DNA of 64,000 nucleotides from Clostridia bacterium. Lineage in GTDB: Bacteria > Bacillota > Clostridia > Oscillospirales > Acutalibacteraceae. Below the pieces are notes generated by a model. That model was not told where the DNA came from, did not search any database, and saw only the letters and a list, made by a program, of their open reading frames with translations. The position numbers and the translations under genes are program-made. Positions 1-64,000 of the stretch are shown one piece after another (position 1 is the stretch's first letter; each line of letters begins with the position of its first letter). The stretch covers positions 1 through 64,000 of the forward strand of contig JAFXCQ010000032.1 of assembly GCA_017521425.1 (NCBI GenBank), given 5' to 3'.

Positions 1-68
1 GCGTCAATCTGTTCTTTTATTCCGCCACCTGCTTCATCAGCAAAAGCAGAAAGATAAAATGTAGCCAT
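1..68 (-). CDS. Sugar phosphate isomerase/epimerase-like protein (N-terminal fragment)
   Basis: Only the first 22 codons lie in the window; the gene runs off the left edge. The start ATG (complement of 66-68) follows a TAGGAGT ribosome site. The peptide begins MATFYLSAFADEAGGG, which resembles the opening strand of TIM-barrel sugar phosphate isomerase/epimerase proteins (AP endonuclease 2 fold), where an S-A-F-A-D-E-A motif is common. The assignment is from this short motif only. It would be the first of several proteins of this fold in the window. Confidence 0.55.
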   Translation of the reverse strand, partial: MATFYLSAFADEAGGGIKEQID

Positions 69-77
69 ATTTAACTC

Positions 78-683
78 CTAATCAATAAATATTTCCTTGT
101 TAGCTTTTACATATTTAGTAACTAAATCGTAAAGCTTGTTCTGGTCATAAATTTCTTTAAATTTATCGTCAGTTTTTTCAATTACTGTGTAATCAATTGA
201 AACATCACTATTGTCATTGTACATTGGATAAAGTGCTTCTACAAGTGATAAAATCTCGTTGTAGCCAACTGCCTTTATTGCTTGGGTTACAAAATCTGTA
301 AGGGGAGCACCATTGTTTTTGAAAAATGTTGAAAGACTTTTTGTGGCATCCTCGTCAAAATACTCTAAGCAATAAATGTATTTTTTTTCATTCGGTAACA
401 TAGAAAATGCTTCATTCATATCAGGTGCGTTTTCTAATTCAATCTGAATATTCATACAAACACCCGAAAGCATTTTGTTGGTGTCAGTAGAATTAAGTTT
501 TTCTAATGAGAGTGTTCTGAACTCCTGTCTTAATTCATAATCTTTTTTCCATATTTCTGCTTCTTTTCTCAATTTTTCTCGTCTTGTTCTTGAAGCAGCC
601 GATGCTTTTATACAAACGAATATTGCTAAGATGGAAACAACTAAAAGCAACACCCATAAGTACCATTGTACACCAAATAACAT
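78..683 (-). CDS. Membrane-anchored protein of unknown function
   Basis: I do not recognise this 201-residue protein. Residues 5-25 form one hydrophobic segment (WYLWVLLLVVSILAIFVC), followed by a basic, charged stretch (RTRREKLRKEAEIWKK) likely to be a cytoplasmic helix or coiled coil. The rest is acidic and probably helical, with no catalytic motif seen. A single N-terminal anchor with a cytosolic domain is the simplest topology. It lies between the isomerase fragment and rsmI, only 4 bases from the end of rsmI, so it probably shares a transcript with rsmI and the phosphoribosyltransferase. Confidence 0.75.
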   Translation of the reverse strand: MLFGVQWYLWVLLLVVSILAIFVCIKASAASRTRREKLRKEAEIWKKDYELRQEFRTLSLEKLNSTDTNKMLSGVCMNIQIELENAPDMNEAFSMLPNEKKYIYCLEYFDEDATKSLSTFFKNNGAPLTDFVTQAIKAVGYNEILSLVEALYPMYNDNSDVSIDYTVIEKTDDKFKEIYDQNKLYDLVTKYVKANKEIFID

Positions 684-687
684 TTAA

Positions 688-1512
688 TCACCCTTGTAAA
701 GATTTATATATATCACTCTTTTTAAGTCCTGTTTTCTTTGCAATTTCTTTAGATGCCTCGTTAATTGAAACACCGTTTTCGACTAATTCTTTTGCCATAG
801 AGGTTGCAACTTCTAAAGTGATTTCTTCAGTAAGTTCTTCTGTTTTGCCTTCTACTATTACAACAAATTCACCTTTAGGAGCAACTTCGCTGTACTTTTT
901 ACTTGCTTCGAAAAGAGTAGTGTGTTCAACATTTTCGTGGATTTTAGTAAGTTCTTTAACGAGTGCAATTTTTCTGTCACCAAAATACTCTGCCATATCT
1001 TTTAATGTAGCAGGTAATTTGTGTGGTGCTTCATAAAAAATCATAGTACGTTTTTCATTTACTAATTCTTCCAAATGTTTTTTTCTGTTCTGTTTCGCAG
1101 TAGTTAAAAAACCTTCAAAAGTAAATCTACCCGCACTCATTCCTGAAATTGCAAGAGCAGTTATAAGAGCGCTTGGCCCCGGTACTGCACACACTTCAAT
1201 ATTGTTTTCATAGCAAAGTTTTGTTAAATCTTCGCCCGGGTCTGAAATAATCGGCATACCCGCATCTGAAACGAGCGCACAATTTTCACCATTTAGAATT
1301 CTTTCTATAATTTTGTTGCCACGCCCTGCTTTGTTGTGTTCGTAGTAACTTATCATAGGTTTTTTTATACCAAAATGGTTTAAAAGTTTAATAGTAACTC
1401 GTGTATCCTCCGCAGCAATAAAATCGCACGAAGAAAGTGTTTCAACAGCTCTCGGTGAAAAATCACCTAAATTACCAATAGGTGTGCCAACAACAAAAAG
1501 TTTACCAGCCAT
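688..1512 (-). CDS. rsmI: 16S rRNA (cytidine(1402)-2'-O)-methyltransferase RsmI
   Basis: RsmI uses SAM to 2'-O-methylate C1402 in the decoding centre of 16S rRNA. The 274-residue protein has the family's tetrapyrrole-methylase fold: GTPIGNLGDFSPRA at residues 9-22, AEDTR at 34-38, SDAGMP at 82-87 and PGPSA at 111-115. The length is normal. The C-terminal part (ISINEASKEIAKKTGLKKS-like) is the small helical domain usual in Firmicutes RsmI. The gene is 16 bases downstream of the phosphoribosyltransferase, in a likely operon. Confidence 0.95.
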   Translation of the reverse strand: MAGKLFVVGTPIGNLGDFSPRAVETLSSCDFIAAEDTRVTIKLLNHFGIKKPMISYYEHNKAGRGNKIIERILNGENCALVSDAGMPIISDPGEDLTKLCYENNIEVCAVPGPSALITALAISGMSAGRFTFEGFLTTAKQNRKKHLEELVNEKRTMIFYEAPHKLPATLKDMAEYFGDRKIALVKELTKIHENVEHTTLFEASKKYSEVAPKGEFVVIVEGKTEELTEEITLEVATSMAKELVENGVSINEASKEIAKKTGLKKSDIYKSLQG

Positions 1513-1528
1513 TTTTTAAAACTATTCC

Positions 1529-2080
1529 TTATTCTAAAATTGTTCCGTCATTTTTAAAGAGTGGGAGTTTTTCCAAGTAGATAATATCTTTTCTGTTTGC
1601 AGCGTCACCCTCTGCAAGAATTGTCATATTAGCAACAATATTTGCACCCGCTTTTTCTAAAAGAGTCTGAACTGCTTTTAAAGATTCGCCAAGAGAAATA
1701 ACATCATCTGCAATAATAACGCGTTTGCCTTTTAATTCTTCTGCTTCGGCAATGTCTAAATAAAGCTTCTGTTCACCTTCAGTTGTAATTGAATTAACAA
1801 CTGCTTCAAAAACACCTGTCATATAAAGCTTTGGTTTTTTTCTTGCAACAAAGTATTTTTTACCGCTTTGTCTTGACATTTCATGAGCGAGTGGAATACC
1901 TTTTGCTTCCGCTGTAACTATGTAATCAAATTCAGGTGCTTTTTCTAATAAATCTCTTGCACACGCAACTGTTAATTCTGCATCGCCGAAAATAACGAAA
2001 GCACCGATTTTAAGGTCATCGTTTAATTTGCATAATGGGAGCTTTCTCTCGAGGCCTGCAATAGTCATTGAATGGTACAT
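1529..2080 (-). CDS. Purine-type phosphoribosyltransferase (adenine/xanthine PRTase family)
   Basis: Type I PRTases transfer ribose-5-phosphate from PRPP to a base, or act as PRPP-binding regulators. The PRPP loop is clear: VIIADDVISLGES at residues 121-133, with two acidic residues followed by small residues. An upstream TAEAKGIPLA segment (56-65) matches the adenine phosphoribosyltransferase/XPRT subgroup. The 183-residue length fits. AGAAGG lies 7 bases before the ATG and decides the start. Salvage of adenine or xanthine is likely, but the base specificity cannot be read from the sequence. It is the first gene of the minus-strand group that includes rsmI. Confidence 0.85.
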   Translation of the reverse strand: MYHSMTIAGLERKLPLCKLNDDLKIGAFVIFGDAELTVACARDLLEKAPEFDYIVTAEAKGIPLAHEMSRQSGKKYFVARKKPKLYMTGVFEAVVNSITTEGEQKLYLDIAEAEELKGKRVIIADDVISLGESLKAVQTLLEKAGANIVANMTILAEGDAANRKDIIYLEKLPLFKNDGTILE

Positions 2081-2203
2081 AATAAAACCTTCTTATCCTA
2101 AATATATTTTGTAAAAATAATACATTTTAATTATAATATATTGTAGGAAAAAGTCAAGAAAATAGAGGTAGTAAAAATAATTGTTTGAAAATGTCTTTAT
2201 GTG

Positions 2204-2232
2204 TTGAAAATGGTGCATTGAAAAGATATAAT
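2204..2232 (+). promoter_or_regulatory. Sigma-A type promoter for the DUF1643 gene
   Basis: TTGAAA (2204-2209) and a perfect TATAAT (2227-2232) are separated by 17 bases, about 50 bases before the next start codon. Confidence 0.65.
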
Positions 2233-2283
2233 AAAGTATATGAAGAAAATACTGAAACAATTATTTTTTAAGGTGGTTTAATT

Positions 2284-2910
2284 ATGCATATTCCAACTTG
2301 TGAAACACAAAAATTAGATGTTTTATCATTCGAGGAGGCACTCGAAAATGAGAAGAATGGTTCTTATGAATATGATATAAATAAATGGATTTATGTTCCT
2401 AATGAATATGTAGACTATCGTTATATTTTAGGTACACGTGGTGAAAATCCTCTTATCTGCATTGGTATAAATCCATCTACTGCAAAACCTGATGACCTTG
2501 ATAATACTTTGAAATCTGTTGAAAGAACCGCTCGTTTCAATGGCTATGACAGTTTCATTATGTTTAATGTATATGCACAAAGAGCAACTAATCCGAACGA
2601 TATGGATTCTTGTAGTAATGAATTTTTACATAACGAAAATATGAAAGCGTTCCGTTACATTCTTTCTTCTTACAAAGAAGGGCTCACACCTGCTGTGTGG
2701 GCAGCGTGGGGAACAATCATTGAAAAACGACCATATTTAATAAATTGTGTTAAAGAAATGATTGAAATCGGTAACGAATTTGGGGCGGAATGGTTTACAG
2801 TAGGCAAGCGCTCCCAAAAGGGGCATCCACATCATCCGCTTTATCTTAAAAATAATAGTCCTGTCGAAAAATTTGATATTGAAAAATATGTTGACACTTT
2901 AAAGAAATAA
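2284..2910 (+). CDS. DUF1643 domain protein
   Basis: The 208-residue protein carries the DUF1643 signature: ICIGINPSTA at residues 58-67, then a spaced FNGYDSFIMFNVYAQRAT and a late WFTVGKRSQKGHPHHPLY segment. The domain is widespread in bacteria and its biochemical role is not established, although the motif resembles a nucleotide or nucleic-acid handling fold. There is no signal peptide or membrane segment, so it is cytosolic. An AGGTGG ribosome site precedes the ATG. It has its own promoter and is 46 bases before the acyl-CoA ligase, so cotranscription is possible. Confidence 0.85.
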   Translation: MHIPTCETQKLDVLSFEEALENEKNGSYEYDINKWIYVPNEYVDYRYILGTRGENPLICIGINPSTAKPDDLDNTLKSVERTARFNGYDSFIMFNVYAQRATNPNDMDSCSNEFLHNENMKAFRYILSSYKEGLTPAVWAAWGTIIEKRPYLINCVKEMIEIGNEFGAEWFTVGKRSQKGHPHHPLYLKNNSPVEKFDIEKYVDTLKK

Positions 2911-2956
2911 GTGTATTATCTACTATGTATTTTTAGCAATAATATAGTATAAAGGA

Positions 2957-4603
2957 ATGAGTATTTTGCCTATTACAGAATACCTCGTAAACAATGCAAA
3001 GAATTTTAAAGATGATGTTGCATTAGTTGAGATTAATCCTGAAGTAGAAGAAAAAAGCAGAATGACCTGGCGCGAATATTCACTTATAGAGCCGGGGAAT
3101 ACAAACTCTGTGAGAAAAGAAATGACCTGGGGCGAGTTTGACAAAAAAGCAAACCGTTTCTGTAATCTGCTTCTTTCAAGAGGGATAAAAAAAGGTGACA
3201 GAGTTGCTATTCTTTTAATGAACAGTCTTGAATGGCTTCCTGTGTATTTTGGTATTTTAAAAGCGGGTGCTTTAGCGGTACCGCTTAACTATCGTTATAC
3301 TGCAGAAGAAATTAAATACTGCTTAAAACTTTCAGATAGTAGTGTGTTGGTTTTCGGACCTGAGTTCATTGGTCGTGTTGAAGAAATATGCGACAGAATT
3401 CCTGATGTAAAATATACATTTTATGTTGGTGAGGATTGCCCTACATTTTCAGAAAGCTATGATGAACTCGTTACATATTGTTCAACAAAAGCTCCAGATA
3501 TTACTTTATCTGACGATGATGATGCTGCAGTTTATTTTTCATCCGGTACAACAGGTTTTCCAAAAGCGATTTTACACGCACACAGAAGTCTTGTTCACGC
3601 GGCAAAAACTGAACAGGCTCATCATTCACAAACAAAAGAAGATGTATTTTTATGTATTCCGCCACTTTACCACACGGGTGCTAAAATGCACTGGTTCGGT
3701 TCACTTGTTGTCGGCGGTAAAGCAGTTATCTTAAAAGGCACAAAGCCACAGTGGATTATCAAAACCGCAAGTGATGAAAAATGCTCAATTATTTGGCTTT
3801 TGGTTCCGTGGGCGCAAGATATTCTTGATGCTATTGAGAGAAAAGATATTGATTTATCAAAATATGAGCTTTCACAATGGAGACTTATGCACATAGGTGC
3901 ACAGCCTGTTCCACCAAGCCTTATAAAGCGTTGGCTTTCAGTTTTCCCACATCACGAGTACGACACGAACTATGGTCTTAGTGAATCTATAGGGCCTGGT
4001 TGTGTTCATTTAGGTGTTGAGAATGTTCACAAGGTTGGTGCAATCGGTAAAGCAGGTTATGGTTGGGATGTTAAAATTGTAAACGAAAAGGGCGAAATTG
4101 TTGAAAAAGGCGATGTAGGTGAATTAGCAGTCAAAGGTCCTGGTGTTATGACCTGCTACTACAAAGACGAAAAAGCAACAAATGATGTTCTTCGTGACGG
4201 TTGGCTCTTTACAGGTGATATGGCAAGAGAAGACGAAGATGGTTTTATTTTCCTTGTTGACAGAAAAAAGGATGTTATTATTTCCGGTGGTGAAAACCTT
4301 TACCCTGTACAGATTGAGGACTTCTTAAGAAAACACAGTTCAATTAAAGATGTTGCAGTTATTGGTCTTCCTGATGCTCGTCTTGGTGAAATTGCAACTG
4401 CAATTATAGAAGTTAAAGATGGCGAAAATCTTACAGAAGAAGATATAAACGATTTCTGTTATGATTTACCAAGATATAAAAGACCAAGAAAAGTTATCTT
4501 TGCTTCTGTTCCACGTAACCCTACAGGTAAAATAGAAAAACCAAAATTACGTGAAATGTATTGTGGCGAAAGTGTTGTTGCAAAGCAAAACGAAATCAAA
4601 TAA
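2957..4603 (+). CDS. AMP-forming acyl-CoA synthetase (ANL superfamily)
   Basis: The enzyme activates a carboxylic acid with ATP to an acyl-AMP and then to an acyl-CoA. The P-loop YFSSGTTGFPKAILH lies near residue 195, YGLSES near 340, the GDMAREDEDGF hinge near 420, and the catalytic lysine motif NPTGKIEK near the C-terminus. Length (548 residues) is typical. AAAGGA directly touches the ATG at 2957; an in-frame TTG at 2966 is better spaced from it (9 bases) and gives MPITEYLVNNAK, a common family start, so the true start may be 2966. It is followed after 37 bases by iorA-iorB, which suggests an aryl- or branched-acid substrate linked to amino-acid fermentation. This is inference. Confidence 0.9.
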   Translation: MSILPITEYLVNNAKNFKDDVALVEINPEVEEKSRMTWREYSLIEPGNTNSVRKEMTWGEFDKKANRFCNLLLSRGIKKGDRVAILLMNSLEWLPVYFGILKAGALAVPLNYRYTAEEIKYCLKLSDSSVLVFGPEFIGRVEEICDRIPDVKYTFYVGEDCPTFSESYDELVTYCSTKAPDITLSDDDDAAVYFSSGTTGFPKAILHAHRSLVHAAKTEQAHHSQTKEDVFLCIPPLYHTGAKMHWFGSLVVGGKAVILKGTKPQWIIKTASDEKCSIIWLLVPWAQDILDAIERKDIDLSKYELSQWRLMHIGAQPVPPSLIKRWLSVFPHHEYDTNYGLSESIGPGCVHLGVENVHKVGAIGKAGYGWDVKIVNEKGEIVEKGDVGELAVKGPGVMTCYYKDEKATNDVLRDGWLFTGDMAREDEDGFIFLVDRKKDVIISGGENLYPVQIEDFLRKHSSIKDVAVIGLPDARLGEIATAIIEVKDGENLTEEDINDFCYDLPRYKRPRKVIFASVPRNPTGKIEKPKLREMYCGESVVAKQNEIK

Positions 4604-4640
4604 TTTATATATAAATTTACATAGAGAGAAAGATTGAATT

Positions 4641-6377
4641 ATGAAAAAATTACTTTTAGGTAATGAAGCAGTTGCACGCGGTCTTTACGAAGCGGGGTGC
4701 AGAGTTGCTTCAAGCTATCCTGGTACACCAAGTACTGAAATTACAGAATTTATTGCTACTTACGATGAAATTAAGAGCGAGTGGGCGCCAAATGAAAAAG
4801 TTGCTTGTGAAGTTGCTTTTGGTGCAGCAGTTGCTGGTGCTCGTTCTTTCTGTGCTATGAAGCACGTAGGTCTTAATGTTGCAGCAGACCCACTTTTTAC
4901 ATCTTCTTATACAGGTGTAAACGCAGGTATGGTTATTATTGTTGCTGATGATCCTGGTATGCACTCATCACAAAATGAGCAAGATAGCCGACACTATGCA
5001 AAAGGCTCTAAAATAATGATGTTAGAGCCATCAGATTCAGAAGAATGTCTTAAATTCTCTAAAATGGCATTTGAGCTTTCAGAAAGATTTGACACACCTG
5101 TTCTTTTAAGACTTACTACAAGAGTTTCTCACTCAAGAAGCCTTGCAGATGTAGGCGAAAGAGTTGACGGTGGTCTTAAAGCTTATGAAAAAAATCCACA
5201 AAAGTATGTAATGGTACCTGCAAATGCAAAGGTAAAACATGTGGAAGTTGAAAAGCGTATTTTAGAGCAAATCGAATTCTGCGAAAAAGAAGCAGTTGAA
5301 ATTGGTCTTAATACAGTTGAATATAACAGTAAGAAAATAGGTGTTATTACATCTGGTATTACATATACTTACGCAAAAGAAGCGTTAGGCGATAATGCAT
5401 CTTATTTAAAATTAGGTTGTGTTTATCCTCTTCCTGAAAAACTTATTAAAGATTTCTGTAACGAATGTGAAACAGTTTACGTTCTTGAAGAACTTGACGA
5501 TTATATTGAAACACATTGTAAAAAAATCGGCGTGAATGTTATAGGCAAAGAAGTGTTTACACTTTTGGGTGAGTATTCACAAGGTCTTATTAAAAAAGTT
5601 ATTCTTAAAGAAGAAGCAAAAAGTGTTACAGCAGATGTAAATATTCCACCAAGACCACCTGTGCTTTGTGCAGGTTGTCCGCACCGCGGTCTTTTCTATG
5701 CACTCAAAAGACTTAATGTTACTGTTAGCGGCGACATTGGGTGTTATACATTAGGTGTTGCAAAACCACTTGGTATGATGGATACAGTTCTTTGTATGGG
5801 TGGTAGCGTTTCAGGTCTTCACGGCAGAAATTTAGCAGACCCTGAAAAAGCAAACAAAAGTGTTGCAGTTATAGGTGACTCAACATTTATCCATTCAGGT
5901 ATTACCGGTCTTATAGATATTGCTTATAACAATACAAATTCTGTTACTATTATTCTTGATAACAGCATTACAGGTATGACAGGTCACCAGCAGAATCCTA
6001 CAACAGGTAAAAATATTAAAGGTGACCCTGCAACTGCAGTTAGTCTTGAAAAGCTCTGCGAAGCAGTTGGTATTAAAAATGTATTTGTTGTTGACCCTTA
6101 CGATTTAAAAGAAACAGAAGATACAATTAAAAATGCTCTTTCATTGAATGAAGCAGCAGTTGTTATTTCAAGAAGACCTTGTGCTTTACTTAAAACAGTT
6201 AAGCATAAGCCTGCTTTAAAGGTAGATAAGGATAAATGTAAATCTTGTAAGGCTTGTATGAAAATTGGTTGCCCTGCTATCAGTATGAAAGACGGTAAGG
6301 CGCAAATTGACTTTACACAATGTTTAGGTTGCGGTGTTTGCGAACAACTTTGCAAATTTGACGCAATCTGCGAATAA
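4641..6377 (+). CDS. iorA: Indolepyruvate:ferredoxin oxidoreductase, alpha subunit
   Basis: IorA with IorB oxidatively decarboxylates aryl-pyruvates (from Trp, Phe, Tyr) to aryl-acetyl-CoA and reduces ferredoxin. The 578-residue subunit starts with the pyrimidine-binding TPP domain (GNEAVARGLYEAG, SYPGTPSTEI) and has the pyrophosphate-binding TPP domain after CAGCPHRG (about 343-350), with GDIGCYTLG and GDSTFIHSG. The C-terminus has two 4Fe-4S motifs, CKSCKACMKIGCP and CLGCGVCEQLCKF. All subunit features are present and the length is normal. It lies 14 bases before iorB. Confidence 0.95.
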   Translation: MKKLLLGNEAVARGLYEAGCRVASSYPGTPSTEITEFIATYDEIKSEWAPNEKVACEVAFGAAVAGARSFCAMKHVGLNVAADPLFTSSYTGVNAGMVIIVADDPGMHSSQNEQDSRHYAKGSKIMMLEPSDSEECLKFSKMAFELSERFDTPVLLRLTTRVSHSRSLADVGERVDGGLKAYEKNPQKYVMVPANAKVKHVEVEKRILEQIEFCEKEAVEIGLNTVEYNSKKIGVITSGITYTYAKEALGDNASYLKLGCVYPLPEKLIKDFCNECETVYVLEELDDYIETHCKKIGVNVIGKEVFTLLGEYSQGLIKKVILKEEAKSVTADVNIPPRPPVLCAGCPHRGLFYALKRLNVTVSGDIGCYTLGVAKPLGMMDTVLCMGGSVSGLHGRNLADPEKANKSVAVIGDSTFIHSGITGLIDIAYNNTNSVTIILDNSITGMTGHQQNPTTGKNIKGDPATAVSLEKLCEAVGIKNVFVVDPYDLKETEDTIKNALSLNEAAVVISRRPCALLKTVKHKPALKVDKDKCKSCKACMKIGCPAISMKDGKAQIDFTQCLGCGVCEQLCKFDAICE

Positions 6378-6391
6378 GGGGGTGCAGTAAA

Positions 6392-6961
6392 ATGAATAAA
6401 TCAATTATGATAGTTGGTGTAGGTGGTCAAGGTACACTTCTTTCAAGTAGAATTTTAGGTACTGCACTTCTTTTAAAGGGTTACGATGTTAAAGTTTCTG
6501 AAGTTCACGGTATGAGTCAACGCGGCGGCTCTGTTGTTACTTATGTAAAATATGGTGACAAGGTTTATTCACCGGTTGTAGGCCTCGGTGAAGCAGATAT
6601 TATTTTAGCATTCGAGCAGCTTGAAGCGGCAAGGTGGTTAAATCACCTTAAAATCGGCGGTAAAATAGTTACCAACACACAAAAAATTGACCCTATGTCA
6701 GTTGTTATTGGTGACGCAGAATACCCAGAGGGTGTTATTGATGCAATTAAAAATGCAGGTGTTGAAATTTACACACTTGATGCACTCGTGAAAGCAGTAG
6801 AAGCAGGTAACCCGAAATCTGCAAACGTTGTTTTGATTGGTGCTATGGCTAAAACTACAGATATTGAAAAAGATATATGGTTAGAAGCATTAAAACAAAA
6901 TGTTCCTGAAAAGTTTTTAGATGTAAACCTTAAAGCATTCGAGCTCGGGTACAATTCATAA
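6392..6961 (+). CDS. iorB: Indolepyruvate:ferredoxin oxidoreductase, beta subunit
   Basis: This is the gamma-type (pyruvate/ketoisovalerate oxidoreductase) subunit that pairs with IorA. IMIVGVGGQGTLLSSRILG near the N-terminus and EVHGMSQRGGSVVTYVK (about residues 38-54) are family hallmarks. The length (189 residues) is usual. GGGGGTG lies 9 bases before the start. It closes the ligase-iorA-iorB group. Confidence 0.95.
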   Translation: MNKSIMIVGVGGQGTLLSSRILGTALLLKGYDVKVSEVHGMSQRGGSVVTYVKYGDKVYSPVVGLGEADIILAFEQLEAARWLNHLKIGGKIVTNTQKIDPMSVVIGDAEYPEGVIDAIKNAGVEIYTLDALVKAVEAGNPKSANVVLIGAMAKTTDIEKDIWLEALKQNVPEKFLDVNLKAFELGYNS

Positions 6962-7025
6962 TTTTTCGTTCTGTGATTTGTTCCTTTTTACTGAATTTCT
7001 GCATATACTGATATTGGTGAAGTGT

Positions 7026-7703
7026 ATGGTGAAGTTCTACTTTAAACCGCGCAGGCGGAAACTACATATAAAAGCAAAAAGATATATTCCTAAAAAACAA
7101 AAACACGCACTCGCCTTTAAAGTGATGTGCGTGTTTTTAGTTTTAGCTATTCTTTTTATTCTCATAGATATTGCAATAAGACCTGTTGTAAAAGAAAATG
7201 CAAAATACATAGTAAAGAATGAAGTTACTATTATGATAAATGAATCTGTTGAAAAATATCTTTCGGAAAACGAAATGGTTTATAGCGATTTGGTAAATGT
7301 GGGGGTAAATAGTGGAAATGAAGTAACATCTATAAGCACAAATACAATAAATATAAACAAGCTTAAATCGGGAATAACAAACACAATTGCAAATGAATTA
7401 AAGGATAGCAGAGGCGAAAAAATAAGAGTTTCGCTCGGTAATCTTTTTGATAGCTATATTTTAGACCATATCGGGTTGGAATTTCAGGTTAAATTAACTG
7501 ACTACGGATTTATAGAAACAGGTATTATTTCCGAATTCAAAAGCACGGGGATAAACCAGACACTTCATAGCATAAGACTGAAAATAAAAGTTGAGGTAAA
7601 TATAAATGTAGGTACTTTATACCAGACAGAAACGGTGGAAACTGTGATTTTATTAACAGAAACTGTTTTAGTGGGGAATGTGCCGAGTATGTATTTGAAT
7701 TAA
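7026..7703 (+). CDS. yunB: Sporulation protein YunB
   Basis: YunB is a sigma-E dependent membrane protein of the forespore-engulfing mother cell in Bacillus; its exact task is unclear. The protein has a basic N-terminus (FKPRRRKLHIKAKRY), one membrane helix (VMCVFLVLAILFILIDIAI) and an extracytoplasmic part with the family pattern RPVVKENAKYIV and an ETVILLTETVLVGNVP C-terminus. I start it at ATG 7026 behind GGTGAAG; an upstream TTG at 6978 has no ribosome site. Its presence suggests the host can form spores. Its stop codon is the first base group of repeat element A. Confidence 0.88.
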   Translation: MVKFYFKPRRRKLHIKAKRYIPKKQKHALAFKVMCVFLVLAILFILIDIAIRPVVKENAKYIVKNEVTIMINESVEKYLSENEMVYSDLVNVGVNSGNEVTSISTNTININKLKSGITNTIANELKDSRGEKIRVSLGNLFDSYILDHIGLEFQVKLTDYGFIETGIISEFKSTGINQTLHSIRLKIKVEVNINVGTLYQTETVETVILLTETVLVGNVPSMYLN

Positions 7704-7887
7704 AAATTAAAAATTTCGGAAGGCTTTGCCTTGATTATAATACGAATAAAAATAACTACATTCTTTCATTCAAAGTTAGTTTTTAGTACCAACTGAAAAT
7801 GATAGAATGTAGTTAATTTTATAATATTACAATGCTGACCACAGGTCCAACAATTCTTAATTTTTCATTTTTAATTTTTAATTTCTT
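7696..7887. repeat. Nested palindromic intergenic element, copy A
   Basis: Outer arms are AATTAAAAATTAAAAATTT (from 7699) and its inverse near 7858-7882. Inside are small hairpins AAGGC-TTT-GCCTT (7720-7732) and GACC-ACA-GGTC (7837-7847), and a core hairpin with stem 7754-7770 paired to 7798-7814 (16 of 17 pairs). A minor inner stem is AGTTAGT with ACCAACT. It separates the convergent genes yunB and apgM, and both stop codons lie in the arms. It shares long flanks with copy B. Confidence 0.8.
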
Positions 7888-9086
7888 ATGAACTCGTTCA
7901 TAAGCTCGTGACCGACTTCAACATAATTTCCTGTTGCTTTTGCGGTGTTTTCTGTGAATGTTTCAATTCCGTTATCTGCGTGTTTTGATTTCTGGTAAAT
8001 CATATATGGAACTGGGTCACTTGCGTGAGTCATAGTTTTAATTGGTGTAGGGTGGTCTGGTAAAATCATAATTTTATAATCGTCAAGTTTTTCGAGTTCT
8101 GGTAAAATTACACCTAAAACCTGCTCGTCAATCATTTCAAGAGATTTTACCTTGTTGTGTGGTTCGTTTCTGTGACCACATTCGTCTGGTGCTTCTAAAT
8201 GTATGTAAACAAAATCGTGAGTTTTAAGTTCGTCTATAGCACATTTTGCTTTGCCTACAAAATTAGTGTCAATGTAACCTGTTGCACCCTCTACCTCTGG
8301 AGCGGACATATTAGCGCATTTTGCAATACCCTTAAGTAAGTCAACTGCAGAAATAATAGAACCGCTTACATTATATTTCTCTTTAAAATCAGGTAAAGCA
8401 GGTTTTGTGCCTTCACCCCAGAGCCATATTGAATTAGCTGGTTTTTCACCTTTCTGGATTCTCGCTTTATTAACAGGGTGCTCCATTAAAAAGTCATAGC
8501 TTTCTTTCATCATTTTTATAAGCTCTTGTGCATTAGGTGATGCTGATAAATGTTCTTTAATAACTTTACCTGAAATATCGTGCGGAGGTGTCATTTTGCC
8601 TAAATCTAAAGTACCATTGTTCCATACAAGGCAATGTCGGTAAGCAACACCACCGTAGAATTTAAAAATGTCATTACCAAAGTGCTTTTCAACATCTTTA
8701 ATAATTTCTCTTGCTTCTTTAGTGGAAATGTCACCCGCACTATAATCTACCATTGTTTTATCTTCATAATTTTCTTCATCAGAAAGTGTAACTAAATTAC
8801 AACGGAAGATAATATCTGTATCTTTCATATCTACACCGATGCTTACTGCTTCAAGTGGTGAACGACCTGTGTAACATTCTCTTGGGTTATAACCTAAAAC
8901 ACTCATATTAGCAATATCACTACCAGGCTTTAAACCATCACCAACAGTTTTTACGATACCCATTTTACCGAATCTTGCAAGCTTATCAAGGTTTGGCTTT
9001 TTGGCTACTTCCATAGGTGTTTTGCCGTTTAAAGCATCAACAGGGTAGTCTGCCATACCATCATAAAGTACAACTACATATTTCAT
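7878..9086 (-). CDS. apgM: Cofactor-independent phosphoglycerate mutase, archaeal type
   Basis: The enzyme interconverts 3- and 2-phosphoglycerate in glycolysis without 2,3-bisphosphoglycerate; it belongs to the alkaline phosphatase fold and needs divalent metal. The N-terminus MKYVVVLYDGMADYP carries the first metal aspartate, GSDIANMSVLGYNP has the catalytic serine region, and HLEAPDECGHRNE and MILPDHPTPI are metal sites. The longer open frame reaches 9155, but ATG 9086 has AGAGG 7 bases upstream and matches the family start, giving 402 residues. It diverges from an epimerase gene. Confidence 0.92.
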   Translation of the reverse strand: MKYVVVLYDGMADYPVDALNGKTPMEVAKKPNLDKLARFGKMGIVKTVGDGLKPGSDIANMSVLGYNPRECYTGRSPLEAVSIGVDMKDTDIIFRCNLVTLSDEENYEDKTMVDYSAGDISTKEAREIIKDVEKHFGNDIFKFYGGVAYRHCLVWNNGTLDLGKMTPPHDISGKVIKEHLSASPNAQELIKMMKESYDFLMEHPVNKARIQKGEKPANSIWLWGEGTKPALPDFKEKYNVSGSIISAVDLLKGIAKCANMSAPEVEGATGYIDTNFVGKAKCAIDELKTHDFVYIHLEAPDECGHRNEPHNKVKSLEMIDEQVLGVILPELEKLDDYKIMILPDHPTPIKTMTHASDPVPYMIYQKSKHADNGIETFTENTAKATGNYVEVGHELMNEFIRN

Positions 9087-9173
9087 AAAAATACCTCTTT
9101 GCTTAAATCTCATAATTACTTTATAAATATACAACTTATTTAAACCGAATGTCAATAAAATGTGAAAAATATA

Positions 9174-9201
9174 TTGAAAATGTTTTTTATTGTTGTATAA
9201 T
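9174..9201 (+). promoter_or_regulatory. Promoter for the 9.2 kb epimerase
   Basis: TTGAAA (9174-9179), 16-base spacer and TATAAT (9196-9201), in the divergent gap 38 bases before the ATG. Confidence 0.6.
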
Positions 9202-9238
9202 TAAAGTATTAAAATAATAACTCAAAGGAGTAATTTTT

Positions 9239-10060
9239 ATGAAATTCCCAATTGCATTACAGCTCTATTCAGTAAGAGATGATATGGAAAAAGATTTTTA
9301 TGGTACACTTGAAAAAGTTAAGGCTTTAGGTTATGAGGGTGTAGAATTTGCAGGTCTTTTCGGTGAAAAGGCAGAAGATATTAAAAAGAAATTAGCAGAA
9401 CTTAATTTAACACCAATTTCTGCTCATGTTCCTTATTACGATATGCTTGAAAATCCAATTGAGGTTTTAAAGGATTATAAAGAAATCGGTTGTAAATATG
9501 TTGTTGTACCTTACCTTACAGAAGAATGTCGTCCTGGTACAGATGGTTTTACTGATACAGTTAAAGGTATAAGAAAAATTGGCGAAGCAGCAAAAGAACT
9601 CGGGCTTCAACTTCTTTACCACAACCACGATTTTGAATTTATTAAAATTGACGGTGAATATGCACTCGATATTCTTTACAATGAAGTACCAGCAGAATTC
9701 TTGCAGACAGAAATTGACACTTGCTGGGTAAATGTTGGTGGCGAAAATCCTGCAGGTTATATTGAGAAATATACAGGTAGAGCACCTGTTGTTCACCTCA
9801 AAGACTTTGTTGGCTCAAATAATGGTGGACCTCTTTATAAACTTATTGGTATTGAGGAAGAAGAAACTGAAGCAAAAGAACAGACATTTGAATTCAGACC
9901 AGTTGGTTACGGCGTTCAGGATTTCAAAGCTATTTTAAAAGCATCAGAAAAAGCAGGAGCTTCATGGGTAGTTGTTGAACAGGATAATCCATCAATGGAT
10001 AAAACTCCACTCGAGTGTGCCCAGATGAGCATTGATTTCTTGAAAGAAATCAATGTTTGA
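9239..10060 (+). CDS. Sugar phosphate isomerase/epimerase (xylose-isomerase-like TIM barrel)
   Basis: The 273-residue protein has the AP-endonuclease-2/xylose-isomerase-like barrel used by sugar and inositol isomerases, epimerases and dehydratases. Visible motifs are IALQLYSVRDDMEKD at the first strand, YHNHDFEF (metal histidine region, about 130), QTEIDTCWVNVGG, VHLKDF and VVVEQDNP, all usual metal-ligand strands. The substrate cannot be read from the sequence. AAAGGAGT precedes the ATG. It resembles the protein at 19.8 kb (same QLYSVRD start) and is probably a paralogue. Confidence 0.88.
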   Translation: MKFPIALQLYSVRDDMEKDFYGTLEKVKALGYEGVEFAGLFGEKAEDIKKKLAELNLTPISAHVPYYDMLENPIEVLKDYKEIGCKYVVVPYLTEECRPGTDGFTDTVKGIRKIGEAAKELGLQLLYHNHDFEFIKIDGEYALDILYNEVPAEFLQTEIDTCWVNVGGENPAGYIEKYTGRAPVVHLKDFVGSNNGGPLYKLIGIEEEETEAKEQTFEFRPVGYGVQDFKAILKASEKAGASWVVVEQDNPSMDKTPLECAQMSIDFLKEINV

Positions 10061-10201
10061 GGAAATAGGAATTAGGAATTAGTTTTGTGAATTTTAAATT
10101 GCCTTATCATTTTTTGTTGGTGTATAAATCAACTTTAAATGATAAGGTGATTTTATTTATCGCGATGCCCTATTTCCTAATTCCTAATTCCTATTTCCTA
10201 A
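10061..10201. repeat. Nested palindromic intergenic element, copy C
   Basis: The left arm AGGAAATAGGAATTAGGAAT (from 10062) is perfectly inverted at 10170-10199. The core hairpin has stem 10097-10112 with 10137-10152 (14 of 16 pairs) and an inner GTTG/CAAC pair (10116-10119, 10130-10133). It starts directly after the TGA of the epimerase. No mobile gene lies inside. Confidence 0.8.
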
Positions 10202-10279
10202 AATTTTTCGCTTTCTCGAAAAATTTGACACACCAATTCCACATCGGTATAATAAATTATAATCAAAGGGGGAGAGTTG

Positions 10280-10942
10280 ATGTATAAAATTCTCGTTGCA
10301 GATGATGAAATTAAGATAAGAAATACCATAAAAGATTACCTTACTGCAAAAGGTTTGAAGGTTACTACTGCAAGTGACGGAGAAGATGCAGTAGAAAAAA
10401 CAGAAGAAACTGAATTTGATTTAATCATACTTGATGTTATGATGCCAAAAAAAGATGGTCTTAAAGCATGTGAAGAAATAAGAAAATATAGCAATGTTCC
10501 GATTCTTTTTCTTTCAGCATTAGGTGAAGAAACCGATTATTTAAAAGGCTTTTCTTATGGTGGTGATGATTACATAGTAAAACCATTCCCACTTTCAGTT
10601 TTGCATCAGAAGTGCCTTTCTATGATTGCTATGTCAAAAGGAAACCAGAAGCGTGACGAAATTTCTTTAAATGGAATTTTAATAGATTTAGCAAAAAGAA
10701 AGGTTTTTGTTGAAGCACAGGAAATTGTACTCACAAATAAAGATTATGAATTATTACGATATTTAATGGAAAATAAAAATATCGTTTTAGACCGAGATAA
10801 AATTCTTAACAGGATATGGGGTTGGGAATATGAAGGTACATCTCGTGTAGTTGATACTCACATTAAAAGAATCCGCAAAGCATTAGGCGAAAAGGCTGGG
10901 TGTATTAAGACGGTTGTTAATGTGGGGTATACTTTTGAATAA
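10280..10942 (+). CDS. OmpR-family response regulator
   Basis: The receiver domain (residues 1-115) has the acidic pair DDE at 8-10, the phosphoacceptor Asp52 in LIILDVMMPKKDG and the lysine in VKPFP. The C-terminal winged helix (about 128-220) has LTNKDYELLRYLMENK, RDKILNRIWG and VDTHIKRIRKALG. I start at ATG 10280, with GGGGGAG 6-7 bases upstream; the TTG one codon earlier is less likely. It is followed by its kinase after 17 bases, and then by a membrane protein. Confidence 0.93.
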   Translation: MYKILVADDEIKIRNTIKDYLTAKGLKVTTASDGEDAVEKTEETEFDLIILDVMMPKKDGLKACEEIRKYSNVPILFLSALGEETDYLKGFSYGGDDYIVKPFPLSVLHQKCLSMIAMSKGNQKRDEISLNGILIDLAKRKVFVEAQEIVLTNKDYELLRYLMENKNIVLDRDKILNRIWGWEYEGTSRVVDTHIKRIRKALGEKAGCIKTVVNVGYTFE

Positions 10943-10959
10943 AATTAAAGGGGATTTTT

Positions 10960-12609
10960 ATGCAAAATAGATTAACTGATAAAAAGGAAAAACGTTTTTA
11001 TTTTCGCATTAAGCGTAGAATTTTCATTGTGGAAATTTTAGTGCTTCTTTTGTCAGTTGTTATATTCATTCCGACTGTAACCCGTGAGTTCTCTACCGAA
11101 GTCGGCTATTATATGGATAACAAACGAATAGGTTTTTGTATTTCGGGCGATGAAAATATTACAAAAGATAATTTTATTGCAACATATAGTGACGGTTTTT
11201 TCGGCTTTCCTTTTGCTATGGCTTTGTATGATTCAAGTGGTAAACTTTTACACACTAATAGTACGATTGTGTCATTTAACACCGATGGTGAAGAAAAGTA
11301 TTGTTACATAGAAGAATATCTTAATGAAGAACAGAAAACAGAATTTAACAGTATGAAAGAAAAAGGGTATCTGTGCGATATTATTGTGGTGGAGAGTTTA
11401 ACATACTATGAGCAAAATGGTGTTGTAGTACCTGTTGAAATGGTAGTTTCTTTTTATGATTACAAAAAAGATGCTGCGTCCGAAAGTAAAAAATATAAGT
11501 TTTTAGATTATAGCGGTGAAACAAATACTGTAACAATAGAAGATTATGAGAAAAACAATCTGGGTATTTTAAAAACAAGTTTCTACTACAGCGCACCTGA
11601 TAATGATTACAAGATGTATAACGAGTGTCTTAGGCAGGTGTCCAATATAAATTTCGGTGATTATAGTTGTGACTATAAATTAAGCGGATTTAATGTTGAA
11701 AATTTACCTGTAGCGAACTATGTTATGGGTACACCGGATAATCAGAACTTTCTTTTAAAGGTAGTAGAAATTGACGGAGAAAACTACATTTTAGTTTTTA
11801 AAAGCAGGTTTAACAGATTTGAAAGAGCATTTCATGATTCAAGTTGTTTTACAATAACATTAGCTGTTATTTTAGTGTTTAATGTATTGATGCTTGTTTT
11901 ACCTGATAAATTCTTGGAGAAATATCGTGAGCGACAAAGCTTTGAAGAGATAAAATCAAGCTTTACCTCTGCTATGGCACACGAAATGAAAACACCTATT
12001 GCAATTATACAGAATCAATGTGAATGTATCTTAGAAAATATTGCTCCCGAAAATAACAACGAATATGTTTCATCGATTTATGACGAAGCAACTAAAATGA
12101 ATAAATTGGTAGGGGATATGCTCCAGTATAACAGAATTTCTCAAATCAGTATTCTTGATTTGGAAAAAACTGATTTAGGGGAACTTGTGTTAAGTGAAAC
12201 TGAAAAATATAAAAAGCATTTTGAAATTCATAGAAAGCAGGTTTCTGTTGATATTGAAACAAATAAAAAGGTTAAATGTGATAAAACCTTGATTGCACTT
12301 GTAATAGATAACTTCTTGTCTAATGCAGTAAAGCACACAGAAGATGGTGGCGAAATCAGGATTACTGTAAAAGATGGAGTAGAGGGTGTGAAGGTGCTTG
12401 TCTTTAATTCAGACTCACAAATTCCCGAAGCCGACAAGAATAAAATCTGGTCTGTGCTTTATAAAACCGATAAGTCAAGAACAGAGAGATATAAGTCAAG
12501 CGGTGTAGGTCTTGCAGTATCAGCTAAAATTCTTGATTTACACAAGGCAGATTATGGTTGCACCAATGTGGAAAATGGTGTGAAGTTTTATTTTAATATC
12601 AAAAAATAA
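10960..12609 (+). CDS. Sensor histidine kinase
   Basis: This 549-residue membrane kinase partners the response regulator just upstream. There are membrane helices at about 23-43 and 293-313 with a roughly 250-residue extracytoplasmic sensor region of unknown fold between them. The HisKA motif SAMAHEMKTPIA has the phosphoacceptor His341. The ATP-binding domain has VIDNFLSNAVKHTEDGG (N box) and SSGVGLAVSAKI (G2 box). The signal sensed is not evident. Its sensor region is larger than in most simple kinases. Confidence 0.92.
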   Translation: MQNRLTDKKEKRFYFRIKRRIFIVEILVLLLSVVIFIPTVTREFSTEVGYYMDNKRIGFCISGDENITKDNFIATYSDGFFGFPFAMALYDSSGKLLHTNSTIVSFNTDGEEKYCYIEEYLNEEQKTEFNSMKEKGYLCDIIVVESLTYYEQNGVVVPVEMVVSFYDYKKDAASESKKYKFLDYSGETNTVTIEDYEKNNLGILKTSFYYSAPDNDYKMYNECLRQVSNINFGDYSCDYKLSGFNVENLPVANYVMGTPDNQNFLLKVVEIDGENYILVFKSRFNRFERAFHDSSCFTITLAVILVFNVLMLVLPDKFLEKYRERQSFEEIKSSFTSAMAHEMKTPIAIIQNQCECILENIAPENNNEYVSSIYDEATKMNKLVGDMLQYNRISQISILDLEKTDLGELVLSETEKYKKHFEIHRKQVSVDIETNKKVKCDKTLIALVIDNFLSNAVKHTEDGGEIRITVKDGVEGVKVLVFNSDSQIPEADKNKIWSVLYKTDKSRTERYKSSGVGLAVSAKILDLHKADYGCTNVENGVKFYFNIKK

Positions 12610-12641
12610 AGCTTCGATTTTATGAGAAAAGGGAGAAAAAT

Positions 12642-13466
12642 ATGAAAGGTAAATTGATAGCAGTTTCTGTTTTTACTGTAATAGCATCAATTGTGTTTTA
12701 TTGTTCGATTTTGTTTCAGCCAATGTACTTTTTCGAGTTTGAGGCTTTGCCGATACTTTTGTTTTCAGCAGAAGCTTTATTGCTTGTTTCAATAATTCTT
12801 ATTATTTCTGTAGTTCTTATTTCAAGAGGAACAGTTGAGGGCGGTAACATAAAAAAGAAAATTATTGCATTATGTCTTTTCATAGTTGTGGGTTGTTCAT
12901 TGTTAGTAGGTTATAATGTTTTAGCTTTTTATGATGGCTACACACCTGAAAGCTATACAGAAAATAACAGAGAATATACACAAACGCTGTTTCCGTATCA
13001 TAATATAACAGGTGAGGAATACGAAAGCTTTGATATTTCTGCATCATATATAACCGGTACGAAATATTTTTGGTTGGAGTCTTATGGTGTATCAGTTTAC
13101 GGGATGCCTCAAGTTTATGATGTAAGATATTTTGAAAGTATAAGCCCGTTTATGAATTTTAAATTCAGGTTAGAAACAGAAAACCCTCTCGTGAAGCATT
13201 GGGCAGAATTAGAATGTGTGGCACAAGGCGAAACAATGGAAATAAACGGTAAAAGTGTAACTTTTTTCAAAACGGACGATGATTACGGTGTTTTGGTTAA
13301 AGATTTTAATAAAGCTACCTATGCAACGCTTACAAATGCTTATTATACAGATATTACCAAAGAAGAGTTTGCAAGTGAGGTTTTAAAGCAACATGAGGAA
13401 TTAAAAAAACTTTCAAAAGATAACAGTTTTTTCGATGTGCCGATTTTAGAACGCTTCGAGTATTAA
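12642..13466 (+). CDS. Membrane protein of unknown function in a two-component operon
   Basis: I do not recognise this 274-residue protein. It has three likely membrane helices (residues about 5-27, 34-60 and 72-95) and an extracytoplasmic domain of some 175 residues rich in aromatics (HNITGEEYESFDISASY, YFWLESYGVSVYG). It lies 32 bases after the histidine kinase behind GGGAGAAA, so it is probably in the same operon and may be a signalling partner or the target. That role is inference. Confidence 0.75.
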   Translation: MKGKLIAVSVFTVIASIVFYCSILFQPMYFFEFEALPILLFSAEALLLVSIILIISVVLISRGTVEGGNIKKKIIALCLFIVVGCSLLVGYNVLAFYDGYTPESYTENNREYTQTLFPYHNITGEEYESFDISASYITGTKYFWLESYGVSVYGMPQVYDVRYFESISPFMNFKFRLETENPLVKHWAELECVAQGETMEINGKSVTFFKTDDDYGVLVKDFNKATYATLTNAYYTDITKEEFASEVLKQHEELKKLSKDNSFFDVPILERFEY

Positions 13467-13530
13467 ATGCTGAAGGCTCAGTACTAATTCCTATTTCCTT
13501 GCCCCCCTAACCACTAACAAACTGCACAAT
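13467..13530. repeat. Remnant of a palindromic-element arm
   Basis: After the TAA come a small CTGAAGGCTCAG hairpin, then TACTAATTCCTATTTCC, which matches the right arm of copies C and D, and CTAACCACTAAC repeats. No core hairpin or left arm is visible, so this looks like a decayed copy. Confidence 0.45.
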
Positions 13531-13560
13531 AAATTTTCTCAAAAAACTACACATTGTTCA

Positions 13561-13590
13561 TTGACAAATATTGCAAGTTGGGTGTATAAT
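13561..13590 (+). promoter_or_regulatory. Promoter for the secreted metallophosphoesterase
   Basis: Perfect TTGACA (13561-13566), 18-base spacer, perfect TATAAT (13585-13590). The gene starts 43 bases further on, behind CGGAGG. Confidence 0.75.
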
Positions 13591-13632
13591 ATGGTGTAAT
13601 TAAAATAGTGTTATAATATTCGGAGGTTAGTT

Positions 13633-15168
13633 ATGAAAAATACAGTTAAAAAGTCACTTTCAGCTGTACTTGCAGTTTTAATGCTTCTCTCTTGCTTTGT
13701 TTTCTCTGCATCTGCAGAAGACGCGATTGATGTTTCAGGCTATCAGGTTGAGCGTCAGAGCTGTACAGTTTATGGTGATGCAAAAACACAAAGGGGCTTC
13801 TCTTGGTTTACACCTGATGATTGCGAATCAGTAGCACAGGTAGTTAAAGTTTCAGATTACCTTGTTTCAGGCTTTGATAATGCAATTACTTTTGAAGCAA
13901 CATCAAAAAGCTTCCAGGGTTATTACAACCACAAAGCAGTTGCAACAGGTCTTAAAAAAGGTACTACATATTACTATCGTTTAGGTAGCGCTGAATACGA
14001 TGTATGGGGTGAAACAGGTTCATTCTTTACAGATAATGGAGATGGTAAATTTACATTTATTGCTCTTACTGATGTTCAGGCAAGTAATAATGAAAATTTC
14101 TACGAGGCTTCACTTGTTATGAATGCTGCTATGGAAACTTACCCAAATGCAGAATTAGTTGTTAATATGGGTGACTTCGTTAACGATTGTACAAACGAAG
14201 AATGGCAATATTACAGCAATAATTTCAGCAAATATAACAACAAGTTAACTCTTGCACCGGCTGCAGGTAACCACGAAGGTAATATTACTAACAAACTTAA
14301 TGTTGGTTGGTTTGATACAACATTTAATCTTCAGGGCGCAAGTGGTCTTTTAAATGGTACAAATGGTACTTTCTATTCATTTGATTATGGTAATGCTCAC
14401 TTCTGCGTACTTAACACAAATGATATGTATCCAATGACAGAAGCACAAAGAAACTGGATTATAAATGACTTGACTTCTTCAGATGCACATTGGAAAATTC
14501 TTTTAACTCACCGTGCACCATATTCAGCAGGTAAAAATATCAATAAACCAGACACAGTTTTATTGCGTGAAGTAATTATTGATATAGTTGACCAGACAGA
14601 TGTTGACTTAGTTCTTTCAGGTCACGACCATATGTATATGAGAACTAAACAAGTTAAAGGCGATGCAGTTTGTGAAGATACAAAATTTGTAACAGAGGTT
14701 TACAATGGTGTTGAAACAACATTCGCAGTAAATCCAGATGGTACAATTTACGCACTTCCAAGTACAGCAGGTACAAAGAGATATGGTGTAAATAGCGATG
14801 CTATGGACCCAATCTTTGATTGTGCAGATGTTTATACAACAACTCGTTCTGAAAAAGATGAAGAGGGCAACGAAACAAATCCAAATGCTGGTGGTTGCTT
14901 TGCAGGTATCACAATTGATGGTACTAAGCTTATTTACAATGCTTATGTATTATCAGATATCGATGAAGAAAATCCAGATAAAGAACAAGTTATTACAGAA
15001 ATTGATAGCTATGCAATTAAAAAGACTCAAAAGGGCGAAGATTTAGAAGATACCCATCTTCCAACTGACCCATTAGGTACAATTGACCAGACAATTGCAA
15101 ACTTTATTATCGCAATTCCTAACCTTTTAATTACTTATATCAAAATGTTACTTGGCGGAATTCTTTAA
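13633..15168 (+). CDS. Secreted purple-acid-phosphatase-like metallophosphoesterase
   Basis: The 511-residue protein starts with a signal peptide (basic MKNTVKKS, hydrophobic core, SASA-E cleavage near residue 28). A fibronectin-like N-terminal domain (about 35-140) with GLKKGTTYYYRLG, as in purple acid phosphatases, precedes the calcineurin-like domain: ALTDVQ, NMGDFVND, AAGNHEG, LLTHRAPYS and LSGHDHMYMR hold the metal ligands. The last 30 residues (TIANFIIAIPNLLITYIKML) are hydrophobic and may attach it to the membrane. It is probably an extracellular phosphatase, with substrate unknown. It has its own strong promoter and no cotranscribed neighbour. Confidence 0.88.
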   Translation: MKNTVKKSLSAVLAVLMLLSCFVFSASAEDAIDVSGYQVERQSCTVYGDAKTQRGFSWFTPDDCESVAQVVKVSDYLVSGFDNAITFEATSKSFQGYYNHKAVATGLKKGTTYYYRLGSAEYDVWGETGSFFTDNGDGKFTFIALTDVQASNNENFYEASLVMNAAMETYPNAELVVNMGDFVNDCTNEEWQYYSNNFSKYNNKLTLAPAAGNHEGNITNKLNVGWFDTTFNLQGASGLLNGTNGTFYSFDYGNAHFCVLNTNDMYPMTEAQRNWIINDLTSSDAHWKILLTHRAPYSAGKNINKPDTVLLREVIIDIVDQTDVDLVLSGHDHMYMRTKQVKGDAVCEDTKFVTEVYNGVETTFAVNPDGTIYALPSTAGTKRYGVNSDAMDPIFDCADVYTTTRSEKDEEGNETNPNAGGCFAGITIDGTKLIYNAYVLSDIDEENPDKEQVITEIDSYAIKKTQKGEDLEDTHLPTDPLGTIDQTIANFIIAIPNLLITYIKMLLGGIL

Positions 15169-15375
15169 TTCGGAATTATAAGAATGCAGAGTTCAGAATG
15201 CAGAATTTTGCGAACTTGATTATAAAACGAATAAAAATTAATGCATCTTATCATTTATAGTTGATATTAAAACCAACTTAAAATGATAAGATGCATTTTC
15301 TTTTATAATATTACAATGCCAACGCAGTTCCGAAATTTTTAATTCTCAATTTTCAATTTTAAATTTTCGCGTAGC
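15169..15375. repeat. Nested palindromic intergenic element, copy B
   Basis: The core hairpin is perfect: 15240-15256 pairs with 15281-15297 (17 bp), with an inner AGTTG/CAACT stem (15259-15263, 15274-15278). Flanks CTTGATTATAAAACGAATAA (15215-15234) and TTTATAATATTACAATGCC (15301-15319) nearly match copy A. Arms are made of AATGCAGA and AATTTTCAATT type repeats. It separates the phosphoesterase from the convergent mannosidase and abuts the first stop codon directly. Confidence 0.8.
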
Positions 15376-15378
15376 GAA

Positions 15379-18300
15379 TCAGTAGTTTTTACCCCAACCT
15401 TTTCTCTCATAGAATTTCTTGTCGCCCATGTTTTTGTAGCGCCTTTCAATTCTATAATTGCGTTTTTCTTGTCGTGTCATTTTGAAATTGAATTTTCTTG
15501 TTTCGACTTCTTCTAAAAGAGGGGTTCTGATTTCTGCCACTTCCGAATTTGTAGCAGTAGCAGAAATTATAATAATGTCGTTGTCAACTGGTAAAGTAAT
15601 TTCTTTTTTGTTTGTAACATCAAATGTCACATTAAAAAAATACATAATCTTTGCAATTTCATCTTTACCATCTTTGTGGCAGTGTGTAAAGTCATATGCT
15701 ACTTCACAATTTTTAATTCTTGCAGTTTCTTTAAAATCATACATATCCCAACGGGCAATTCTCTCAAATGTGTCAGGAATATATTTTTCTGTTTCTTCGT
15801 TGGCAACTTTAAAAGTTGCGTTTTTGTCACCATTTAAAGAAGCACAAAGAAGAGAAAGCTTTTTACAGTTTTCAGGTATGGTAATCTTTTGAGCATCACA
15901 AACTAATGCATTCTTACCGTCTTTGTTAATTCTGAATTCTGTACCGGAAATTGTAAAACTTTCAGGTGTGATTTCGTAAGGTAATGTGTATTTGAAATCA
16001 CCTGTTTCGCCTTGCTTTGTAATAATATTCTTATCAAAATCAAGAGCGACAGGAGTTGAAGCAACAAAATTGCCGTTGTTTTCAGGTGATTTGAGTTTTA
16101 ATGAAAATGTCTTAATTTCGTAAGGTGCGAAAGATGTTACGAGTTTACCATCTGTTACAGTAGCCTCTTTAATGTATTCTTCACTCGCAAACATTTCTTT
16201 TGCAGACTCTATACCGTTACCAAGAGTAAGCGTAAAGTTTTCTACATTCTTTTTAGCACTCTCGTTAAGACGAATAATAATCTCGTCACTCTTTTCTGCT
16301 TTTTTAATTGCTCTTACAATTACTGAATCACTTGAAGCTTTTATGAATGAATATTCTGTACCGAGCACACCATTATGTTTTTCACATTCAACTGCAACAA
16401 GTGGTTGTGTGAAAAGTTTTGCTTCACGCTGAGTTTTTTCTGAAACTTTGCCACTATGTGAGAATAAAGCATAAGAATATCTGTTAAGACCTAAATCCAT
16501 CATAGATTGCATAGAGTCGATTCTGTAATTCTTCTGAGGTGTGTGAACAACAGTAAGACGAAGTGTGTTAATGTTGTATTTATCCCAACCATATTTACAT
16601 TCACTTAAAACAGAAATACCAAAATCATCATTGCAATTACTGATATCTGCCCATTTCTGTGCAGGTACCTCAAAGAGCTTATCACTCATATTAGTTCTTT
16701 CAATAGCACCCAAGCCTAAATCAAAGGTTGCTAATGTATTTGTAGCAGATAGAGAGAAAATGTTTTTTGCCATTGTACGAAGTGACTGCCACTCAATTTC
16801 ACTGTTTACCTGTACAATTTCACCATCGTTTGCGAGTGAAATTATATTTGTGAATTCACTTCTGTCATCAGTTTGTACTACTTTAATTGCAACTCTTGCG
16901 GGGCCATTTTCATAGATCTCTATTGTCTTTAACTGTGGAATTCTATCAGGCTTTTTATTTGCCTCTTCATAATTCATTTCCCAAGCAGGCCAAGGCTTTG
17001 AACCTGTGTAGTTGAAAAGCCCTGTAACAATCGGTTCCTTTAAAAGTTCTTTTTCAAGTGCCTTGTCAAAAATAGATTCAATATCACCATTAGAGTTGAG
17101 CTTTACTGAATATTTTTCGTTTTCTAATTGCTTAACACTTACCTTTAAAGCGGTATTAACTTCGCATGGTGTGTCACTTTCTCTTATATCATAAACCTTT
17201 AAAGAAAGTGCATCCATATCTGCAATAAAAATAATTTCTGCTATATTATCTTTTTTGCTCTTAATCTGTGCAGGTGCTTCGTTACCATTTTCGTCAAATA
17301 CTCTTACATACTTTGAATTAAAGTCAGAAAGTCTTGCCACTACAGCACTCTTTCTTTTTGTTTCAACAGAGTTATAAACTGTAATTGCTCTGCCCTTACA
17401 AAAATCAGTTTTCATAATTGATGCAATAGAAGAAAGTGTTGAGCCCATTTCATTTTTGAATTGATTCATTGAAACAAATAAATCGTTCCAGGAACGCTTA
17501 TAAACTCTCTGGCAGGATGTACCCGGCATATCATCGTGGAAGTGGTGAGCAATAGTTCGTTTCCATGCGCGGGTTAAAGTAGCTTTATTATAGCTTTCAG
17601 TACCGAGATAATCTGCCATTACTGCACTTCTTTCAGCCATATCTGCAAGCTCTTCAGAGTGTCTGTTCCAGCGCTTGCTCATAACTCTTGAGGTGTAGCC
17701 ACCAACTGCGTGGTTTTGCATAACAAGTTCATTATTCCACAAAGGAAGCTTTTTCTTTGCTTCGTCACTAAGCTTATCTAAATCATGGTAAATTTCATCA
17801 GCAGATGCGGAATGGATTTCTAATTCATCATCATTTAATGCTATTGCCTTTTCTAAAATCTCGCAACTATCCTTTGTGGTTGCACCACCACGGTCACCGG
17901 TTCCGTGGAAATGATATTCTAAGTTAAGACCGAATTTTTCGTTCTCTTTTAATTTGTTTAATATAAAGTCAAAGTCGCGAATTTTCTTGAATGGTCTTGA
18001 GTACGAACCAGGATTTAAAACGGCAAATACTTCATTTCCGTCAACACCACGCCATCTTCCTATATTGTAAGGCATACCATAAGCAGAACCCCAAGTAAGC
18101 TTTTGTGTTGTAAAACCTTTTAAATTTGCGTGATGCATAACACTTGGAAGTGCCCAACCAAAACCGAAACAGTCAGGTAAGAAAATATCAACTGAACGCT
18201 TACCGAATTTTTCTTCAAAATATGAGTTACCATAAAGAATATTTCTGAAAAGCGCTTCAGGTGAAGGAACATTAACATCACCATTTTCAAAGGCAGAACC

Positions 18301-18549
18301 GCAGACATTCCATCTGCCTTCGTCTATGTACTTTTTCATTCTCTCGAAAAGCTCAGGGTAATATTCTTCCATAAGCTCATATCTGTAAGAACCTTCAAAC
18401 GAAAAAGTGTAGTTAGGGTAGTTCTCAAAAAGAGTGAAATTTTCGTCGAATGTTGCCTTGATATATTCTCTTATAGATTCCTCTAAATCCCAACTCCATA
18501 CAGTATCTAAATGTGAAGTCGCGACTGCGTAAACTTTCTTTTTTGCCAT
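15379..18549 (-). CDS. GH38 alpha-mannosidase-like glycoside hydrolase
   Basis: GH38 enzymes remove alpha-mannose with a zinc ion and a retaining mechanism. The start MAKKKVYAVATSHLDTVW carries the zinc His13 and Asp15; FLPDCFGFGWALPSVMHH holds the candidate nucleophile aspartate, and HHFHDDMPGTS is a further conserved site. The C-terminal half is beta-sandwich. No signal peptide is present, so it is cytosolic. The open frame extends to 18609, but ATG 18549 has GAAAGGA 8 bases upstream. It is 1056 residues long, larger than the GH38 protein at 45.2 kb. It diverges from a Gfo/Idh/MocA cluster. Confidence 0.88.
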   Translation of the reverse strand: MAKKKVYAVATSHLDTVWSWDLEESIREYIKATFDENFTLFENYPNYTFSFEGSYRYELMEEYYPELFERMKKYIDEGRWNVCGSAFENGDVNVPSPEALFRNILYGNSYFEEKFGKRSVDIFLPDCFGFGWALPSVMHHANLKGFTTQKLTWGSAYGMPYNIGRWRGVDGNEVFAVLNPGSYSRPFKKIRDFDFILNKLKENEKFGLNLEYHFHGTGDRGGATTKDSCEILEKAIALNDDELEIHSASADEIYHDLDKLSDEAKKKLPLWNNELVMQNHAVGGYTSRVMSKRWNRHSEELADMAERSAVMADYLGTESYNKATLTRAWKRTIAHHFHDDMPGTSCQRVYKRSWNDLFVSMNQFKNEMGSTLSSIASIMKTDFCKGRAITVYNSVETKRKSAVVARLSDFNSKYVRVFDENGNEAPAQIKSKKDNIAEIIFIADMDALSLKVYDIRESDTPCEVNTALKVSVKQLENEKYSVKLNSNGDIESIFDKALEKELLKEPIVTGLFNYTGSKPWPAWEMNYEEANKKPDRIPQLKTIEIYENGPARVAIKVVQTDDRSEFTNIISLANDGEIVQVNSEIEWQSLRTMAKNIFSLSATNTLATFDLGLGAIERTNMSDKLFEVPAQKWADISNCNDDFGISVLSECKYGWDKYNINTLRLTVVHTPQKNYRIDSMQSMMDLGLNRYSYALFSHSGKVSEKTQREAKLFTQPLVAVECEKHNGVLGTEYSFIKASSDSVIVRAIKKAEKSDEIIIRLNESAKKNVENFTLTLGNGIESAKEMFASEEYIKEATVTDGKLVTSFAPYEIKTFSLKLKSPENNGNFVASTPVALDFDKNIITKQGETGDFKYTLPYEITPESFTISGTEFRINKDGKNALVCDAQKITIPENCKKLSLLCASLNGDKNATFKVANEETEKYIPDTFERIARWDMYDFKETARIKNCEVAYDFTHCHKDGKDEIAKIMYFFNVTFDVTNKKEITLPVDNDIIIISATATNSEVAEIRTPLLEEVETRKFNFKMTRQEKRNYRIERRYKNMGDKKFYERKGWGKNY

Positions 18550-18638
18550 ATCAAAAATCCTTTCAAAATCATCTTTTCTTAATATACAATAATTATAAAA
18601 AAAATTCAATATTTAGTGCTAAAAAAGAAGAAATACTA

Positions 18639-18666
18639 TTGAAATATATTGTAGATGTAGTATAAT
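18639..18666 (+). promoter_or_regulatory. Promoter of the oxidoreductase-epimerase cluster
   Basis: TTGAAA (18639-18644), 16-base spacer, TATAAT (18661-18666), in the divergent gap with the GH38 gene. The next gene has AGGGGG before its ATG. Confidence 0.55.
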
Positions 18667-18706
18667 AAACAAGTATATATAATCAATATATAGGGGGTAA
18701 TACCTT

Positions 18707-19795
18707 ATGTCAAAATTAAGAGTCGGCATCATCGGTTGCGGTGGTATTGCTAACAGTAAACATATGTCAGCACTTAAAAAAATCGAAGAAGTTGAAATGG
18801 TTGCTTTTTGTGACATTATTTTAGAAAAAGCAGAAAAAGCAGTTAAAGAGTATGGTACTCCTGATGCTAAAGCATACGAAGATTATAAAGAACTTTTAAA
18901 AGATGAATCAATTGATGTGGTTCACGTTTGCACACCAAACCGTTCACATAGCTTTATTACAATTGATGCTTTGGAAAGCGGTAAACACGTTATGTGCGAA
19001 AAGCCAATGGCAAAAACCTACGAAGAAGCTGTTAAAATGTGCGAAGCAGCGGAAAGAACAGGTAAAAAGCTTTCTATAGGTTACCAGAACAGAAATACTG
19101 CAGAAAATCTTTATGTAAAGGCTTGTGCAGAAAAAGGCGAGTTTGGTGATATGTATTATGCGAATGCATACGCAGTAAGACGCCGTGCAGTACCAACCTG
19201 GGGTGTGTTCCTTAATGAGTACGAGCAGGGGGGCGGTCCGCTTATTGATATTGGTACGCATGCACTTGATATGACACTCTGGATTATGGAAAACTACGAG
19301 CCGGAAATGGTTGTAGGTCAGACCTTCAGAAAATTGGCGGACAAAGAAGAACAGGGTAACGACTGGGGCCCTTGGGATCCAGAAAAATATACAGTTGAAG
19401 ATTCTGCATTTGGTTTTATTAAAATGAAAAATGGTGCAGTTATAAATCTTCAGTCAAGCTGGGCGCTTAATGTAGCAGACCCTAATGAAGCATGCTACAC
19501 AATCTGTGGTGACAAGGGTGGTGTTGATACCCGCGATGATAAAGTAGTTATAAACTACATAAAAAATCAGCGACAGGTTATTGAAACACCAAGCTTTGAA
19601 AATGGTGGTGCAGCTTTTTTTGAGGGCATAAAATGTGACGACCCTAAAGATGTTGAAGCAAGAAAATGGGTTAACTGTATTTTAAATGATACAGAAGTAC
19701 CAGTGCCACCAAGACAGGCACTTTGTGTTACTCGTATTCTCGAGGGAATTTATGAATCAGCAAAAACCGGTACACCGGTATATTTTAAAGATTAA
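18707..19795 (+). CDS. Gfo/Idh/MocA-family NAD(P)-dependent oxidoreductase (first)
   Basis: These enzymes oxidise or reduce a hydroxyl or keto group on sugars and inositols. The Rossmann domain begins VGIIGCGGIANSKHMSAL, and the catalytic lysine motif CEKPMAKT lies near residue 98; GGGPLIDIGTHALDMTLW in the C-terminal domain has the conserved D-x-G-x-H region. The 362-residue length is typical. It is followed after 12 bases by an epimerase, then another, so a shared sugar route is likely. The substrate is unknown. Confidence 0.92.
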   Translation: MSKLRVGIIGCGGIANSKHMSALKKIEEVEMVAFCDIILEKAEKAVKEYGTPDAKAYEDYKELLKDESIDVVHVCTPNRSHSFITIDALESGKHVMCEKPMAKTYEEAVKMCEAAERTGKKLSIGYQNRNTAENLYVKACAEKGEFGDMYYANAYAVRRRAVPTWGVFLNEYEQGGGPLIDIGTHALDMTLWIMENYEPEMVVGQTFRKLADKEEQGNDWGPWDPEKYTVEDSAFGFIKMKNGAVINLQSSWALNVADPNEACYTICGDKGGVDTRDDKVVINYIKNQRQVIETPSFENGGAAFFEGIKCDDPKDVEARKWVNCILNDTEVPVPPRQALCVTRILEGIYESAKTGTPVYFKD

Positions 19796-19807
19796 GAGGT
19801 AACAAAT

Positions 19808-20530
19808 ATGAAATTTGCAGTTCAGTTATATTCAGTTCGTGACCATATCGAAAATGGTAACGATTTATTAGAAATTTTAGGCAAGGTTAAAGAGATAGGT
19901 TTTGATGGTGTTGAGTTTGCAGGTTATCAGGGCATTTCTGCAGAAGTTCTTAAAAATAAATGTGACGAATTAGGTCTTACAATAGTTGGTACACATTTAG
20001 GTCTTGATGCGTTTGAAGGCGATAATCTCAATAAAACTTTAGAATTTCACAAAACACTCGGCACAAAATATTTAGGTGTTGGTGGAGCGCCTCATTCTAC
20101 TTTTGAAGAAGCAAAAAATACTGCAGATGTATTAGGTAACGCTAATAAAGAAGCAGAAAAAATCGGTATGAATACTTACTACCACAACCACACAGAAGAA
20201 TTTGCAGATTTGAAAGATGGTAAAACCGCAATGGATATCATCGGCGAACAGTGTAAATTAGAAGTTGATACATACTGGAGCTTCTGTGCGGGTATTAAGA
20301 ATTCAGAGTATCTTGTAGAGAAAAAAGACAAGATTGCTTTAATTCACATAAAAGATGGTAAAGACCATAAACCAATGGCATTAGGCGAAGGTGAAAATGA
20401 TTTGCTTGATGTTGTAAAAGGTGTTAAAGCAATCGGACTCGATTGGGTAATTTTAGAAAACGATGACCCTGTACCAACAGGCCTCGAAGATATTACAAGA
20501 AGCTACAAATGGCTTAAAGAAAATTTTTAA
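19808..20530 (+). CDS. Sugar phosphate isomerase/epimerase (TIM barrel)
   Basis: The 240-residue protein has the same opening (AVQLYSVRDHIE) as the 9.2 kb paralogue and shows the metal-site strands VEFAGYQG, YYHNHTEEF, LEVDTYWSF, IHIKDG and ILENDDP. It is short for the family but complete from first to last strand. It sits between the first oxidoreductase and a third epimerase, 12 and 15 bases away, which supports one operon acting on an oxidised or keto sugar. The substrate is not known. Confidence 0.88.
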   Translation: MKFAVQLYSVRDHIENGNDLLEILGKVKEIGFDGVEFAGYQGISAEVLKNKCDELGLTIVGTHLGLDAFEGDNLNKTLEFHKTLGTKYLGVGGAPHSTFEEAKNTADVLGNANKEAEKIGMNTYYHNHTEEFADLKDGKTAMDIIGEQCKLEVDTYWSFCAGIKNSEYLVEKKDKIALIHIKDGKDHKPMALGEGENDLLDVVKGVKAIGLDWVILENDDPVPTGLEDITRSYKWLKENF

Positions 20531-20545
20531 GGGTGGTTAAATAAT

Positions 20546-21511
20546 ATGAAATTAGGTGTTCTTACAAATCTTTTAGGTAGCGTATCTTTAGAAGAAGCGT
20601 TAAAATATTTTTCTTCTTTAGGTCTTGAAATGGTTGAAATCGGTTGCGGTGGTTACCCGGGTAATGCGCACGCAAATCCTGATATTCTTTTAAATGACGA
20701 CAAAGCATTAGAGGAATTCAAGGCACTTCTTAAAAAATATAATGTAGAAATCAGTGCTTTAAGCTGTCACGGTAACCCTGTGCATCCAAATAAAGAAATT
20801 GCAAAGAGCTTTGATGACGATTTAAGAAAAGCAGTTCTTTTAGCAGAAAAATTAGGTGTTCATCAAATCAATACTTTCTCAGGTTGCCCAGGTGACTGCG
20901 AAACTGCAAAATATCCTAACTGGGTTACTTGCCCTTGGCCAAATGATTTTGGTGAAATTTTAGAGTGGCAATGGAACGAAGTTCTTATTCCTTACTGGAA
21001 AGAATTTGTTAAATTCAGCACTGCTCACGGTGTAGATAAAATCGCACTTGAGCTTCACCCAGGTTTCTGCGTATATAATACAGAAAGTCTTTTAAAGCTC
21101 CGTAATGCAGTTGGTAAAGAAATCGGTGCAAACCTTGACTTGTCTCACCTTATCTGGCAGGGTATGGAACCAATTCCTGTAATTCGTGCATTAGGTGATG
21201 CTATATTCCATTTCCACGCAAAAGATACAAGAATTGATAAAGTGAACACAGCGGTAAATGGTGTTCTTGATACAAAATCTTATGCAGATGAAATCAATCG
21301 TTCATGGATTTTCCGTTCAGTAGGTTATGGTAACGATGAACTCTTCTGGAAAGATGTTATGAGCAATCTTCGTATGGTAGGCTATGATTACGCAATTTCT
21401 ATTGAACACGAAGATTCGTTGATGAGCCAGAACGAAGGACTTGAAAAAGCGGTTGAACTTCTCAAAAAATGTATAATTAAAGAGGAACTCAAAGACGCTT
21501 GGTGGATATAA
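20546..21511 (+). CDS. Sugar phosphate isomerase/epimerase (TIM barrel, long form)
   Basis: The 321-residue barrel differs from its upstream neighbour. It has VEIGCGGYPGN after strand 1, ALSCHGNPVHP, IALELHPGFCVYN, GANLDLSHLIWQG, FHFHAKDTR and SIEHEDSLMS, giving Glu, His and Asp residues at the usual metal positions. This long type is often found with Gfo/Idh/MocA dehydrogenases. GGGTGG precedes the ATG. A strong short hairpin follows directly at the stop codon, so the first part of the cluster may end here. Confidence 0.88.
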   Translation: MKLGVLTNLLGSVSLEEALKYFSSLGLEMVEIGCGGYPGNAHANPDILLNDDKALEEFKALLKKYNVEISALSCHGNPVHPNKEIAKSFDDDLRKAVLLAEKLGVHQINTFSGCPGDCETAKYPNWVTCPWPNDFGEILEWQWNEVLIPYWKEFVKFSTAHGVDKIALELHPGFCVYNTESLLKLRNAVGKEIGANLDLSHLIWQGMEPIPVIRALGDAIFHFHAKDTRIDKVNTAVNGVLDTKSYADEINRSWIFRSVGYGNDELFWKDVMSNLRMVGYDYAISIEHEDSLMSQNEGLEKAVELLKKCIIKEELKDAWWI

Positions 21512-21526
21512 AACACTTCGTGTTTT
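21510..21526 (+). terminator. Short hairpin on the stop codon
   Basis: AAAACAC-TTC-GTGTTTT, a 7 bp stem that starts inside the TAA of the epimerase gene and ends in TTTT. It may stop or slow transcription. It is weak by stem length and lies just before element F. Confidence 0.45.
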
Positions 21527-21681
21527 AATTAAGAATTAAGAATGAAAAATGAAAAATTTCGGGACCTGCGGTCGGCATTATAGATTTTTTAAAATGTGAA
21601 TGAAACGAGTAGTTTTCTGGATGGTTTTATAATCGGCTTTGCCCCTCAATTCTTAATTCTTAATTTTTAATTTTTAATTCA
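21527..21681. repeat. Nested palindromic intergenic element, copy F (inverted, altered core)
   Basis: The left arm AATTAAGAATTAAGAATG and right arm ATTCTTAATTCTTAATTTTT are inverted copies. Inside are GGGACC-TGC-GGTC followed by GGCATTATAG, and TTATAATCGGC-TTT-GCC. These correspond to the right and left inner flanks of copy A read on the other strand. The central part is not a clean hairpin, so the core has been replaced or has decayed. Confidence 0.6.
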
Positions 21682-21699
21682 AGAAATGGGATAGGAAAA

Positions 21700-22749
21700 A
21701 TGGAAAAAATCAATACCGTTGTTGTTGGTTATGGTGGAATGGGTAAATACCATGCTGACAACATAGCAAAATTTGAAAATTTTAATCTTGTTGGAATATA
21801 TGATATTAAAGAAGATAGATGTAATTTAGCACGCGAAAACGGTGTCAAAGCATATGAAAGCTTTGAAGCTGTATTAGAGGATGGAAGTGTAGAGCTTATT
21901 GTTTGTGCTACATATAACGATTCTCATAAAGATATAGCAATCCGTGCTATGAAAGCAGGTAAAAATGTTATTTCAGAAAAGCCTGTTACTATGTGTTCAG
22001 AAGATTTAGCAGAAATGATTAAAGCATCCCAAGAAACAGGTAAGCTTTTCACAGTGCATCAGAACAGACGTTGGGATAACGACTACAGAACTATTAAAAA
22101 CATAATTGATAAAAACGAGTTAGGTTCTGTTTTTTCAATTGATTCACGCGTTTATGGTTCACGTGGTATTCCTGGCGACTGGCGACAAGAAAAAGAACAC
22201 GGTGGCGGAATGGTGTTTGACTGGGGTGTTCATCTTCTTGACCAGATTCTTATGATTAACGAGGGTAAAACAATTGAGTCGGTTTACGCTACTGTTACTC
22301 ATATTACAAATGATGAATGTGATGACGGTTTCAGAACACTTATAAAATTCAAAGATGGACCTGACTGCGTGGTTGAAGTTCTTACAAATAACTTTATTGA
22401 AGCTCCACGTTGGTATGTTTGCGGTGAAAATGGTACTGCAATTATTACTGACTGGGATTTAAACGGAAAAATTGTGAAAATTAAAGATTGGGAAAAACTT
22501 GATGCAGTACCAATTCAGGCGGGTGCAGGTATTACAAAAACTATGGCACCAAGAACAGATGAAACAATAAAAGAATTCCCACTCGAAAAAATTGAAGTAA
22601 AATGGGCAGATTATTATAATAACATTTATGATTGCTTGAGAAATGGTGCTAAGCCACTTATTACTCACGCACAACAAATAAGACTTATGCGCCTTATGGA
22701 AGCAATTTTTGAATCAGCAGAGAAAAATACTGTAATAAGATTTGAATAA
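21700..22749 (+). CDS. Gfo/Idh/MocA-family oxidoreductase (second)
   Basis: The 349-residue protein has the Rossmann motif VVVGYGGMGKYHADNI, the lysine motif SEKPVTM near residue 95, and GGGMVFDWGVHLLDQIL in the substrate domain, matching the D-x-G-x-H pattern. A GATAGGA-type ribosome site precedes the ATG. It lies after repeat element F and is 27 bases before the DUF1015 gene, with which it is probably cotranscribed. Substrate unknown. Confidence 0.92.
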   Translation: MEKINTVVVGYGGMGKYHADNIAKFENFNLVGIYDIKEDRCNLARENGVKAYESFEAVLEDGSVELIVCATYNDSHKDIAIRAMKAGKNVISEKPVTMCSEDLAEMIKASQETGKLFTVHQNRRWDNDYRTIKNIIDKNELGSVFSIDSRVYGSRGIPGDWRQEKEHGGGMVFDWGVHLLDQILMINEGKTIESVYATVTHITNDECDDGFRTLIKFKDGPDCVVEVLTNNFIEAPRWYVCGENGTAIITDWDLNGKIVKIKDWEKLDAVPIQAGAGITKTMAPRTDETIKEFPLEKIEVKWADYYNNIYDCLRNGAKPLITHAQQIRLMRLMEAIFESAEKNTVIRFE

Positions 22750-22776
22750 AATTTATTTTGATTGGAGTTTTTTGCT

Positions 22777-24027
22777 ATGGCAACATTCAAACCATTTAAA
22801 GCATTACGCCCCACAAGTGAATATGCAAGTAGGGTAGCGGCATTACCTTACGATGTTATGAATAGTGAAGAAGCAAGGGAAATGGTAAAAGGTAACCCTT
22901 ACTCATTTCTTCACGTTGACAAAGCGGAAATAGATTTAGAAAAAGGTATTGATATTTATTCCGATGAAGTCTATTTAAAAGCAAAAGAAAACTTAGAGAA
23001 TCTTGAAAAAAATGGTGCTATGGCACAGGACGAAAAAGCACATTTTTATATTTATCGTCAGATTATGAATGGCAGAGAGCAGACAGGTCTTGTAGGCTGT
23101 GCTTCTATTGATGATTATATAAATAACCAGATTAAAAAGCACGAATTAACCCGTGCCGATAAAGAAGCAGACCGTATTCGTCATGTTGATACCTGTGATG
23201 CGAATACAGGCCCTATATTCCTCTGTTATAAAGAGTGTAACAGAGCAGATGAAATTATATGTAATTTCAAAAATAACAATAAGCCTGTTTACGATTTTGT
23301 TACCGAAGACGGTATTTCAAATACTGTCTGGGTGATTGATGATGAAAATATAAATAATGAACTTTCTGCACTTTTAGAAGATGCGGGTGCGTTTTATATT
23401 GCAGATGGTCATCATCGTTGTGCATCTGCGGTTAATGTAGGCAAAAAACGCAGAGAAGAAAATCCACAATACGACGGTACAGAAGAATTTAATTATTTTT
23501 TAGCAGTGTTGTTCCCGGCTAATACACTTTCTATTATGGATTATAACCGTGTAGTCAAAGATTTGAACGGTAATTCTGAAAGTGAATTTATCGAGAAGAT
23601 AAAAGAAAAATTTGATGTTTCAGAATGTAATACTGACGAACCGTATTCACCAAAAGAAAAGCATACTTTTGGTATGTATCTCAAAAACAAATGGTATGTG
23701 TTAAAGGCGAAAAAAGGTACATTCAATGAAAATGACCCTGTCGAAAGACTTGATGTTTCAATTCTTCAAAGTAATCTTTTATCACCTGTTCTTAATATTG
23801 GTGACCCGAGAACCGATAAAAGAATTGACTTTATCGGCGGTATAAGAGGTCTTAAAGAATTAGAAATACGTGTTTCTGATGATATGACCGTTGCGTTTTC
23901 AATGTACCCAACAACACTTGATGATTTAATGGATATTGCAGATGCAAATAAAATTATGCCACCAAAATCTACTTGGTTTGAACCCAAACTTTTAAGTGGT
24001 TTATTTATACACAAATTAGGAGAATAA
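22777..24027 (+). CDS. DUF1015 family protein
   Basis: The protein starts [12 protein letters not shown] and carries [10 protein letters not shown], a motif of the DUF1015 family, with [13 protein letters not shown] (about residues 203-216) and late FIGGIRGL. The family is common in Firmicutes, and its activity is not known to me with certainty. The open frame begins at a TTG (22762), but ATG 22777 has TTGGAG 9 bases upstream and fits the family. It is 416 residues and cytosolic. It lies 1 base before nfo, so the two are coupled. Confidence 0.85.
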
Positions 24028-24028
24028 A

Positions 24029-24862
24029 ATGTTAAAAATAGGTTGTCATTTATCGAGCTCAGGCGGTTATCTCAGTATGGGTAAAGAAGCAAAAAGAATT
24101 GGTGCAAACACATTTCAGTTCTTTACCCGTAATCCACGCGGAGGATCAGCAAAACCGCTTGATTTAGATGATATTAAAGCATTTGAGAAGTTCAGAAAAG
24201 AAAACGAAATTATTTCAGTTTTAGCACATGCTCCGTATACTATGAATGCTTGTGCAAAAGATGAGGGGCTTCGTGAGTTTGCTAAAAACACTATGCTTGA
24301 CGATATTATGCGTCTTGATAATATAGATGGTGCTATGTATAATTTTCACCCGGGCAGTCACGTAAGTCAGGGTGCAGATGTCGGTATAGACTATATTTCT
24401 TCAATGCTCAATGAAGTAATAAAAAAAGACCAGAAAACTATTATTTTACTCGAAACAATGTCAGGTAAAGGTAGTGAGGTCGGCAGAAGCTTTGAAGAAA
24501 TAAAATCTATTATTGATAAAGTTAAATTAAATGAAAAATTAGGTGTTTGTCTTGATACCTGTCATGTTTATGATGGTGGTTATGATATTGTAAACGATTT
24601 AGATAATGTACTTTTGGAATTTGACAGAATAATCGGGCTTGACAGATTGAAGGCAATTCATCTTAATGACACAAAAAATCCGTTTGCAAGTCACAAAGAC
24701 CGACACGAAAAAATTGGTGACGGGCATTTAGGTCTGGAAGCAATTACAAGAATTATAAATCACGAAAAATTAAAGGATTTACCATTCTTTTTAGAAACAC
24801 CTAATGATATAGATGGTTACGAAAAAGAGATTGCGCTTTTAAAAACTCTTTATAAATATTAA
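24029..24862 (+). CDS. nfo: Deoxyribonuclease IV (endonuclease IV)
   Basis: Endonuclease IV cleaves 5' to abasic sites in DNA repair using three zinc ions. The start [20 protein letters not shown] and [11 protein letters not shown] are family signatures; [58 protein letters not shown] and FFLETPND supply the zinc ligands. The 277-residue length is normal. It shares the barrel fold with the sugar epimerases upstream, but the full Nfo motif set makes the repair enzyme call firm. Confidence 0.94.
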
Positions 24863-24888
24863 CAAAAAGTGAAGAAAAAGCATTTTTA

Positions 24889-24917
24889 TTGAAAAAATAT
24901 CGGAACTATGATATTAT
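24889..24917 (+). promoter_or_regulatory. Promoter for the pseudopilin gene
   Basis: TTGAAA (24889-24894), 17-base spacer, TATTAT (24912-24917), just after nfo. The pseudopilin ATG follows 20 bases on. Confidence 0.5.
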
Positions 24918-24937
24918 GAAAATAGAGGTGAAAAATT

Positions 24938-25507
24938 ATGAAGTTTTTAAATTCCAAAAAAGGTTTTTCTTTAGTTGAGATTTTGACTGTTGTTCTTATA
25001 ATGGGTATTTTAGTAGCAGTTGCGATACCCGTATATACAGGCATTTCCAAACAAAAAAGATTAGATGAATGTACCGCTAACAGAATAGTTATTTCTACTG
25101 TTGTTCAGGAAGCTATGGTTGGTATGATTGATAACGGTAAAAAACAAGATGTAATTATTATGGAATATGCAGACCCTGCCCATGTTGTTTTTTCACCTTC
25201 AAATTTTCCGGATGGTTATGCTAATGTAAAATGCTTTATGCTTACAAAGGATGAACTCACAGGGTTTACATTAGGCGATATAAGAGGCGGTTACAGAACA
25301 ACAGGTGACTATAATGTTGGTTGTGAATCCGGTCACTACTTAAAGCGCAAAAATTTAGAGGATGTTAAATTTTATACATATCTCGCAAATCAGGAAATTC
25401 CACAATGTGCTTTCCAGGAGCCACATAATAAAGATTATCACTATTACGTTTTTAATGATGCAACTGTTTTGTGTGATTGTCCTGAATGTATAGAGAATAT
25501 TAAGTGA
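24938..25507 (+). CDS. Type IV prepilin-like protein
   Basis: The N-terminus KKGFSLVEILTVVLIMGIL is a classic prepilin peptidase site (cleavage after G, Phe+1, Glu+5) followed by the hydrophobic assembly helix. The 189-residue protein has a globular C-terminal part with several cysteines (CTANR, CFMLTK, CESGHYLKRK, CAFQEP, CDCPECIENIK). No pilus ATPase, platform protein or peptidase is nearby, so it is an orphan here and the machinery must be elsewhere if it is assembled at all. Confidence 0.85.
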   Translation: MKFLNSKKGFSLVEILTVVLIMGILVAVAIPVYTGISKQKRLDECTANRIVISTVVQEAMVGMIDNGKKQDVIIMEYADPAHVVFSPSNFPDGYANVKCFMLTKDELTGFTLGDIRGGYRTTGDYNVGCESGHYLKRKNLEDVKFYTYLANQEIPQCAFQEPHNKDYHYYVFNDATVLCDCPECIENIK

Positions 25508-25527
25508 TAGAAAGAAGATATTAAGCT

Positions 25528-26670
25528 ATGGCAAAAAAAGAAAAAAAGTCTGGTAAAAAGAAATTATTGGTTGTACTTTCTTTAATACTTGTATTGGCAA
25601 TTGCAACAAGTACAATTATTTTTGTTAAGTACAAGGATATGGTAACCCCGCCAGAGGTAGTTCCACAGGATACAAATGTTTACGATTTCGATGCAGATGA
25701 AACCGTTCCTGAAACTTTGGCGTCAGACCCTATATTCGATACTATTTACGAAGAAACTGCCGACAGCTACAAAGAAGCAGTCAGAAACTGGGCTACTAAT
25801 GGTGGCGAAGTAATGTACAGTAACCACGTTATAAATATTTTGTGTTGCGGTGTCGATACAAGAAACCCTAATGCAATTGCAGGTCTTACTGATACAATTC
25901 TTATTATGTCAATCAACACAGAGTTAAAAACCCTGACTCTTACATCAATTATGCGTGACTCGTTCTGCTACATTCAGAATCCTGATGGTAGCGGTGGTAC
26001 ATTTAATAAAATAAATGCCGCATTCCCATTCTATGGTGTAGATGGTCTTATTCCTGCAATCGAGAATAACTTCAAAATCAGAATTGATGGTTATGCACTT
26101 ATCAATTTCTCACTCTTTAAAGCGGCGATTGATAAGTTAGGCGGCGTTACAGTACCTGTTCAACAGTATGAAGCAAATTATATGAATAACAATTATCAGA
26201 ATTGCAGTATTGAAGCAGGTGACGCGGTTACATTAACTGGTGACGAAGCACTTGCTTTCTGTCGTAGCCGTAAATGTGACAGCGATGGTGATGTCAGCAG
26301 AACTCGTCGTCAACGTCAGGTTATTCAGTCATTATTAGGTAAAGCGAAAGATATTAAGCTTTCTGAGCTTGATGATTATGTAAAAGATTTCTTGCCTTAT
26401 GTACAAACAAGCTACACTACTAAGGATGTTTTAGAATTAGGTACAAGAGCTATTACAGAAGGATGGGCATCTTACGATTTTAAACAGGTTTTAGCACCAA
26501 GTGAAGATGCTATTAAAGGTGTAAGTGGTTCTGCTATGTGGTATTGGGCAGTTGACTACCCACTTGCTGCACAGAATGTTCAGAATGCTATTTACGGAAA
26601 AACAAATATTGAGTTAGCAGAAGACAGGGTTACTGCAATTCAATTGCTTACAAGATACGGTGAAAGATAA
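25528..26670 (+). CDS. LytR-CpsA-Psr (LCP) family cell-wall ligase
   Basis: LCP proteins transfer anionic polymers such as teichoic acids or capsule onto peptidoglycan. The protein has a basic cytoplasmic start (AKKEKKSGKKK), one membrane helix (about 12-34) and the LCP domain from about residue 105: LCCGVDTRN, GLTDTILIMSIN, SIMRDSF, NKINAAFPFYG, GGVTVPV and ALAFCRSRKCDSDGD with the conserved arginines. The length (380) is normal. It is 20 bases after the pseudopilin and 3 bases before the next gene. Confidence 0.92.
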   Translation: MAKKEKKSGKKKLLVVLSLILVLAIATSTIIFVKYKDMVTPPEVVPQDTNVYDFDADETVPETLASDPIFDTIYEETADSYKEAVRNWATNGGEVMYSNHVINILCCGVDTRNPNAIAGLTDTILIMSINTELKTLTLTSIMRDSFCYIQNPDGSGGTFNKINAAFPFYGVDGLIPAIENNFKIRIDGYALINFSLFKAAIDKLGGVTVPVQQYEANYMNNNYQNCSIEAGDAVTLTGDEALAFCRSRKCDSDGDVSRTRRQRQVIQSLLGKAKDIKLSELDDYVKDFLPYVQTSYTTKDVLELGTRAITEGWASYDFKQVLAPSEDAIKGVSGSAMWYWAVDYPLAAQNVQNAIYGKTNIELAEDRVTAIQLLTRYGER

Positions 26671-26673
26671 TTT

Positions 26674-27225
26674 ATGGAATTTATAGAAGAAATAAAAATC
26701 CAACTTAAAAAGTCTGCCGAAGAATTAGTTGAAAAAGCAAATCTTAAATGTGGCGATATAGTCGTTGTTGGTTGCTCTTCAAGCGAAATTTTAGGCGACA
26801 ATATGGGAACTAATTCGAGTCCCGAATTAGGCGAACAAGTATTTTTAGCACTCAATGAAGTGTTTAAGGCAAAGGATATTTTTGTTGCGGCACAATGTTG
26901 TGAGCATTTAAACAGGGCAATAATTGTTGAAAAAGAAGCGGCAAAAAATCTTGAGTGGGTTAATGTAATTCCTGTACCAAAAGCAGGTGGTTCATTTGCA
27001 ACCGCTGCTTATAAACACTTAAAAAATCCAGTTGCAGTAGAAGGCATTAAAGCAGACGCAGGACTTGATATTGGTGGAGTTTTAATAGGAATGCACTTAA
27101 AAAATGTTGCAGTACCTTTAAAGCTTTCAGAAAAAAGTATTGGTAACGCGTTGCTCCTTGCAGCACGAACAAGACCGAAGTTTATAGGTGGAGTCAGGGC
27201 GAACTACAACGAAAACTTAATATAA
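26674..27225 (+). CDS. TIGR01440 family protein (YwlG type)
   Basis: The 183-residue protein matches the UPF0340/TIGR01440 family: VVGCSSSEILGDNMGTNSS near residues 30-48, AAQCCEHLNRAIIVE (about 70-84) and VPKAGGSFATAAY. The family is widespread in Firmicutes and has no firmly established function to my knowledge. It is cytosolic with no signal. It starts 3 bases after the LCP stop with no clear ribosome site, so it probably depends on translational coupling, and it ends in a strong terminator. Confidence 0.88.
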   Translation: MEFIEEIKIQLKKSAEELVEKANLKCGDIVVVGCSSSEILGDNMGTNSSPELGEQVFLALNEVFKAKDIFVAAQCCEHLNRAIIVEKEAAKNLEWVNVIPVPKAGGSFATAAYKHLKNPVAVEGIKADAGLDIGGVLIGMHLKNVAVPLKLSEKSIGNALLLAARTRPKFIGGVRANYNENLI

Positions 27226-27262
27226 AAAAATCAGTTGCAGCAAAAACTGCAACTGATTTTTT
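27226..27262. terminator. Bidirectional rho-independent terminator
   Basis: AAAAAATCAGTTGCAG and CTGCAACTGATTTTTT form a 16 bp stem around a CAAAAA loop. It serves the TIGR01440 gene and the convergent oxidoreductase. Confidence 0.92.
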
Positions 27263-27270
27263 TATATTGT

Positions 27271-28419
27271 TTAAATTTCCGGAATTTCAATTGTAACTTC
27301 TCTGCCTAAATCAGATGAACGAGCAATGCCATCAATGATTGCCTGATTGTAAATAATCTGACTTGTAGGAACAGGTGAAGGAAGATTAAATTCAATAGCA
27401 TCAATGAATGAACGGATTTTCTTGTCGAAGTTGTCTTCGTCATTTGTGCATTCAGGAATAACTGTTTCAACACATTCACCAGCAATGTTGTGGTAAATTG
27501 TCATAGGTCCGCCGATTGAACCGTTCCAACATTCTGTAGAAGGAATGCGAAGACCACCTTCTGTACCCATAATGATTGTATCACCAGGAGTGTCGCAGTG
27601 CATAGCCCAAGCAATTCTGAAGTCGAGAACAATGTCGTTTTCAAGACGGATATATGCAGCAGCAAAGTCATCAACACCGAAAACCTCTGTGTATTCAGGT
27701 TTTTGGAGATATTCAGGCTTTTTGCCGAAAAGACCGGCTTTAAAGCCTGTAACTGTGAGTGGCTTTGGATAGCCGATTGCGTTAAGAACCATATCGAGAG
27801 AATAACAACCGATATCACCTAAAGCACCAAGACCAGCAGTATCTTCCTGAATGAAAGATGTACCAAAAGGTGTGGGAATACCCATTCTTCTACCGCCACC
27901 GGTCTGAATGTAATAAATTTTACCTAGAACACCGCTTTCGCAGATTTTCTTAACCATTTTCATATTCTCGTCAAAACGAGGTTGGAAACCGATTGAGAGA
28001 ATTTTACCGCTTTTCTTTTCTGCTTTGCAGATTTCAACTGCTTCTTCTAAAGTAACGCACATTGGTTTTTCAAGAAGAACGTGAACACCGTGCTCAAGTG
28101 CATAAATAGCACAAGGTGCGTGTTGCTTGTTATATGTACAAATTGAAACAGCATCAAGGTCTTTTTCGTTGTCGATAAGTTCTCTGTCGCTATTGTAATA
28201 TTTTGCACCCTCAACGCCGTATTGTTTAGCGAATGCTTCTGCTTTACCTGGAACAATATCAGCTAAAGCAACAATTTCAACGTCCTCACATTTCATGTAG
28301 CTTTTTGCGTGTGCTTCAGCAATCCAACCACAACCGATAATGCCGACTTTGATTTTTTTGCCTGTGTAAACTCTTTCTTCTGTTTGCTTTTCTTTGAAAG
28401 CATCTAAAATACTTGCCAT
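27271..28419 (-). CDS. Gfo/Idh/MocA-family oxidoreductase (third)
   Basis: The 382-residue protein carries KVGIIGCGWIAEAHAKSYM (Rossmann loop, from about 22), LEKPMCVT with the catalytic lysine, SIGFQPRF, and GLGALGDIGCYSLDMVLNA, where the usual D-x-G-x-H pattern has Cys-Tyr in place of the His. A leading 20 residues (ASILDAFKEKQTEERVYTG) is a family variation. AGGAGG precedes the ATG. It stands alone, facing the LCP group across a terminator. Confidence 0.9.
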   Translation of the reverse strand: MASILDAFKEKQTEERVYTGKKIKVGIIGCGWIAEAHAKSYMKCEDVEIVALADIVPGKAEAFAKQYGVEGAKYYNSDRELIDNEKDLDAVSICTYNKQHAPCAIYALEHGVHVLLEKPMCVTLEEAVEICKAEKKSGKILSIGFQPRFDENMKMVKKICESGVLGKIYYIQTGGGRRMGIPTPFGTSFIQEDTAGLGALGDIGCYSLDMVLNAIGYPKPLTVTGFKAGLFGKKPEYLQKPEYTEVFGVDDFAAAYIRLENDIVLDFRIAWAMHCDTPGDTIIMGTEGGLRIPSTECWNGSIGGPMTIYHNIAGECVETVIPECTNDEDNFDKKIRSFIDAIEFNLPSPVPTSQIIYNQAIIDGIARSSDLGREVTIEIPEI

Positions 28420-28700
28420 AAATTTCCTCCTGTATCTGTAAGTACAGATATTAAATTAACATAATAAGATTACCACAGAAAGCAAATTCTTTCAATAGAA
28501 AAATGTGTTTTTGAATAGTGGTAAAATGCACAAATACACACTATATATTGTGTGATATTTAACTAAAAGTGAATTTTACGTGAAAAAATGGTGCAAAAAA
28601 AGTGTATTGTTAATAATTTGTTCACATTTTCGCAACAAATTAGTAGTAACCAATGGTTACTATATAGTTGCCAATACGAGTACGCAAGAGGTAACACTCT
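28420..28700. other. Intergenic stretch with no confident gene
   Basis: AT-rich spacer between the divergent oxidoreductase and GH110-like genes. It holds small dyads (TAACCAATGGTTA at about 28656-28670). A 62-codon open frame covers it (28580-28768) but has no ribosome site or family match and runs through the terminator that follows, so I do not call it. Confidence 0.5.
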
Positions 28701-28707
28701 TCTATTC

Positions 28708-28745
28708 AAGAAAAACCCGTCGCAATGTGCGACGGGTTTTTCTTT
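28708..28745. terminator. Orphan terminator, possible end of a small RNA or leader
   Basis: AAAAACCCGTCGC-AATGT-GCGACGGGTTTTT, a 13 bp stem with T-tracts on both strands. No coding gene ends here: the oxidoreductase at its left reads away and the GH110-like gene at its right starts about 160 bases later. It may end an unannotated small RNA or attenuate a leader. Confidence 0.8.
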
Positions 28746-28904
28746 TGTGTAAATACACTCACTTTTGAAAATTTAATTTAATTTTAATCTTTTATATATT
28801 GCAATTTATAATGTTTTATTATATTATTTATAGGCAATTGAAATTAAAATTTATTCATATAATAATATAGATGTATATAACAAAAAATACAGTAGGTGAA
28901 AATT

Positions 28905-30554
28905 TTGGTAATTTATCCGGATTCTTTCAGCATAAAGCCGGACTCTGAAGTTACGGTTGCTTTTAGTAACCTTTTAAATACAGCCTCTGAAAACGCAAAA
29001 CCTAAAAGCCTTTTGTTAGAAAAAGGTAATTATGTGTTTTTGAGCAAATATGCAAATGAACGAGAGCTTTACATTTCAAATACTATTGGAGATAAGGAGT
29101 ATTCTGAAACAGATAAAAAGCATACTCATAAAATTGCACTTGATTTAAAAGGTATAAACGATTTAGAAATAGATTTTAATAATTCAACATTTATTTTTGA
29201 CGGTATTATGACAAATATCGTTATTGAAAACTGTGTTAATGTTACACTTAAAAATCTTAACATTGAAACAGTACAACCTAATGTTCACAAGATAACTATA
29301 ATGCAGACGTCACCATTTTATGTTACATTTAAAATTGATGAGTCAAGCAATTACAAAGAAGAAGATGGCGAATATTTCTGGTATGGAACAGATTATAAAT
29401 TAGGCTTTACAGAGCTTAAAAATTCCGGTAGCTGGACTCCGACCGCAAAGGCTTCAAACTATAATCACGTAAAAAGAAATGGTTCGCATCCGTTTTTTGG
29501 TGTTTCTACAATAAAAGAAGTTTCTCCGAGAGTGTTTAAAGCGAGGTATTTAATACCAAAGGATTTTGAAGCTGGGCAGGTTTTTTATGTATTCCCGAAA
29601 GCAAGAAAAAATGTTGGTATTTTAGTTGATGGTAGTAAAAATATTAAACTCGAAAATATAACACAACGCTTTAATTATTCTTTGGGGTTAGTCGCACAGA
29701 ATTCTGAAGATATAACACTTGAAAATTCAGACTTTTCTCCGCGCGAAGCCGCAGAAGTTGATTTTTCATCACTTGCAGATTTCGTTGTATGTTCAATGTG
29801 TCGAGGTAATGTGAAAATTAAGAATTGCAATTTTAGTTCATCGGGTGATGACGGTTGCAACATTCACGGTATCTTCTTTAAGGTGGTTGACAGTACGGAT
29901 GATACAATTGTAGTCCGCTATGGTCATAGAAGAACTTTTGGTTTTAATCCGTTAAGGGTAAACGATACAATTACATTTATTGACCCGAAAACTCTTACAG
30001 AGCACGGAAAAGCAAAAATTCTACAATCTGAAATGCTCGACAGATACCATATAAAATTAAAGCTTTCAACAAGAAATAATCCTGTGGGCGCAGTAATAGA
30101 AGATATAACTGCGTGTCCTGATGTTGAATTTTGTGAAAATACACTTAATAGAGTTGCTTCAAGAGGTTTGCTTGTTACAACCCGCGGTAAAGTTTTGATT
30201 GAAAATAATAAATTTTTAAATACAGGTAAAAGTGGTATTTATGTTTCTGATGATGCTCTTACCTGGTTTGAAAGCGGTGCTGTAAAATCTATGATGATAA
30301 GAGGCAACGCGTTTATGAATTGCGAAGAAAGTGCAATTCTTATAGCACCTGAAAACAGACGATTTGTAGGTTTTGTTCACGAGAATATTTATATTGAAAA
30401 TAATCTTTTTATGTTAAATTCAATTCCTGCACTCAATGTGAGTTCAACAAAAAATATTCTTATGAAAGCAAATGTATATAAAGGTAAACCGTCTTTTGGT
30501 AAATACATTATTGCAAAAAATGTAGAAGGTGTAACTTACGATATACCTAACTAA
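28905..30554 (+). CDS. GH110-like right-handed beta-helix protein (alpha-galactosidase-type)
   Basis: GH110 enzymes cleave alpha-1,3-linked galactose by an inverting mechanism. ADFVVCSMCRGNVKIKNCNF and GDDGCNIHG (about residues 288-322) match the GH110 segment that usually reads H-F-x-x-C-R-G ... D-D-A-x-N-x-H-G. The rest is parallel beta-helix with N-rich turns (IENCVNVTLKNLNIET, IENNKFLNTGKSGIYVSDD). No signal peptide is present, so it would act in the cytosol. AGGTGA lies 5 bases before TTG 28905; GTG 28896 in frame is a possible start without a ribosome site. The family call is moderate, since the match is by motif. Confidence 0.75.
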   Translation: MVIYPDSFSIKPDSEVTVAFSNLLNTASENAKPKSLLLEKGNYVFLSKYANERELYISNTIGDKEYSETDKKHTHKIALDLKGINDLEIDFNNSTFIFDGIMTNIVIENCVNVTLKNLNIETVQPNVHKITIMQTSPFYVTFKIDESSNYKEEDGEYFWYGTDYKLGFTELKNSGSWTPTAKASNYNHVKRNGSHPFFGVSTIKEVSPRVFKARYLIPKDFEAGQVFYVFPKARKNVGILVDGSKNIKLENITQRFNYSLGLVAQNSEDITLENSDFSPREAAEVDFSSLADFVVCSMCRGNVKIKNCNFSSSGDDGCNIHGIFFKVVDSTDDTIVVRYGHRRTFGFNPLRVNDTITFIDPKTLTEHGKAKILQSEMLDRYHIKLKLSTRNNPVGAVIEDITACPDVEFCENTLNRVASRGLLVTTRGKVLIENNKFLNTGKSGIYVSDDALTWFESGAVKSMMIRGNAFMNCEESAILIAPENRRFVGFVHENIYIENNLFMLNSIPALNVSSTKNILMKANVYKGKPSFGKYIIAKNVEGVTYDIPN

Positions 30555-30556
30555 AA

Positions 30557-30592
30557 CAAAATCGGCAGACTGTAAAAATCTGCCGATTTTAT
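30557..30592. terminator. Terminator after the GH110-like gene
   Basis: AAAATCGGCAGA and TCTGCCGATTTT form a 12 bp stem. It lies between the GH110-like gene and the convergent DUF1540 gene and can serve both. Confidence 0.88.
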
Positions 30593-30607
30593 TGTTTGTT
30601 GATTTAC

Positions 30608-30769
30608 TTATTTTACTTCAAATGATTGACAGCAAGTGTTGTCACTTGTTTTTGCACAAGAACTGCAAGCAGTTACTTCAATAGCATTTTTTGTGCAGTA
30701 GTTAGCACTTTGTGCGTGGTATTTGCAAGTATCAACTGTGCAACCGATAGAATTGTTTTTCTGTTCCAT
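30608..30769 (-). CDS. DUF1540 small cysteine-rich protein
   Basis: This 53-residue gene is easily missed. The ATG (complement of 30767-30769) has an ideal AAGGAGG 9 bases upstream. The protein MEQKNNSIGCTVDTC continues with KYHAQSANYC, ACSSCAK and a CCQSFEV end, matching the DUF1540 pattern of spaced cysteines, probably a metal-binding fold. Its role is unknown; the family is common in Clostridia. It ends against the terminator shared with the GH110-like gene. Confidence 0.88.
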   Translation of the reverse strand: MEQKNNSIGCTVDTCKYHAQSANYCTKNAIEVTACSSCAKTSDNTCCQSFEVK

Positions 30770-30862
30770 AAAAAGTTACCTCCTTAATTTTTAGAGTGTT
30801 TAACACTCTTACAAGTTTATTATGTACAGAAAATATAAGAATAAACGAAAGGTTTTTTATTT

Positions 30863-31363
30863 ATGAAAAAAGAAGATGTTATATTAACCTGTTATTCACT
30901 TTTAAGAAAAGAAACACCTTTAAGTTACGATTGTGGCAAAATCTGTAATGGCAAATGCTGTAAAGGTGACGAAAATACAGGAATGATTCTTTTTCCTGGT
31001 GAAGAAGAATTTTTAGATGAAAATATTAAAATAAAAGAAACTCAAAGCGGTGTTAAAATAGCAGTTTGTAATGGTAACTGTGACAGAAACAAAAGACCAT
31101 TGTCTTGCAGAATTTATCCGTTGTTTCCGCTTATGTCAGAAAATGGAAAAGTTAAAACTATTATAGATATAAGAGCAGATTGTCCTTTGAAAAATGGTGA
31201 TTATAAATTCAATAGGACATTTATAAGAAAAGTAAAAAGGGTAGGTAAATACTTATTATTAAATGAAGAAACCAAAAGATTTTATACGGAATTATCAGAT
31301 GAAATAAATGAACAGATTGAGCTTTTAGAAAAACTTCAAAAAAATTTTCTAAAAAACTGTTGA
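30863..31363 (+). CDS. Cysteine-cluster protein (YkgJ/UPF0153-like)
   Basis: The 166-residue protein has a cysteine arrangement like the YkgJ/UPF0153 family, thought to bind iron or zinc: CGKICNGKCCKG (about 24-35), CNGNC (73-77), RPLSCRIYPLFP and RADCP. No signal peptide is seen. The family's function is not established. It is upstream of the Fur-family regulator; its TGA lies within the -35 box of that promoter. The call rests on the cysteine pattern only. Confidence 0.72.
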   Translation: MKKEDVILTCYSLLRKETPLSYDCGKICNGKCCKGDENTGMILFPGEEEFLDENIKIKETQSGVKIAVCNGNCDRNKRPLSCRIYPLFPLMSENGKVKTIIDIRADCPLKNGDYKFNRTFIRKVKRVGKYLLLNEETKRFYTELSDEINEQIELLEKLQKNFLKNC

Positions 31364-31388
31364 CAAATTTTAAAAAATAGTTTATAGT
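31360..31388 (+). promoter_or_regulatory. Promoter of the fur-like/rubrerythrin genes
   Basis: TTGACA (31360-31365), 17-base spacer, TATAGT (31383-31388). The stop codon of the preceding gene overlaps the -35 box. Confidence 0.75.
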
Positions 31389-31394
31389 AATAAC

Positions 31395-31407
31395 AGTAAT
31401 CATTACT
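31395..31407 (+). promoter_or_regulatory. Putative Fur/PerR-type operator
   Basis: AGTAAT-C-ATTACT is a perfect 6-1-6 inverted repeat just after the -10 box. Its shape resembles the 7-1-7 Per box (TTATAATNATTATAA), which suggests self-repression by the regulator it precedes. This is inference by position and shape. Confidence 0.5.
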
Positions 31408-31432
31408 ACTTATAAAAAGCGGGGGTGAGTGA

Positions 31433-31801
31433 ATGAGAAAATCAAGGCAAAGAGATGCAATTCTTGATTATATTAAATGTTCAACTGAACATCCTACTGC
31501 CGATATGGTATATGAGTCAGTAAAACAGTCAATACCAAATATAAGTCTTGGTACAGTTTACAGAAACTTAAATCAATTAGTAGATGAAGGTTTTATTACG
31601 GTGGTTGAAACGAGTGATAAAAAAGTTCACTATGAAGGTAACTTAAACGAACACATTCACTTGCTTTGTAAAGAATGTTGTAATATTACCGATGTATTTA
31701 GAAAAACCGAAGTTCCTGATGTATATGAAGAAACAGGTTTTAAAATACAGTCACAAAAAACAGTTTATTATGGCATTTGTAAAAAATGCTTAAATACATA
31801 G
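31433..31801 (+). CDS. Fur-family transcriptional regulator (PerR-like)
   Basis: Fur-family proteins use a metal ion to control repression. The 122-residue protein has a winged helix (TADMVYESVKQ, SLGTVYRNLNQLVDEGFI, residues 20-57), a histidine-rich metal region (NEHIHLLCKEC, about 70-82) and a second CKKC at the C-terminus, so the structural Cys4 zinc site is complete. The next gene, reverse rubrerythrin, suggests peroxide sensing as in clostridial PerR. GGGGGTGAG lies upstream. Regulator identity (PerR versus Fur) is inferred from context. Confidence 0.88.
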   Translation: MRKSRQRDAILDYIKCSTEHPTADMVYESVKQSIPNISLGTVYRNLNQLVDEGFITVVETSDKKVHYEGNLNEHIHLLCKECCNITDVFRKTEVPDVYEETGFKIQSQKTVYYGICKKCLNT

Positions 31802-31845
31802 GTGAAAACCTATAATATATTATTTACATGAAGGAGTTTTTGATT

Positions 31846-32391
31846 ATGAAAAAATGGAAATGTTTAGTTTGCGGTCAGATTGTTGAAAGTGAAACAGCAC
31901 CAGAGGCTTGCCCACTTTGCAAAGCACCAGCAGAAAAATTCGTAGAAGTAAAAGATGAAGAAATGACTTGGGCTGCAGAGCACGTTTTAGGCGTTGCTAA
32001 AGGCGTAAGTGAAGAAATTCTTGAAGGTCTTCGTGCAAACTTCAATGGCGAATGCACAGAAGTTGGTATGTACCTTGCAATGGCAAGAGTTGCTCACAGA
32101 GAAGGCTACCCTGAAATCGGTCTTTACTGGGAAAAAGCTGCTTACGAAGAAGCAGAACATGCAGCAAAATTTGCTGAACTCTTAGGTGAACTCGTTACAG
32201 ATTCAACAAAGAAAAATCTCGAAATGAGAGTTGAAGCAGAAAACGGTGCAACTCTTGGTAAATTCGAACTTGCTAAAATGGCTAAAGAACAAAATCTTGA
32301 CGCTATCCATGACACAGTTCACGAAATGGCTCGTGACGAAGCAAGACACGGTAAAGCATTCGAAGGTCTCTTAAAGAGATATTTTGGATAA
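31846..32391 (+). CDS. Reverse rubrerythrin (NADH peroxidase component)
   Basis: Reverse rubrerythrins reduce hydrogen peroxide in anaerobes, taking electrons through an N-terminal rubredoxin domain. Here the rubredoxin part is first ([12 protein letters not shown] ... CPLCKAP, residues 3-27) and the ferritin-like four-helix diiron part follows ([36 protein letters not shown] with Glu and His ligands). This order is the opposite of classic rubrerythrin. ATG 31846 is preceded by AAGGAG; an upstream in-frame ATG at 31828 is less likely. It lies 45 bases after the Fur-like gene and ends in a terminator. Confidence 0.93.
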
Positions 32392-32416
32392 TAAATTAAA
32401 TTTTCGTTAGCAATTT

Positions 32417-32448
32417 AAAAGCCGATAGGTGTTCCTATCGGCTTTTTT
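32417..32448. terminator. Terminator after reverse rubrerythrin
   Basis: AAAAGCCGATAGG-TGTT-CCTATCGGCTTTTTT, 12-13 bp stem with a T-run. Confidence 0.92.
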
Positions 32449-32469
32449 AGGAAGAAGGAGTGGAAAAAT

Positions 32470-32970
32470 ATGGATAATACTGCATTATTTAATTTATCTT
32501 ATGGAGTTTATGTTATTACAACATGGGGTGAGGGTAGAGCAACCGGTTGCACAGCTAACTCTGCTATGCAGATAACTTCAACCCCTGCAACAATTGCTGT
32601 TTCAATAAATCACGATAACTATACAAATAAATGTATTAAAGATACCGGCATTTTTGCAGTGAATATTTTAGGGGAGAATGTTGACCCTGTTATAATAGGT
32701 TCTTTCGGTTTCAGAAGCGGTAAAGATGTTGATAAATTTGAAGGCATTGAACCACTCGTAAAGGAATTTACACCTGTGTTACCACAAGCAATTTCTTACA
32801 TAACCTGTAAAGTTATTAACACTATGGAAACAGATACCCATACAATCTTTTTAGGTCAGGTAACAGATGCGGGGAATCTTTCAAAAGATATCCCAATGAC
32901 ATATAGTTATTATCATAAGGTTGTAAAGGGTACTACACCCAAAAATGCACCGACATATAAAGGTGACTAA
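32470..32970 (+). CDS. Flavin reductase-like FMN-binding protein
   Basis: The 166-residue protein matches the split-barrel flavin reductase domain found alone or fused to rubredoxin: LSYGVYVITTWGEGRATGCT at the N-terminus, TPATIAVSINHDNYTNKCI and FAVNILGE (about 28-70), and HTIFLGQVTDAG. It probably binds FMN and passes electrons, and here it follows the oxygen-defence genes. GAAGGAGTGG precedes the ATG. It may be cotranscribed after readthrough of the terminator, or have its own start. Confidence 0.88.
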   Translation: MDNTALFNLSYGVYVITTWGEGRATGCTANSAMQITSTPATIAVSINHDNYTNKCIKDTGIFAVNILGENVDPVIIGSFGFRSGKDVDKFEGIEPLVKEFTPVLPQAISYITCKVINTMETDTHTIFLGQVTDAGNLSKDIPMTYSYYHKVVKGTTPKNAPTYKGD

Positions 32971-33018
32971 GTTTGCCTTGCGGCAAGTGAAGTTGTTTCA
33001 TAGTGAAGTTTTGTTTTC
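32971..33018. repeat. Mini-hairpin string, copy 1
   Basis: Directly after the TAA: TTGCC-TTGC-GGCAA (32973-32986), linker GTGAAGTT, then a weaker TTTCATAGTGAAGTTTTG continuation. The same TAAGTTTGCCTnnnGGCAA series lies inverted at 51501-51523, so it is a repeat family. Confidence 0.6.
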
Positions 33019-33044
33019 AAATTTATAAAAATTATCATTACCAC

Positions 33045-33073
33045 TTGCACATTTATATAAATAGTGTTAGAAT
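33045..33073 (+). promoter_or_regulatory. Promoter for the 33.1 kb gene
   Basis: TTGCAC (33045-33050), 17-base spacer, TAGAAT (33068-33073), 39 bases before the ATG. Confidence 0.5.
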
Positions 33074-33112
33074 ATTGTTAATTATTCAACATATTGTTCA
33101 GAGGTGTGAAAA

Positions 33113-33469
33113 ATGGCAAATAACAGAAAAGATTTAAGAACAGAACTTCGTACAATGCGTTTTGAATTCGATTTGTTGCAACGAATTCCTTGTAGCGAAG
33201 AAGAAAACAGAGCGTTCAAACGTTATGTTGAAGATGGTCAGGATTTACCGCAAGGTGTTTTCCGTTACAGAAATTCTGACGGTAAAAATTCTGATTCTGA
33301 ATTTTATACAGTTTATGAACCGGATTTAACCGAAAGAGAAATCAACGAATTTCTTACAATGAAGAAATTACAGATTTTAAAATCAATAAAAGGAGCAATT
33401 GCGTTATTCGGTTCTGTAATTTCAGGATTTCTTCTTGTATTTCTCGTGATTTTATTGATGGGAAGATAA
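33113..33469 (+). CDS. Tail-anchored small protein of unknown function
   Basis: I do not recognise this 118-residue protein. Its N-terminal 90 residues are charged and soluble (RKDLRTELRTMRFEFDLLQ, EPDLTEREINEF), and residues 94-116 are one hydrophobic helix (AIALFGSVISGFLLVFLVIL), giving a C-terminal membrane anchor. AGAGGTG precedes the ATG. It has its own promoter and is followed by repeat element E. Confidence 0.7.
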   Translation: MANNRKDLRTELRTMRFEFDLLQRIPCSEEENRAFKRYVEDGQDLPQGVFRYRNSDGKNSDSEFYTVYEPDLTEREINEFLTMKKLQILKSIKGAIALFGSVISGFLLVFLVILLMGR

Positions 33470-33481
33470 TAAATACAAATT

Positions 33482-33650
33482 ATAATTCGGAATTCGTAAA
33501 TGCGTAATTCGGAATTACAGAAACTGCGTTGACATTATAAAAATGCACAATTCACAATGCATAATTTAATAATGTCAAATGAAAAATTTACTCCCACTAT
33601 GGTAGGGGCAGACCTGTGGTCGCCCGCAGTAGTGGGAGCGTTTTTTTATA
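33482..33650. repeat. Palindromic intergenic element, copy E, with a two-stem hairpin
   Basis: AATTCGGAATT tandem arms (33487-33526) lead to CTGCGTTGACATTATAAAA, similar to the flanks in A and B. The hairpin is different: CTCCCACTA (33591-33599) pairs with TAGTGGGAG (33630-33638), and inside it GGGC-A-GACC-TGT-GGTC-GCCC (33606-33625) pairs again. A T-run follows (33641-33647), so it may also terminate transcription. The gap to 33782 holds only AT-rich sequence. Confidence 0.6.
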
Positions 33651-33782
33651 ATAATATACCAATCGAGTGTAATAAATTAAATTATCGCGAAGTCTTTCGG
33701 GATTTTTAATTTCTGTTTCCCTAAATATGAATAATCATCCTTTTCTTTGAGACAATAGTAAAAAAACGGAAAAGGTGATTTT

Positions 33783-34085
33783 ATGAGTATAGCTTTAAAT
33801 TTATATTACAAGGGCAAGAACGGTGCCGCAAAAATGTTTATGGAAGAAATGGAAAAAAGCGGTTTAGCAGACAAGATAAGGAATAAAGAGGATAACGAAA
33901 GTTACGAATATTTTTATTCAGTAAGAGATAAAGAAACGATTTTACTTGTTGACCGTTGGAAAAGTGGTGACGCTTTGCATTTTCACCATAATTCAGATGA
34001 TATGAAAAAAATAGCAGAACTTAAAGATAAATATGAACTCGAACTCAAAGTTGAGAGGTATGTTACTGAAGGAATTAGGAATTAG
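33783..34085 (+). CDS. Antibiotic biosynthesis monooxygenase (ABM) domain protein
   Basis: The 100-residue protein has the ABM ferredoxin-like fold pattern: an N-terminal strand (SIALNLYYKGKNG), a helix (AKMFMEEMEKSGL), YFYSVRDKETILLVDRWKS and HFHHNSDDMKKI. Such proteins include quinol monooxygenases and small stress proteins; its substrate is unknown. AAAAGGTGATTTT precedes the ATG. Its last residues (EGIRN) and its stop TAG are encoded by the left arm of repeat D, so the natural C-terminus may have been altered. Confidence 0.75.
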   Translation: MSIALNLYYKGKNGAAKMFMEEMEKSGLADKIRNKEDNESYEYFYSVRDKETILLVDRWKSGDALHFHHNSDDMKKIAELKDKYELELKVERYVTEGIRN

Positions 34086-34219
34086 GAACTAGGAATTAGG
34101 AAATAGGAAATAGAAAATTCTTATAAAAAATGCATTCTATCATTTGAAGTTTATTGTAAACTAAATATGATAGAATGCATATAGTTTATTCAATTCTAAT
34201 TCCTAGTTCCTAATTCCTA
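34074..34219. repeat. Nested palindromic intergenic element, copy D
   Basis: TAGGAATTAGGAACTAGG arms (34077-34110) are inverted at 34195-34219. The core hairpin is perfect for 14 bp (34130-34143 with 34167-34180) with inner AGTTTA/TAAACT (34148-34153, 34157-34162). It separates two convergent genes, and both of their stop codons (TAG) lie within its arms. Confidence 0.8.
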
Positions 34220-34223
34220 GTCA

Positions 34224-35882
34224 CTAGTCCCTGAATGTTACATTCGCAAACTCATCTTTAATAATGTTATCGTTTGTGAGTTTTTCTTCGTTTGCGGTAA
34301 CATTTTCAATTGTAACATTGATTGTGTTTTGTTTGCCGTTAGAAGTGAATTTTGCAGGTAACTCTGCATTGTATTTAATATTCTTATATTGAATGTTATC
34401 TACAACGAAGTTTTCGATATCATCACTGTAAATAAGGCAACCGATTGCTCTGCCTGTATCTTTGTAAATTTCTATATTGTCGTAAGTAACATTGCTTATA
34501 GAACCGCCTGCCTGTTCAACTATAATACCGAGTGAGCAGACTCTGTCGTTATCCCATGTAGCATCACGGTAAATTACTGCAGAATCTTTGAATGTGATAT
34601 CGCTTATAGGTGCGTGAACTTCACCGAAAATACCAAAGCATCTTGCCTTACCGCCCCAGCCGTAACATTCGCTGAATGTTACATTCTGACATTTAATTCC
34701 GTCGTAACCGCCAAGACCTTTTACACCAAACAAATCGTCACCGGTTCTTACAAAGCTTCTGCTTACATTAACATTTCTTGAACTGCAGATAGCGAAACCA
34801 TCAGAGTTGATTCTGTAACCAAAAATATCAAGGTCAACAATATTTACATTTTCACAGTTGTAAGCTATAAATGACCATTCAGGTGAGTTGACAATTTTTG
34901 GACCAATAACTTCAACATTGTTACAATTTGTGAATACCATACCGCGTCTTTCTCTGCGGTCAAGTCTTGTCATATCTATAACGCCGCGACCATAAAATCT
35001 TACATTTGAACAGTTGCCAAAGTTAATAAATGGCATTCTTGTAAGACCGAGGCTGTTAGAAGAAAGTGCTTCTTCTTCAACATAAAGTGCTTCGTCTTCC
35101 AATGAATTGATTTCATATTTATGGTTTGCAACAAGGTACGCACCTTGTCTTAAATAAATAACTGAATTGTCTTTTGTTACATTTATATAATCAAGGTAAT
35201 GAACACCGCTGTCATATACAGTAACATTTTCTTCACCGTAGGCAGCTTTTAAATTTTCAATTGTTGCATCTTCATCAAGACGGTCTTTTACGAAAAGAGT
35301 AAATGCCGCTTCCTGTGATTTGTTGAGTACAAATGTGTATGTGCCGGTGCCTTTAATAAATGCAGTAAGTGTGTTGTCGTTCATGTGTGAAACAACTTTT
35401 AATGAATCAGGTAAGCAAATGGCATTTTTAATTTTATAATCTTCAGAAGAAAGTGTAATTTTTAATGGTAACTCTGTAATTTCGTCAATGTAGATTTCAG
35501 CGAATGAATGTAATTCACCGGTTTCTGTATCACCTACGAATGTAACAGTTGAATAAACAGGAACAGAGTGTCCGTTTATTTTAAGTGAGTAGTAAGGTGA
35601 AATAATAACACCGTTTGCGTCTTCGTGACCACGGGCTTCACCATATTCGCCATCGCCTTCTGTAGCTCTGTTTTTGAAAGTTTCTAAAGTTATTCCGTTA
35701 TCTTCTAATGTTTTTACCGCTTCATCAGGATATTTAAGAAAATCAAAATCCATTAACCCGATATCTGATGGTGGGATGGTGGAGTTTATGTCGTTACCCA
35801 TTGGCGGTGTTGCTAAAAACGAACTTAATGCAGTTATAAGACTTAAAACCGCACTTATAACAACTTTTAAAATTGATTCCAT
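34224..35882 (-). CDS. GH28-like right-handed beta-helix glycosidase
   Basis: The 552-residue protein starts with a hydrophobic segment (VVISAVLSLITALSSFLA) that is a signal peptide or membrane anchor. After a beta-sandwich-like part (about 90-230), a parallel beta-helix shows GVIDMTRLDRRERRG, PEWSFIAYNCENVNIV, NSDGFAICSSRNVNV and FVRTGDDLFGVKG. The paired aspartates resemble the catalytic GDD and N-x-D sites of GH28 polygalacturonases; GH49 enzymes are similar. It is probably secreted and acts on a plant or host glycan, but the substrate is unknown. The last codons (GD-stop) fall in element D. A CGAGGTG site precedes the start. Confidence 0.8.
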   Translation of the reverse strand: MESILKVVISAVLSLITALSSFLATPPMGNDINSTIPPSDIGLMDFDFLKYPDEAVKTLEDNGITLETFKNRATEGDGEYGEARGHEDANGVIISPYYSLKINGHSVPVYSTVTFVGDTETGELHSFAEIYIDEITELPLKITLSSEDYKIKNAICLPDSLKVVSHMNDNTLTAFIKGTGTYTFVLNKSQEAAFTLFVKDRLDEDATIENLKAAYGEENVTVYDSGVHYLDYINVTKDNSVIYLRQGAYLVANHKYEINSLEDEALYVEEEALSSNSLGLTRMPFINFGNCSNVRFYGRGVIDMTRLDRRERRGMVFTNCNNVEVIGPKIVNSPEWSFIAYNCENVNIVDLDIFGYRINSDGFAICSSRNVNVSRSFVRTGDDLFGVKGLGGYDGIKCQNVTFSECYGWGGKARCFGIFGEVHAPISDITFKDSAVIYRDATWDNDRVCSLGIIVEQAGGSISNVTYDNIEIYKDTGRAIGCLIYSDDIENFVVDNIQYKNIKYNAELPAKFTSNGKQNTINVTIENVTANEEKLTNDNIIKDEFANVTFRD

Positions 35883-36016
35883 AATTTAAAATACACCTCG
35901 CATTTTTTGTTATTTAGAGTATATCACTAAAATGATAAAAATAATAGTATAATTTTGAATAATTTACCAATAATTTAATTGGCGACAATCGCTAATTTTG
36001 GGAAAAGGTGATATTG

Positions 36017-36172
36017 ATGGAAAAATATGTTTGTCCTTGTGGTTATGAGTATAAGGTTGCCGAGGGTGACCCCGATAATGGTGTAGCACCAAATACCCCT
36101 TGGGGAGAAGTTCCTGCAGATTGGGTTTGCCCTGTGTGCGGTCTTGGTAAAGAGGAGTTTACAAAAGAGTAA
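36017..36172 (+). CDS. Rubredoxin
   Basis: This 51-residue gene is too short for most listings. The ATG follows AAAAGGTG. The protein begins [20 protein letters not shown] and continues with [21 protein letters not shown], giving the two rubredoxin iron sites (here CPCG rather than the usual CxxCG) with the aromatic and Pro/Trp residues of the fold. It is a one-electron carrier, and a likely donor for reverse rubrerythrin. It ends in a terminator and precedes the BlaI-like promoter. Confidence 0.9.
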
Positions 36173-36177
36173 AAGAG

Positions 36178-36209
36178 ACAGTGTCAATTTAAAATTGGCA
36201 CTGTTTTTT
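36178..36209. terminator. Terminator after rubredoxin
   Basis: ACAGTGTCAATTT and AAATTGGCACTGT form a 13 bp stem with one G-T pair, followed by TTTTTT. Confidence 0.85.
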
Positions 36210-36210
36210 C

Positions 36211-36239
36211 TTGACAAAAAGGTCTACATAGTGTAAACT
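36211..36239 (+). promoter_or_regulatory. Promoter of the BlaI-like/BlaR1-like operon
   Basis: TTGACA (36211-36216), 17-base spacer, TAAACT (36234-36239). The first operator overlaps the spacer and -10, so the repressor can block polymerase. Confidence 0.65.
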
Positions 36240-36260
36240 ATGGATAGTCTACAAAATGTA
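36225..36260 (+). promoter_or_regulatory. Paired BlaI/MecI-type operators
   Basis: Two copies of TACA-nnn-TGTA: TACATAGTGTA (36225-36235) and TACAAAATGTA (36250-36260), 25 bases apart, both preceded by TC and followed by AAC. This dyad matches the known BlaI/MecI site type. Confidence 0.75.
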
Positions 36261-36280
36261 AACCCTAAGGAGTGGCTGAA

Positions 36281-36640
36281 ATGAAAGATTTGCAATTAGG
36301 TGTTATTGAAACGAAATTTGCTGAAATAATCTGGGAAAATGAACCGGTAAGTTCAACCCAACTTGTAAAAATAGCAGAAAAACAACTGGAGTGGAAAAAG
36401 TCTACTACTTACACTGTTTTAAAAAGATTGTGTGAAAAAGGATTGTTTGAAAATAATCAAGGAGTAGTACAATCAAAAATAAAAAAAACTGAGTTCTACT
36501 CTTTGCAAAGTGAAAGATTTGTAGATGAGACATTTAAAGGTTCGTTACCTGCATTTTTTGCCGCATTTACTGGTAGAAGAAAATTAACAAAAACGGAAAT
36601 TGATGAACTGAAACGAATGGTTAATGAGTACGAGGAGTAA
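36281..36640 (+). CDS. BlaI/MecI/CopY-family repressor
   Basis: The family binds TACA-n-TGTA dyads as dimers and is inactivated by its BlaR1-type partner. The protein has the winged helix MKDLQLGVIETKFAEIIW, VSSTQLVKIAEKQ and WKKSTTYTVLKRLCEKGL (residues 1-62), followed by a helical dimer domain with FFAAFTGRRKLTKTEIDEL. ATG 36281 has AAGGAG 8 bases upstream, better than the in-frame GTG 36272. It is 3 bases before the BlaR1-like gene and is probably autorepressed through two upstream operators. Confidence 0.9.
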   Translation: MKDLQLGVIETKFAEIIWENEPVSSTQLVKIAEKQLEWKKSTTYTVLKRLCEKGLFENNQGVVQSKIKKTEFYSLQSERFVDETFKGSLPAFFAAFTGRRKLTKTEIDELKRMVNEYEE

Positions 36641-36643
36641 GTT

Positions 36644-38905
36644 ATGGGTAATATTTTTTTGAATTTGCTTAATGTAAGCATTACAGCAACATGGTTTATT
36701 CTGGCTATTATAATATTCAGAGTTGTTTTTAAAAAAGTTCCTAAATTTGTTAATTGTATTTTATGGTCTCTTGTAATTGTAAGGTTGATTTTGCCGTTTT
36801 CAATTGAAAGCCCGTTCAGTTTTATTGAAAATACAACACCAGTGAAAAGCGAACAGTTTTATATTGAAACAACTGAAAGTAATATTTCACAGAAATCTGA
36901 AAAGTCAGAAGTTACAGAAAATAGTGTGTCAGATGATTTGGTAGCGGTGAAACCTGAAAATAAAAAGACAATTGATTTAACTGAAATAATATATGTTATA
37001 TGGATTTCAGGTTCGGGGGTAATGCTTTTATATGCATTATTAAGTTATATAAAAATAAGAAGTAAAGTTAAAGAACGGTTACCTTATCAGAAATCTGTAT
37101 ATTTGTGTGAAAATATAAGTACACCATTTATTTTGGGGGTTATAAAACCAGAAATTTACATACCTGTTTCAATAAGTGAAGAAGATGCAGTATTTGTAAT
37201 TAAACACGAAAAGATACATTTGAAAAGATTAGATCACCTTTTGAAACCATTGGGGTTTATAGTGTTGTCTGTTTATTGGTTTAACCCTGCTATATGGGTT
37301 TTATATATTTTACTTTGTCGTGATATAGAACTTGCTTGTGACGAAAAAGTCATAAAAGAACTTGGTGAGGAAAACAAAAAAGCATATTCAAATACGCTTA
37401 TAAATTGTAGCGCGGAAAGAAAAATTATAACTGCATGTCCTTTGGCTTTCGGTGAAACGAGTGTTAAAACACGAATTAAATCTATTCTGAATTATAAAAA
37501 ACCTGCTATTTGGTTGATTATACTTTCTTTGATTGTGACACTTATATTAACCGTAGGTTTTTTGACAAACCCTGAAACAAAATTTGAAAATATAATAAAC
37601 GAAAACGGCTACACAATTTTAAAACAGGAGGAGTCAGGTTTAAGTATTTCAATTCCCCACCATGAAATAACAGAAAGTGTATTCAATACAGAACGGGTAT
37701 TTGAGAAAAATGAATTAATTGCCTATAGTGATGATTTTACCGTTGTGTATTTGAAATCAATAAGACCAGACCTTAACGCTTTAGAATTCTGTTACGAATT
37801 TTCTTACAATGATTTACCAAATGCAGGAAAGGTGAACACAAGTTTAACAAAAAATAAAAAGAACTGCCTGTATTTGTGGTACGATTGGATTGACACAAGT
37901 GACTCCGCTTTGGATGTGATACCGCGTTTAAGAACAAATGATGACGGTAGTTTCAGTATAACTATTCCAATGGATATCTGTAAGCAAATGGCAGATGCTG
38001 ACGATAAGTTTTTTGTGCAGATAGGTTGCAATGCTGTATACTATAAAAAAGACAGTTTAAGTGAAGCAGAAGTCTCATATTTTGATGGTATGTTTAAACA
38101 TGAGGAAAGTATATTTATGGCAACAGAGTTAATATACGATTGTGGAGTGTTTTCTTCTGTTCCTGCTGCGGAATGGCAACCTTATTATATTGTTTCGGGG
38201 GATAAGTATATAAGTAAAGTAAACTGCGATACAGAGATAGTTACACCAAGAGTAAAATTGGAAAAAACAAGTCTGGAAGATTATAAATCATTCTTTGTTG
38301 AATCAGTGTGGTGTATTGATGGTTATTCATTTGAAAAACTGGTTAAAGATAATGAAAATACCTGGGTGTATAAAGAGAAAAATAAAGGTGAAATAATTTT
38401 ATTGTTGGAACAAAAAGATGGTTCTATGTATATTGCAAGCGGCGGTTATGGTGGTGACAGTACGCTTGAAAGTGGTGTTTTCAGAGCTCTTTTTGAACTC
38501 ACCAAACTAACTACACCACCAAGTTTTAGTGAGTACCCGTTGCCAATTAATTATTATGGAATTGAGGAGTATGATATTGAAGGTAAAAGCAGAAAAATAT
38601 GGGATGTTGATGGTGATGGCGAAAAAGAATTGTGTCTGATATATGTTGGTCCTACCTCAGGTGTTCTGACTTATACAATAGTGGTGCAGGAACTTGGCGT
38701 GAAATCATATTTAAAAGACGGTAATTATACAATTTGCAGTGCGTTGGTACTCCCATCTTTTATTGAGGGGGAAAATGGTGAGTTGTATGTAAAAAATGAC
38801 ACTGATGATGTATTGCTTAAAGTAACAGTTAATAAAGAATTAAATGAAGTTATTCTGTCAGGTAAAAATGGTGAGATTTATTCAACACAGTATTTATTGC
38901 GATGA
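36644..38905 (+). CDS. M56 (BlaR1-like) membrane metallopeptidase with a large C-terminal domain
   Basis: The 753-residue protein has membrane helices near 8-30, 36-55 and 108-132, the M56 zinc site HEKIH at 188-192 with the conserved ELACDEKV (about 230-237), and another helix at 287-310. It is the usual partner of BlaI-type repressors and cleaves them on signal. Where BlaR1 has a penicillin-binding domain, this one has about 440 extracytoplasmic residues with no S-x-x-K serine site seen; a DVDGDGEKELCLIYVG motif near 650 resembles a calcium-binding EF-hand-like repeat. The ligand is unknown. Confidence 0.85.
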   Translation: MGNIFLNLLNVSITATWFILAIIIFRVVFKKVPKFVNCILWSLVIVRLILPFSIESPFSFIENTTPVKSEQFYIETTESNISQKSEKSEVTENSVSDDLVAVKPENKKTIDLTEIIYVIWISGSGVMLLYALLSYIKIRSKVKERLPYQKSVYLCENISTPFILGVIKPEIYIPVSISEEDAVFVIKHEKIHLKRLDHLLKPLGFIVLSVYWFNPAIWVLYILLCRDIELACDEKVIKELGEENKKAYSNTLINCSAERKIITACPLAFGETSVKTRIKSILNYKKPAIWLIILSLIVTLILTVGFLTNPETKFENIINENGYTILKQEESGLSISIPHHEITESVFNTERVFEKNELIAYSDDFTVVYLKSIRPDLNALEFCYEFSYNDLPNAGKVNTSLTKNKKNCLYLWYDWIDTSDSALDVIPRLRTNDDGSFSITIPMDICKQMADADDKFFVQIGCNAVYYKKDSLSEAEVSYFDGMFKHEESIFMATELIYDCGVFSSVPAAEWQPYYIVSGDKYISKVNCDTEIVTPRVKLEKTSLEDYKSFFVESVWCIDGYSFEKLVKDNENTWVYKEKNKGEIILLLEQKDGSMYIASGGYGGDSTLESGVFRALFELTKLTTPPSFSEYPLPINYYGIEEYDIEGKSRKIWDVDGDGEKELCLIYVGPTSGVLTYTIVVQELGVKSYLKDGNYTICSALVLPSFIEGENGELYVKNDTDDVLLKVTVNKELNEVILSGKNGEIYSTQYLLR

Positions 38906-38912
38906 ATAACAA

Positions 38913-38953
38913 AAATACCTGCAGACTGTAGTTTTCAGTCTGTGGGTGTTTTT
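38913..38953 (+). terminator. Terminator after the BlaR1-like gene
   Basis: ACCTGCAGACTG pairs with CAGTCTGTGGGT (12 bp, two G-T pairs) and is followed by TTTTTT. Confidence 0.82.
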
Positions 38954-39060
38954 TAGTTATAGTAAAATTTGTTTGAATCTAATTACCAGTTTTTTACTTT
39001 TTTCACAAAAAACAGGTTGTAAATTTTATATACAAATTGTTGATAAAATATTATTTTTCC

Positions 39061-39089
39061 TTGACTAATGATACTATATCTATTATAAT
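39061..39089 (+). promoter_or_regulatory. Strong promoter of rny
   Basis: TTGACT (39061-39066), 17-base spacer, perfect TATAAT (39084-39089). Confidence 0.75.
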
Positions 39090-39096
39090 AGTATGG

Positions 39097-39279
39097 ATAA
39101 TGCAGAAGTGTTTTGTGTTATCTCATAGTAAAGATAGTTTTGTGTTTTAAATATAATTTACATAGATTTGTATTTTTTATATAAGGGCTTTAAGCTCTGC
39201 AAAACTTTATTACTATATTCGTGAGAGTGGCTTTTTGTCACTCGCCTTAAAATATATTTCAGAAAGGGGCATTCCGTTA
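39097..39279 (+). promoter_or_regulatory. Long 5' leader of rny
   Basis: About 183 bases separate the expected transcription start from the ATG. It contains small hairpins: AGGGCTT-TAAGCTCT (39184-39198) and GAGTG-GCTTTTTGT-CACTC (39225-39243). No known riboswitch motif was recognised. Confidence 0.45.
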
Positions 39280-40830
39280 ATGGAACCTATCACAATTATC
39301 ATTGCAGTCGCTTGTGCGGTTGTATTTGGTGTTGGTGGTTTTGTCATCGGTGGCGCTCACAGAAAAAAAGTTGCTGAATCTGCTATAGGCTCTGCTACTG
39401 AAGAAGCAGCACGCATTGTAAATAATGCTATGACTGAAGCAGAACAAAAAAAGAAAGAGGCAATTCTTGAAGCCAAGGATGAAATCCACAAGCAAAGAAC
39501 AGAAACAGAACACGAACTCCGTGAAAGACGTGCTGAAGTACAACGTCAGGAAAAAAGAATGATTCAAAAAGAAGAAAGTCTTGACAAAAAAGTAGAAGCA
39601 CAAGAAAAGAAAGAAGAATTACTTCAACAAAAGCTTAAAGAAGTTGATGAAAAAGCTCTCGAAATTGAAACAATCAAAAAGAGTCAGTTCGATATGCTCG
39701 AAAAAATTTCGGGTTACAGCAGAGAACAGGCAAAAGAAATTCTTCTTAAAAATCTCGATGAACAGTTGACTCACGAAAAAGCACTCAAAATTTATGAGTA
39801 TGAGCAACAGACAAAAGACGAAATGGACAAAATGGCAAAAGAAATTATTTCCGGCGCTATTCAACGTTGCGCAGCAGACCACGCAGCAGAAGCTACCGTT
39901 TCAGTTGTTGCACTCCCTAATGATGAAATGAAAGGTCGTATAATTGGTCGTGAGGGTAGAAATATCCGTACAATCGAAACAATTACAGGCGTTGACCTTA
40001 TCATTGACGATACTCCAGAAGCAATTACAGTTTCTTGCTTTGAACCTGTAAGACGTGAAATTGCACGTCAGACTCTTGAAAGACTTATTCAGGATGGTAG
40101 AATTCATCCTACAAGAGTTGAAGAGATGTACGAGAAATGCAAAAGAGATGTTGAACTCACAATCAAACAAACTGGTGAAAAAGCAGTTATTGATGCGGGT
40201 GTAAACGGTGTAAGTGGCGAGCTTGTTAAGCTTTTAGGTAAACTTAAATACCGTACAAGTTACGGTCAGAATGTGCTTAACCACTCTCTTGAGGTTGCTT
40301 ACCTTTCAGGTCTCATGGCTGCTGAGGTTGGTGCAGATGTTAAAACTGCAAGACGTGCTGGTCTTCTTCACGATATTGGTAAGGCTCTTGACCACGAGTA
40401 CGAAGGCTCTCACGTTGAGTTAGGTGTTGAAGCAGCTAAGAAAAACAGAGAAAGCGAACAGGTTGTTCACGCAATTCATGCTCACCATGGTGATGTTGAA
40501 GCAAAAACACTTATCGCTGCTATTGTTCAGGCTGCAGATGCTATTTCTGCTGCAAGACCTGGCGCAAGACGCGAAAATGTTGAAACATATATTAAAAGAC
40601 TTCAGAAGCTTGAAGAAATTGCAACTTCATTTGAAGGTGTTGAAAAATCATTCGCAATTCAGGCAGGTAGAGAAGTCAGAATTATTGTTAAACCTGATGT
40701 TATTTCAGATGACCAGATGACAATTGTCGCAAGAGATATTGTAAACAAAATTGAAAATGAGCTTGAATATCCTGGTCAGATTAAAGTTAATATCATCAGA
40801 GAAAGTCGTGCAGTTGACTTTGCGAAATAA
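39280..40830 (+). CDS. rny: Ribonuclease Y
   Basis: RNase Y is the main membrane-bound endoribonuclease starting mRNA decay in Firmicutes. The protein begins with one membrane helix ([20 protein letters not shown]), then a long coiled coil (about 25-190, [17 protein letters not shown]), a KH RNA-binding domain ([17 protein letters not shown]) and an HD domain ([22 protein letters not shown]). ATG 39280 is preceded by AAAGGGG; the upstream in-frame TTG at 39235 lacks a site. The length of 516 residues is normal. ymdB follows, as in Bacillus. Confidence 0.95.
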
Positions 40831-40842
40831 TTAATTAAAAAT

Positions 40843-40877
40843 AAAAACGGAACGCCTTCAAAAGTTGTTCCGTTTTT
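40843..40877 (+). terminator. Terminator after rny
   Basis: AAAAACGGAAC pairs with GTTCCGTTTTT (11 bp) around a GCCTTCAAAAGTT loop. It separates rny from ymdB. Confidence 0.85.
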
Positions 40878-40913
40878 GTATTTTAGGCATATGCCATAGA
40901 AACGAGTATAAAA

Positions 40914-41684
40914 ATGCGTTTATTATTTATTGGTGATGTAGTAGGTCAAGGCGGTTGTGAGTTCTTAATGAAAAAACTCCCTGCCTACAAAAAAGAAAAT
41001 GGTGTAGATATTTGTATTGCAAATGGCGAAAATTCTGCACAAGGTAATGGTGTTACACCTTTTTCCTGTAAAATGCTTTATGACAGCGGTGTCGATTTTA
41101 TAACTCTCGGCAATCATTCATTCAAAAGACCGGAGATTATGGAATATTTAGACAAAGACCCTACAATAATAAGGCCATATAATTTCCCGAACGGTGCACC
41201 AGGTAAGGGTGTTGGAATTATAGAAAAAGGTCGTTTTAGAATCGCAGTAATCAATTTAATGGGTACTGTTTATTTAGAGGCACTCGACAATCCGTTCACT
41301 GAAATTGATAAAGCTTTGAAAGAAACAGATGGTTGTAAAACTATAATTGTAGATTTTCACGCAGAAGCAACTGCAGAAAAACGTTCTTTGGGTTTTTACC
41401 TTGATGGAAGAGTTACTGCAGTTTTGGGTACTCATACCCACGTTCAGACAGCCGATACACAAATTTTACCAAAGGGTACTGCTTATATTACAGATGTAGG
41501 TATGACAGGTCCGGTGCAGTCAGTTTTAGGGATTGAACCCGAACTTGCAATTAAGAAAATTAAACAACATATTCCTGTAAGATTTTCTAATGCAGATGGT
41601 GCGTATTCTATGAATGCCTGTCTTCTTGATATTGACGAAAAAACAGGTAAAGCAACAAATATAAAAAGGGTGGTGCTTAAATGA
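40914..41684 (+). CDS. ymdB: YmdB/TIGR00282 metallophosphoesterase
   Basis: YmdB is a 2',3'-cyclic nucleotide phosphodiesterase of the calcineurin-like fold with regulatory roles. The 256-residue protein has MRLLFIGDVVGQGG, CIANGENSAQGNG, ITLGNHSF, VDFHAEATAEKR and GTHTHVQTADTQI, covering the metal sites. It follows rny, a conserved gene pair. Its last bases overlap the start of the next gene by 4 (ATGA). No clear ribosome site is seen before the ATG. Confidence 0.93.
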   Translation: MRLLFIGDVVGQGGCEFLMKKLPAYKKENGVDICIANGENSAQGNGVTPFSCKMLYDSGVDFITLGNHSFKRPEIMEYLDKDPTIIRPYNFPNGAPGKGVGIIEKGRFRIAVINLMGTVYLEALDNPFTEIDKALKETDGCKTIIVDFHAEATAEKRSLGFYLDGRVTAVLGTHTHVQTADTQILPKGTAYITDVGMTGPVQSVLGIEPELAIKKIKQHIPVRFSNADGAYSMNACLLDIDEKTGKATNIKRVVLK

Positions 41685-43198
41685 AAAAAATAATTTCACT
41701 TTTACTTATTTTATCATTCTGCGTTACACTTTTTGCTTGCGATAATGGTAGTGAAATACCTGACGAAACTGATAATGGTGACTGGGAGTATGTTTTGCCT
41801 ACACCTGTTGTCAATGCAGATGTATCTTTACCATTTACCTCCGCTGACAGTTTCAATCCTTATAAATCAAAAAGCAAGTTAAACAGAAAGCTTATACCAC
41901 TTATATATGAAGCACTTTACAGTAAAACAGAAGATGGTTATGGTTACCCTCAATTAGCCTTAAGTGCTAATGAAAGTGGTAATACTGTTACAATTAAATT
42001 GAAACAGGGTATTGTATTTTCTGATGGTACACCATTTAATGCGGAAAATGTAAAGTATTCTTATGAATTTGCAAAGAAAAATGCTTATTACCAAAACAAT
42101 CTTAAAAATATAACAGAATTTAAAGTCGTTGATAATTTCACTTTGAAAATCACTTTTAAAGGTGCAATGCTTTCACCACTCAACTGCCTTTCGTTCCCTA
42201 TTGTTTTGAAAAGCGGGAATGTATTTTTAGGCACAGGTAAATATGTTTTGAAATATCTCGAAAGTACACCATATTTTGAAGTGAATAAAAACAACAGTAA
42301 TTACAATCCTCAATGGAACAAGCAAATTGCACTTTACGATATGGCGGGTTCATCAAGCGAGGTATATGCTTTTAAATCGAATAAAGTAAGTGTTTACGAA
42401 AACGACCTTACAGATGGCGCTTATGAAAATTTATCGTCAAAAACTGTTTCAATCCCTACTAATAATTTAGTTTATGCGGGGCTTAATATGAAATGGGCAG
42501 GCTCGATTACCTCTGTTGCGTGGGTAAGACGAGTTATTAACATAGGTATAAATCGTGTTGATATTGGTGCGGCTTCTTTTTTAGGACAGACTGAGCCGAC
42601 AACAACGCCATTCAAGCCTGCGTTTTATAAGCTTTCAGGGCAAGAACTTGTTGAAACAACAGGCGACCTTAACAGAGCAATAAATATTTTGGAAGAGAAT
42701 GGGTACGATAAATTTACAAAAGATGGTTACAGAACTGACGGAGTAAATACTCTTAAGCTTTCAATATTGGTATGTAACGAAAACCCGTATAAAAAAAGTG
42801 TTGCAGAGGCTTTACAAAAATCTCTTGCAACATTAGGTATAAAAGCGACAATATCACTCAAAAACAAGGCAGACTATATAAAAGCGCTTGAGGCAGGTTA
42901 TTACGAAATTTATATTGGCGAAATTGAATTGCCTGCAGATGGCGATTTAACTGAATTTTTTATAGCAGACGGACAGGTGAATTACGGAATAGCAGAAAAA
43001 TCTTCTGTGCTTTATAATAATTTTAAAAATGGCGATGTCAATATGACAGAATTTATAGAAGGCTTTAACTTACAGGTTCCGTTTGCACCGTTATTTTACA
43101 GAAAAACGGTTATGTCAGTAAATCCGGATATAAGCGGAATTACAAAAAATGAAGGTGATATTTATTTATCTGCTTCAGATTGGCACGTAAAAAAATAG
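41681..43198 (+). CDS. ABC-type solute-binding lipoprotein (family 5, peptide-binding type)
   Basis: A lipoprotein signal (LILSFCVTLFAC) places the lipid on Cys20. The 505-residue protein has the family-5 fold: ALSANESGNTVTIKLKQGIVFSDGTPFNAENV (in parts), the LNPL-like hinge and VNPDISGI at the end. These proteins deliver peptides, nickel or similar solutes to an ABC importer, but no permease or ATPase gene is close by, so the partner is elsewhere. It overlaps ymdB by 4 bases, so the two are coupled. Confidence 0.85.
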   Translation: MKKIISLLLILSFCVTLFACDNGSEIPDETDNGDWEYVLPTPVVNADVSLPFTSADSFNPYKSKSKLNRKLIPLIYEALYSKTEDGYGYPQLALSANESGNTVTIKLKQGIVFSDGTPFNAENVKYSYEFAKKNAYYQNNLKNITEFKVVDNFTLKITFKGAMLSPLNCLSFPIVLKSGNVFLGTGKYVLKYLESTPYFEVNKNNSNYNPQWNKQIALYDMAGSSSEVYAFKSNKVSVYENDLTDGAYENLSSKTVSIPTNNLVYAGLNMKWAGSITSVAWVRRVINIGINRVDIGAASFLGQTEPTTTPFKPAFYKLSGQELVETTGDLNRAINILEENGYDKFTKDGYRTDGVNTLKLSILVCNENPYKKSVAEALQKSLATLGIKATISLKNKADYIKALEAGYYEIYIGEIELPADGDLTEFFIADGQVNYGIAEKSSVLYNNFKNGDVNMTEFIEGFNLQVPFAPLFYRKTVMSVNPDISGITKNEGDIYLSASDWHVKK

Positions 43199-43234
43199 CA
43201 CCTGTGTGTTAAAAAATAATTAAAGAAATAACAC

Positions 43235-43263
43235 TTGTTTTTATTCTTTAAATAATATATAAT
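43235..43263 (+). promoter_or_regulatory. Promoter for the 43.3 kb membrane protein
   Basis: TTGTTT (43235-43240), 17-base spacer, perfect TATAAT (43258-43263), 48 bases before the ATG. Confidence 0.55.
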
Positions 43264-43311
43264 CTATACATTGTGTGAAAACGTATTATTTTACTTTTTA
43301 GGAGGCTTTTT

Positions 43312-45126
43312 ATGGACCCGATTAAAGTTGACTTTTCAGGTAAGGGCAGACCAACTGAGGTTATTATTCCACCAGAAAAGAAAGTTCTTAAAATTATTAT
43401 TGCAATTCTCTTAACAATAATAGGTGGTGCAGTTGCTTACTACTTTATGTTGCCTGCACTTAATTTCAAATCACTTGATTTCTATTATTTTATAGGTGTT
43501 GTTATTGCAATTTATGTTGTTTCAACTTTTATTTTAAGTAAAGCATTTATAAAACCGGAGTATATTCCTTATGTTAAGAAAAGAGCAACAATTCCGGTTA
43601 TCATCGGTCTTGTATTCGCTTTAGTTCTTGGTGTAGGTTACTTAACATCCTGCGAGCTTTTCAGAGCAAAGGCTTACAGCGAGATTATTGATGTAAAAAC
43701 TGAAAACTTCGGTGAGAATGACAAGAGTATCACAACTATTACAAGTCTTAAAGATTTTTCAGCAGTTCCTATGATTGATAAGGAAGTTGCAGAAAACCTT
43801 GCAAACAAAAAATTGGGTGAACTTTCAGAATATGTTTCTCAGTTTGTTATTGATAGTGCTTACTCAACACAAATCAACTACAAGGGTAACCCTTATAGAA
43901 TTTTCCCACTTAAATACGGTGATGTTTTCAAGTGGTTCAATAATACACGTGACGGTATCCCGGCATATATTGCGGTCAATATGTACACACAGGAAGCAAA
44001 TACTGTGATATTAAAAGATGAAGGTCTTAACAATATTAAAGTTTCAACAAATGAATATTTCAACGAGAAGCTTAATCGTGTGCTTCGCTTTAACTTCCCG
44101 ACATATATGTTTGGGACTCCATCACTTGAAATTGATGAGAGTGGTAAACCTTGGTGGGTATGTGAAGTAGTTGACAAAACTGTTGGTCTTATCGGTGGTA
44201 CTGATGTAATCGGTGTTGTTTTGGTTGACGCAGCAGATAAAAACAACATTAAAGAATTCTCTCTTGAAGAGATAAGAACAAATAAAGATATTCAATGGAT
44301 TGACCAGATTTATTCTGACGATTTACTTGTTAAACAATATAATTACTTCGGTAAATATAACGGTGGCTTTATCAATGCTTACATTGGTCAGTCAGGTGTT
44401 GTTTCTACAACTGAAGGTTCAAGCTATATTGCATCAGGAGATGACGTGTGGCTTTACACAGGTGTTACATCAGTAACCAGTGACGATTCTATTGTAGGCT
44501 TTGCAATTATCAACCAACGTACAAAAGAAGCAGTGTTCCAGAGAATTGCAGGTACTACCGAAAGCGGTGCGCAGAAATCCGCTGAAAGTATCGTTTCTGA
44601 CAAGGGTTGGAAAGCAACATTCCCGGTTCTTCTTAATGTTGATGGTGAAGCAACATACTTTATGGCTCTTAAAGACAACAGTGTTGTAAAAAGTTTTGCA
44701 ATGGTAAGTGTTGAAAGGGTTCAGGATGCCGTAAGAAGTGAAGATGACGCTAACCCTGATATTGAGGCTTGTCTTAAAGCGTATGTCAATAAGGTGAAAT
44801 CAAGTGCAGGTCTTGTGCTTAACATTGACTACAACGCAGTTCTTCCGGATTCTATAAGCGGTGGTGACTCAACAAATAATAATGGCGATGCTACCGACAA
44901 CACAGAATCAACAATTGAGAGTGTAACAGGTGTTATTACAGATATCCGTACCGCAGTAGAAAATGGTAACAGTGTTTATTACATTGCACTTGATGGCAAA
45001 GCAGTTTACTACTCAATGTCTGCAGTAAATAACAATAATGTTGTTATTCTTAACGTTGGCGATACAGTTACAATCACTTACAAAACACAAGAAGGTAAAA
45101 TTATTCCTGCTAAAACAATTAAATAA
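43312..45126 (+). CDS. Large membrane protein of unknown function
   Basis: I do not recognise this 604-residue protein. Residues about 24-46, 55-78 and 92-112 are membrane helices (IIIAILLTIIGGAVAYYF, FYYFIGVVIAIYVVSTF, IPVIIGLVFALVLGVGYL). After a cysteine (SCELF) comes a roughly 480-residue extracytoplasmic part with mixed strands and repeated aromatic motifs (KPWWVCEVVD, IQWIDQIYSDDLLVKQYN). The C-terminal 70 residues after an S/T/N-rich linker (DSTNNNGDATDNTEST) form a small OB-like domain (VYYIALDGKAVYYS). AGGAGG lies before the ATG. Own promoter, strong terminator. Confidence 0.78.
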   Translation: MDPIKVDFSGKGRPTEVIIPPEKKVLKIIIAILLTIIGGAVAYYFMLPALNFKSLDFYYFIGVVIAIYVVSTFILSKAFIKPEYIPYVKKRATIPVIIGLVFALVLGVGYLTSCELFRAKAYSEIIDVKTENFGENDKSITTITSLKDFSAVPMIDKEVAENLANKKLGELSEYVSQFVIDSAYSTQINYKGNPYRIFPLKYGDVFKWFNNTRDGIPAYIAVNMYTQEANTVILKDEGLNNIKVSTNEYFNEKLNRVLRFNFPTYMFGTPSLEIDESGKPWWVCEVVDKTVGLIGGTDVIGVVLVDAADKNNIKEFSLEEIRTNKDIQWIDQIYSDDLLVKQYNYFGKYNGGFINAYIGQSGVVSTTEGSSYIASGDDVWLYTGVTSVTSDDSIVGFAIINQRTKEAVFQRIAGTTESGAQKSAESIVSDKGWKATFPVLLNVDGEATYFMALKDNSVVKSFAMVSVERVQDAVRSEDDANPDIEACLKAYVNKVKSSAGLVLNIDYNAVLPDSISGGDSTNNNGDATDNTESTIESVTGVITDIRTAVENGNSVYYIALDGKAVYYSMSAVNNNNVVILNVGDTVTITYKTQEGKIIPAKTIK

Positions 45127-45130
45127 TTTA

Positions 45131-45175
45131 TTATCCCCTATGCAATTTGAATTTGCATAGGGGATAAATTTTTTT
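45131..45175. terminator. Strong terminator
   Basis: TTATCCCCTATGCAA pairs with TTGCATAGGGGATAA (15 bp) followed by a T-run; it separates the membrane protein from the convergent mannosidase. Confidence 0.92.
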
Positions 45176-47582
45176 AAATAATCAACATTTCTTCTTCTCT
45201 CAACTCACCATTCTCATAAACAACAGTTTTAACTTCATATTTGCCGAAATTAAGTGGTAGTGTAACAGAGTTAACTGAAAGTGAAGTTTTAATTGATTCA
45301 CAACTGTTATTAAGAAGACGGAAAATTGTTGCGTTTTTACCATCTGCCTTTTTCATAGTAACGAGTGAAATTATATCGTCACCTAATGAAACTGAAAAAT
45401 CTTGTTCTTTGTTAGAAGATGGCACAGGGAAAAGGTTAAGTGCATAAGGTTTTTGCGTGAATTCTTGTGATTTTCTTTCGAGTTTATTTGTATCAGTGAC
45501 AGTTAATCTGAATGAAAAACTGTTTTCACCCTGGTCAATTTTCTTTGTAAAGCGGTCAGTTGGAATTAACTGACGGTCATTTATCGGGTGAGCACAGTAG
45601 GTAACACCACGAACAAGTGAAATGTACAAAGCATCATTTTCAAAATGACTGCCATAAGTACCGTTATTTATAAGTGCAAGACTCTTATTGTTATTGTCAA
45701 GTGCAATAAATCTTAAAGCAACATTTTCTCTTGCATCAGTAAATAATTCTTCAGTACCAAAAGCAGTTTGTCCAATTAAAGTACCATTTATAGCAACAGG
45801 TACTTTTAACTTGATGATTTTATCAATATCTCCCATAAAGAGAGTTACATCTATGTCGATATCATCATTGAGCTTGTAGATTTTATACTTTACTGTTGCT
45901 CTTGTATTTTCGTGCTCGAAAAATGCCTCTACACCAAGAAAAATATCACCATCTTCAATTACCTGAATGCTCTTCATGTTTTTGAAAACACCACTTGGAT
46001 TTTTTGAAAGGTTAAAGGCTTTTTCGTCCGTGCCCATTCTTTTTTGTTGCTCGTCGCTCATCCCCCAAGGGTCAGAGTTATCTGTGAATGCAACCAATTC
46101 AAAACCGTTTTTTATGTAGTTAACACCATCAATACTATATCTTTTTAAAAGACCAGTTTCGCTATCAATTTCAACATATTTTCTGTCGTTTTTAAAGATA
46201 AGACTTTTATTTTTTTCTTTATCCTTGATTTTCTCGAATTCTACAAAAACAGAAAATCTGTTAAGCTCAAGTGGTTTTAATTTGGCTTCAAAAGCAATTC
46301 TTTTACGCCAGTCAAGATTTAGATTGCTTTCTTCTTTAATAACCTGATATTTAACTTCGTTTCCACCTTCGTCAAATACGGTAAGTTTTGAATACAATTC
46401 ATCTGACCAGTTCTGGTCCTGTAACATGAATTCACACTCGACTGTATCTTCTAATTCATAAGGGTGTGGGTTGAACACAAAAATAGGGTATTCGCCCGGG
46501 CGTGATACATCTTTTACTGATGAAAGAGCAAAAATTGCTCTCGTTTTGAGCCTTTCTGCTTCTAAAAGACCGTGGTCTAAAAGCTTTAAGCCATTATCCT
46601 CACCACATTGAATTGAAGAACCTGGGAGTACATCGTGAAATTCTGTATTTAATAAGTCTTCTGTTATTTCGTGAATTTTTTCTTCAGGATATTCTTTTAA
46701 AAGTCCTTTGTTGTAAGCGGTAGTAAGAATTTTTTCAGTAAAGAAAAGTTCATTTTCAAGTAAAGCATGTTTTTTCTTTACTCTGTACATAGAAGTGTAA
46801 CAACCGGGCATTGAAATTCTTAAAGATTTATTGAATGAATATGTAGGCTTGACCTCCTCAAAATATTTTTCAGGGGTTGAGTGTAAGTATTCATTTTCTG
46901 AAGTGTTTATTAAATCTGTAATGTCTGTTAAATCTTTATCTGATGGTCCGCCACCGTGATTGCCGACACCCCATAAAACAAGACAAGTCTCGTGTTTGTT
47001 ATCATTAGCACGTCTTTCAATAACTTCTCTTGAATTACCAAGAGGTGAATTATATCCGTGTGCGCGTAATGCTTTTATTTTGCTTCCGTCAAGACCAACC
47101 CAATAAAATAAATCATCTTCTAAATCTAACTGACTGTCATAAGGACGAGTGAAAATATAACTATCCTGACCGCACTTTTTCATAATCTGCACAAGACCTA
47201 CTGTATGCCCGAATGGGTCAAAGTTAATCGCAGTAGTAGGGTGAACCTGGAATTTTTCTGAAAAATACCTTTTTGCTTCTAAAATTTGTCTTACAAAGCT
47301 TTCACCCGAAGGCATATTACAGTCAGGTTGTAAATACCAGCCACCCATAATATGCCATTTGCCTTTTTTTACTAATTCTTGAATTTTAGAAAAAAGCTCA
47401 GGAGCATATTCTTCAACATATTTATAAACAGTCACTTCGTTATGACAAAATATGTAGTTGTGCTTTTCTGCTAAATTTACTGCGGATTGAAAAGTTGAAA
47501 GCACTGCACTCGCACCTTCTTGCCAGTCCCATTGCCATATCGGGTCTATATGTGCGTTGCATATTAAGTGAATCCTTTTCAT
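45174..47582 (-). CDS. GH38 alpha-mannosidase-like glycoside hydrolase (shorter form)
   Basis: The 802-residue protein starts MKRIHLICNAHIDPIWQWD, with zinc His11 and Asp13; FDPFGHTVGLVQIMKKCGQD holds the likely nucleophile aspartate and TEFHDVLPGSSIQ is a further family site. The C-terminal half is beta-rich. No signal peptide is present, so it acts in the cytosol. Its ATG overlaps the metH stop codon by 4 bases, an odd partner for a one-carbon operon. It shares family motifs with the 15.4 kb enzyme but is 254 residues shorter and clearly diverged. Confidence 0.9.
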   Translation of the reverse strand: MKRIHLICNAHIDPIWQWDWQEGASAVLSTFQSAVNLAEKHNYIFCHNEVTVYKYVEEYAPELFSKIQELVKKGKWHIMGGWYLQPDCNMPSGESFVRQILEAKRYFSEKFQVHPTTAINFDPFGHTVGLVQIMKKCGQDSYIFTRPYDSQLDLEDDLFYWVGLDGSKIKALRAHGYNSPLGNSREVIERRANDNKHETCLVLWGVGNHGGGPSDKDLTDITDLINTSENEYLHSTPEKYFEEVKPTYSFNKSLRISMPGCYTSMYRVKKKHALLENELFFTEKILTTAYNKGLLKEYPEEKIHEITEDLLNTEFHDVLPGSSIQCGEDNGLKLLDHGLLEAERLKTRAIFALSSVKDVSRPGEYPIFVFNPHPYELEDTVECEFMLQDQNWSDELYSKLTVFDEGGNEVKYQVIKEESNLNLDWRKRIAFEAKLKPLELNRFSVFVEFEKIKDKEKNKSLIFKNDRKYVEIDSETGLLKRYSIDGVNYIKNGFELVAFTDNSDPWGMSDEQQKRMGTDEKAFNLSKNPSGVFKNMKSIQVIEDGDIFLGVEAFFEHENTRATVKYKIYKLNDDIDIDVTLFMGDIDKIIKLKVPVAINGTLIGQTAFGTEELFTDARENVALRFIALDNNNKSLALINNGTYGSHFENDALYISLVRGVTYCAHPINDRQLIPTDRFTKKIDQGENSFSFRLTVTDTNKLERKSQEFTQKPYALNLFPVPSSNKEQDFSVSLGDDIISLVTMKKADGKNATIFRLLNNSCESIKTSLSVNSVTLPLNFGKYEVKTVVYENGELREEEMLII

Positions 47583-49975
47583 TGTGCGTTCTCCTCTGCG
47601 AATCTTACAGTTTCCATAGCATCCTTTGCGTACTTGTCAGCACCTATTTTGTCAGCATATTCCTGTGTCAGAACAGCACCACCAACTACAACTTTACACC
47701 AAGGTGCTTTAGTTTTTAGAAGTTTAATTGTTTCTTCCATAGCGGGTACAGTAGTTGTCATAAGTGCGCTAAGACCTACAAGCTTAGCCTTTGTTTCAAC
47801 TACTGCATTGACTACGGCTTCAGGTGGTACGTCTTTACCTAAATCTATTACATCAAAGCCATAATTTTCGAGTAAGAGCTTCACTATATTCTTACCTATA
47901 TCGTGAATATCACCGTGAACAGTAGCAATTACAAAAGTGCCTTTTGACTTTGCTTTTTCACCATTCTGCATAAATTCTTTTATAACCTCAAAAGCACTTT
48001 TTGCAGACTCAGCACTCATTAAAAGTTGAGGTAAATAAATAGTTTTGTTCTCAAAACCACTACCTACTTCATTAAGTGCAGGAATTATTTCACTATTTAC
48101 AATGTCAAGCGGCGCTTTAGTTTTTAAAAGCTCTTTTGTGATTTCGCTTGCCTTCTCTTTAAAGCCTTTTATAACAGAAAACATAAGCTCAGAAGAATAA
48201 TTTTCAGAAACAGAAGCGGTATCTTTTTTATTATCAATTACAGTAGAAGTGAATTTATCTGCAACACTTATGTAGTCGGTACAGTTTTCATCAAGTCCTT
48301 TTAATGCCTTAAAGGTGTAATATGTTTTCATCATTTCGCTTGAGTATGGATTCATAATTGCACCTGAAAGACCATTCTCAAGTGCTAATGCAAAGAATAC
48401 ACTGTTTAAAACATCTCTGTTAGGAAGTCCGAAAGAAACATTAGAAACACCTAATGAGGTGTGACAACCGAGCTCGTTTTTAATAATATTAAGAGCTTTT
48501 AGTGTTTCGTTTGCAGCATTTGGGTCGGCGCTTATTGTCATAGCAAGGGTATCAAAAATAATGTTGTTCTTCGCTATTCCATATTCCTTTGCGATACTTA
48601 AAATATTTTTTGCAATTTCTACTCTGCCTTCTGCAGTTTCTGGAATACCATTTTCATCTAATGTGAGTGCAACAACTACACCACCGTATTTTTTTACAAG
48701 TGGGAATATTGCATTCATACTTTCTTTTTTACCGTTTACAGAATTTATAAGTGCTTTACCATTGTAAACACGAAGAGCATTTTCCATGGCACCAACATCA
48801 GCAGTATCAATTTGTAATGGTAAATCTATAACTGCCTGTAATTCTTCGACAGTCTTTTTTAGCATTTCATTTTCGTCAATATCAGGAAGACCGACATTGA
48901 CATCAAGAATATGCACACCTTTTTCCTGCTGACTTACACCCTCGTTTAAAATATAAGCAATATCGTTTTCAATAAGTGCTTGCTTAAATCGTTTTTTACC
49001 AGTCGGGTTTATTCTTTCGCCAATAAGAATTGGTGTATTTAAAAATTCAACTGCCTTTGTGTATGATGATACAACAGTTAAATTCTTGTTTTTAATTTCA
49101 AGTGGTTTTAAATCTTTGGATTTTTCTGTAAGTGCTTTTATGTAGTCAGGGGTAGTACCACAACAACCACCAACAACACGAAGCCCTTTTTTTATAAGTT
49201 CAGTAACTTCTTCTGAGAATTCTTCAGGTGTTACATTAAATTGTGTTTTACCATTCTTTACTTCAGGTAGTCCTGCATTTGGTTTAAGAATTACGGGTAC
49301 AGATGCATTTTCTAATAATTCCATTGCTACATTTGCAAGTTGTTTTGGACCTAATGAACAGTTTGCACCTATTGCAGTAGCACCCATTCCCTCAAGTAAT
49401 GCAACCATTGCGGCAGGGGAAGCACCTGTCATGAGTTTTCCGTCTTCGTTATATGCATTTGAAACTAAAACAGGTAACCCACAGTTTTCTTTTACTGCAA
49501 GAAGTGCCGCTTTGGTTTCATAAGAATCATTCATTGTTTCTATTAAAACAAGGTCAACACCATATTTTGCACCAAGTTTTACGGTTTTTGAAAAAACTGT
49601 TACAGCTTCTTCAAAATCTAAATCACCTAATGGTTTTAGAAGTTTACCGGTAGGCCCGATATCAAGCGCTATGAATTTTTCGTGTGGTGTGCTTGAAAGC
49701 TCTCTTGCTTTTTTTGCATTACAAATAGCAGATTTTATTATTTCTTCTAATTCCTCATCACTAAACTTCAAAGAGTTTGCACCAAAAGTGTTAGTGCAAA
49801 CTACATTACTACCGCTATTAAAATAACTTTTATGAATATCTGTGATAATTTCCGGGTGCGAAATATTCCACTTTTCAGGATGTTCACCAGGCTTTAAGCC
49901 TCCAGCCTGAAGCAACGTACCCATTCCACCGTCAAGGTAAACTATGTTATTTTTTAAATATTCTGAAAAATTCAT
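47579..49975 (-). CDS. metH: Cobalamin-dependent methionine synthase (without activation domain)
   Basis: The protein transfers a methyl group from methyl-tetrahydrofolate to homocysteine through B12. It has the homocysteine domain (IVYLDGGMGTLLQ, GANCSLGP and GGCCGTTP with zinc cysteines), the pterin-binding domain (about 310-580, GERINPTGKKRFKQAL) and the B12 cap and binding domains (ATVHGDIHDIGKN with the cobalt-binding His). The reactivation domain of the large Escherichia coli enzyme is absent and is encoded by the next gene. ATG 49975 has AAGGTGA 6 bases upstream; ATG 49993 is possible but overlaps that gene. Confidence 0.95.
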   Translation of the reverse strand: MNFSEYLKNNIVYLDGGMGTLLQAGGLKPGEHPEKWNISHPEIITDIHKSYFNSGSNVVCTNTFGANSLKFSDEELEEIIKSAICNAKKARELSSTPHEKFIALDIGPTGKLLKPLGDLDFEEAVTVFSKTVKLGAKYGVDLVLIETMNDSYETKAALLAVKENCGLPVLVSNAYNEDGKLMTGASPAAMVALLEGMGATAIGANCSLGPKQLANVAMELLENASVPVILKPNAGLPEVKNGKTQFNVTPEEFSEEVTELIKKGLRVVGGCCGTTPDYIKALTEKSKDLKPLEIKNKNLTVVSSYTKAVEFLNTPILIGERINPTGKKRFKQALIENDIAYILNEGVSQQEKGVHILDVNVGLPDIDENEMLKKTVEELQAVIDLPLQIDTADVGAMENALRVYNGKALINSVNGKKESMNAIFPLVKKYGGVVVALTLDENGIPETAEGRVEIAKNILSIAKEYGIAKNNIIFDTLAMTISADPNAANETLKALNIIKNELGCHTSLGVSNVSFGLPNRDVLNSVFFALALENGLSGAIMNPYSSEMMKTYYTFKALKGLDENCTDYISVADKFTSTVIDNKKDTASVSENYSSELMFSVIKGFKEKASEITKELLKTKAPLDIVNSEIIPALNEVGSGFENKTIYLPQLLMSAESAKSAFEVIKEFMQNGEKAKSKGTFVIATVHGDIHDIGKNIVKLLLENYGFDVIDLGKDVPPEAVVNAVVETKAKLVGLSALMTTTVPAMEETIKLLKTKAPWCKVVVGGAVLTQEYADKIGADKYAKDAMETVRFAEENAQ

Positions 49976-49989
49976 TTTTTTCACCTTAA

Positions 49990-50583
49990 TCATTTAATAA
50001 TACCAACAAAAGCAGTAACAGATTTTGTTGGCGACATAAGAAGACTATCATTTAAAGTAAGTCCGATTTTCTTACTGCAATCAAGAACTTTAAAAATATC
50101 TTTTTGTGTTGTTAATTCCAAATCACCAAAACCCGGACTGAATCTTGGTTTTAAATTAACCTTTAAATCTTTCTTTATATCTTCTAAAAATTCATCGCAA
50201 AGAGCTTCAATCTGTGCAGCACCGATTGATTGGAAAAACAATGCTTTAGTAGGGGAAAGCTTGCCGTGTTTCATAATAAGTCTGTCAATTTCTGTACCAA
50301 GGGTTGCACCAAAAACAATAACTCTTTCACAATTTTTTAAATTTAAACTGAGTTTTTCTGAATTAACTCTGAAAGCATCAAAATCAATGCTTTTTTCAAT
50401 GGCTTTCACAGGCAAAACACAGTAACAGACCTTATAAGATAGCTTTGATTTAACTTCTTCAATACATTCGTTTAAAAGCTTTTCTATTTCGGGTGTTACA
50501 TCTTTGCAATCCCCATATCTTAATATTTCCTTTTTGTTAAAAGGCAAATTGTTATAAGTTTTAGTTAAAACTGCAGTATTCAT
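49990..50583 (-). CDS. Vitamin B12-dependent methionine synthase activation domain protein
   Basis: The 197-residue protein matches the stand-alone MetH activation domain of Clostridia, which reactivates oxidised cobalamin using SAM. LNLKNCERVIVFGATLGTEI, ALFFQSIGAAQIEALCDEF, RFSPGFGDLELTTQKDIF and LMSPTKSVTAFVGI are the family signatures, including SPGFGDL. It lies between metF and metH and overlaps metF by 4 bases, so the three genes are translated together. Confidence 0.93.
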   Translation of the reverse strand: MNTAVLTKTYNNLPFNKKEILRYGDCKDVTPEIEKLLNECIEEVKSKLSYKVCYCVLPVKAIEKSIDFDAFRVNSEKLSLNLKNCERVIVFGATLGTEIDRLIMKHGKLSPTKALFFQSIGAAQIEALCDEFLEDIKKDLKVNLKPRFSPGFGDLELTTQKDIFKVLDCSKKIGLTLNDSLLMSPTKSVTAFVGIIK

Positions 50584-51458
50584 TTTCCTATAATATCTGA
50601 AAGGTTGCTTTGTATTTTTTCTGCAACATCAGGTTTGTTCATTGAGTAAACGTGAATGTTGGTAAGACCATTTGCGTAAAGGTCTATAATCTGGTCAGTT
50701 GCATAAGCAATACCCGCTTGCTTCATAGCGTCAGGGTCGCTACCGAATTTATCTACAAGACTTTTAAAACGCTGTGGCATAAATGAGCCTGAAAGCTTAA
50801 TTGCTCTTTCTACTTGTTTTGCGTTTGTAATTGGCATAATACCAGGGACAATAGGTACAGTAATTCCTGCTTCGCGGATTTTATAAAGGAAGTTGTAAAG
50901 GAGATTGTTGTCAAAAAACATCTGTGTTGTAAGAAAATCACAACCAGCCTCCACTTTTTCTTTTAATCTTTTAATATCATCTTTCTGATTAGTGCTTTCA
51001 GGGTGAATTTCGGGGTAACAAGCACCACCAATGCAGAAGTCAGGATTTATACTTTTAAGCTCCCTGATTAAATCTGTTGCGTAGTTATAGTCCCATTTGC
51101 TTCTGTCTGCGTTTTCAAGCTCCGTAGGAATATCTCCACGAAGAGCCATAACGTTTTCTATACCTGCGTTTTTAATATCCACGATTCTTTCACGTACAGT
51201 TTCTTTAGTAGAAGAAACACAGGTGAGATGTGCAAGAGTTGGCACATTGTACATTTTCTTAATATTTTTTGCTATTTCTAAAGTGTATTTACTTGTGCCT
51301 CCACCAGCACCATATGTAACACTCATAAATGCGGGGTTTAATTTAGCAATTTCTTCAGTTGCTGTTTTCACACTCTCAAAACTTGTTTCAGTTTTAGGGG
51401 GGAAAACTTCAAATGATAAGGATAATGTTTCTTTTTTTAATAAGTCGATGATTTTCAT
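50580..51458 (-). CDS. metF: 5,10-methylenetetrahydrofolate reductase
   Basis: MetF makes methyl-tetrahydrofolate for MetH, using FAD. The 292-residue protein has LSFEVFPPKTETSF, FMSVTYGAGGGTSKYTLE, LAHLTCVSSTKE, NVMALRGDIPTE, CIGGACYPEIHPES, FLTTQMFFDN and PIVPGIMPI, all family sites. AGGAG lies 9 bases before the ATG. It leads the metF-activator-metH-mannosidase set. I saw no SAM riboswitch or S-box elements in the 80-base leader. Confidence 0.95.
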   Translation of the reverse strand: MKIIDLLKKETLSLSFEVFPPKTETSFESVKTATEEIAKLNPAFMSVTYGAGGGTSKYTLEIAKNIKKMYNVPTLAHLTCVSSTKETVRERIVDIKNAGIENVMALRGDIPTELENADRSKWDYNYATDLIRELKSINPDFCIGGACYPEIHPESTNQKDDIKRLKEKVEAGCDFLTTQMFFDNNLLYNFLYKIREAGITVPIVPGIMPITNAKQVERAIKLSGSFMPQRFKSLVDKFGSDPDAMKQAGIAYATDQIIDLYANGLTNIHVYSMNKPDVAEKIQSNLSDIIGK

Positions 51459-51487
51459 TAGTTTTTTCTCCTTTACAAAACTGCACC

Positions 51488-51530
51488 GAAAGATGCAACA
51501 TCACTTGCCTTGAGGCAAACTTAGTTGTTG
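51488..51530. repeat. Mini-hairpin string, copy 2
   Basis: Read on the minus strand: AACTAAGTTTGCC-TCA-AGGCAAGTG followed by ATGTT and GCATC-TTTC-GGTGC. It matches copy 1 in the TAAGTTTGCCTnnnGGCAAGTG part, on the opposite strand. Confidence 0.55.
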
Positions 51531-51538
51531 AAATTATA

Positions 51539-51853
51539 TTAACCTTTCGGCAAACAAAACTCTATTTTCCATTCATCAATACTAATTGCGCCTATTGTTA
51601 TTATTTCTACTTCATTCCATCTGTCTTTTATAGATTTTCCATCAAAAATGGGGGCTTCAAATAACTCTTTAGCGGTTTTAAACTCACAACCGCCTTCAAT
51701 ATCGCAATAACCTACCCAATAGGGTAATTCGTATTGGGGCAGATAACCTATAAAATGCTCAATTTGTTGAGGGTCATTTCTGAAATAAAACGATGTTTCA
51801 TCTATATTGATAGCTTTTTTATCAAAAAGGTTGAATAGTTTTTCGTATTTCAT
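51539..51853 (-). CDS. Small protein of unknown function
   Basis: I do not recognise this 104-residue protein. I start it at ATG 51853, preceded by AAGGAAAGGGC; a longer frame to 51970 runs into the hairpin string. The protein is acidic and aromatic-rich (SFYFRNDPQQIEHFIGYLP, WVGYCDIEGGCEF, SIDEWKIEFCLPKG), cytosolic, with no catalytic motif. It could be an uncharacterised regulator or an immunity-like protein; I do not assign a role. Confidence 0.65.
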   Translation of the reverse strand: MKYEKLFNLFDKKAINIDETSFYFRNDPQQIEHFIGYLPQYELPYWVGYCDIEGGCEFKTAKELFEAPIFDGKSIKDRWNEVEIITIGAISIDEWKIEFCLPKG

Positions 51854-51903
51854 AATAAAAATGCCCTTTCCTTGCTTATGATTGAATATAGTGATGTTTA
51901 TAA

Positions 51904-51999
51904 GATGATTTGATTTGCATTTTAATGCCGTAAGGCAAATCATGCATCGTAAGATGCAAATTATGAACATCAGTTCAATTTATGCTTTGCAAATCATTG
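51904..51999. repeat. Mini-hairpin string, copy 3 (four hairpins)
   Basis: Four tiny hairpins follow each other: TGCC-GTAA-GGCA (51926-51937), TGCATC-GTAA-GATGCA (51943-51958), GAAC-ATCA-GTTC (51965-51976) and TGC-TTT-GCA (51983-51991). The linkers between them are similar: AATCA, AATTAT, AATTTA, AATCATTG. The last linker holds the stop codon of rlmD. Confidence 0.65.
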
Positions 52000-53340
52000 T
52001 TGAAACAAAGCTACACTTTCAACGTGACTCGTCCGCGGGAACATATCAACCGGTGTAACCTTTTTTACTTCATATCCCAGTTTCAACAACCTCTCTGCAT
52101 CACGAGCTAATGTTGCCGGGTCGCAGGAAACATAAACAATTCGCTGGGGATTTATTTCTGAAACTGTTTTTAAAAGCTCTTCGTTACAGCCTTTTCGCGG
52201 AGGGTCGAGTATTACAACCTTTGGTGTGATGTTTCTTTGCTGCAATTCTTTTATTGCGTCTTTTGCGTCACCACAAATAAATTCTGCATTGTCTATATTG
52301 TTAAGTTTTGCGTTGAGCTTTGCATCTTCAATAGCATCAGGAATAATCTCAACACCAATTAAAGATTTGGCATCCTTTGCCATAGAAAGACCTATTGTGC
52401 CGGTACCACAGTAAAGGTCTAAAAAGTCATCATCTTTTGTAAGTGCGGCATATTCCTTTGCTTTGTTATAAAGTAATTCGGCGGTGTCGTGGTTAACCTG
52501 GTAAAAAGAGAGGGGAGAAAGTTTGACTTTAACACCACAAAGAATATCTGTAATAAATCCGTCACCATAAAGAGTCTCGCATTCGTTACCTAAAACTACA
52601 TTTGTTTTCTCTTCGTTTTTATTTAATAAAAGAGTTTTGAATCCGTTTACTTTTTTTAGATTTTCTAAAAGGATATCGCTGTGCTTTAATGTATCACCAT
52701 TTATAACTACGCAAACCATAATTTCATTTGTGTTAAATGCTTTTCTCAAATAAATGTGGCGAATCAACCCAACGTGCAAAGCTTCACTGTAAACGGGAAT
52801 ATTGTTGTCATTTATAAAGCTTCTGAAAATTTCTATAATTTCACCGAACTCTGTTGGTTCTAAAAGACAGTCGTCACCGTCAATTACACGGTGGCTTTTT
52901 TTAGCGTAAAAACCAATTTTTAAAATACCATTTTCACGTCTTACAGGATATTGTGCCTTGTTTCTGTATCGTTCTGTATTTCTTGAAACAATAATATCTT
53001 CAAATTCAGGTTCTAAATGGGCAATTCTTAAAAACGCGTCTTTTACTTTTTCTGCTTTCACTTGAGCTTCTGCGGTATATTTAAGGTGTGAAAATGAACA
53101 ACCGCCACAATATTTAAAATGTTCACAAAGAGGCTCTTGTCTGTCCTTTGAAGGCTTTATAATTTTCATTGCCTTACCAATTGCGTAATTTTTTTTCGCT
53201 TTTATAATGTGGCATTTTATGACATCATTTTTAGCGGTGTTCTCAACAAATACCGCAATTCCGTCTTTTTTACCAACACCGCTACCTTCGCTTGTGTAGC
53301 CTGTTATTGTTAAATCAAAATCATCATTTTTCTTAATCAT
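51994..53340 (-). CDS. rlmD: 23S rRNA (uracil-C5)-methyltransferase RlmD-type
   Basis: The 448-residue protein has an N-terminal TRAM domain (about 8-60), an iron-sulfur cysteine set CEHFKYCGGCSF (92-103) and the class I SAM methyltransferase with FLDLYCGTGTIGLSMA and the catalytic LDPPRKGC near the C-terminus. RlmD methylates U1939; the Firmicutes paralogue RlmCD acts on U747 and U1939, and the two cannot be separated by sequence alone. It overlaps the RNase M5-like gene by 4 bases. Its stop is in hairpin string copy 3. Confidence 0.93.
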   Translation of the reverse strand: MIKKNDDFDLTITGYTSEGSGVGKKDGIAVFVENTAKNDVIKCHIIKAKKNYAIGKAMKIIKPSKDRQEPLCEHFKYCGGCSFSHLKYTAEAQVKAEKVKDAFLRIAHLEPEFEDIIVSRNTERYRNKAQYPVRRENGILKIGFYAKKSHRVIDGDDCLLEPTEFGEIIEIFRSFINDNNIPVYSEALHVGLIRHIYLRKAFNTNEIMVCVVINGDTLKHSDILLENLKKVNGFKTLLLNKNEEKTNVVLGNECETLYGDGFITDILCGVKVKLSPLSFYQVNHDTAELLYNKAKEYAALTKDDDFLDLYCGTGTIGLSMAKDAKSLIGVEIIPDAIEDAKLNAKLNNIDNAEFICGDAKDAIKELQQRNITPKVVILDPPRKGCNEELLKTVSEINPQRIVYVSCDPATLARDAERLLKLGYEVKKVTPVDMFPRTSHVESVALFQQ

Positions 53341-53927
53341 ATTTCTAAATCCAATACTGTTTGTTTATACTCGTCATAAGTCAAAAAAGTGTTTATTATA
53401 GGCAAAAGTTTATTCGATGAAAGCAACTCAGGTAAATCGAGTGACTTTAAAAACATTTTTCTTTTAATAGCGCTGTCATTTCTGCCCGAAAGCCCGTCTT
53501 CATATAAATCAGTTTTAGTTACTAATCTTCTTTCGGTTTCTTTTGTTTCTTCTGCGGTAACACCCGCTTTAGTGAGTGCTTCGATTATTTTTTCTTTTGG
53601 TACACCTTCAACACCCAATTTGCCTTCTTTACTACTTTCAGTTTTTCGTTTTTCTTTACCGAAAATATCAGGAATATAAGCGTGTTTTATTTGTTCTTCT
53701 GGTACCATCCCACCAATAAATGAACGGATTTTAAAACCTGCAGAATCACTGTCTGTAAGGATTAGTAATCCCTTTGTTTTTGCAAGTCGGCGGATAAGCT
53801 TCTGCTTTTCTTTATCGTTAAAAATTGCAAAACCATCTGTTTCAATTATAACTGCATCGAGTATAGATGATAATTTAATTTTATCATACTTACCCTCAAC
53901 AATTACAACTCTGTCTGTTTTTATCAT
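53337..53927 (-). CDS. RNase M5-like toprim protein (Toprim + DUF4093)
   Basis: The N-terminal toprim domain has DRVVIVEGKYDKIKLSS with the catalytic glutamate and ILTDSDSAGFKI with the paired aspartates; the C-terminal half fits DUF4093. This layout is that of RNase M5, which trims 5S rRNA, and 196 residues is the right size. RNase M5 usually lies elsewhere (near ksgA), so the different context leaves some doubt. It is 12 bases downstream of holA. Confidence 0.82.
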   Translation of the reverse strand: MIKTDRVVIVEGKYDKIKLSSILDAVIIETDGFAIFNDKEKQKLIRRLAKTKGLLILTDSDSAGFKIRSFIGGMVPEEQIKHAYIPDIFGKEKRKTESSKEGKLGVEGVPKEKIIEALTKAGVTAEETKETERRLVTKTDLYEDGLSGRNDSAIKRKMFLKSLDLPELLSSNKLLPIINTFLTYDEYKQTVLDLEI

Positions 53928-53939
53928 TATAAAAATCCC

Positions 53940-55007
53940 TTAAATTCTTAATAGTTTTAATATCAATTCTTCAAGAACTTGCTTTTTATCCTGGCTTGTG
54001 CTTTTTAATCTTTTGTCAGCATCTGCAAGTGCATCAATTGCTTTGTGGAATTGTTCTATTGAATACCTTGCACCATCTTTAGAAGCATTTGTAATTACAA
54101 ATTCTTTGCCTTTATAAGATGATGGGAAAATTTCTGCAAGCTCGCGTGGGGGAATACCTTTTTCTTTTATAGTAGAAGCTCTGTACATATCAATGTATGC
54201 TTTTGCGAGTGTTGCTAAAATAACAACGGGTTCTTCACGAAGCTTGAAAAGATTATTAAGTGTAGCATATGACTTATCCGCTTCGCCATTAACAATATCT
54301 CTTGAAAGTGAAAATATTTTTGCTTCTGTTGAAATTATAACAGTTTTATCTATATGCTCTCTTGTGATTTTACCCGAGTTTACAAAAGAACAAACTTTGT
54401 CAAACTCATTTCGTAATGTACTGTAATCTGTACCGACAAGATTTATTAAATAAAGCGCATCTTCTTTTGATATTTCACAATTTTTCTTTGGCGCAGAGTC
54501 AACAAGTAGTTTTGTGAGGGATTGTGCAGTTCTCTTGTCAATTTTTACAGTAGCACCAATCTCTTCAAAAAGCTTGATTGTTTTAGACCAGCGCGACTCT
54601 TTTTCATCAACTTCAATTGTGTCACACCAGAATATTAAAATTGTTGTTTCCGGTATATCCTTTAAAATGCCATCCAAATCTTCATTGAATTTATAACGGT
54701 TGTTTTCTTGCTTGTAATAATAGTCTGTAAAGCGAAAATCCTTTACAAGTGTGCAGGAGTATTCACTCATCATAGGAAAGGTAGAAACACAATCGGCTAA
54801 AGTCTCTAAAGTGACATCTTTACCATCAAGGTCATGAAAGTTAAAGTCTTTAAAATCTTTTTCAACAGTTTTGTTTATAATTGAAGTAACATAGTGTTGT
54901 TTTAAATAATGCTCGTTACCATATATAAAGTAAGCATTTTTAAAATTCTTTTCTCTTATTTGTCTTTTTAAATCGTCTTCTGTAAGAATAGCCAAATGTG
55001 TCACCAC
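53940..55007 (-). CDS. holA: DNA polymerase III delta subunit
   Basis: Delta opens the sliding clamp in the clamp loader. The 355-residue protein has YFIYGNEHYLKQHYV near the N-terminus, a Walker-like fold without the P-loop (typical of delta), and the C-terminal helical collar (REEPVVILATLAKAY, LADADKRLKSTSQDKK). The start is a GTG at 55007 or, better, a TTG at 54995 placed 8 bases from AGGTGG. The first codons overlap the comEC stop, so coupling is likely. Confidence 0.92.
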   Translation of the reverse strand: MVTHLAILTEDDLKRQIREKNFKNAYFIYGNEHYLKQHYVTSIINKTVEKDFKDFNFHDLDGKDVTLETLADCVSTFPMMSEYSCTLVKDFRFTDYYYKQENNRYKFNEDLDGILKDIPETTILIFWCDTIEVDEKESRWSKTIKLFEEIGATVKIDKRTAQSLTKLLVDSAPKKNCEISKEDALYLINLVGTDYSTLRNEFDKVCSFVNSGKITREHIDKTVIISTEAKIFSLSRDIVNGEADKSYATLNNLFKLREEPVVILATLAKAYIDMYRASTIKEKGIPPRELAEIFPSSYKGKEFVITNASKDGARYSIEQFHKAIDALADADKRLKSTSQDKKQVLEELILKLLRI

Positions 55008-57178
55008 CTAAGTGTTATATTGTTTTCGTCTGATGTTTTATAAAATTCATTTGCGTAAATGTAACCGAGATAATCGTTTTTGTGAATGCTTTCATCATTT
55101 GTACAAACAATCAGAGTGTGGGCAGTTGTACTGAAATTATCGGGAATATTTTCTGGTAAAACAAGAACATCTATTTCACCAACATCATTTTTAATTTCAT
55201 TCAGTTTATTATGTTCTGAAAACGAAAGTACAACAATTTTTTCATTAAACTCTATTATAGCACAATTTTTACCGTATGTGTCAAAAATTCTTATATTTAT
55301 TTCATTTTCTAAAGAATATGTAAATTCACCTGAAACTTGTGCGTTGTTAAATGAAGCTGTGTTGAAATTATAAAGTATACTGTTTACAAAAGGGGTTACC
55401 ATTTTTGAGTTTATGTTAAATGATTCGTTTACAAGTTCAATGCTTTTAAGTAAGTCTTTGTTAAGATAAGTAACCGCAAATAAATCTATAGTATCATTTT
55501 TAGTTTTAGGTAAATGCTTGTAGGCTTCACTACTAAAAAATTCTGGTGTATTTATTACTGCGTAATGAGTGCCTGTTCTAATAATTATATTTGGTGTATT
55601 TGTGTTACTGAGAATTGTAAATTCTGTATTTTGTCTGAATGGAACGAGTGAAAGAATTAAAGAAAGCACCAAAGGCAAAATTATAGCGGTAACTGAGAGC
55701 TTTCTTATAATAGATTTTAATTTCAGTTTGTTTAAAATAAAAATGTATATAAGCAAAAGTGAAACTGTAATTATAATACCAATAAAAACGAAGCTTTCAT
55801 CTGCAGAAATTGAAGCGTATTTTGCCGAACCAGTTGTGTTAATAATTGTAATAAGTAATTTTAAAATATAGTCGGTTACAGTAAAGCATATTTTTGCAAT
55901 TGAATGGAAAATTTCAAAAGGTATAAAGCTTACTGTAAGTGAAATTAAAGTTGCAACCATTGACACGAAAGCAAGGTTAATAGTTAAAAGATTTGTAACA
56001 GGTGCAATTATGCTTACAGTACCAAAATAATAAACTGAAGCAGGTAAAGTAAAAATTGTAGCAGAAACACTTATTAAAATTGAGTCAAAAATAAATTGTA
56101 TCACTCGTTTTACAATTTGTGGTGTGTTTTTTCTTGCGAGTAAACCATTTATTTTATAAGTGTATTTTGATGCTGTTACTACACCCAAGGTTGCTAAAAA
56201 TGAAAGATAAAAAGACGGGGAGTATAATACAAAGGGATTGAAAAATAAAATAATACCCGCTGCAAGACCCAGTGAATTTATACTGTCAGATTGCTTTTTG
56301 AATATTGGTGCTATTAAGGTAAGTGCCATCATAAAAGAAGCTCTTATTACAGATGGCGTAAAACCAGAGATTATAACAAGGAGCAATAAGACGAAAACAC
56401 CACAAAGATTTGCATACTTTTCTTTTAGTTTAAGGAATTTTAAAATGGTTATAAACAGACCACACCATAAAGATGTATGAAGTCCTGAAACTGCTAAAAG
56501 GTGAGCGACACCACTTGCTCGGAAATTGAAGGTTAGTTCATCACTTAAATCGCTTGTGCCACCAAAAAGCATACCAGATGCAATACCATAAGAATCATTA
56601 AAAAGATATTCTGAAAGCTTGTTTTCACAGGCGTATTTTAAAGATAATGCGTAGTAATAAAAATCCTTGTTTTTTTCACCAAGCTTGTCACTTGCATTGT
56701 ATTCTTTTATACGTAAAAATAATTTATCGCTTGCATTTTTCTCAAAGTTGGTTTTTATAAGCTTTGCATCATCAATAAAAACCGTATCATAAATGTTATA
56801 AGCTTTTTCTTCAGTTGCAAAAAATATTTTAATGTCTGCTTCTTCACCATTTATAATTGAAGCTTTAAGAATATATTGATTGTCTTGATTTTCAACTACT
56901 GTTGCAACAATGTCACTTGAAGCACTTTCAAGTTTTATTGCTTTTTCGTAAACGAGAAAATTATTAAAGTGAAGTGAAGCAACAGAAATTAAAATACTTA
57001 TTGCTATTGTGGGTATTATAAGAAGATTTTTGATTTTACTGTTTTTAGTTAAGAAATAAAACAATAAGACCGCCACCGCTATCAAAGAGAGTAGCACAAG
57101 CGGACTGTTCCCCATAAAGAAGAACAGTAGCGCTGTTAAGAAAACTACTAATCCGAAAGCGAGTGACGGTCTTTTCAT
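55001..57178 (-). CDS. comEC: ComEC/Rec2 DNA-uptake channel protein
   Basis: ComEC forms the inner-membrane channel for DNA uptake. The 725-residue protein has an N-terminal two-helix part with an OB-like domain (about 75-160), a large competence domain with multiple helices (HLLAVSGLHTSLWCGLF and GFTPSVIRASFMMAL about 230-300 are family signatures) and a C-terminal metallo-beta-lactamase-like domain. In this last domain the usual H-x-H-x-D-H position reads TYLNKDLLK, so the metal ligands are missing. Its 3' end overlaps holA. Confidence 0.9.
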   Translation of the reverse strand: MKRPSLAFGLVVFLTALLFFFMGNSPLVLLSLIAVAVLLFYFLTKNSKIKNLLIIPTIAISILISVASLHFNNFLVYEKAIKLESASSDIVATVVENQDNQYILKASIINGEEADIKIFFATEEKAYNIYDTVFIDDAKLIKTNFEKNASDKLFLRIKEYNASDKLGEKNKDFYYYALSLKYACENKLSEYLFNDSYGIASGMLFGGTSDLSDELTFNFRASGVAHLLAVSGLHTSLWCGLFITILKFLKLKEKYANLCGVFVLLLLVIISGFTPSVIRASFMMALTLIAPIFKKQSDSINSLGLAAGIILFFNPFVLYSPSFYLSFLATLGVVTASKYTYKINGLLARKNTPQIVKRVIQFIFDSILISVSATIFTLPASVYYFGTVSIIAPVTNLLTINLAFVSMVATLISLTVSFIPFEIFHSIAKICFTVTDYILKLLITIINTTGSAKYASISADESFVFIGIIITVSLLLIYIFILNKLKLKSIIRKLSVTAIILPLVLSLILSLVPFRQNTEFTILSNTNTPNIIIRTGTHYAVINTPEFFSSEAYKHLPKTKNDTIDLFAVTYLNKDLLKSIELVNESFNINSKMVTPFVNSILYNFNTASFNNAQVSGEFTYSLENEINIRIFDTYGKNCAIIEFNEKIVVLSFSEHNKLNEIKNDVGEIDVLVLPENIPDNFSTTAHTLIVCTNDESIHKNDYLGYIYANEFYKTSDENNITLRW

Positions 57179-57186
57179 AATTTGAA

Positions 57187-57525
57187 TTAACCAGCAGGCC
57201 AGGTAAAGTTTCTACCTGAAAGTAAGTGGAAATGAATGTGTTTTACAGTTTGCCCTGCAGAGTCACCGCAGTTATTTACAACTCTGAAGCCATCTTCCAT
57301 TTTTAATTCTTTTGAAAGCTTTGCTATTACCTCAAAAATGTGGGCAATAACCTTGCTGTTTTCTTCTGTAACATCTTTGGCAGAAGAAATATGCTCTTTA
57401 GGAATTACAAGAATGTGAGTTGGTGCTTGTGGCTCAAGGTCATTGAAAGCAATAACTGAATCATCTTCATAAACCTTTGTAGCAGGGATTTCACCGTTTG
57501 CTATTTTACAAAAAATACAATCCAT
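57187..57525 (-). CDS. HIT-family nucleotide-binding hydrolase
   Basis: Histidine-triad proteins hydrolyse nucleotide phosphoramidates. The 112-residue protein has CIFCKIANGEIPATKVYED with a zinc-type cysteine pair and the triad HIHFHLLSGR near residues 95-104. Length is normal. AGGAAG precedes the ATG. It lies between comEC and alaS on the same strand. Confidence 0.94.
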   Translation of the reverse strand: MDCIFCKIANGEIPATKVYEDDSVIAFNDLEPQAPTHILVIPKEHISSAKDVTEENSKVIAHIFEVIAKLSKELKMEDGFRVVNNCGDSAGQTVKHIHFHLLSGRNFTWPAG

Positions 57526-57551
57526 AAAAATACTTCCTTTATCAAATTTAA

Positions 57552-60185
57552 TTATGCCTTTAAAATTTCTTCTGCTTTTGCGAGAGCTTCGCTGATTTTT
57601 GAAATATCTTTACCCCCAGCCATTGCGGAGTCAGGCTTACCTCCACCTGAACCACCCGCAACCTGCGCTACTGCTCTTACAATGTTACCTGCGTGAGCAC
57701 CATTAGCGATTGCGTTTTTACCACAGTAACAAGCGAATGAGCAAGTACCTTTTGCACTTTGTTCTGCAGCGAGTACAACAACAATATCGTCACCTTTATC
57801 TTTAGATGAGTCAAGCATTGAACGGAGTGCGTTTGCATCTGCTTCACCCAAAGAAGCAGTAATGAGCTTGTAAGCACCGATTTCTTTTACATTATCAAAG
57901 AGATTGCCGGCTTTTTGTTTTGCAATTTCTGCTTTTAATTCTTCTAATTCTTTTTCTTTTGCTTTAAGTTCCTGTGAAAGAGAAAGTGCTTTGTTTGCAA
58001 GGTCGTTTACGTTTGCAAGTTTCATATTCTGTGCCGCATTGGTTATGAGCTCTTCGCGGGAATTGAGGTAGTTCAATACACCAAGACCTGTAACACCTTC
58101 AATTCTTCTTACACCAGCAGCAACAGAGGATTCAGAAATGATTCTGAAAAGGCCAATGTTACCAGTGTTGCCTACGTGAGTACCACCGCAAAGCTCTGTT
58201 GAGAAACCGTTGCCTGCAGTAACAACTCTTACAGTATCGCCATATTTTTCACCGAAAAGTGCCATAGCACCTTTTTTCTTTGCATCTTCGATTGCCATTT
58301 CTTCCATTGTAACAGGAAGTGCAGAAAGTATGATTTCGTTAACTCTGTTTTCAATATTTGTGATTTCTTCACCTGAAAGAGCAGAGAAGTGTGAGAAGTC
58401 GAAACGAACTGCATTTTCGTTTACAAGCTGACCAGCCTGTTCAACGTGAGTGCCTAAAATTTCTCTTAATGCTGCCTGAAGAAGGTGAGCAGCGGTATGG
58501 TTTTTCATAATTGCTTCTCTACGTGCTTTGTTAACACTTACTGAAACCTTGTCGCCAACCTTAATTGTGTCGCCCTCAGTTAATGTACCATGGTGGAGGA
58601 ATACACCCTCAGCAGTTTTTGTTGTGTTAGTAACTTCAAATGCGTTGTCATTTATTGAAATAACACCTGTGTCACCAACTTGACCACCGCCTTCACCATA
58701 AAGAGTGGTTGTATCAAGAACAATTACACCATCTTGTTCTGCACCGATAAAGTCTACCTTTTCGCCATTTACAGCAATTGCTTTAACTGTTGCTTCGCAA
58801 TTAAATTCATTATAACCGAGGAATTTTGTAGCACCGATTTCTTTGAATGAAATATCAGAGCCCTTCCAACCTTCTGTGCCTGCAACTTTTCGTGCATCTT
58901 TAGCCATCTGTTTTGCTTTTTTAAGAAGGTCTTCAAATTCTTCGTTGTTAACACTCATTCCGTTTTCTTCAAGAATTTCGCGAGTCAAGTCAATTGGGAA
59001 GCCATAAGTATCCTGAAGTTTGAAGGCATCTGCACCTGAAAGAACTTTGCCTTCAGTATTTTTCATCATTTCATTAAGGAGCTCAAGACCACTGTCAATT
59101 GTTTTGTAGAAGCTACTTTCTTCCATAGCAATTACTTTTGTAATGTAATCTTGTTTTTCACGAAGAACAGGGTAAGCGTTTTCGTTTTCTTTAATAACTG
59201 TTTCGCAAACTTCTGCTAAGAATGGTCTGTCTATACCTAAAAGTCTTCCGTGACGAGCAGCTCTTCTTAAAAGTCTTCTTAAAACATAACCGCGACCAAC
59301 ATTTGAAGGAATAACACCATCACCTATCATAAATGTTGTTGAGCGGATGTGGTCAGTAATAACTCTTAATGAAACATCGTGCTTTTCATTTGCGTGGTAT
59401 TCAATACCAGCAATTGAAATGATGTGCTTCATAATATTCTGAACAGTATCAACTTCAAAAAGATTGTTTACATCCTGACAGATAACCGCAAGTCTTTCAA
59501 GACCCATACCGGTGTCGATGTTAGGATTTTTGAGTGGAGTGTAGTTGTTGTTACCATCATTTTCAAATTGTGTGAAAACAAGGTTCCAGAATTCAACAAA
59601 TCTGTCGCAATCGCAACCAACCTTACAGTCAGGTGAACCGCAACCATATTTTTCACCACGGTCATAGTAAAGCTCAGAGCAAGGACCGCAAGGACCTTGA
59701 CCGTGTTCCCAGAAGTTATCTTCTTTACCAAAACGAACCATGTGGTCAGGTTTTACACCAATATCCTTAGTCCAGATATCATATGCCTCGTCATCATCAA
59801 GATAAACACTGCAATAAATTCTGTCAGGGTCCATTTTAACTACCTCTGTACAGAATTCCCAAGCCCACGGAATAACTTCTTTTTTAAAGTAATCACCAAA
59901 TGAGAAGTTACCAAGCATTTCAAAGTAAGTACCATGACGAGCAGTAATACCAACTCTTTCAATATCAGGTGTTCTTATACACTTCTGACAGGTTGTAACT
60001 CTCTTTCTTGGTGGAGTTTCTTCACCTGTGAAATATTTCTTCATAGGTGTCATACCCGCATTGATAAGAAGAATACTCTTGTCACCTTGTGGTACTAAGG
60101 GGAAACTTGGTAATCTTAAATGATCTTTGCTTTCAAAGAATTTTAAGTACATTTCGCGTAATTCGTTAACGCCAGTCCATTCCAT
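57552..60185 (-). CDS. alaS: Alanyl-tRNA synthetase
   Basis: AlaRS attaches alanine to tRNA-Ala. The 877-residue protein starts MEWTGVNELREMYLKFFESK and has class II motifs (NAGMTPMKKYFTGEE, RVTTCQKCIRTPDIERVG, TDHIRSTTFMIGDGV), the editing domain with HTAAHLLQAALREILG and CGGTHVGNTG, and the C-Ala domain with GGSGGGKPDSAMAGG. Everything is full length. The open frame extends to 60275 but ATG 60185 has AGGAAG 8 bases upstream. A T-box precedes it. Confidence 0.97.
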   Translation of the reverse strand: MEWTGVNELREMYLKFFESKDHLRLPSFPLVPQGDKSILLINAGMTPMKKYFTGEETPPRKRVTTCQKCIRTPDIERVGITARHGTYFEMLGNFSFGDYFKKEVIPWAWEFCTEVVKMDPDRIYCSVYLDDDEAYDIWTKDIGVKPDHMVRFGKEDNFWEHGQGPCGPCSELYYDRGEKYGCGSPDCKVGCDCDRFVEFWNLVFTQFENDGNNNYTPLKNPNIDTGMGLERLAVICQDVNNLFEVDTVQNIMKHIISIAGIEYHANEKHDVSLRVITDHIRSTTFMIGDGVIPSNVGRGYVLRRLLRRAARHGRLLGIDRPFLAEVCETVIKENENAYPVLREKQDYITKVIAMEESSFYKTIDSGLELLNEMMKNTEGKVLSGADAFKLQDTYGFPIDLTREILEENGMSVNNEEFEDLLKKAKQMAKDARKVAGTEGWKGSDISFKEIGATKFLGYNEFNCEATVKAIAVNGEKVDFIGAEQDGVIVLDTTTLYGEGGGQVGDTGVISINDNAFEVTNTTKTAEGVFLHHGTLTEGDTIKVGDKVSVSVNKARREAIMKNHTAAHLLQAALREILGTHVEQAGQLVNENAVRFDFSHFSALSGEEITNIENRVNEIILSALPVTMEEMAIEDAKKKGAMALFGEKYGDTVRVVTAGNGFSTELCGGTHVGNTGNIGLFRIISESSVAAGVRRIEGVTGLGVLNYLNSREELITNAAQNMKLANVNDLANKALSLSQELKAKEKELEELKAEIAKQKAGNLFDNVKEIGAYKLITASLGEADANALRSMLDSSKDKGDDIVVVLAAEQSAKGTCSFACYCGKNAIANGAHAGNIVRAVAQVAGGSGGGKPDSAMAGGKDISKISEALAKAEEILKA

Positions 60186-60229
60186 TTTTAACACTTCCTT
60201 ATAATATAGAATCTGAATTTTGACAAAAT

Positions 60230-60453
60230 AAAAAAGCACATTCTGCAACACGGGACGGAGTAACCGCGGTACCACCCGAATTGTGCAAAACGCACCACCT
60301 TAAATGCTTTTTAACGCAAAGCAACGTGCCTTTTGGGCAAGGCTCAACGGTAGCAGAAAAATAACACAATAAAGAATTTACACCAACCATTCTCTCTCTG
60401 CGTATTGTTATTATAAATCATTCCGCATCATAGCCGCATAATATTGAATTACA
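60230..60453 (-). promoter_or_regulatory. T-box leader of alaS (alanine specifier)
   Basis: The minus-strand RNA carries the T-box sequence GGGTGGTACCGCGG (complement of 60264-60277) followed by a stem and the T-tract of the terminator (about 60230-60236). Upstream, AGAGAGAAnGG (60388-60399) resembles the T-box stem I start, and CTGCTACCG gives a GCT triplet (60352-60354), an alanine codon. Uncharged tRNA-Ala would stabilise the antiterminator. Confidence 0.9.
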
Positions 60454-60459
60454 AATATT

Positions 60460-60488
60460 AGTATATATTCGTAAACTAAAAATGTCAA
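60460..60488 (-). promoter_or_regulatory. Promoter of the alaS T-box transcript
   Basis: Read on the minus strand: TTGACA (60488-60483), 17-base spacer, TATACT (60465-60460). Confidence 0.78.
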
Positions 60489-60572
60489 GAAAAATAAACA
60501 TATTATAGGTATTATAGTTAAATATACATAAAACAAAAAGAAATGAAATGGTGTTTATTGTAAAAATAGTGC

Positions 60573-60601
60573 TTGACTTATTGATGTAAAGTTGTTATAA
60601 T
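60573..60601 (+). promoter_or_regulatory. Promoter of rpsF-ssb-rpsR
   Basis: TTGACT (60573-60578), 17-base spacer, perfect TATAAT (60596-60601). Confidence 0.78.
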
Positions 60602-60611
60602 CTTTGTCGCT

Positions 60612-60682
60612 ATAGGTATCTATGGCTATATCCTTGCTCTCAAATATGATGAGAGTCAAATGTCCAGAAGGAGGTGCGAACG
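60612..60682 (+). promoter_or_regulatory. 5' leader of rpsF with two hairpins
   Basis: TATAGG-TATC-TATGGCTATA and GCTCTCA-AATATGA-TGAGAGT are visible. rpsF leaders in other bacteria bind the S6-S18 complex; I see no clear CCG-type site, so a regulatory role is only possible. Confidence 0.4.
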
Positions 60683-60961
60683 ATGGTAAAATACGAAACA
60701 ATCATTGTTTATTCTTTAGCTAAAGGCGAAGAAGCAGCAAAAGAAGTTGCTGAAAAATTTAAAACTATGATTGAAGGCGCTGGTACTATTGAAAGCATTG
60801 ATGAATGGGGCAAGAGAAGACTTGCTTACCCAATCAATGACGAAAACGATGGTTACTATGTACTTTACAACTACGAGTGCAATGCAGAATTCCCAAAAGA
60901 ACTCGATCGTGTTGTTGGTATTACAGATGGCGTTCTTCGTTCACTTATTATTAAGAAGTAA
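60683..60961 (+). CDS. rpsF: 30S ribosomal protein S6
   Basis: S6 binds the central domain of 16S rRNA together with S18. The 92-residue protein has the family pattern VKYETIIVYSLAKGEEA, ESIDEWGKRRLAYPINDEN and GYYVLYNY. AGGAGGTG lies before ATG 60683; an upstream in-frame ATG (60674) is within that site. It leads the universal rpsF-ssb-rpsR operon. Confidence 0.96.
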   Translation: MVKYETIIVYSLAKGEEAAKEVAEKFKTMIEGAGTIESIDEWGKRRLAYPINDENDGYYVLYNYECNAEFPKELDRVVGITDGVLRSLIIKK

Positions 60962-61014
60962 TTAAGAATTCATTTAAGGAGAAAGTGTGGCAGAAGACAC
61001 ACAGCGAAAAAATT

Positions 61015-61443
61015 ATGCTTAACTGTGCAGTAGTTATGGGCAGACTTACAGCTGACCCTGAAGTTCGTCAGACACCATCAGGTGTTTCAGTTTGCAGATT
61101 TACAGTAGCGGTTGACCGTTCTTATGTAAAGCAGGGCGAACAAAGACAAGCAGATTTCATCAATGTTCTTGCTTGGCGTCAGACAGCTGAGTTTGTTGGC
61201 AAATATTTCCAGAAGGGCTCAATGATTGCAGTTCAAGGCTCAATCCAGACAGGCTCTTACGAAAAAGATGGTATTAAAAGAAACACATTTGAAATTGTTG
61301 CAGATAATGTAAGCTTCTGTGGCTCAAAGAGCGAGAGCGGTAGCACAGCACCAAGAGCAAATATGGACGCAGCTCCTGCTTTTTCAAATGGTAGTATTGA
61401 TGATTTCTCAGCATCTGCTGATGATGACGAATTACCATTCTGA
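61015..61443 (+). CDS. ssb: Single-stranded DNA-binding protein
   Basis: SSB coats single-stranded DNA in replication and repair. The OB fold (MLNCAVVMGRLTADPEVR, FTVAVDRSY, VLAWRQTAEFVGKYF, GSMIAVQGSIQTGSYEK) is followed by a flexible linker and the acidic DDDELPF tip that binds partner proteins. I start at ATG 61015 because homologues do; a GTG at 60985 lies close to AAGGAG and could be the translation start. The C-terminus is complete. Confidence 0.94.
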   Translation: MLNCAVVMGRLTADPEVRQTPSGVSVCRFTVAVDRSYVKQGEQRQADFINVLAWRQTAEFVGKYFQKGSMIAVQGSIQTGSYEKDGIKRNTFEIVADNVSFCGSKSESGSTAPRANMDAAPAFSNGSIDDFSASADDDELPF

Positions 61444-61501
61444 TTTAATTTGAACTAATGCGTTTATACGCTAACCTAAAACTTTTAAGGAGGAAACTAA
61501 A

Positions 61502-61756
61502 ATGGCATACGATAAAGCTGAAAGAGGCTCAGGTCGTCCTAACAAAAAGGGCAGAAAAAAAGTTTGCGCATTCTGTGTTGAAAAAGCTCAGACAATCGAC
61601 TACAAAGATGCAGCAAAACTTCGTCGTTATACATCTGACAGAGCAAAGATTCTCCCTCGTCGTGTAACAGGCACATGTGCTTACCACCAGAGAGAGCTCA
61701 CAACTGCAATTAAGAGAGCAAGACATATTGCTCTTCTCCCATACACAGCAGACTGA
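61502..61756 (+). CDS. rpsR: 30S ribosomal protein S18
   Basis: S18 binds S6 and 16S rRNA. The 84-residue protein has [49 protein letters not shown] and [10 protein letters not shown]. The CxxC and the CxxH keep the zinc-binding (C+) form. AAGGAGG precedes the ATG. A strong terminator ends the operon. Confidence 0.97.
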
Positions 61757-61781
61757 TAAAACGACATATTTTGTGTAGAAC

Positions 61782-61816
61782 AAAAAGCACCATTGAGAAA
61801 TCAATGGTGCTTTTTT
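61782..61816 (+). terminator. Terminator of rpsF-ssb-rpsR
   Basis: AAAAAGCACCATTGA-GAAA-TCAATGGTGCTTTTTT, a 15 bp stem. Confidence 0.93.
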
Positions 61817-61842
61817 AATCGCCTTTTCACCCTCTCGCAGTA

Positions 61843-62044
61843 TCTATATACAGCTTCGGGGTGAAAAAACGATTTCTACAGCAAAATCTGTTCGTTTCCT
61901 CTCGTTCTTTTTTATACAACTTCGAGGAGCAAAAATAACATCTGTATCAAAATCCACTCGAGCAATTATATAAAGCAAATATTCGGCGTATTAGATATAC
62001 GCCTTCTGGGTAAAGAAAAAGCCTTCTACACGAAAACCCACTCG
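61843..62044. repeat. Three diverged tandem repeats of about 75 bp
   Basis: Units at about 61843-61894, 61911-61960 and 61993-62044. Each runs TATACA-x-CTTCGGGG, then an A-run, then TCTACA or TCTGTA, then AAAACCCACTCG or similar. Between units two and three is a GGCGTA-TTAGATA-TACGCC hairpin (61985-62003). No open frame of note covers them. Confidence 0.6.
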
Positions 62045-62052
62045 CCCAATTG

Positions 62053-62106
62053 TTTTACTAATTACTAATCGCTAACCGCTACTTGCAACTTGCACACTTG
62101 CAACTA
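62053..62106. repeat. Short tandem repeats before the transporter
   Basis: CTAATTACTAATCGCTAACC followed by CACTTGCAACTTGCAC-type repeats. They resemble isolated arms of the palindromic intergenic elements; no core hairpin is seen. Confidence 0.45.
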
Positions 62107-62215
62107 AATTTAACATTTCTTTAAAAATTTTTTTATGAGTTTTCTTGACGAGAAAAATGCATTGTGATATATTCTTTTTTGTAAAAAATTAAGAATTATT
62201 AAGGATGTGGGAAAA

Positions 62216-63118
62216 ATGTGGTTTTGGTTCTCAATTGCCGCGTTACTTTGTTGGAGTGGTTCTGATTTATTCTCTAAAATTGGTTGTGCCGATGCAAGAG
62301 ATAAATACAGCCATTTTAAAATGGTTACAGCAGTCGGTGTTGTAATGGGGCTTCATGCATTTTATGAAATTTTTGTTTCAGGTGTTGATTTTAATTTTAA
62401 TGCAATGCTTAAATATTTACCAGTGTCATTACTCTACATAGGCTCAATGACTTTAGGTTACTTAGGCTTAAGATACATAGAGCTTTCTGTATCTTCACCA
62501 ATCTGCAATTCATCAGGTGCATTAGTGGCGCTTCTTTGCATTATAAGTGGTGATGTTTTAGCAGTACCACAATATGTTGCAATTGCTCTTGTTTGCCTTG
62601 GTGTTGTTGGTCTTGGTTTTGTAGAGATGAGCGAAGATGACGATTTAAGAAAGAAAAGACAAGATAAAGCAAATTACAAATATTCAAAAAGTGCTTTAGC
62701 AATTGTTTTGCCTCTTCTTTACTGTCTTTTAGATGCTTTGGGAACATTTGCAGATAGTCTCGTTTTAGAAACACTCGATGAAGATGTTGCTAATGTAGCT
62801 TATGAATTAACATTCTTGGTTTGCGGTGTTGCTTCATTTATTTATGTTAAATTCATAAAGAAACAAAAATACTTACCTAAAAAAGAGGGTCCGAAATATA
62901 TCGGTGCTATCTTTGAAACAATCGGTCAGTTTGCTTACATTTATGCAATAGGCGATGCGGCACACGTTGCTATGTCTGCACCTATTATTTCTGCTTACTG
63001 TGCAGTATCTGTTCTTTGGGGAAGACTTTTCTTAAAAGAAAAGCTTTCCTGGAAACACTATGTAACAATTTTAGTTGCAGTTGCAGGTATTGTAATTCTC
63101 GGACTTTATGATGCATAA
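62216..63118 (+). CDS. DMT-superfamily (EamA-like) transporter
   Basis: The 300-residue protein has about ten membrane helices in two related halves, as in the drug/metabolite transporter superfamily (FWFSIAALLCWSGSDLFSK, LLYIGSMTLGYLGL at the first half; HVAMSAPIISAYCAVSVLWG, ILVAVAGIVILGLY at the end). A charged loop (EDDDLRKKRQDKANYKYSK) lies between the halves. The substrate is unknown. I choose ATG 62216 behind AAGGATGTGGGA; a GTG at 62207 is closer to the site. It has no operon partner. Confidence 0.87.
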   Translation: MWFWFSIAALLCWSGSDLFSKIGCADARDKYSHFKMVTAVGVVMGLHAFYEIFVSGVDFNFNAMLKYLPVSLLYIGSMTLGYLGLRYIELSVSSPICNSSGALVALLCIISGDVLAVPQYVAIALVCLGVVGLGFVEMSEDDDLRKKRQDKANYKYSKSALAIVLPLLYCLLDALGTFADSLVLETLDEDVANVAYELTFLVCGVASFIYVKFIKKQKYLPKKEGPKYIGAIFETIGQFAYIYAIGDAAHVAMSAPIISAYCAVSVLWGRLFLKEKLSWKHYVTILVAVAGIVILGLYDA

Positions 63119-63120
63119 TT

Positions 63121-63164
63121 AAAAAATCAGGAACAAGGGGTTTTAGCCTTGTTCCTGATTTTTT
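63121..63164. terminator. Bidirectional terminator
   Basis: AAAAAATCAGGAACAAGG pairs with CCTTGTTCCTGATTTTTT (18 bp), shared by the transporter and the convergent WYL gene, whose stop codon overlaps its 3' side. Confidence 0.93.
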
Positions 63165-64000
63165 ATTTGTATAATTCTGATATTTCTTGCGCTTTTTTCT
63201 TTATTTCATAAATCAAATCATTTGGTGATTTTACTTTTACTCTTGGGCCGAATTGTAAAATCCAGGCAATAAGTCCCTCGCTGACTGCGGCATTTGTTTT
63301 TAAGATAAAAGAATTTTCGTCGTTTTTTTGTATTTTGACAGATTTACCGAAACGGTCCATCATAACATCGAGCAACTCATTATTGCATATAAGCTGAATT
63401 GGCTTTGGTTCACCGCTGAACATATTGAAGGATTTGTTAGCATAATCTGCGGCATCAAATTTATTTGTGTAGTTTGAAACCTCTGAAAAATGACGGGATT
63501 TTTCAGTTGTAGTTGAAACGGATTTTATTCTGTCAATTCTTACGTGCATCAGGTTGTCATATTTTTCATTATTGCATATTAAATAATAACTGTCGTTTGA
63601 CCATATAAGTGCATAGGGGCTAACCTTATGTGTTTTTTCTTCTGTTGCGGTTTTGAATTCTTCAGTTATCTTTCTTTTCTGGTAAACTATATTCACTTTA
63701 AGATTTTTGTTAATCGCTTTGTCTAATTCGCTTATAGTGTAATAAATTCTTTCGTTAGATGTTTTTGGCCTTTTTTCAACATATACTTGTGAATGAAGGA
63801 TTTTAGATTGTTTTTCTGAAAGAAAGCTTTCAAGTTTCTCTACAAGCTCTGCGGTTTTGTTTGCAGAGATAAAATTAGCTGCCTGGATAGCGTCAGAAAT
63901 AAGTCTTATTTCTGCTTCCTGAAATTTTCTTTCACCTAAAAAGTAACCTGCATTACCTTTTTCGGTAGATTTTATAATATCGTAACCAAATTCTCTTAAA
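63163..64000 (-). CDS. WYL-domain transcriptional regulator (C-terminal part, cut by the window edge)
   Basis: The frame is open from the right edge (279 codons here), so the GTG at 63696 is not the real start; reading inward from the edge, ERKFQEAEIRLISDAIQAA is an alpha-helical linker region typical of these regulators. The WYL domain follows: VSPYALIWSNDSYYLICNNE is the usual YxLxxxxxYYLxG-like motif, with MHVRIDRIKSV after it. The helix-turn-helix would lie beyond the window. WYL regulators often bind ligands or nucleic acids; the target is unknown. It ends in the shared terminator. Confidence 0.88.
   Translation of the reverse strand, partial: LREFGYDIIKSTEKGNAGYFLGERKFQEAEIRLISDAIQAANFISANKTAELVEKLESFLSEKQSKILHSQVYVEKRPKTSNERIYYTISELDKAINKNLKVNIVYQKRKITEEFKTATEEKTHKVSPYALIWSNDSYYLICNNEKYDNLMHVRIDRIKSVSTTTEKSRHFSEVSNYTNKFDAADYANKSFNMFSGEPKPIQLICNNELLDVMMDRFGKSVKIQKNDENSFILKTNAAVSEGLIAWILQFGPRVKVKSPNDLIYEIKKKAQEISELYK

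Follow-up and report, generated by a model that had tools for sequence, protein, structure and literature searches.

Scattered heptamer repeats have long been known in cyanobacteria and elsewhere. Those of cyanobacteria are called STRRs; they were reportedly studied by Mazel, and small dispersed repeats of the same organisms by Elhai. To our knowledge, heptamer repeats have no accepted origin. The elements described here have in common with the heptamer repeats of cyanobacteria and Beggiatoaceae (TAACTGA repeats, PMC4679880) an organization in intergenic tandem arrays of 7-nt units. That article presents the TAACTGA repeats as direct ones, apart from one inverted set, and its main text contains neither 'four helix' nor 'S23'. 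A search of the open literature, which takes in few subscription papers, found no work connecting heptamer arrays outside rRNA with four-helix-bundle/S23 proteins.

Another related system is found in 23S rRNA. The intervening sequences (IVSs) of Leptospira, Coxiella and others carry an ORF for the S23p/PF05635 or four-helix-bundle protein, whose family is considered below, and have terminal inverted repeats forming a stem. According to PMC4990558, the S23p family occurs in several phyla with no assigned function, the ORF of the Coxiella IVS is preceded by tandem heptameric repeats and its terminal stem measures 28 bp, and IVSs occupy the place of a small loop in rRNA that lacks them. The four copies studied here (A-D) have terminal inverted repeats, as in these IVSs, with heptameric units, as in that of Coxiella. 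However, they sit between protein ORFs and not in rRNA genes, the copies with an R1 core are ORF-less, and the elements are many per genome, with an extra core hairpin and mini-hairpins.

The elements also resemble miniature inverted-repeat transposable elements (MITEs): they are short, ORF-less, intergenic and present in many copies, with ends common to a longer coding element. Unlike MITEs, they have no classical transposase, and their ends are variable heptamer arrays instead of a fixed repeat. They further resemble the GTAG/CGTC REPs and the REPINs with RAYT (PMC3733652) in being extragenic palindromes with complementary stem variation. Judging from sequence, the copies are probably clade-restricted, non-autonomous relatives of the PF05635/IVS elements that would now act as bidirectional terminators; we infer both the termination and the mobility.

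Armed elements of the window

The window, that is the whole 64-kb stretch of genome G000 that was analysed, contains the following features.

7698..7884, unstranded: copy A, type 1, between convergent genes; heptamer arms 7698-7715 and 7852-7884; R1 core 7749-7819; by eye, a GC mini-hairpin at ~7720-7732 and GACCACAGGTC at ~7837-7847
10060..10201, unstranded: copy B, type 2, between tandem genes, directly after the upstream stop codon; arm 10060-10082; R1 core 10090-10159; arm 10169-10201
15181..15368, unstranded: copy C, between convergent genes; AATGCAG-type arm 15181-15206; R1 core 15234-15303; mini-hairpin AACGCAGTT at ~15321-15329; arm 15334-15368
21527..21680, unstranded: element E, without R1 core; arms 21527-21558 and 21648-21680; mini-hairpins GGGACCTGCGGTCGGC at ~21561-21576 and CGGCTTTGCCCC at ~21634-21645
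27219..27268, unstranded: ordinary bidirectional terminator between convergent genes; its inverted repeat is perfect over 22 bp and has A- and T-tracts
33484..33565, unstranded: element F; heptamer arrays 33484-33516 (AATTCGG type) and 33542-33565 (AATGCAC type), a short spacer apart
~33602-33625: REP-like palindrome GTAGGGGCAGACC...GGTCGCCC adjoining element F, presumably of the GTAG kind (by eye)
34070..34232, unstranded: copy D, type 2, between convergent genes; arm 34070-34118; R1 core 34123-34187; arm 34196-34232

The sequence-only reading had recognized the four copies where they are, with their AT-rich repeat arms, long stem and small inner stem, but several of its details had to be corrected. 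Near-identical inner flanks, which it attributed to A and B, are shared by A and C. The GCATC/GATGC pair assigned to B is that of C, and B has GCC.../GGTG. All four listed copies are real, but two more armed elements of the same stretch, E and F, both without an R1 core, were missed. The arms, presented there as following one plan, are of two main types. Nor did that reading pick out the heptamer periodicity, the mini-hairpins or the connection with PF05635. Assignment of the copies to a known RNA family was dropped because no Rfam family matched the window at the gathering score.

The outer arms of copies A-D are inverted arrays of 7-nt repeats. Type 1 arms (copy A and the right side of copy C) are AATT-NNN arrays with GC-rich mini-hairpins; type 2 arms (copies B and D) are YAGRRAY-type arrays placed directly on the core. 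Arm length clusters near 32 nt (30-35 nt in 23 of 36 strong arrays), and detectable arrays are found on both sides of only 13 of the 22 sampled R1 cores. The two arms of one element match each other better than those of different elements (13 elements; 5 of 5000 permutations did as well), a result that partly reflects the existence of two arm types. At sites A and B, the units and their numbers vary between species although the site is fixed; in G001, a near-identical element occupies the place of copy B with different heptamer numbers.

The R1 core, its spread and its placement

On either strand, the cores of copies A-D fold far more stably than their dinucleotide-shuffled versions (z -5.1 to -9.4), and none of 200 shuffles folded as well as the core in any of the eight folds. 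Covariation, deduced earlier from compensatory stem changes in the four copies, is borne out in wider sets. Among 25 R1 paralogues, 86.6% of cells are paired and the covariation score is 0.263, as compared with 0.140 ± 0.013 after shuffling and at most 0.100 with a slid alignment. The 44 hits of the R1 model, corresponding to 22 sites each matched on both strands, give 90.2% pairing and a score of 0.264 in an alignment that leans towards the model. Two of five covariation measures were no better than shuffles in the 44-hit set (both-side-change pairs, 303 of 500 shuffles; further pair types, 363 of 500), and these two were also the weaker ones with the 25 paralogues (22 of 500 and 49 of 500, respectively).

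At least 82 distinct R1 core sites are present in G000, where all 150 scored candidates matched. Many R1 hairpins occur in only six of the 60 genomes searched, all of one genus and including G000. Further copies and covariation had been named beforehand as the test on which the family would stand or fall; many such copies are found in G000 and its close relatives, and they covary, so the proposed refutation did not hold. No near-identical recent copies were seen, the best paralogue of copy C reaching 83%. Viral carriage of the elements was rejected, since no viral contig carried the core pattern. In the scan of genome contigs, the matches listed include stray single hits in an Acinetobacter plasmid, Kordia, Companilactobacillus and others; these hits in unrelated bacteria are taken as chance.

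Fourteen of the 22 sampled R1 cores lie at convergent ORF pairs and none at divergent ones (Fisher 1.3e-10, against a background of 34 convergent pairs among 337 consecutive ORF pairs). Pooled over the 22 cores, the tracts are A-rich upstream (A169/T60) and T-rich downstream (T172/A45), in a sample that leans towards A- and T-rich flanks because the R1 model spans them. The cores have the stable hairpin and trailing T tract of intrinsic terminators, but their stems are AT-rich and the model includes the flanks. Among convergent gaps, 3 of the 13 that contain R1 also have an ordinary terminator call, as against 14 of the 21 free of R1 (p 0.03). At the site of copy C, an ordinary terminator stands in place of the element in both G012 and G021; conversely, the gap matching the 27219..27268 terminator contains an R1 element in G001, G012 and G002. 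From their A-tract and T-tract flanks, R1 cores look like bidirectional terminators.

It may be asked whether they are anything more. A structured terminator or 3′-UTR RNA class, with hairpins that do not move and arms that are incidental, would explain the convergent placement, the A/T tracts and the exchange of ordinary terminators for elements. Nevertheless, such a restricted role seems rather unlikely: arms and mini-hairpins are unneeded for termination, yet are common to an ORF-carrying element, one element is found within another, stacked layers occur, and presence or absence varies among close relatives.

Variation between relatives and possible movement

Presence or absence between species is observed at sites C and E, at 27.2 kb and at the PF05635 site. 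Element E is present in G012 and G002, whereas G001 has just a 32-nt array at this place and G021 has other sequence. At C7:147.6-147.9 kb, an armed hairpin lies inside the core of another one (by eye), and the comparison of the 27.2-kb site reveals stacked element layers. At the sites compared, neither a target-site duplication, as expected of MITEs, nor an exact junction was seen; the differences there are replacements or diverged gaps. Loss of sequence also sets filled and empty sites apart: in the case of a Nostoc methyltransferase gene, ~328 bp are missing relative to the intact gene. This site, being a deletion, was rejected as a clean empty site with duplication, as was a Dolichospermum/Chroococcidiopsis pair that is too diverged.

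Non-autonomous mobile elements and a regulatory RNA class were the two possibilities named in the sequence-only reading. Each is partly supported: species-variable sites, the nested element and ends common to an ORF-carrying element favour the first, and the placement of 14 of 22 cores between convergent genes, with terminator-like A/T tracts, the second.

Concerning a mobilizing enzyme, retro-movement by a reverse transcriptase, as in DGRs, was rejected because RVT_1 was not found in G000 nor in its R1-rich relatives G001, G012, G021 and G016; only G002 has one among the six R1-rich genomes, of which those other than G000 are 80-83% complete. REP/RAYT or IS200/IS605-type palindromes moved by a Y1 transposase may also be envisaged, since the elements are palindromic, intergenic and nested, and G000 and G012 each have one Y1_Tnp ORF above the cut-off. 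However, the repeat that flanks the Y1 gene of G000, CATAGAACCGTCCCCTG, is another one (by eye), the R1-rich G001 and G021 (genomes 82% and 81% complete) yielded no Y1_Tnp match and, unlike in REPs and REPINs, no conserved GTAG/CGTC tag tetranucleotide is seen at the stem foot in the R1 alignment (by eye). A Y1 transposase was rejected as mobilizer on the first two grounds, and this origin is highly improbable.

PF05635 genes flanked by inverted heptamer arrays

An inverted heptamer pair flanks the PF05635 ORF at 22 of 25 plasmid loci, which come from five phyla and include near-duplicates (three Nostoc loci are one site, three Planktothrix loci another). The same holds for 18 of 29 loci of a phylum sample and 13 of 30 loci of the genus, the arm test having failed at the other 11 and 17, respectively; one genus locus ended 14 bp past the ORF. 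Of 119 control ORFs, all drawn from one genome, a single one has such a pair, and it is the PF05635 ORF itself. PF05635 genes are also present in 14 of 16 genomes of the genus without many R1 copies.

These data bear on the idea that the arms are ordinary microsatellites that grew through slippage next to hairpins and owe their inverted symmetry to template switching, with no mobile element. The shifts in array units and numbers at the fixed sites A and B are in line with slippage, but inverted arrays go with a single gene family across several phyla when set against the control ORFs, arm length clusters near 32 nt and non-repetitive mini-hairpins are shared, which makes this origin very unlikely.

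In G000, PF05635 matches lie on C2, C14, C7 (106 kb), C23 and C13, and none within the window. The coding element at C7:106034-106613 (PF05635, E 2.8e-27) aligns by its left end with element E and the R1 copies L007 and L008 over 58 columns, and with L016 over 52. These three R1 copies align by their left end only. The right end aligns with element E over 51 columns, and with R1 copy L027 over 28 columns of arm only; no R1 right end was shown to match beyond these. Element E thus shares its two ends with a coding element that lies in its own genome, as MITEs do, and because both align, E looks like an ORF-less version of the C7 element.

The preferred reading takes R1 copies as relatives of PF05635 elements. 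Their termini are inverted heptamer arrays, frequently of ~32 nt and in many copies with a GC-rich mini-hairpin just inside, and would be those of the larger coding element. In the interior, a strong hairpin that covaries, preceded by A-rich and followed by T-rich sequence, would take the gene's place. Such elements may have been moved by the PF05635 protein, or by whatever moves PF05635 elements. By preference, they would enter or replace DNA that forms hairpins or terminators, as well as one another, and so build nested palindromes; the present role of the core would be bidirectional intrinsic termination, both at 3′ ends and where genes converge.

More tentatively, with the balance slightly against it, PF05635 genes might mark a pan-bacterial mobile class bounded by inverted heptamer arrays. 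The rRNA IVSs would be its rRNA-inserted members, cyanobacterial and other heptamer repeats its arms or footprints, and ORF-less versions would have become, here, the standard terminators of convergent genes. Linking PF05635 proteins with heptamer repeats offers a testable explanation for both. If true, terminators in the window's clade have been replaced by domesticated mobile palindromes, a selfish element supplying a basic regulatory part.

Finally, the C7 PF05635 site differs across relatives, with the gene-bearing element in G000 and G012, an armed element without ORF in G002 and a short gap in G001 and G016. The PF05635 ORF of this element is under purifying selection (dN/dS 0.09, G000 versus G012).

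The inner hairpin and its heptamer arms

The four palindromic copies of the window (A to D) are present as the sequence-only reading described them, although details needed correction; its observation mostly stands, and the actual elements are more interesting than was claimed. The armed elements of the window, with arm types of the copies assigned by eye, are as follows:

7698..7884, copy A: arm type 1
10060..10201, copy B: arm type 2
15181..15368, copy C: left arm of AATGCAG type, right side of arm type 1
34070..34232, copy D: arm type 2
21527..21680, element E: arms without the inner core
33484..33565, element F: arms without the inner core

The AT-rich tandem repeats of the arms, called "short" at first, have a period of 7 (TRF) and are inverted across the two sides. 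In 382.6 kb of G000, the genome holding the window, 54 period-7 arrays exceeded the score threshold; three block shuffles gave 3, 4 and 8, these controls being mononucleotide and the low-complexity filter having been applied to the real set only. Among the 36 strong arrays of this set, 23 measure 30-35 nt, with a modal length of 32 nt. By eye, type 1 arms have AATT-NNN arrays, then a GC-rich mini-hairpin (e.g. GGGACCTGCGGTCGGC, AAGGCTTCGCCTT, AACTGCGTT) and TTATAA; in type 2 arms, YAGRRAY-type arrays abut the core. Arms are more similar within elements than between them (13 elements; 5 of 5000 permutations as good). Part of this likeness stems from there being two arm types; to account for the remainder, both arms must have been inserted together or one arm corrected by the other. 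TTACTAA and ACTTGCA heptamer arrays also occur at 62055-62105 of the window, with no R1 core (see below) and no obvious partner arm (TRF).

Compensatory change in the inner stem, proposed from the copies of the window, is borne out by a MAFFT alignment of 25 paralogues of the core, hereafter R1: 86.6% of the cells are paired, and covariation reaches 0.263, versus 0.140 ± 0.013 after shuffling and at most 0.100 with slid partners. Further copies were found with the R1 covariance model made from this alignment. All 150 candidates scored in G000 matched, giving at least 82 distinct sites over 22 contigs, a count that is a lower bound since these 150 were drawn from 5670 of the first look. Among the 60 genomes searched, G000 and its congeners G001, G002, G012 and G021 hold at least 84 matches each, the congener G016 38, and G007, G005 and G048 2, 1 and 1; the remaining genomes had none at E ≤ 0.01 under strict filters. 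Among the matches listed by a scan for the hairpin pattern, most belong to Oscillospiraceae or Clostridia MAGs (SIG595, SIG596, SIG561 and RGIG2997, the latter from goat rectum according to its record title), and in a scan of viral contigs none carried a match. G001, G002 and G012 have 7, 11 and 9 strong heptamer arrays in stretches of 12 to 17 kb, and the R1-bearing G016 has none in 6 kb; in 7 to 10 kb stretches of R1-poor genomes of the genus, none was found in G006, G007, G008, G009 and G014, and two in G020.

An intervening-sequence protein gene between the same arms

On contig C7 of G000 (106034-106613), the same arms and mini-hairpins as above enclose a 120-aa ORF. Its product is a 23S rRNA intervening-sequence (IVS) protein (PF05635, E 2.8e-27; TIGR02436, "four helix bundle protein"; PDB 2rld, E 1.3e-38), conserved with a dN/dS of 0.09 between G000 and G012. 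The family occurs in 20 of 22 genomes of the genus versus 0 of 14 control genomes. The ends are shared: 58 columns of the left end align with the left ends of two R1 elements (L007, L008) and of element E, and 52 with that of a further R1 element (L016); at the right end, 51 columns align with element E. The right ends of R1 elements gave no full match, the 28 columns aligned with L027 covering the arm only. For arm type 2, the left arm of the G000 PF05635 locus L253 aligns with that of R1 element L030 over 28 columns.

The association between arms and PF05635, the strongest new result, was measured with one script for all loci, requiring an inverted-complementary heptamer pair at most 250 nt away on both sides of the ORF. 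The pair was found at 22 of 25 plasmid loci (one per PF05635-bearing plasmid record, partly non-independent since three Nostoc loci have one site in common and three Planktothrix loci another), at 18 of 29 loci of a phylum sample (PF05635 in 34 of 199 genomes, a single locus from each of 29) and at 13 of 30 genus loci taken from a longer list of matches. When any array on each side is counted, the figures are 24/25, 18/29 and 14/30, respectively. Among 119 small control ORFs, all from the single genome G000, 2 have arrays on both sides and 1 the inverted pair, the latter being the PF05635 ORF itself. The plasmid records belong to Cyanobacteriota, Bacteroidota, Spirochaetota, Bacillota and Chloroflexota, all five phyla contributing one or more loci that pass, and the heptamer sequence is mostly locus-specific.

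Several genus loci failing the test adjoin, by eye, arrays of other mini-hairpins. Heptamer arms were not detected at seven PF05635 genes (L240, L243, L244, L245, L246, L255 and L258), several of which adjoin arrays of many differing small hairpins spaced by a common motif (e.g. GTGATATT or GATGAAATC); these hairpins form a further variable family of palindromes. In plasmids of Nostoc TCL26-01 (L268) and Anabaena cylindrica (L270), an array-flanked four-helix-bundle gene lies between cas2 and cas1; in a Pseudanabaena plasmid (L288) the gene adjoins cas1, with arrays on both sides that are not complementary at threshold. Others adjoin restriction, DISARM- or BREX-type genes. A Dolichospermum locus (L267), used as query, matches 20 separate places of its own plasmid, possibly heptamer-array repeats.

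The closest known relatives of these elements are rRNA IVSs. According to PMC4990558, IVSs are located in 16S and 23S rRNA genes, their stem makes it possible for RNase III to excise them from the transcript, the Xanthomonas relative of the protein is a homopentamer, and the Coxiella IVS carries heptameric repeats, variable in number, upstream of its ORF. The two kinds share the protein family, a terminal stem and, in the case of Coxiella, heptamers before the ORF. The present elements look like IVSs outside rRNA; unlike IVSs they sit outside rRNA genes, and for this reason they are not classed as such. In the open literature searched, nothing was found joining four-helix-bundle proteins with heptamer arrays outside rRNA.

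The PF05635 protein, a four-helix bundle, is inferred to work at the hairpin ends, or on the single-stranded DNA or RNA of the element. A self-encoded reverse transcriptase is unlikely because RVT_1 was not found in G000. This genome does possess a Y1-transposase (RAYT-like) gene (L200, C32:1340-1675), but it lies between copies of its own repeat, TAGAACCGTCCCCTG, which is not that of R1, and it was rejected as the R1 mover. By analogy with IVSs, RNase III excision from transcripts may leave R1-type elements harmless in operons.

Differences between relatives and nesting

Comparison of orthologous gaps for presence or absence, suggested by the sequence-only reading, shows variation among relatives at the PF05635 site, element E, sites A and C and a site at 27.2 kb. 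Such variation and the nesting described below speak for movement of the elements. The PF05635 site holds the gene element in G000 and G012, an armed element without ORF in G002 and a short gap in G001 and G016; the search in G021 gave no match. Element E is present in G000, G012 and G002; in that place G001 has a 32-nt array alone and G021 other sequence. Site A carries an element in G000, G001, G002, G012 and G021 and not in G016; the arms there differ mutually in G000, G001 and G002, those of G012 resembling those of G021. No target duplication could be read from filled and empty sites, because these also differ by sequence loss, an example being a methyltransferase gene that is split in Nostoc plasmids.

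Nesting is visible by eye. At C7:147.6-147.9 kb an armed hairpin interrupts another core, whose halves lie on either side of it, and half a core at C7:214.9-215.0 kb is adjoined by GTAG-type REP-like sequence. On one side of site A in G012, three array and mini-hairpin layers follow one another, layers 2 and 3 starting in TTATAATT; they are only partly mirrored on the right. Such stacked layers are the explanation proposed for the nested palindromes first described. Outside the window, C7:235150-236620 (L214) holds a CRISPR-like array (repeat GTTTCAATCCCCTATAAGGGGTAAGGTAG), several units of which have heptamer arrays (CTGACAA and AATTGAA types) in spacer position.

Placement at gene ends

Convergent ORFs border 14 of the 22 cores on sampled G000 contigs, tandem ORFs 8 and divergent ORFs 0, versus 34 convergent pairs among 337 consecutive ORF pairs (Fisher 1.3e-10; counts approximate, as ORFs were called mechanically). 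Pooled over these cores, A outnumbers T by 169 to 60 in the 12 nt of the upstream foot, and T outnumbers A by 172 to 45 in those of the downstream foot, with a bias toward such feet because the R1 model takes in the flanks. Bidirectional intrinsic terminators have this layout. Ordinary terminators, as called by a simple search, occur in 3 of 13 convergent gaps that have R1 versus 14 of 21 that lack it (p = 0.03). One or more of the three calls may represent the R1 hairpin itself, and the core at C13:110207 is missing from the 13, an ORF call overlapping it. A putative role of R1 as terminator is supported by its position. By eye, site C holds the element in G000 and G001, a plain terminator in G012 and G021, both in G002 and two terminator-like hairpins in G016. 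The 27.2 kb site is the reverse, with a plain terminator in G000 and the element in G001, G012 and G002.
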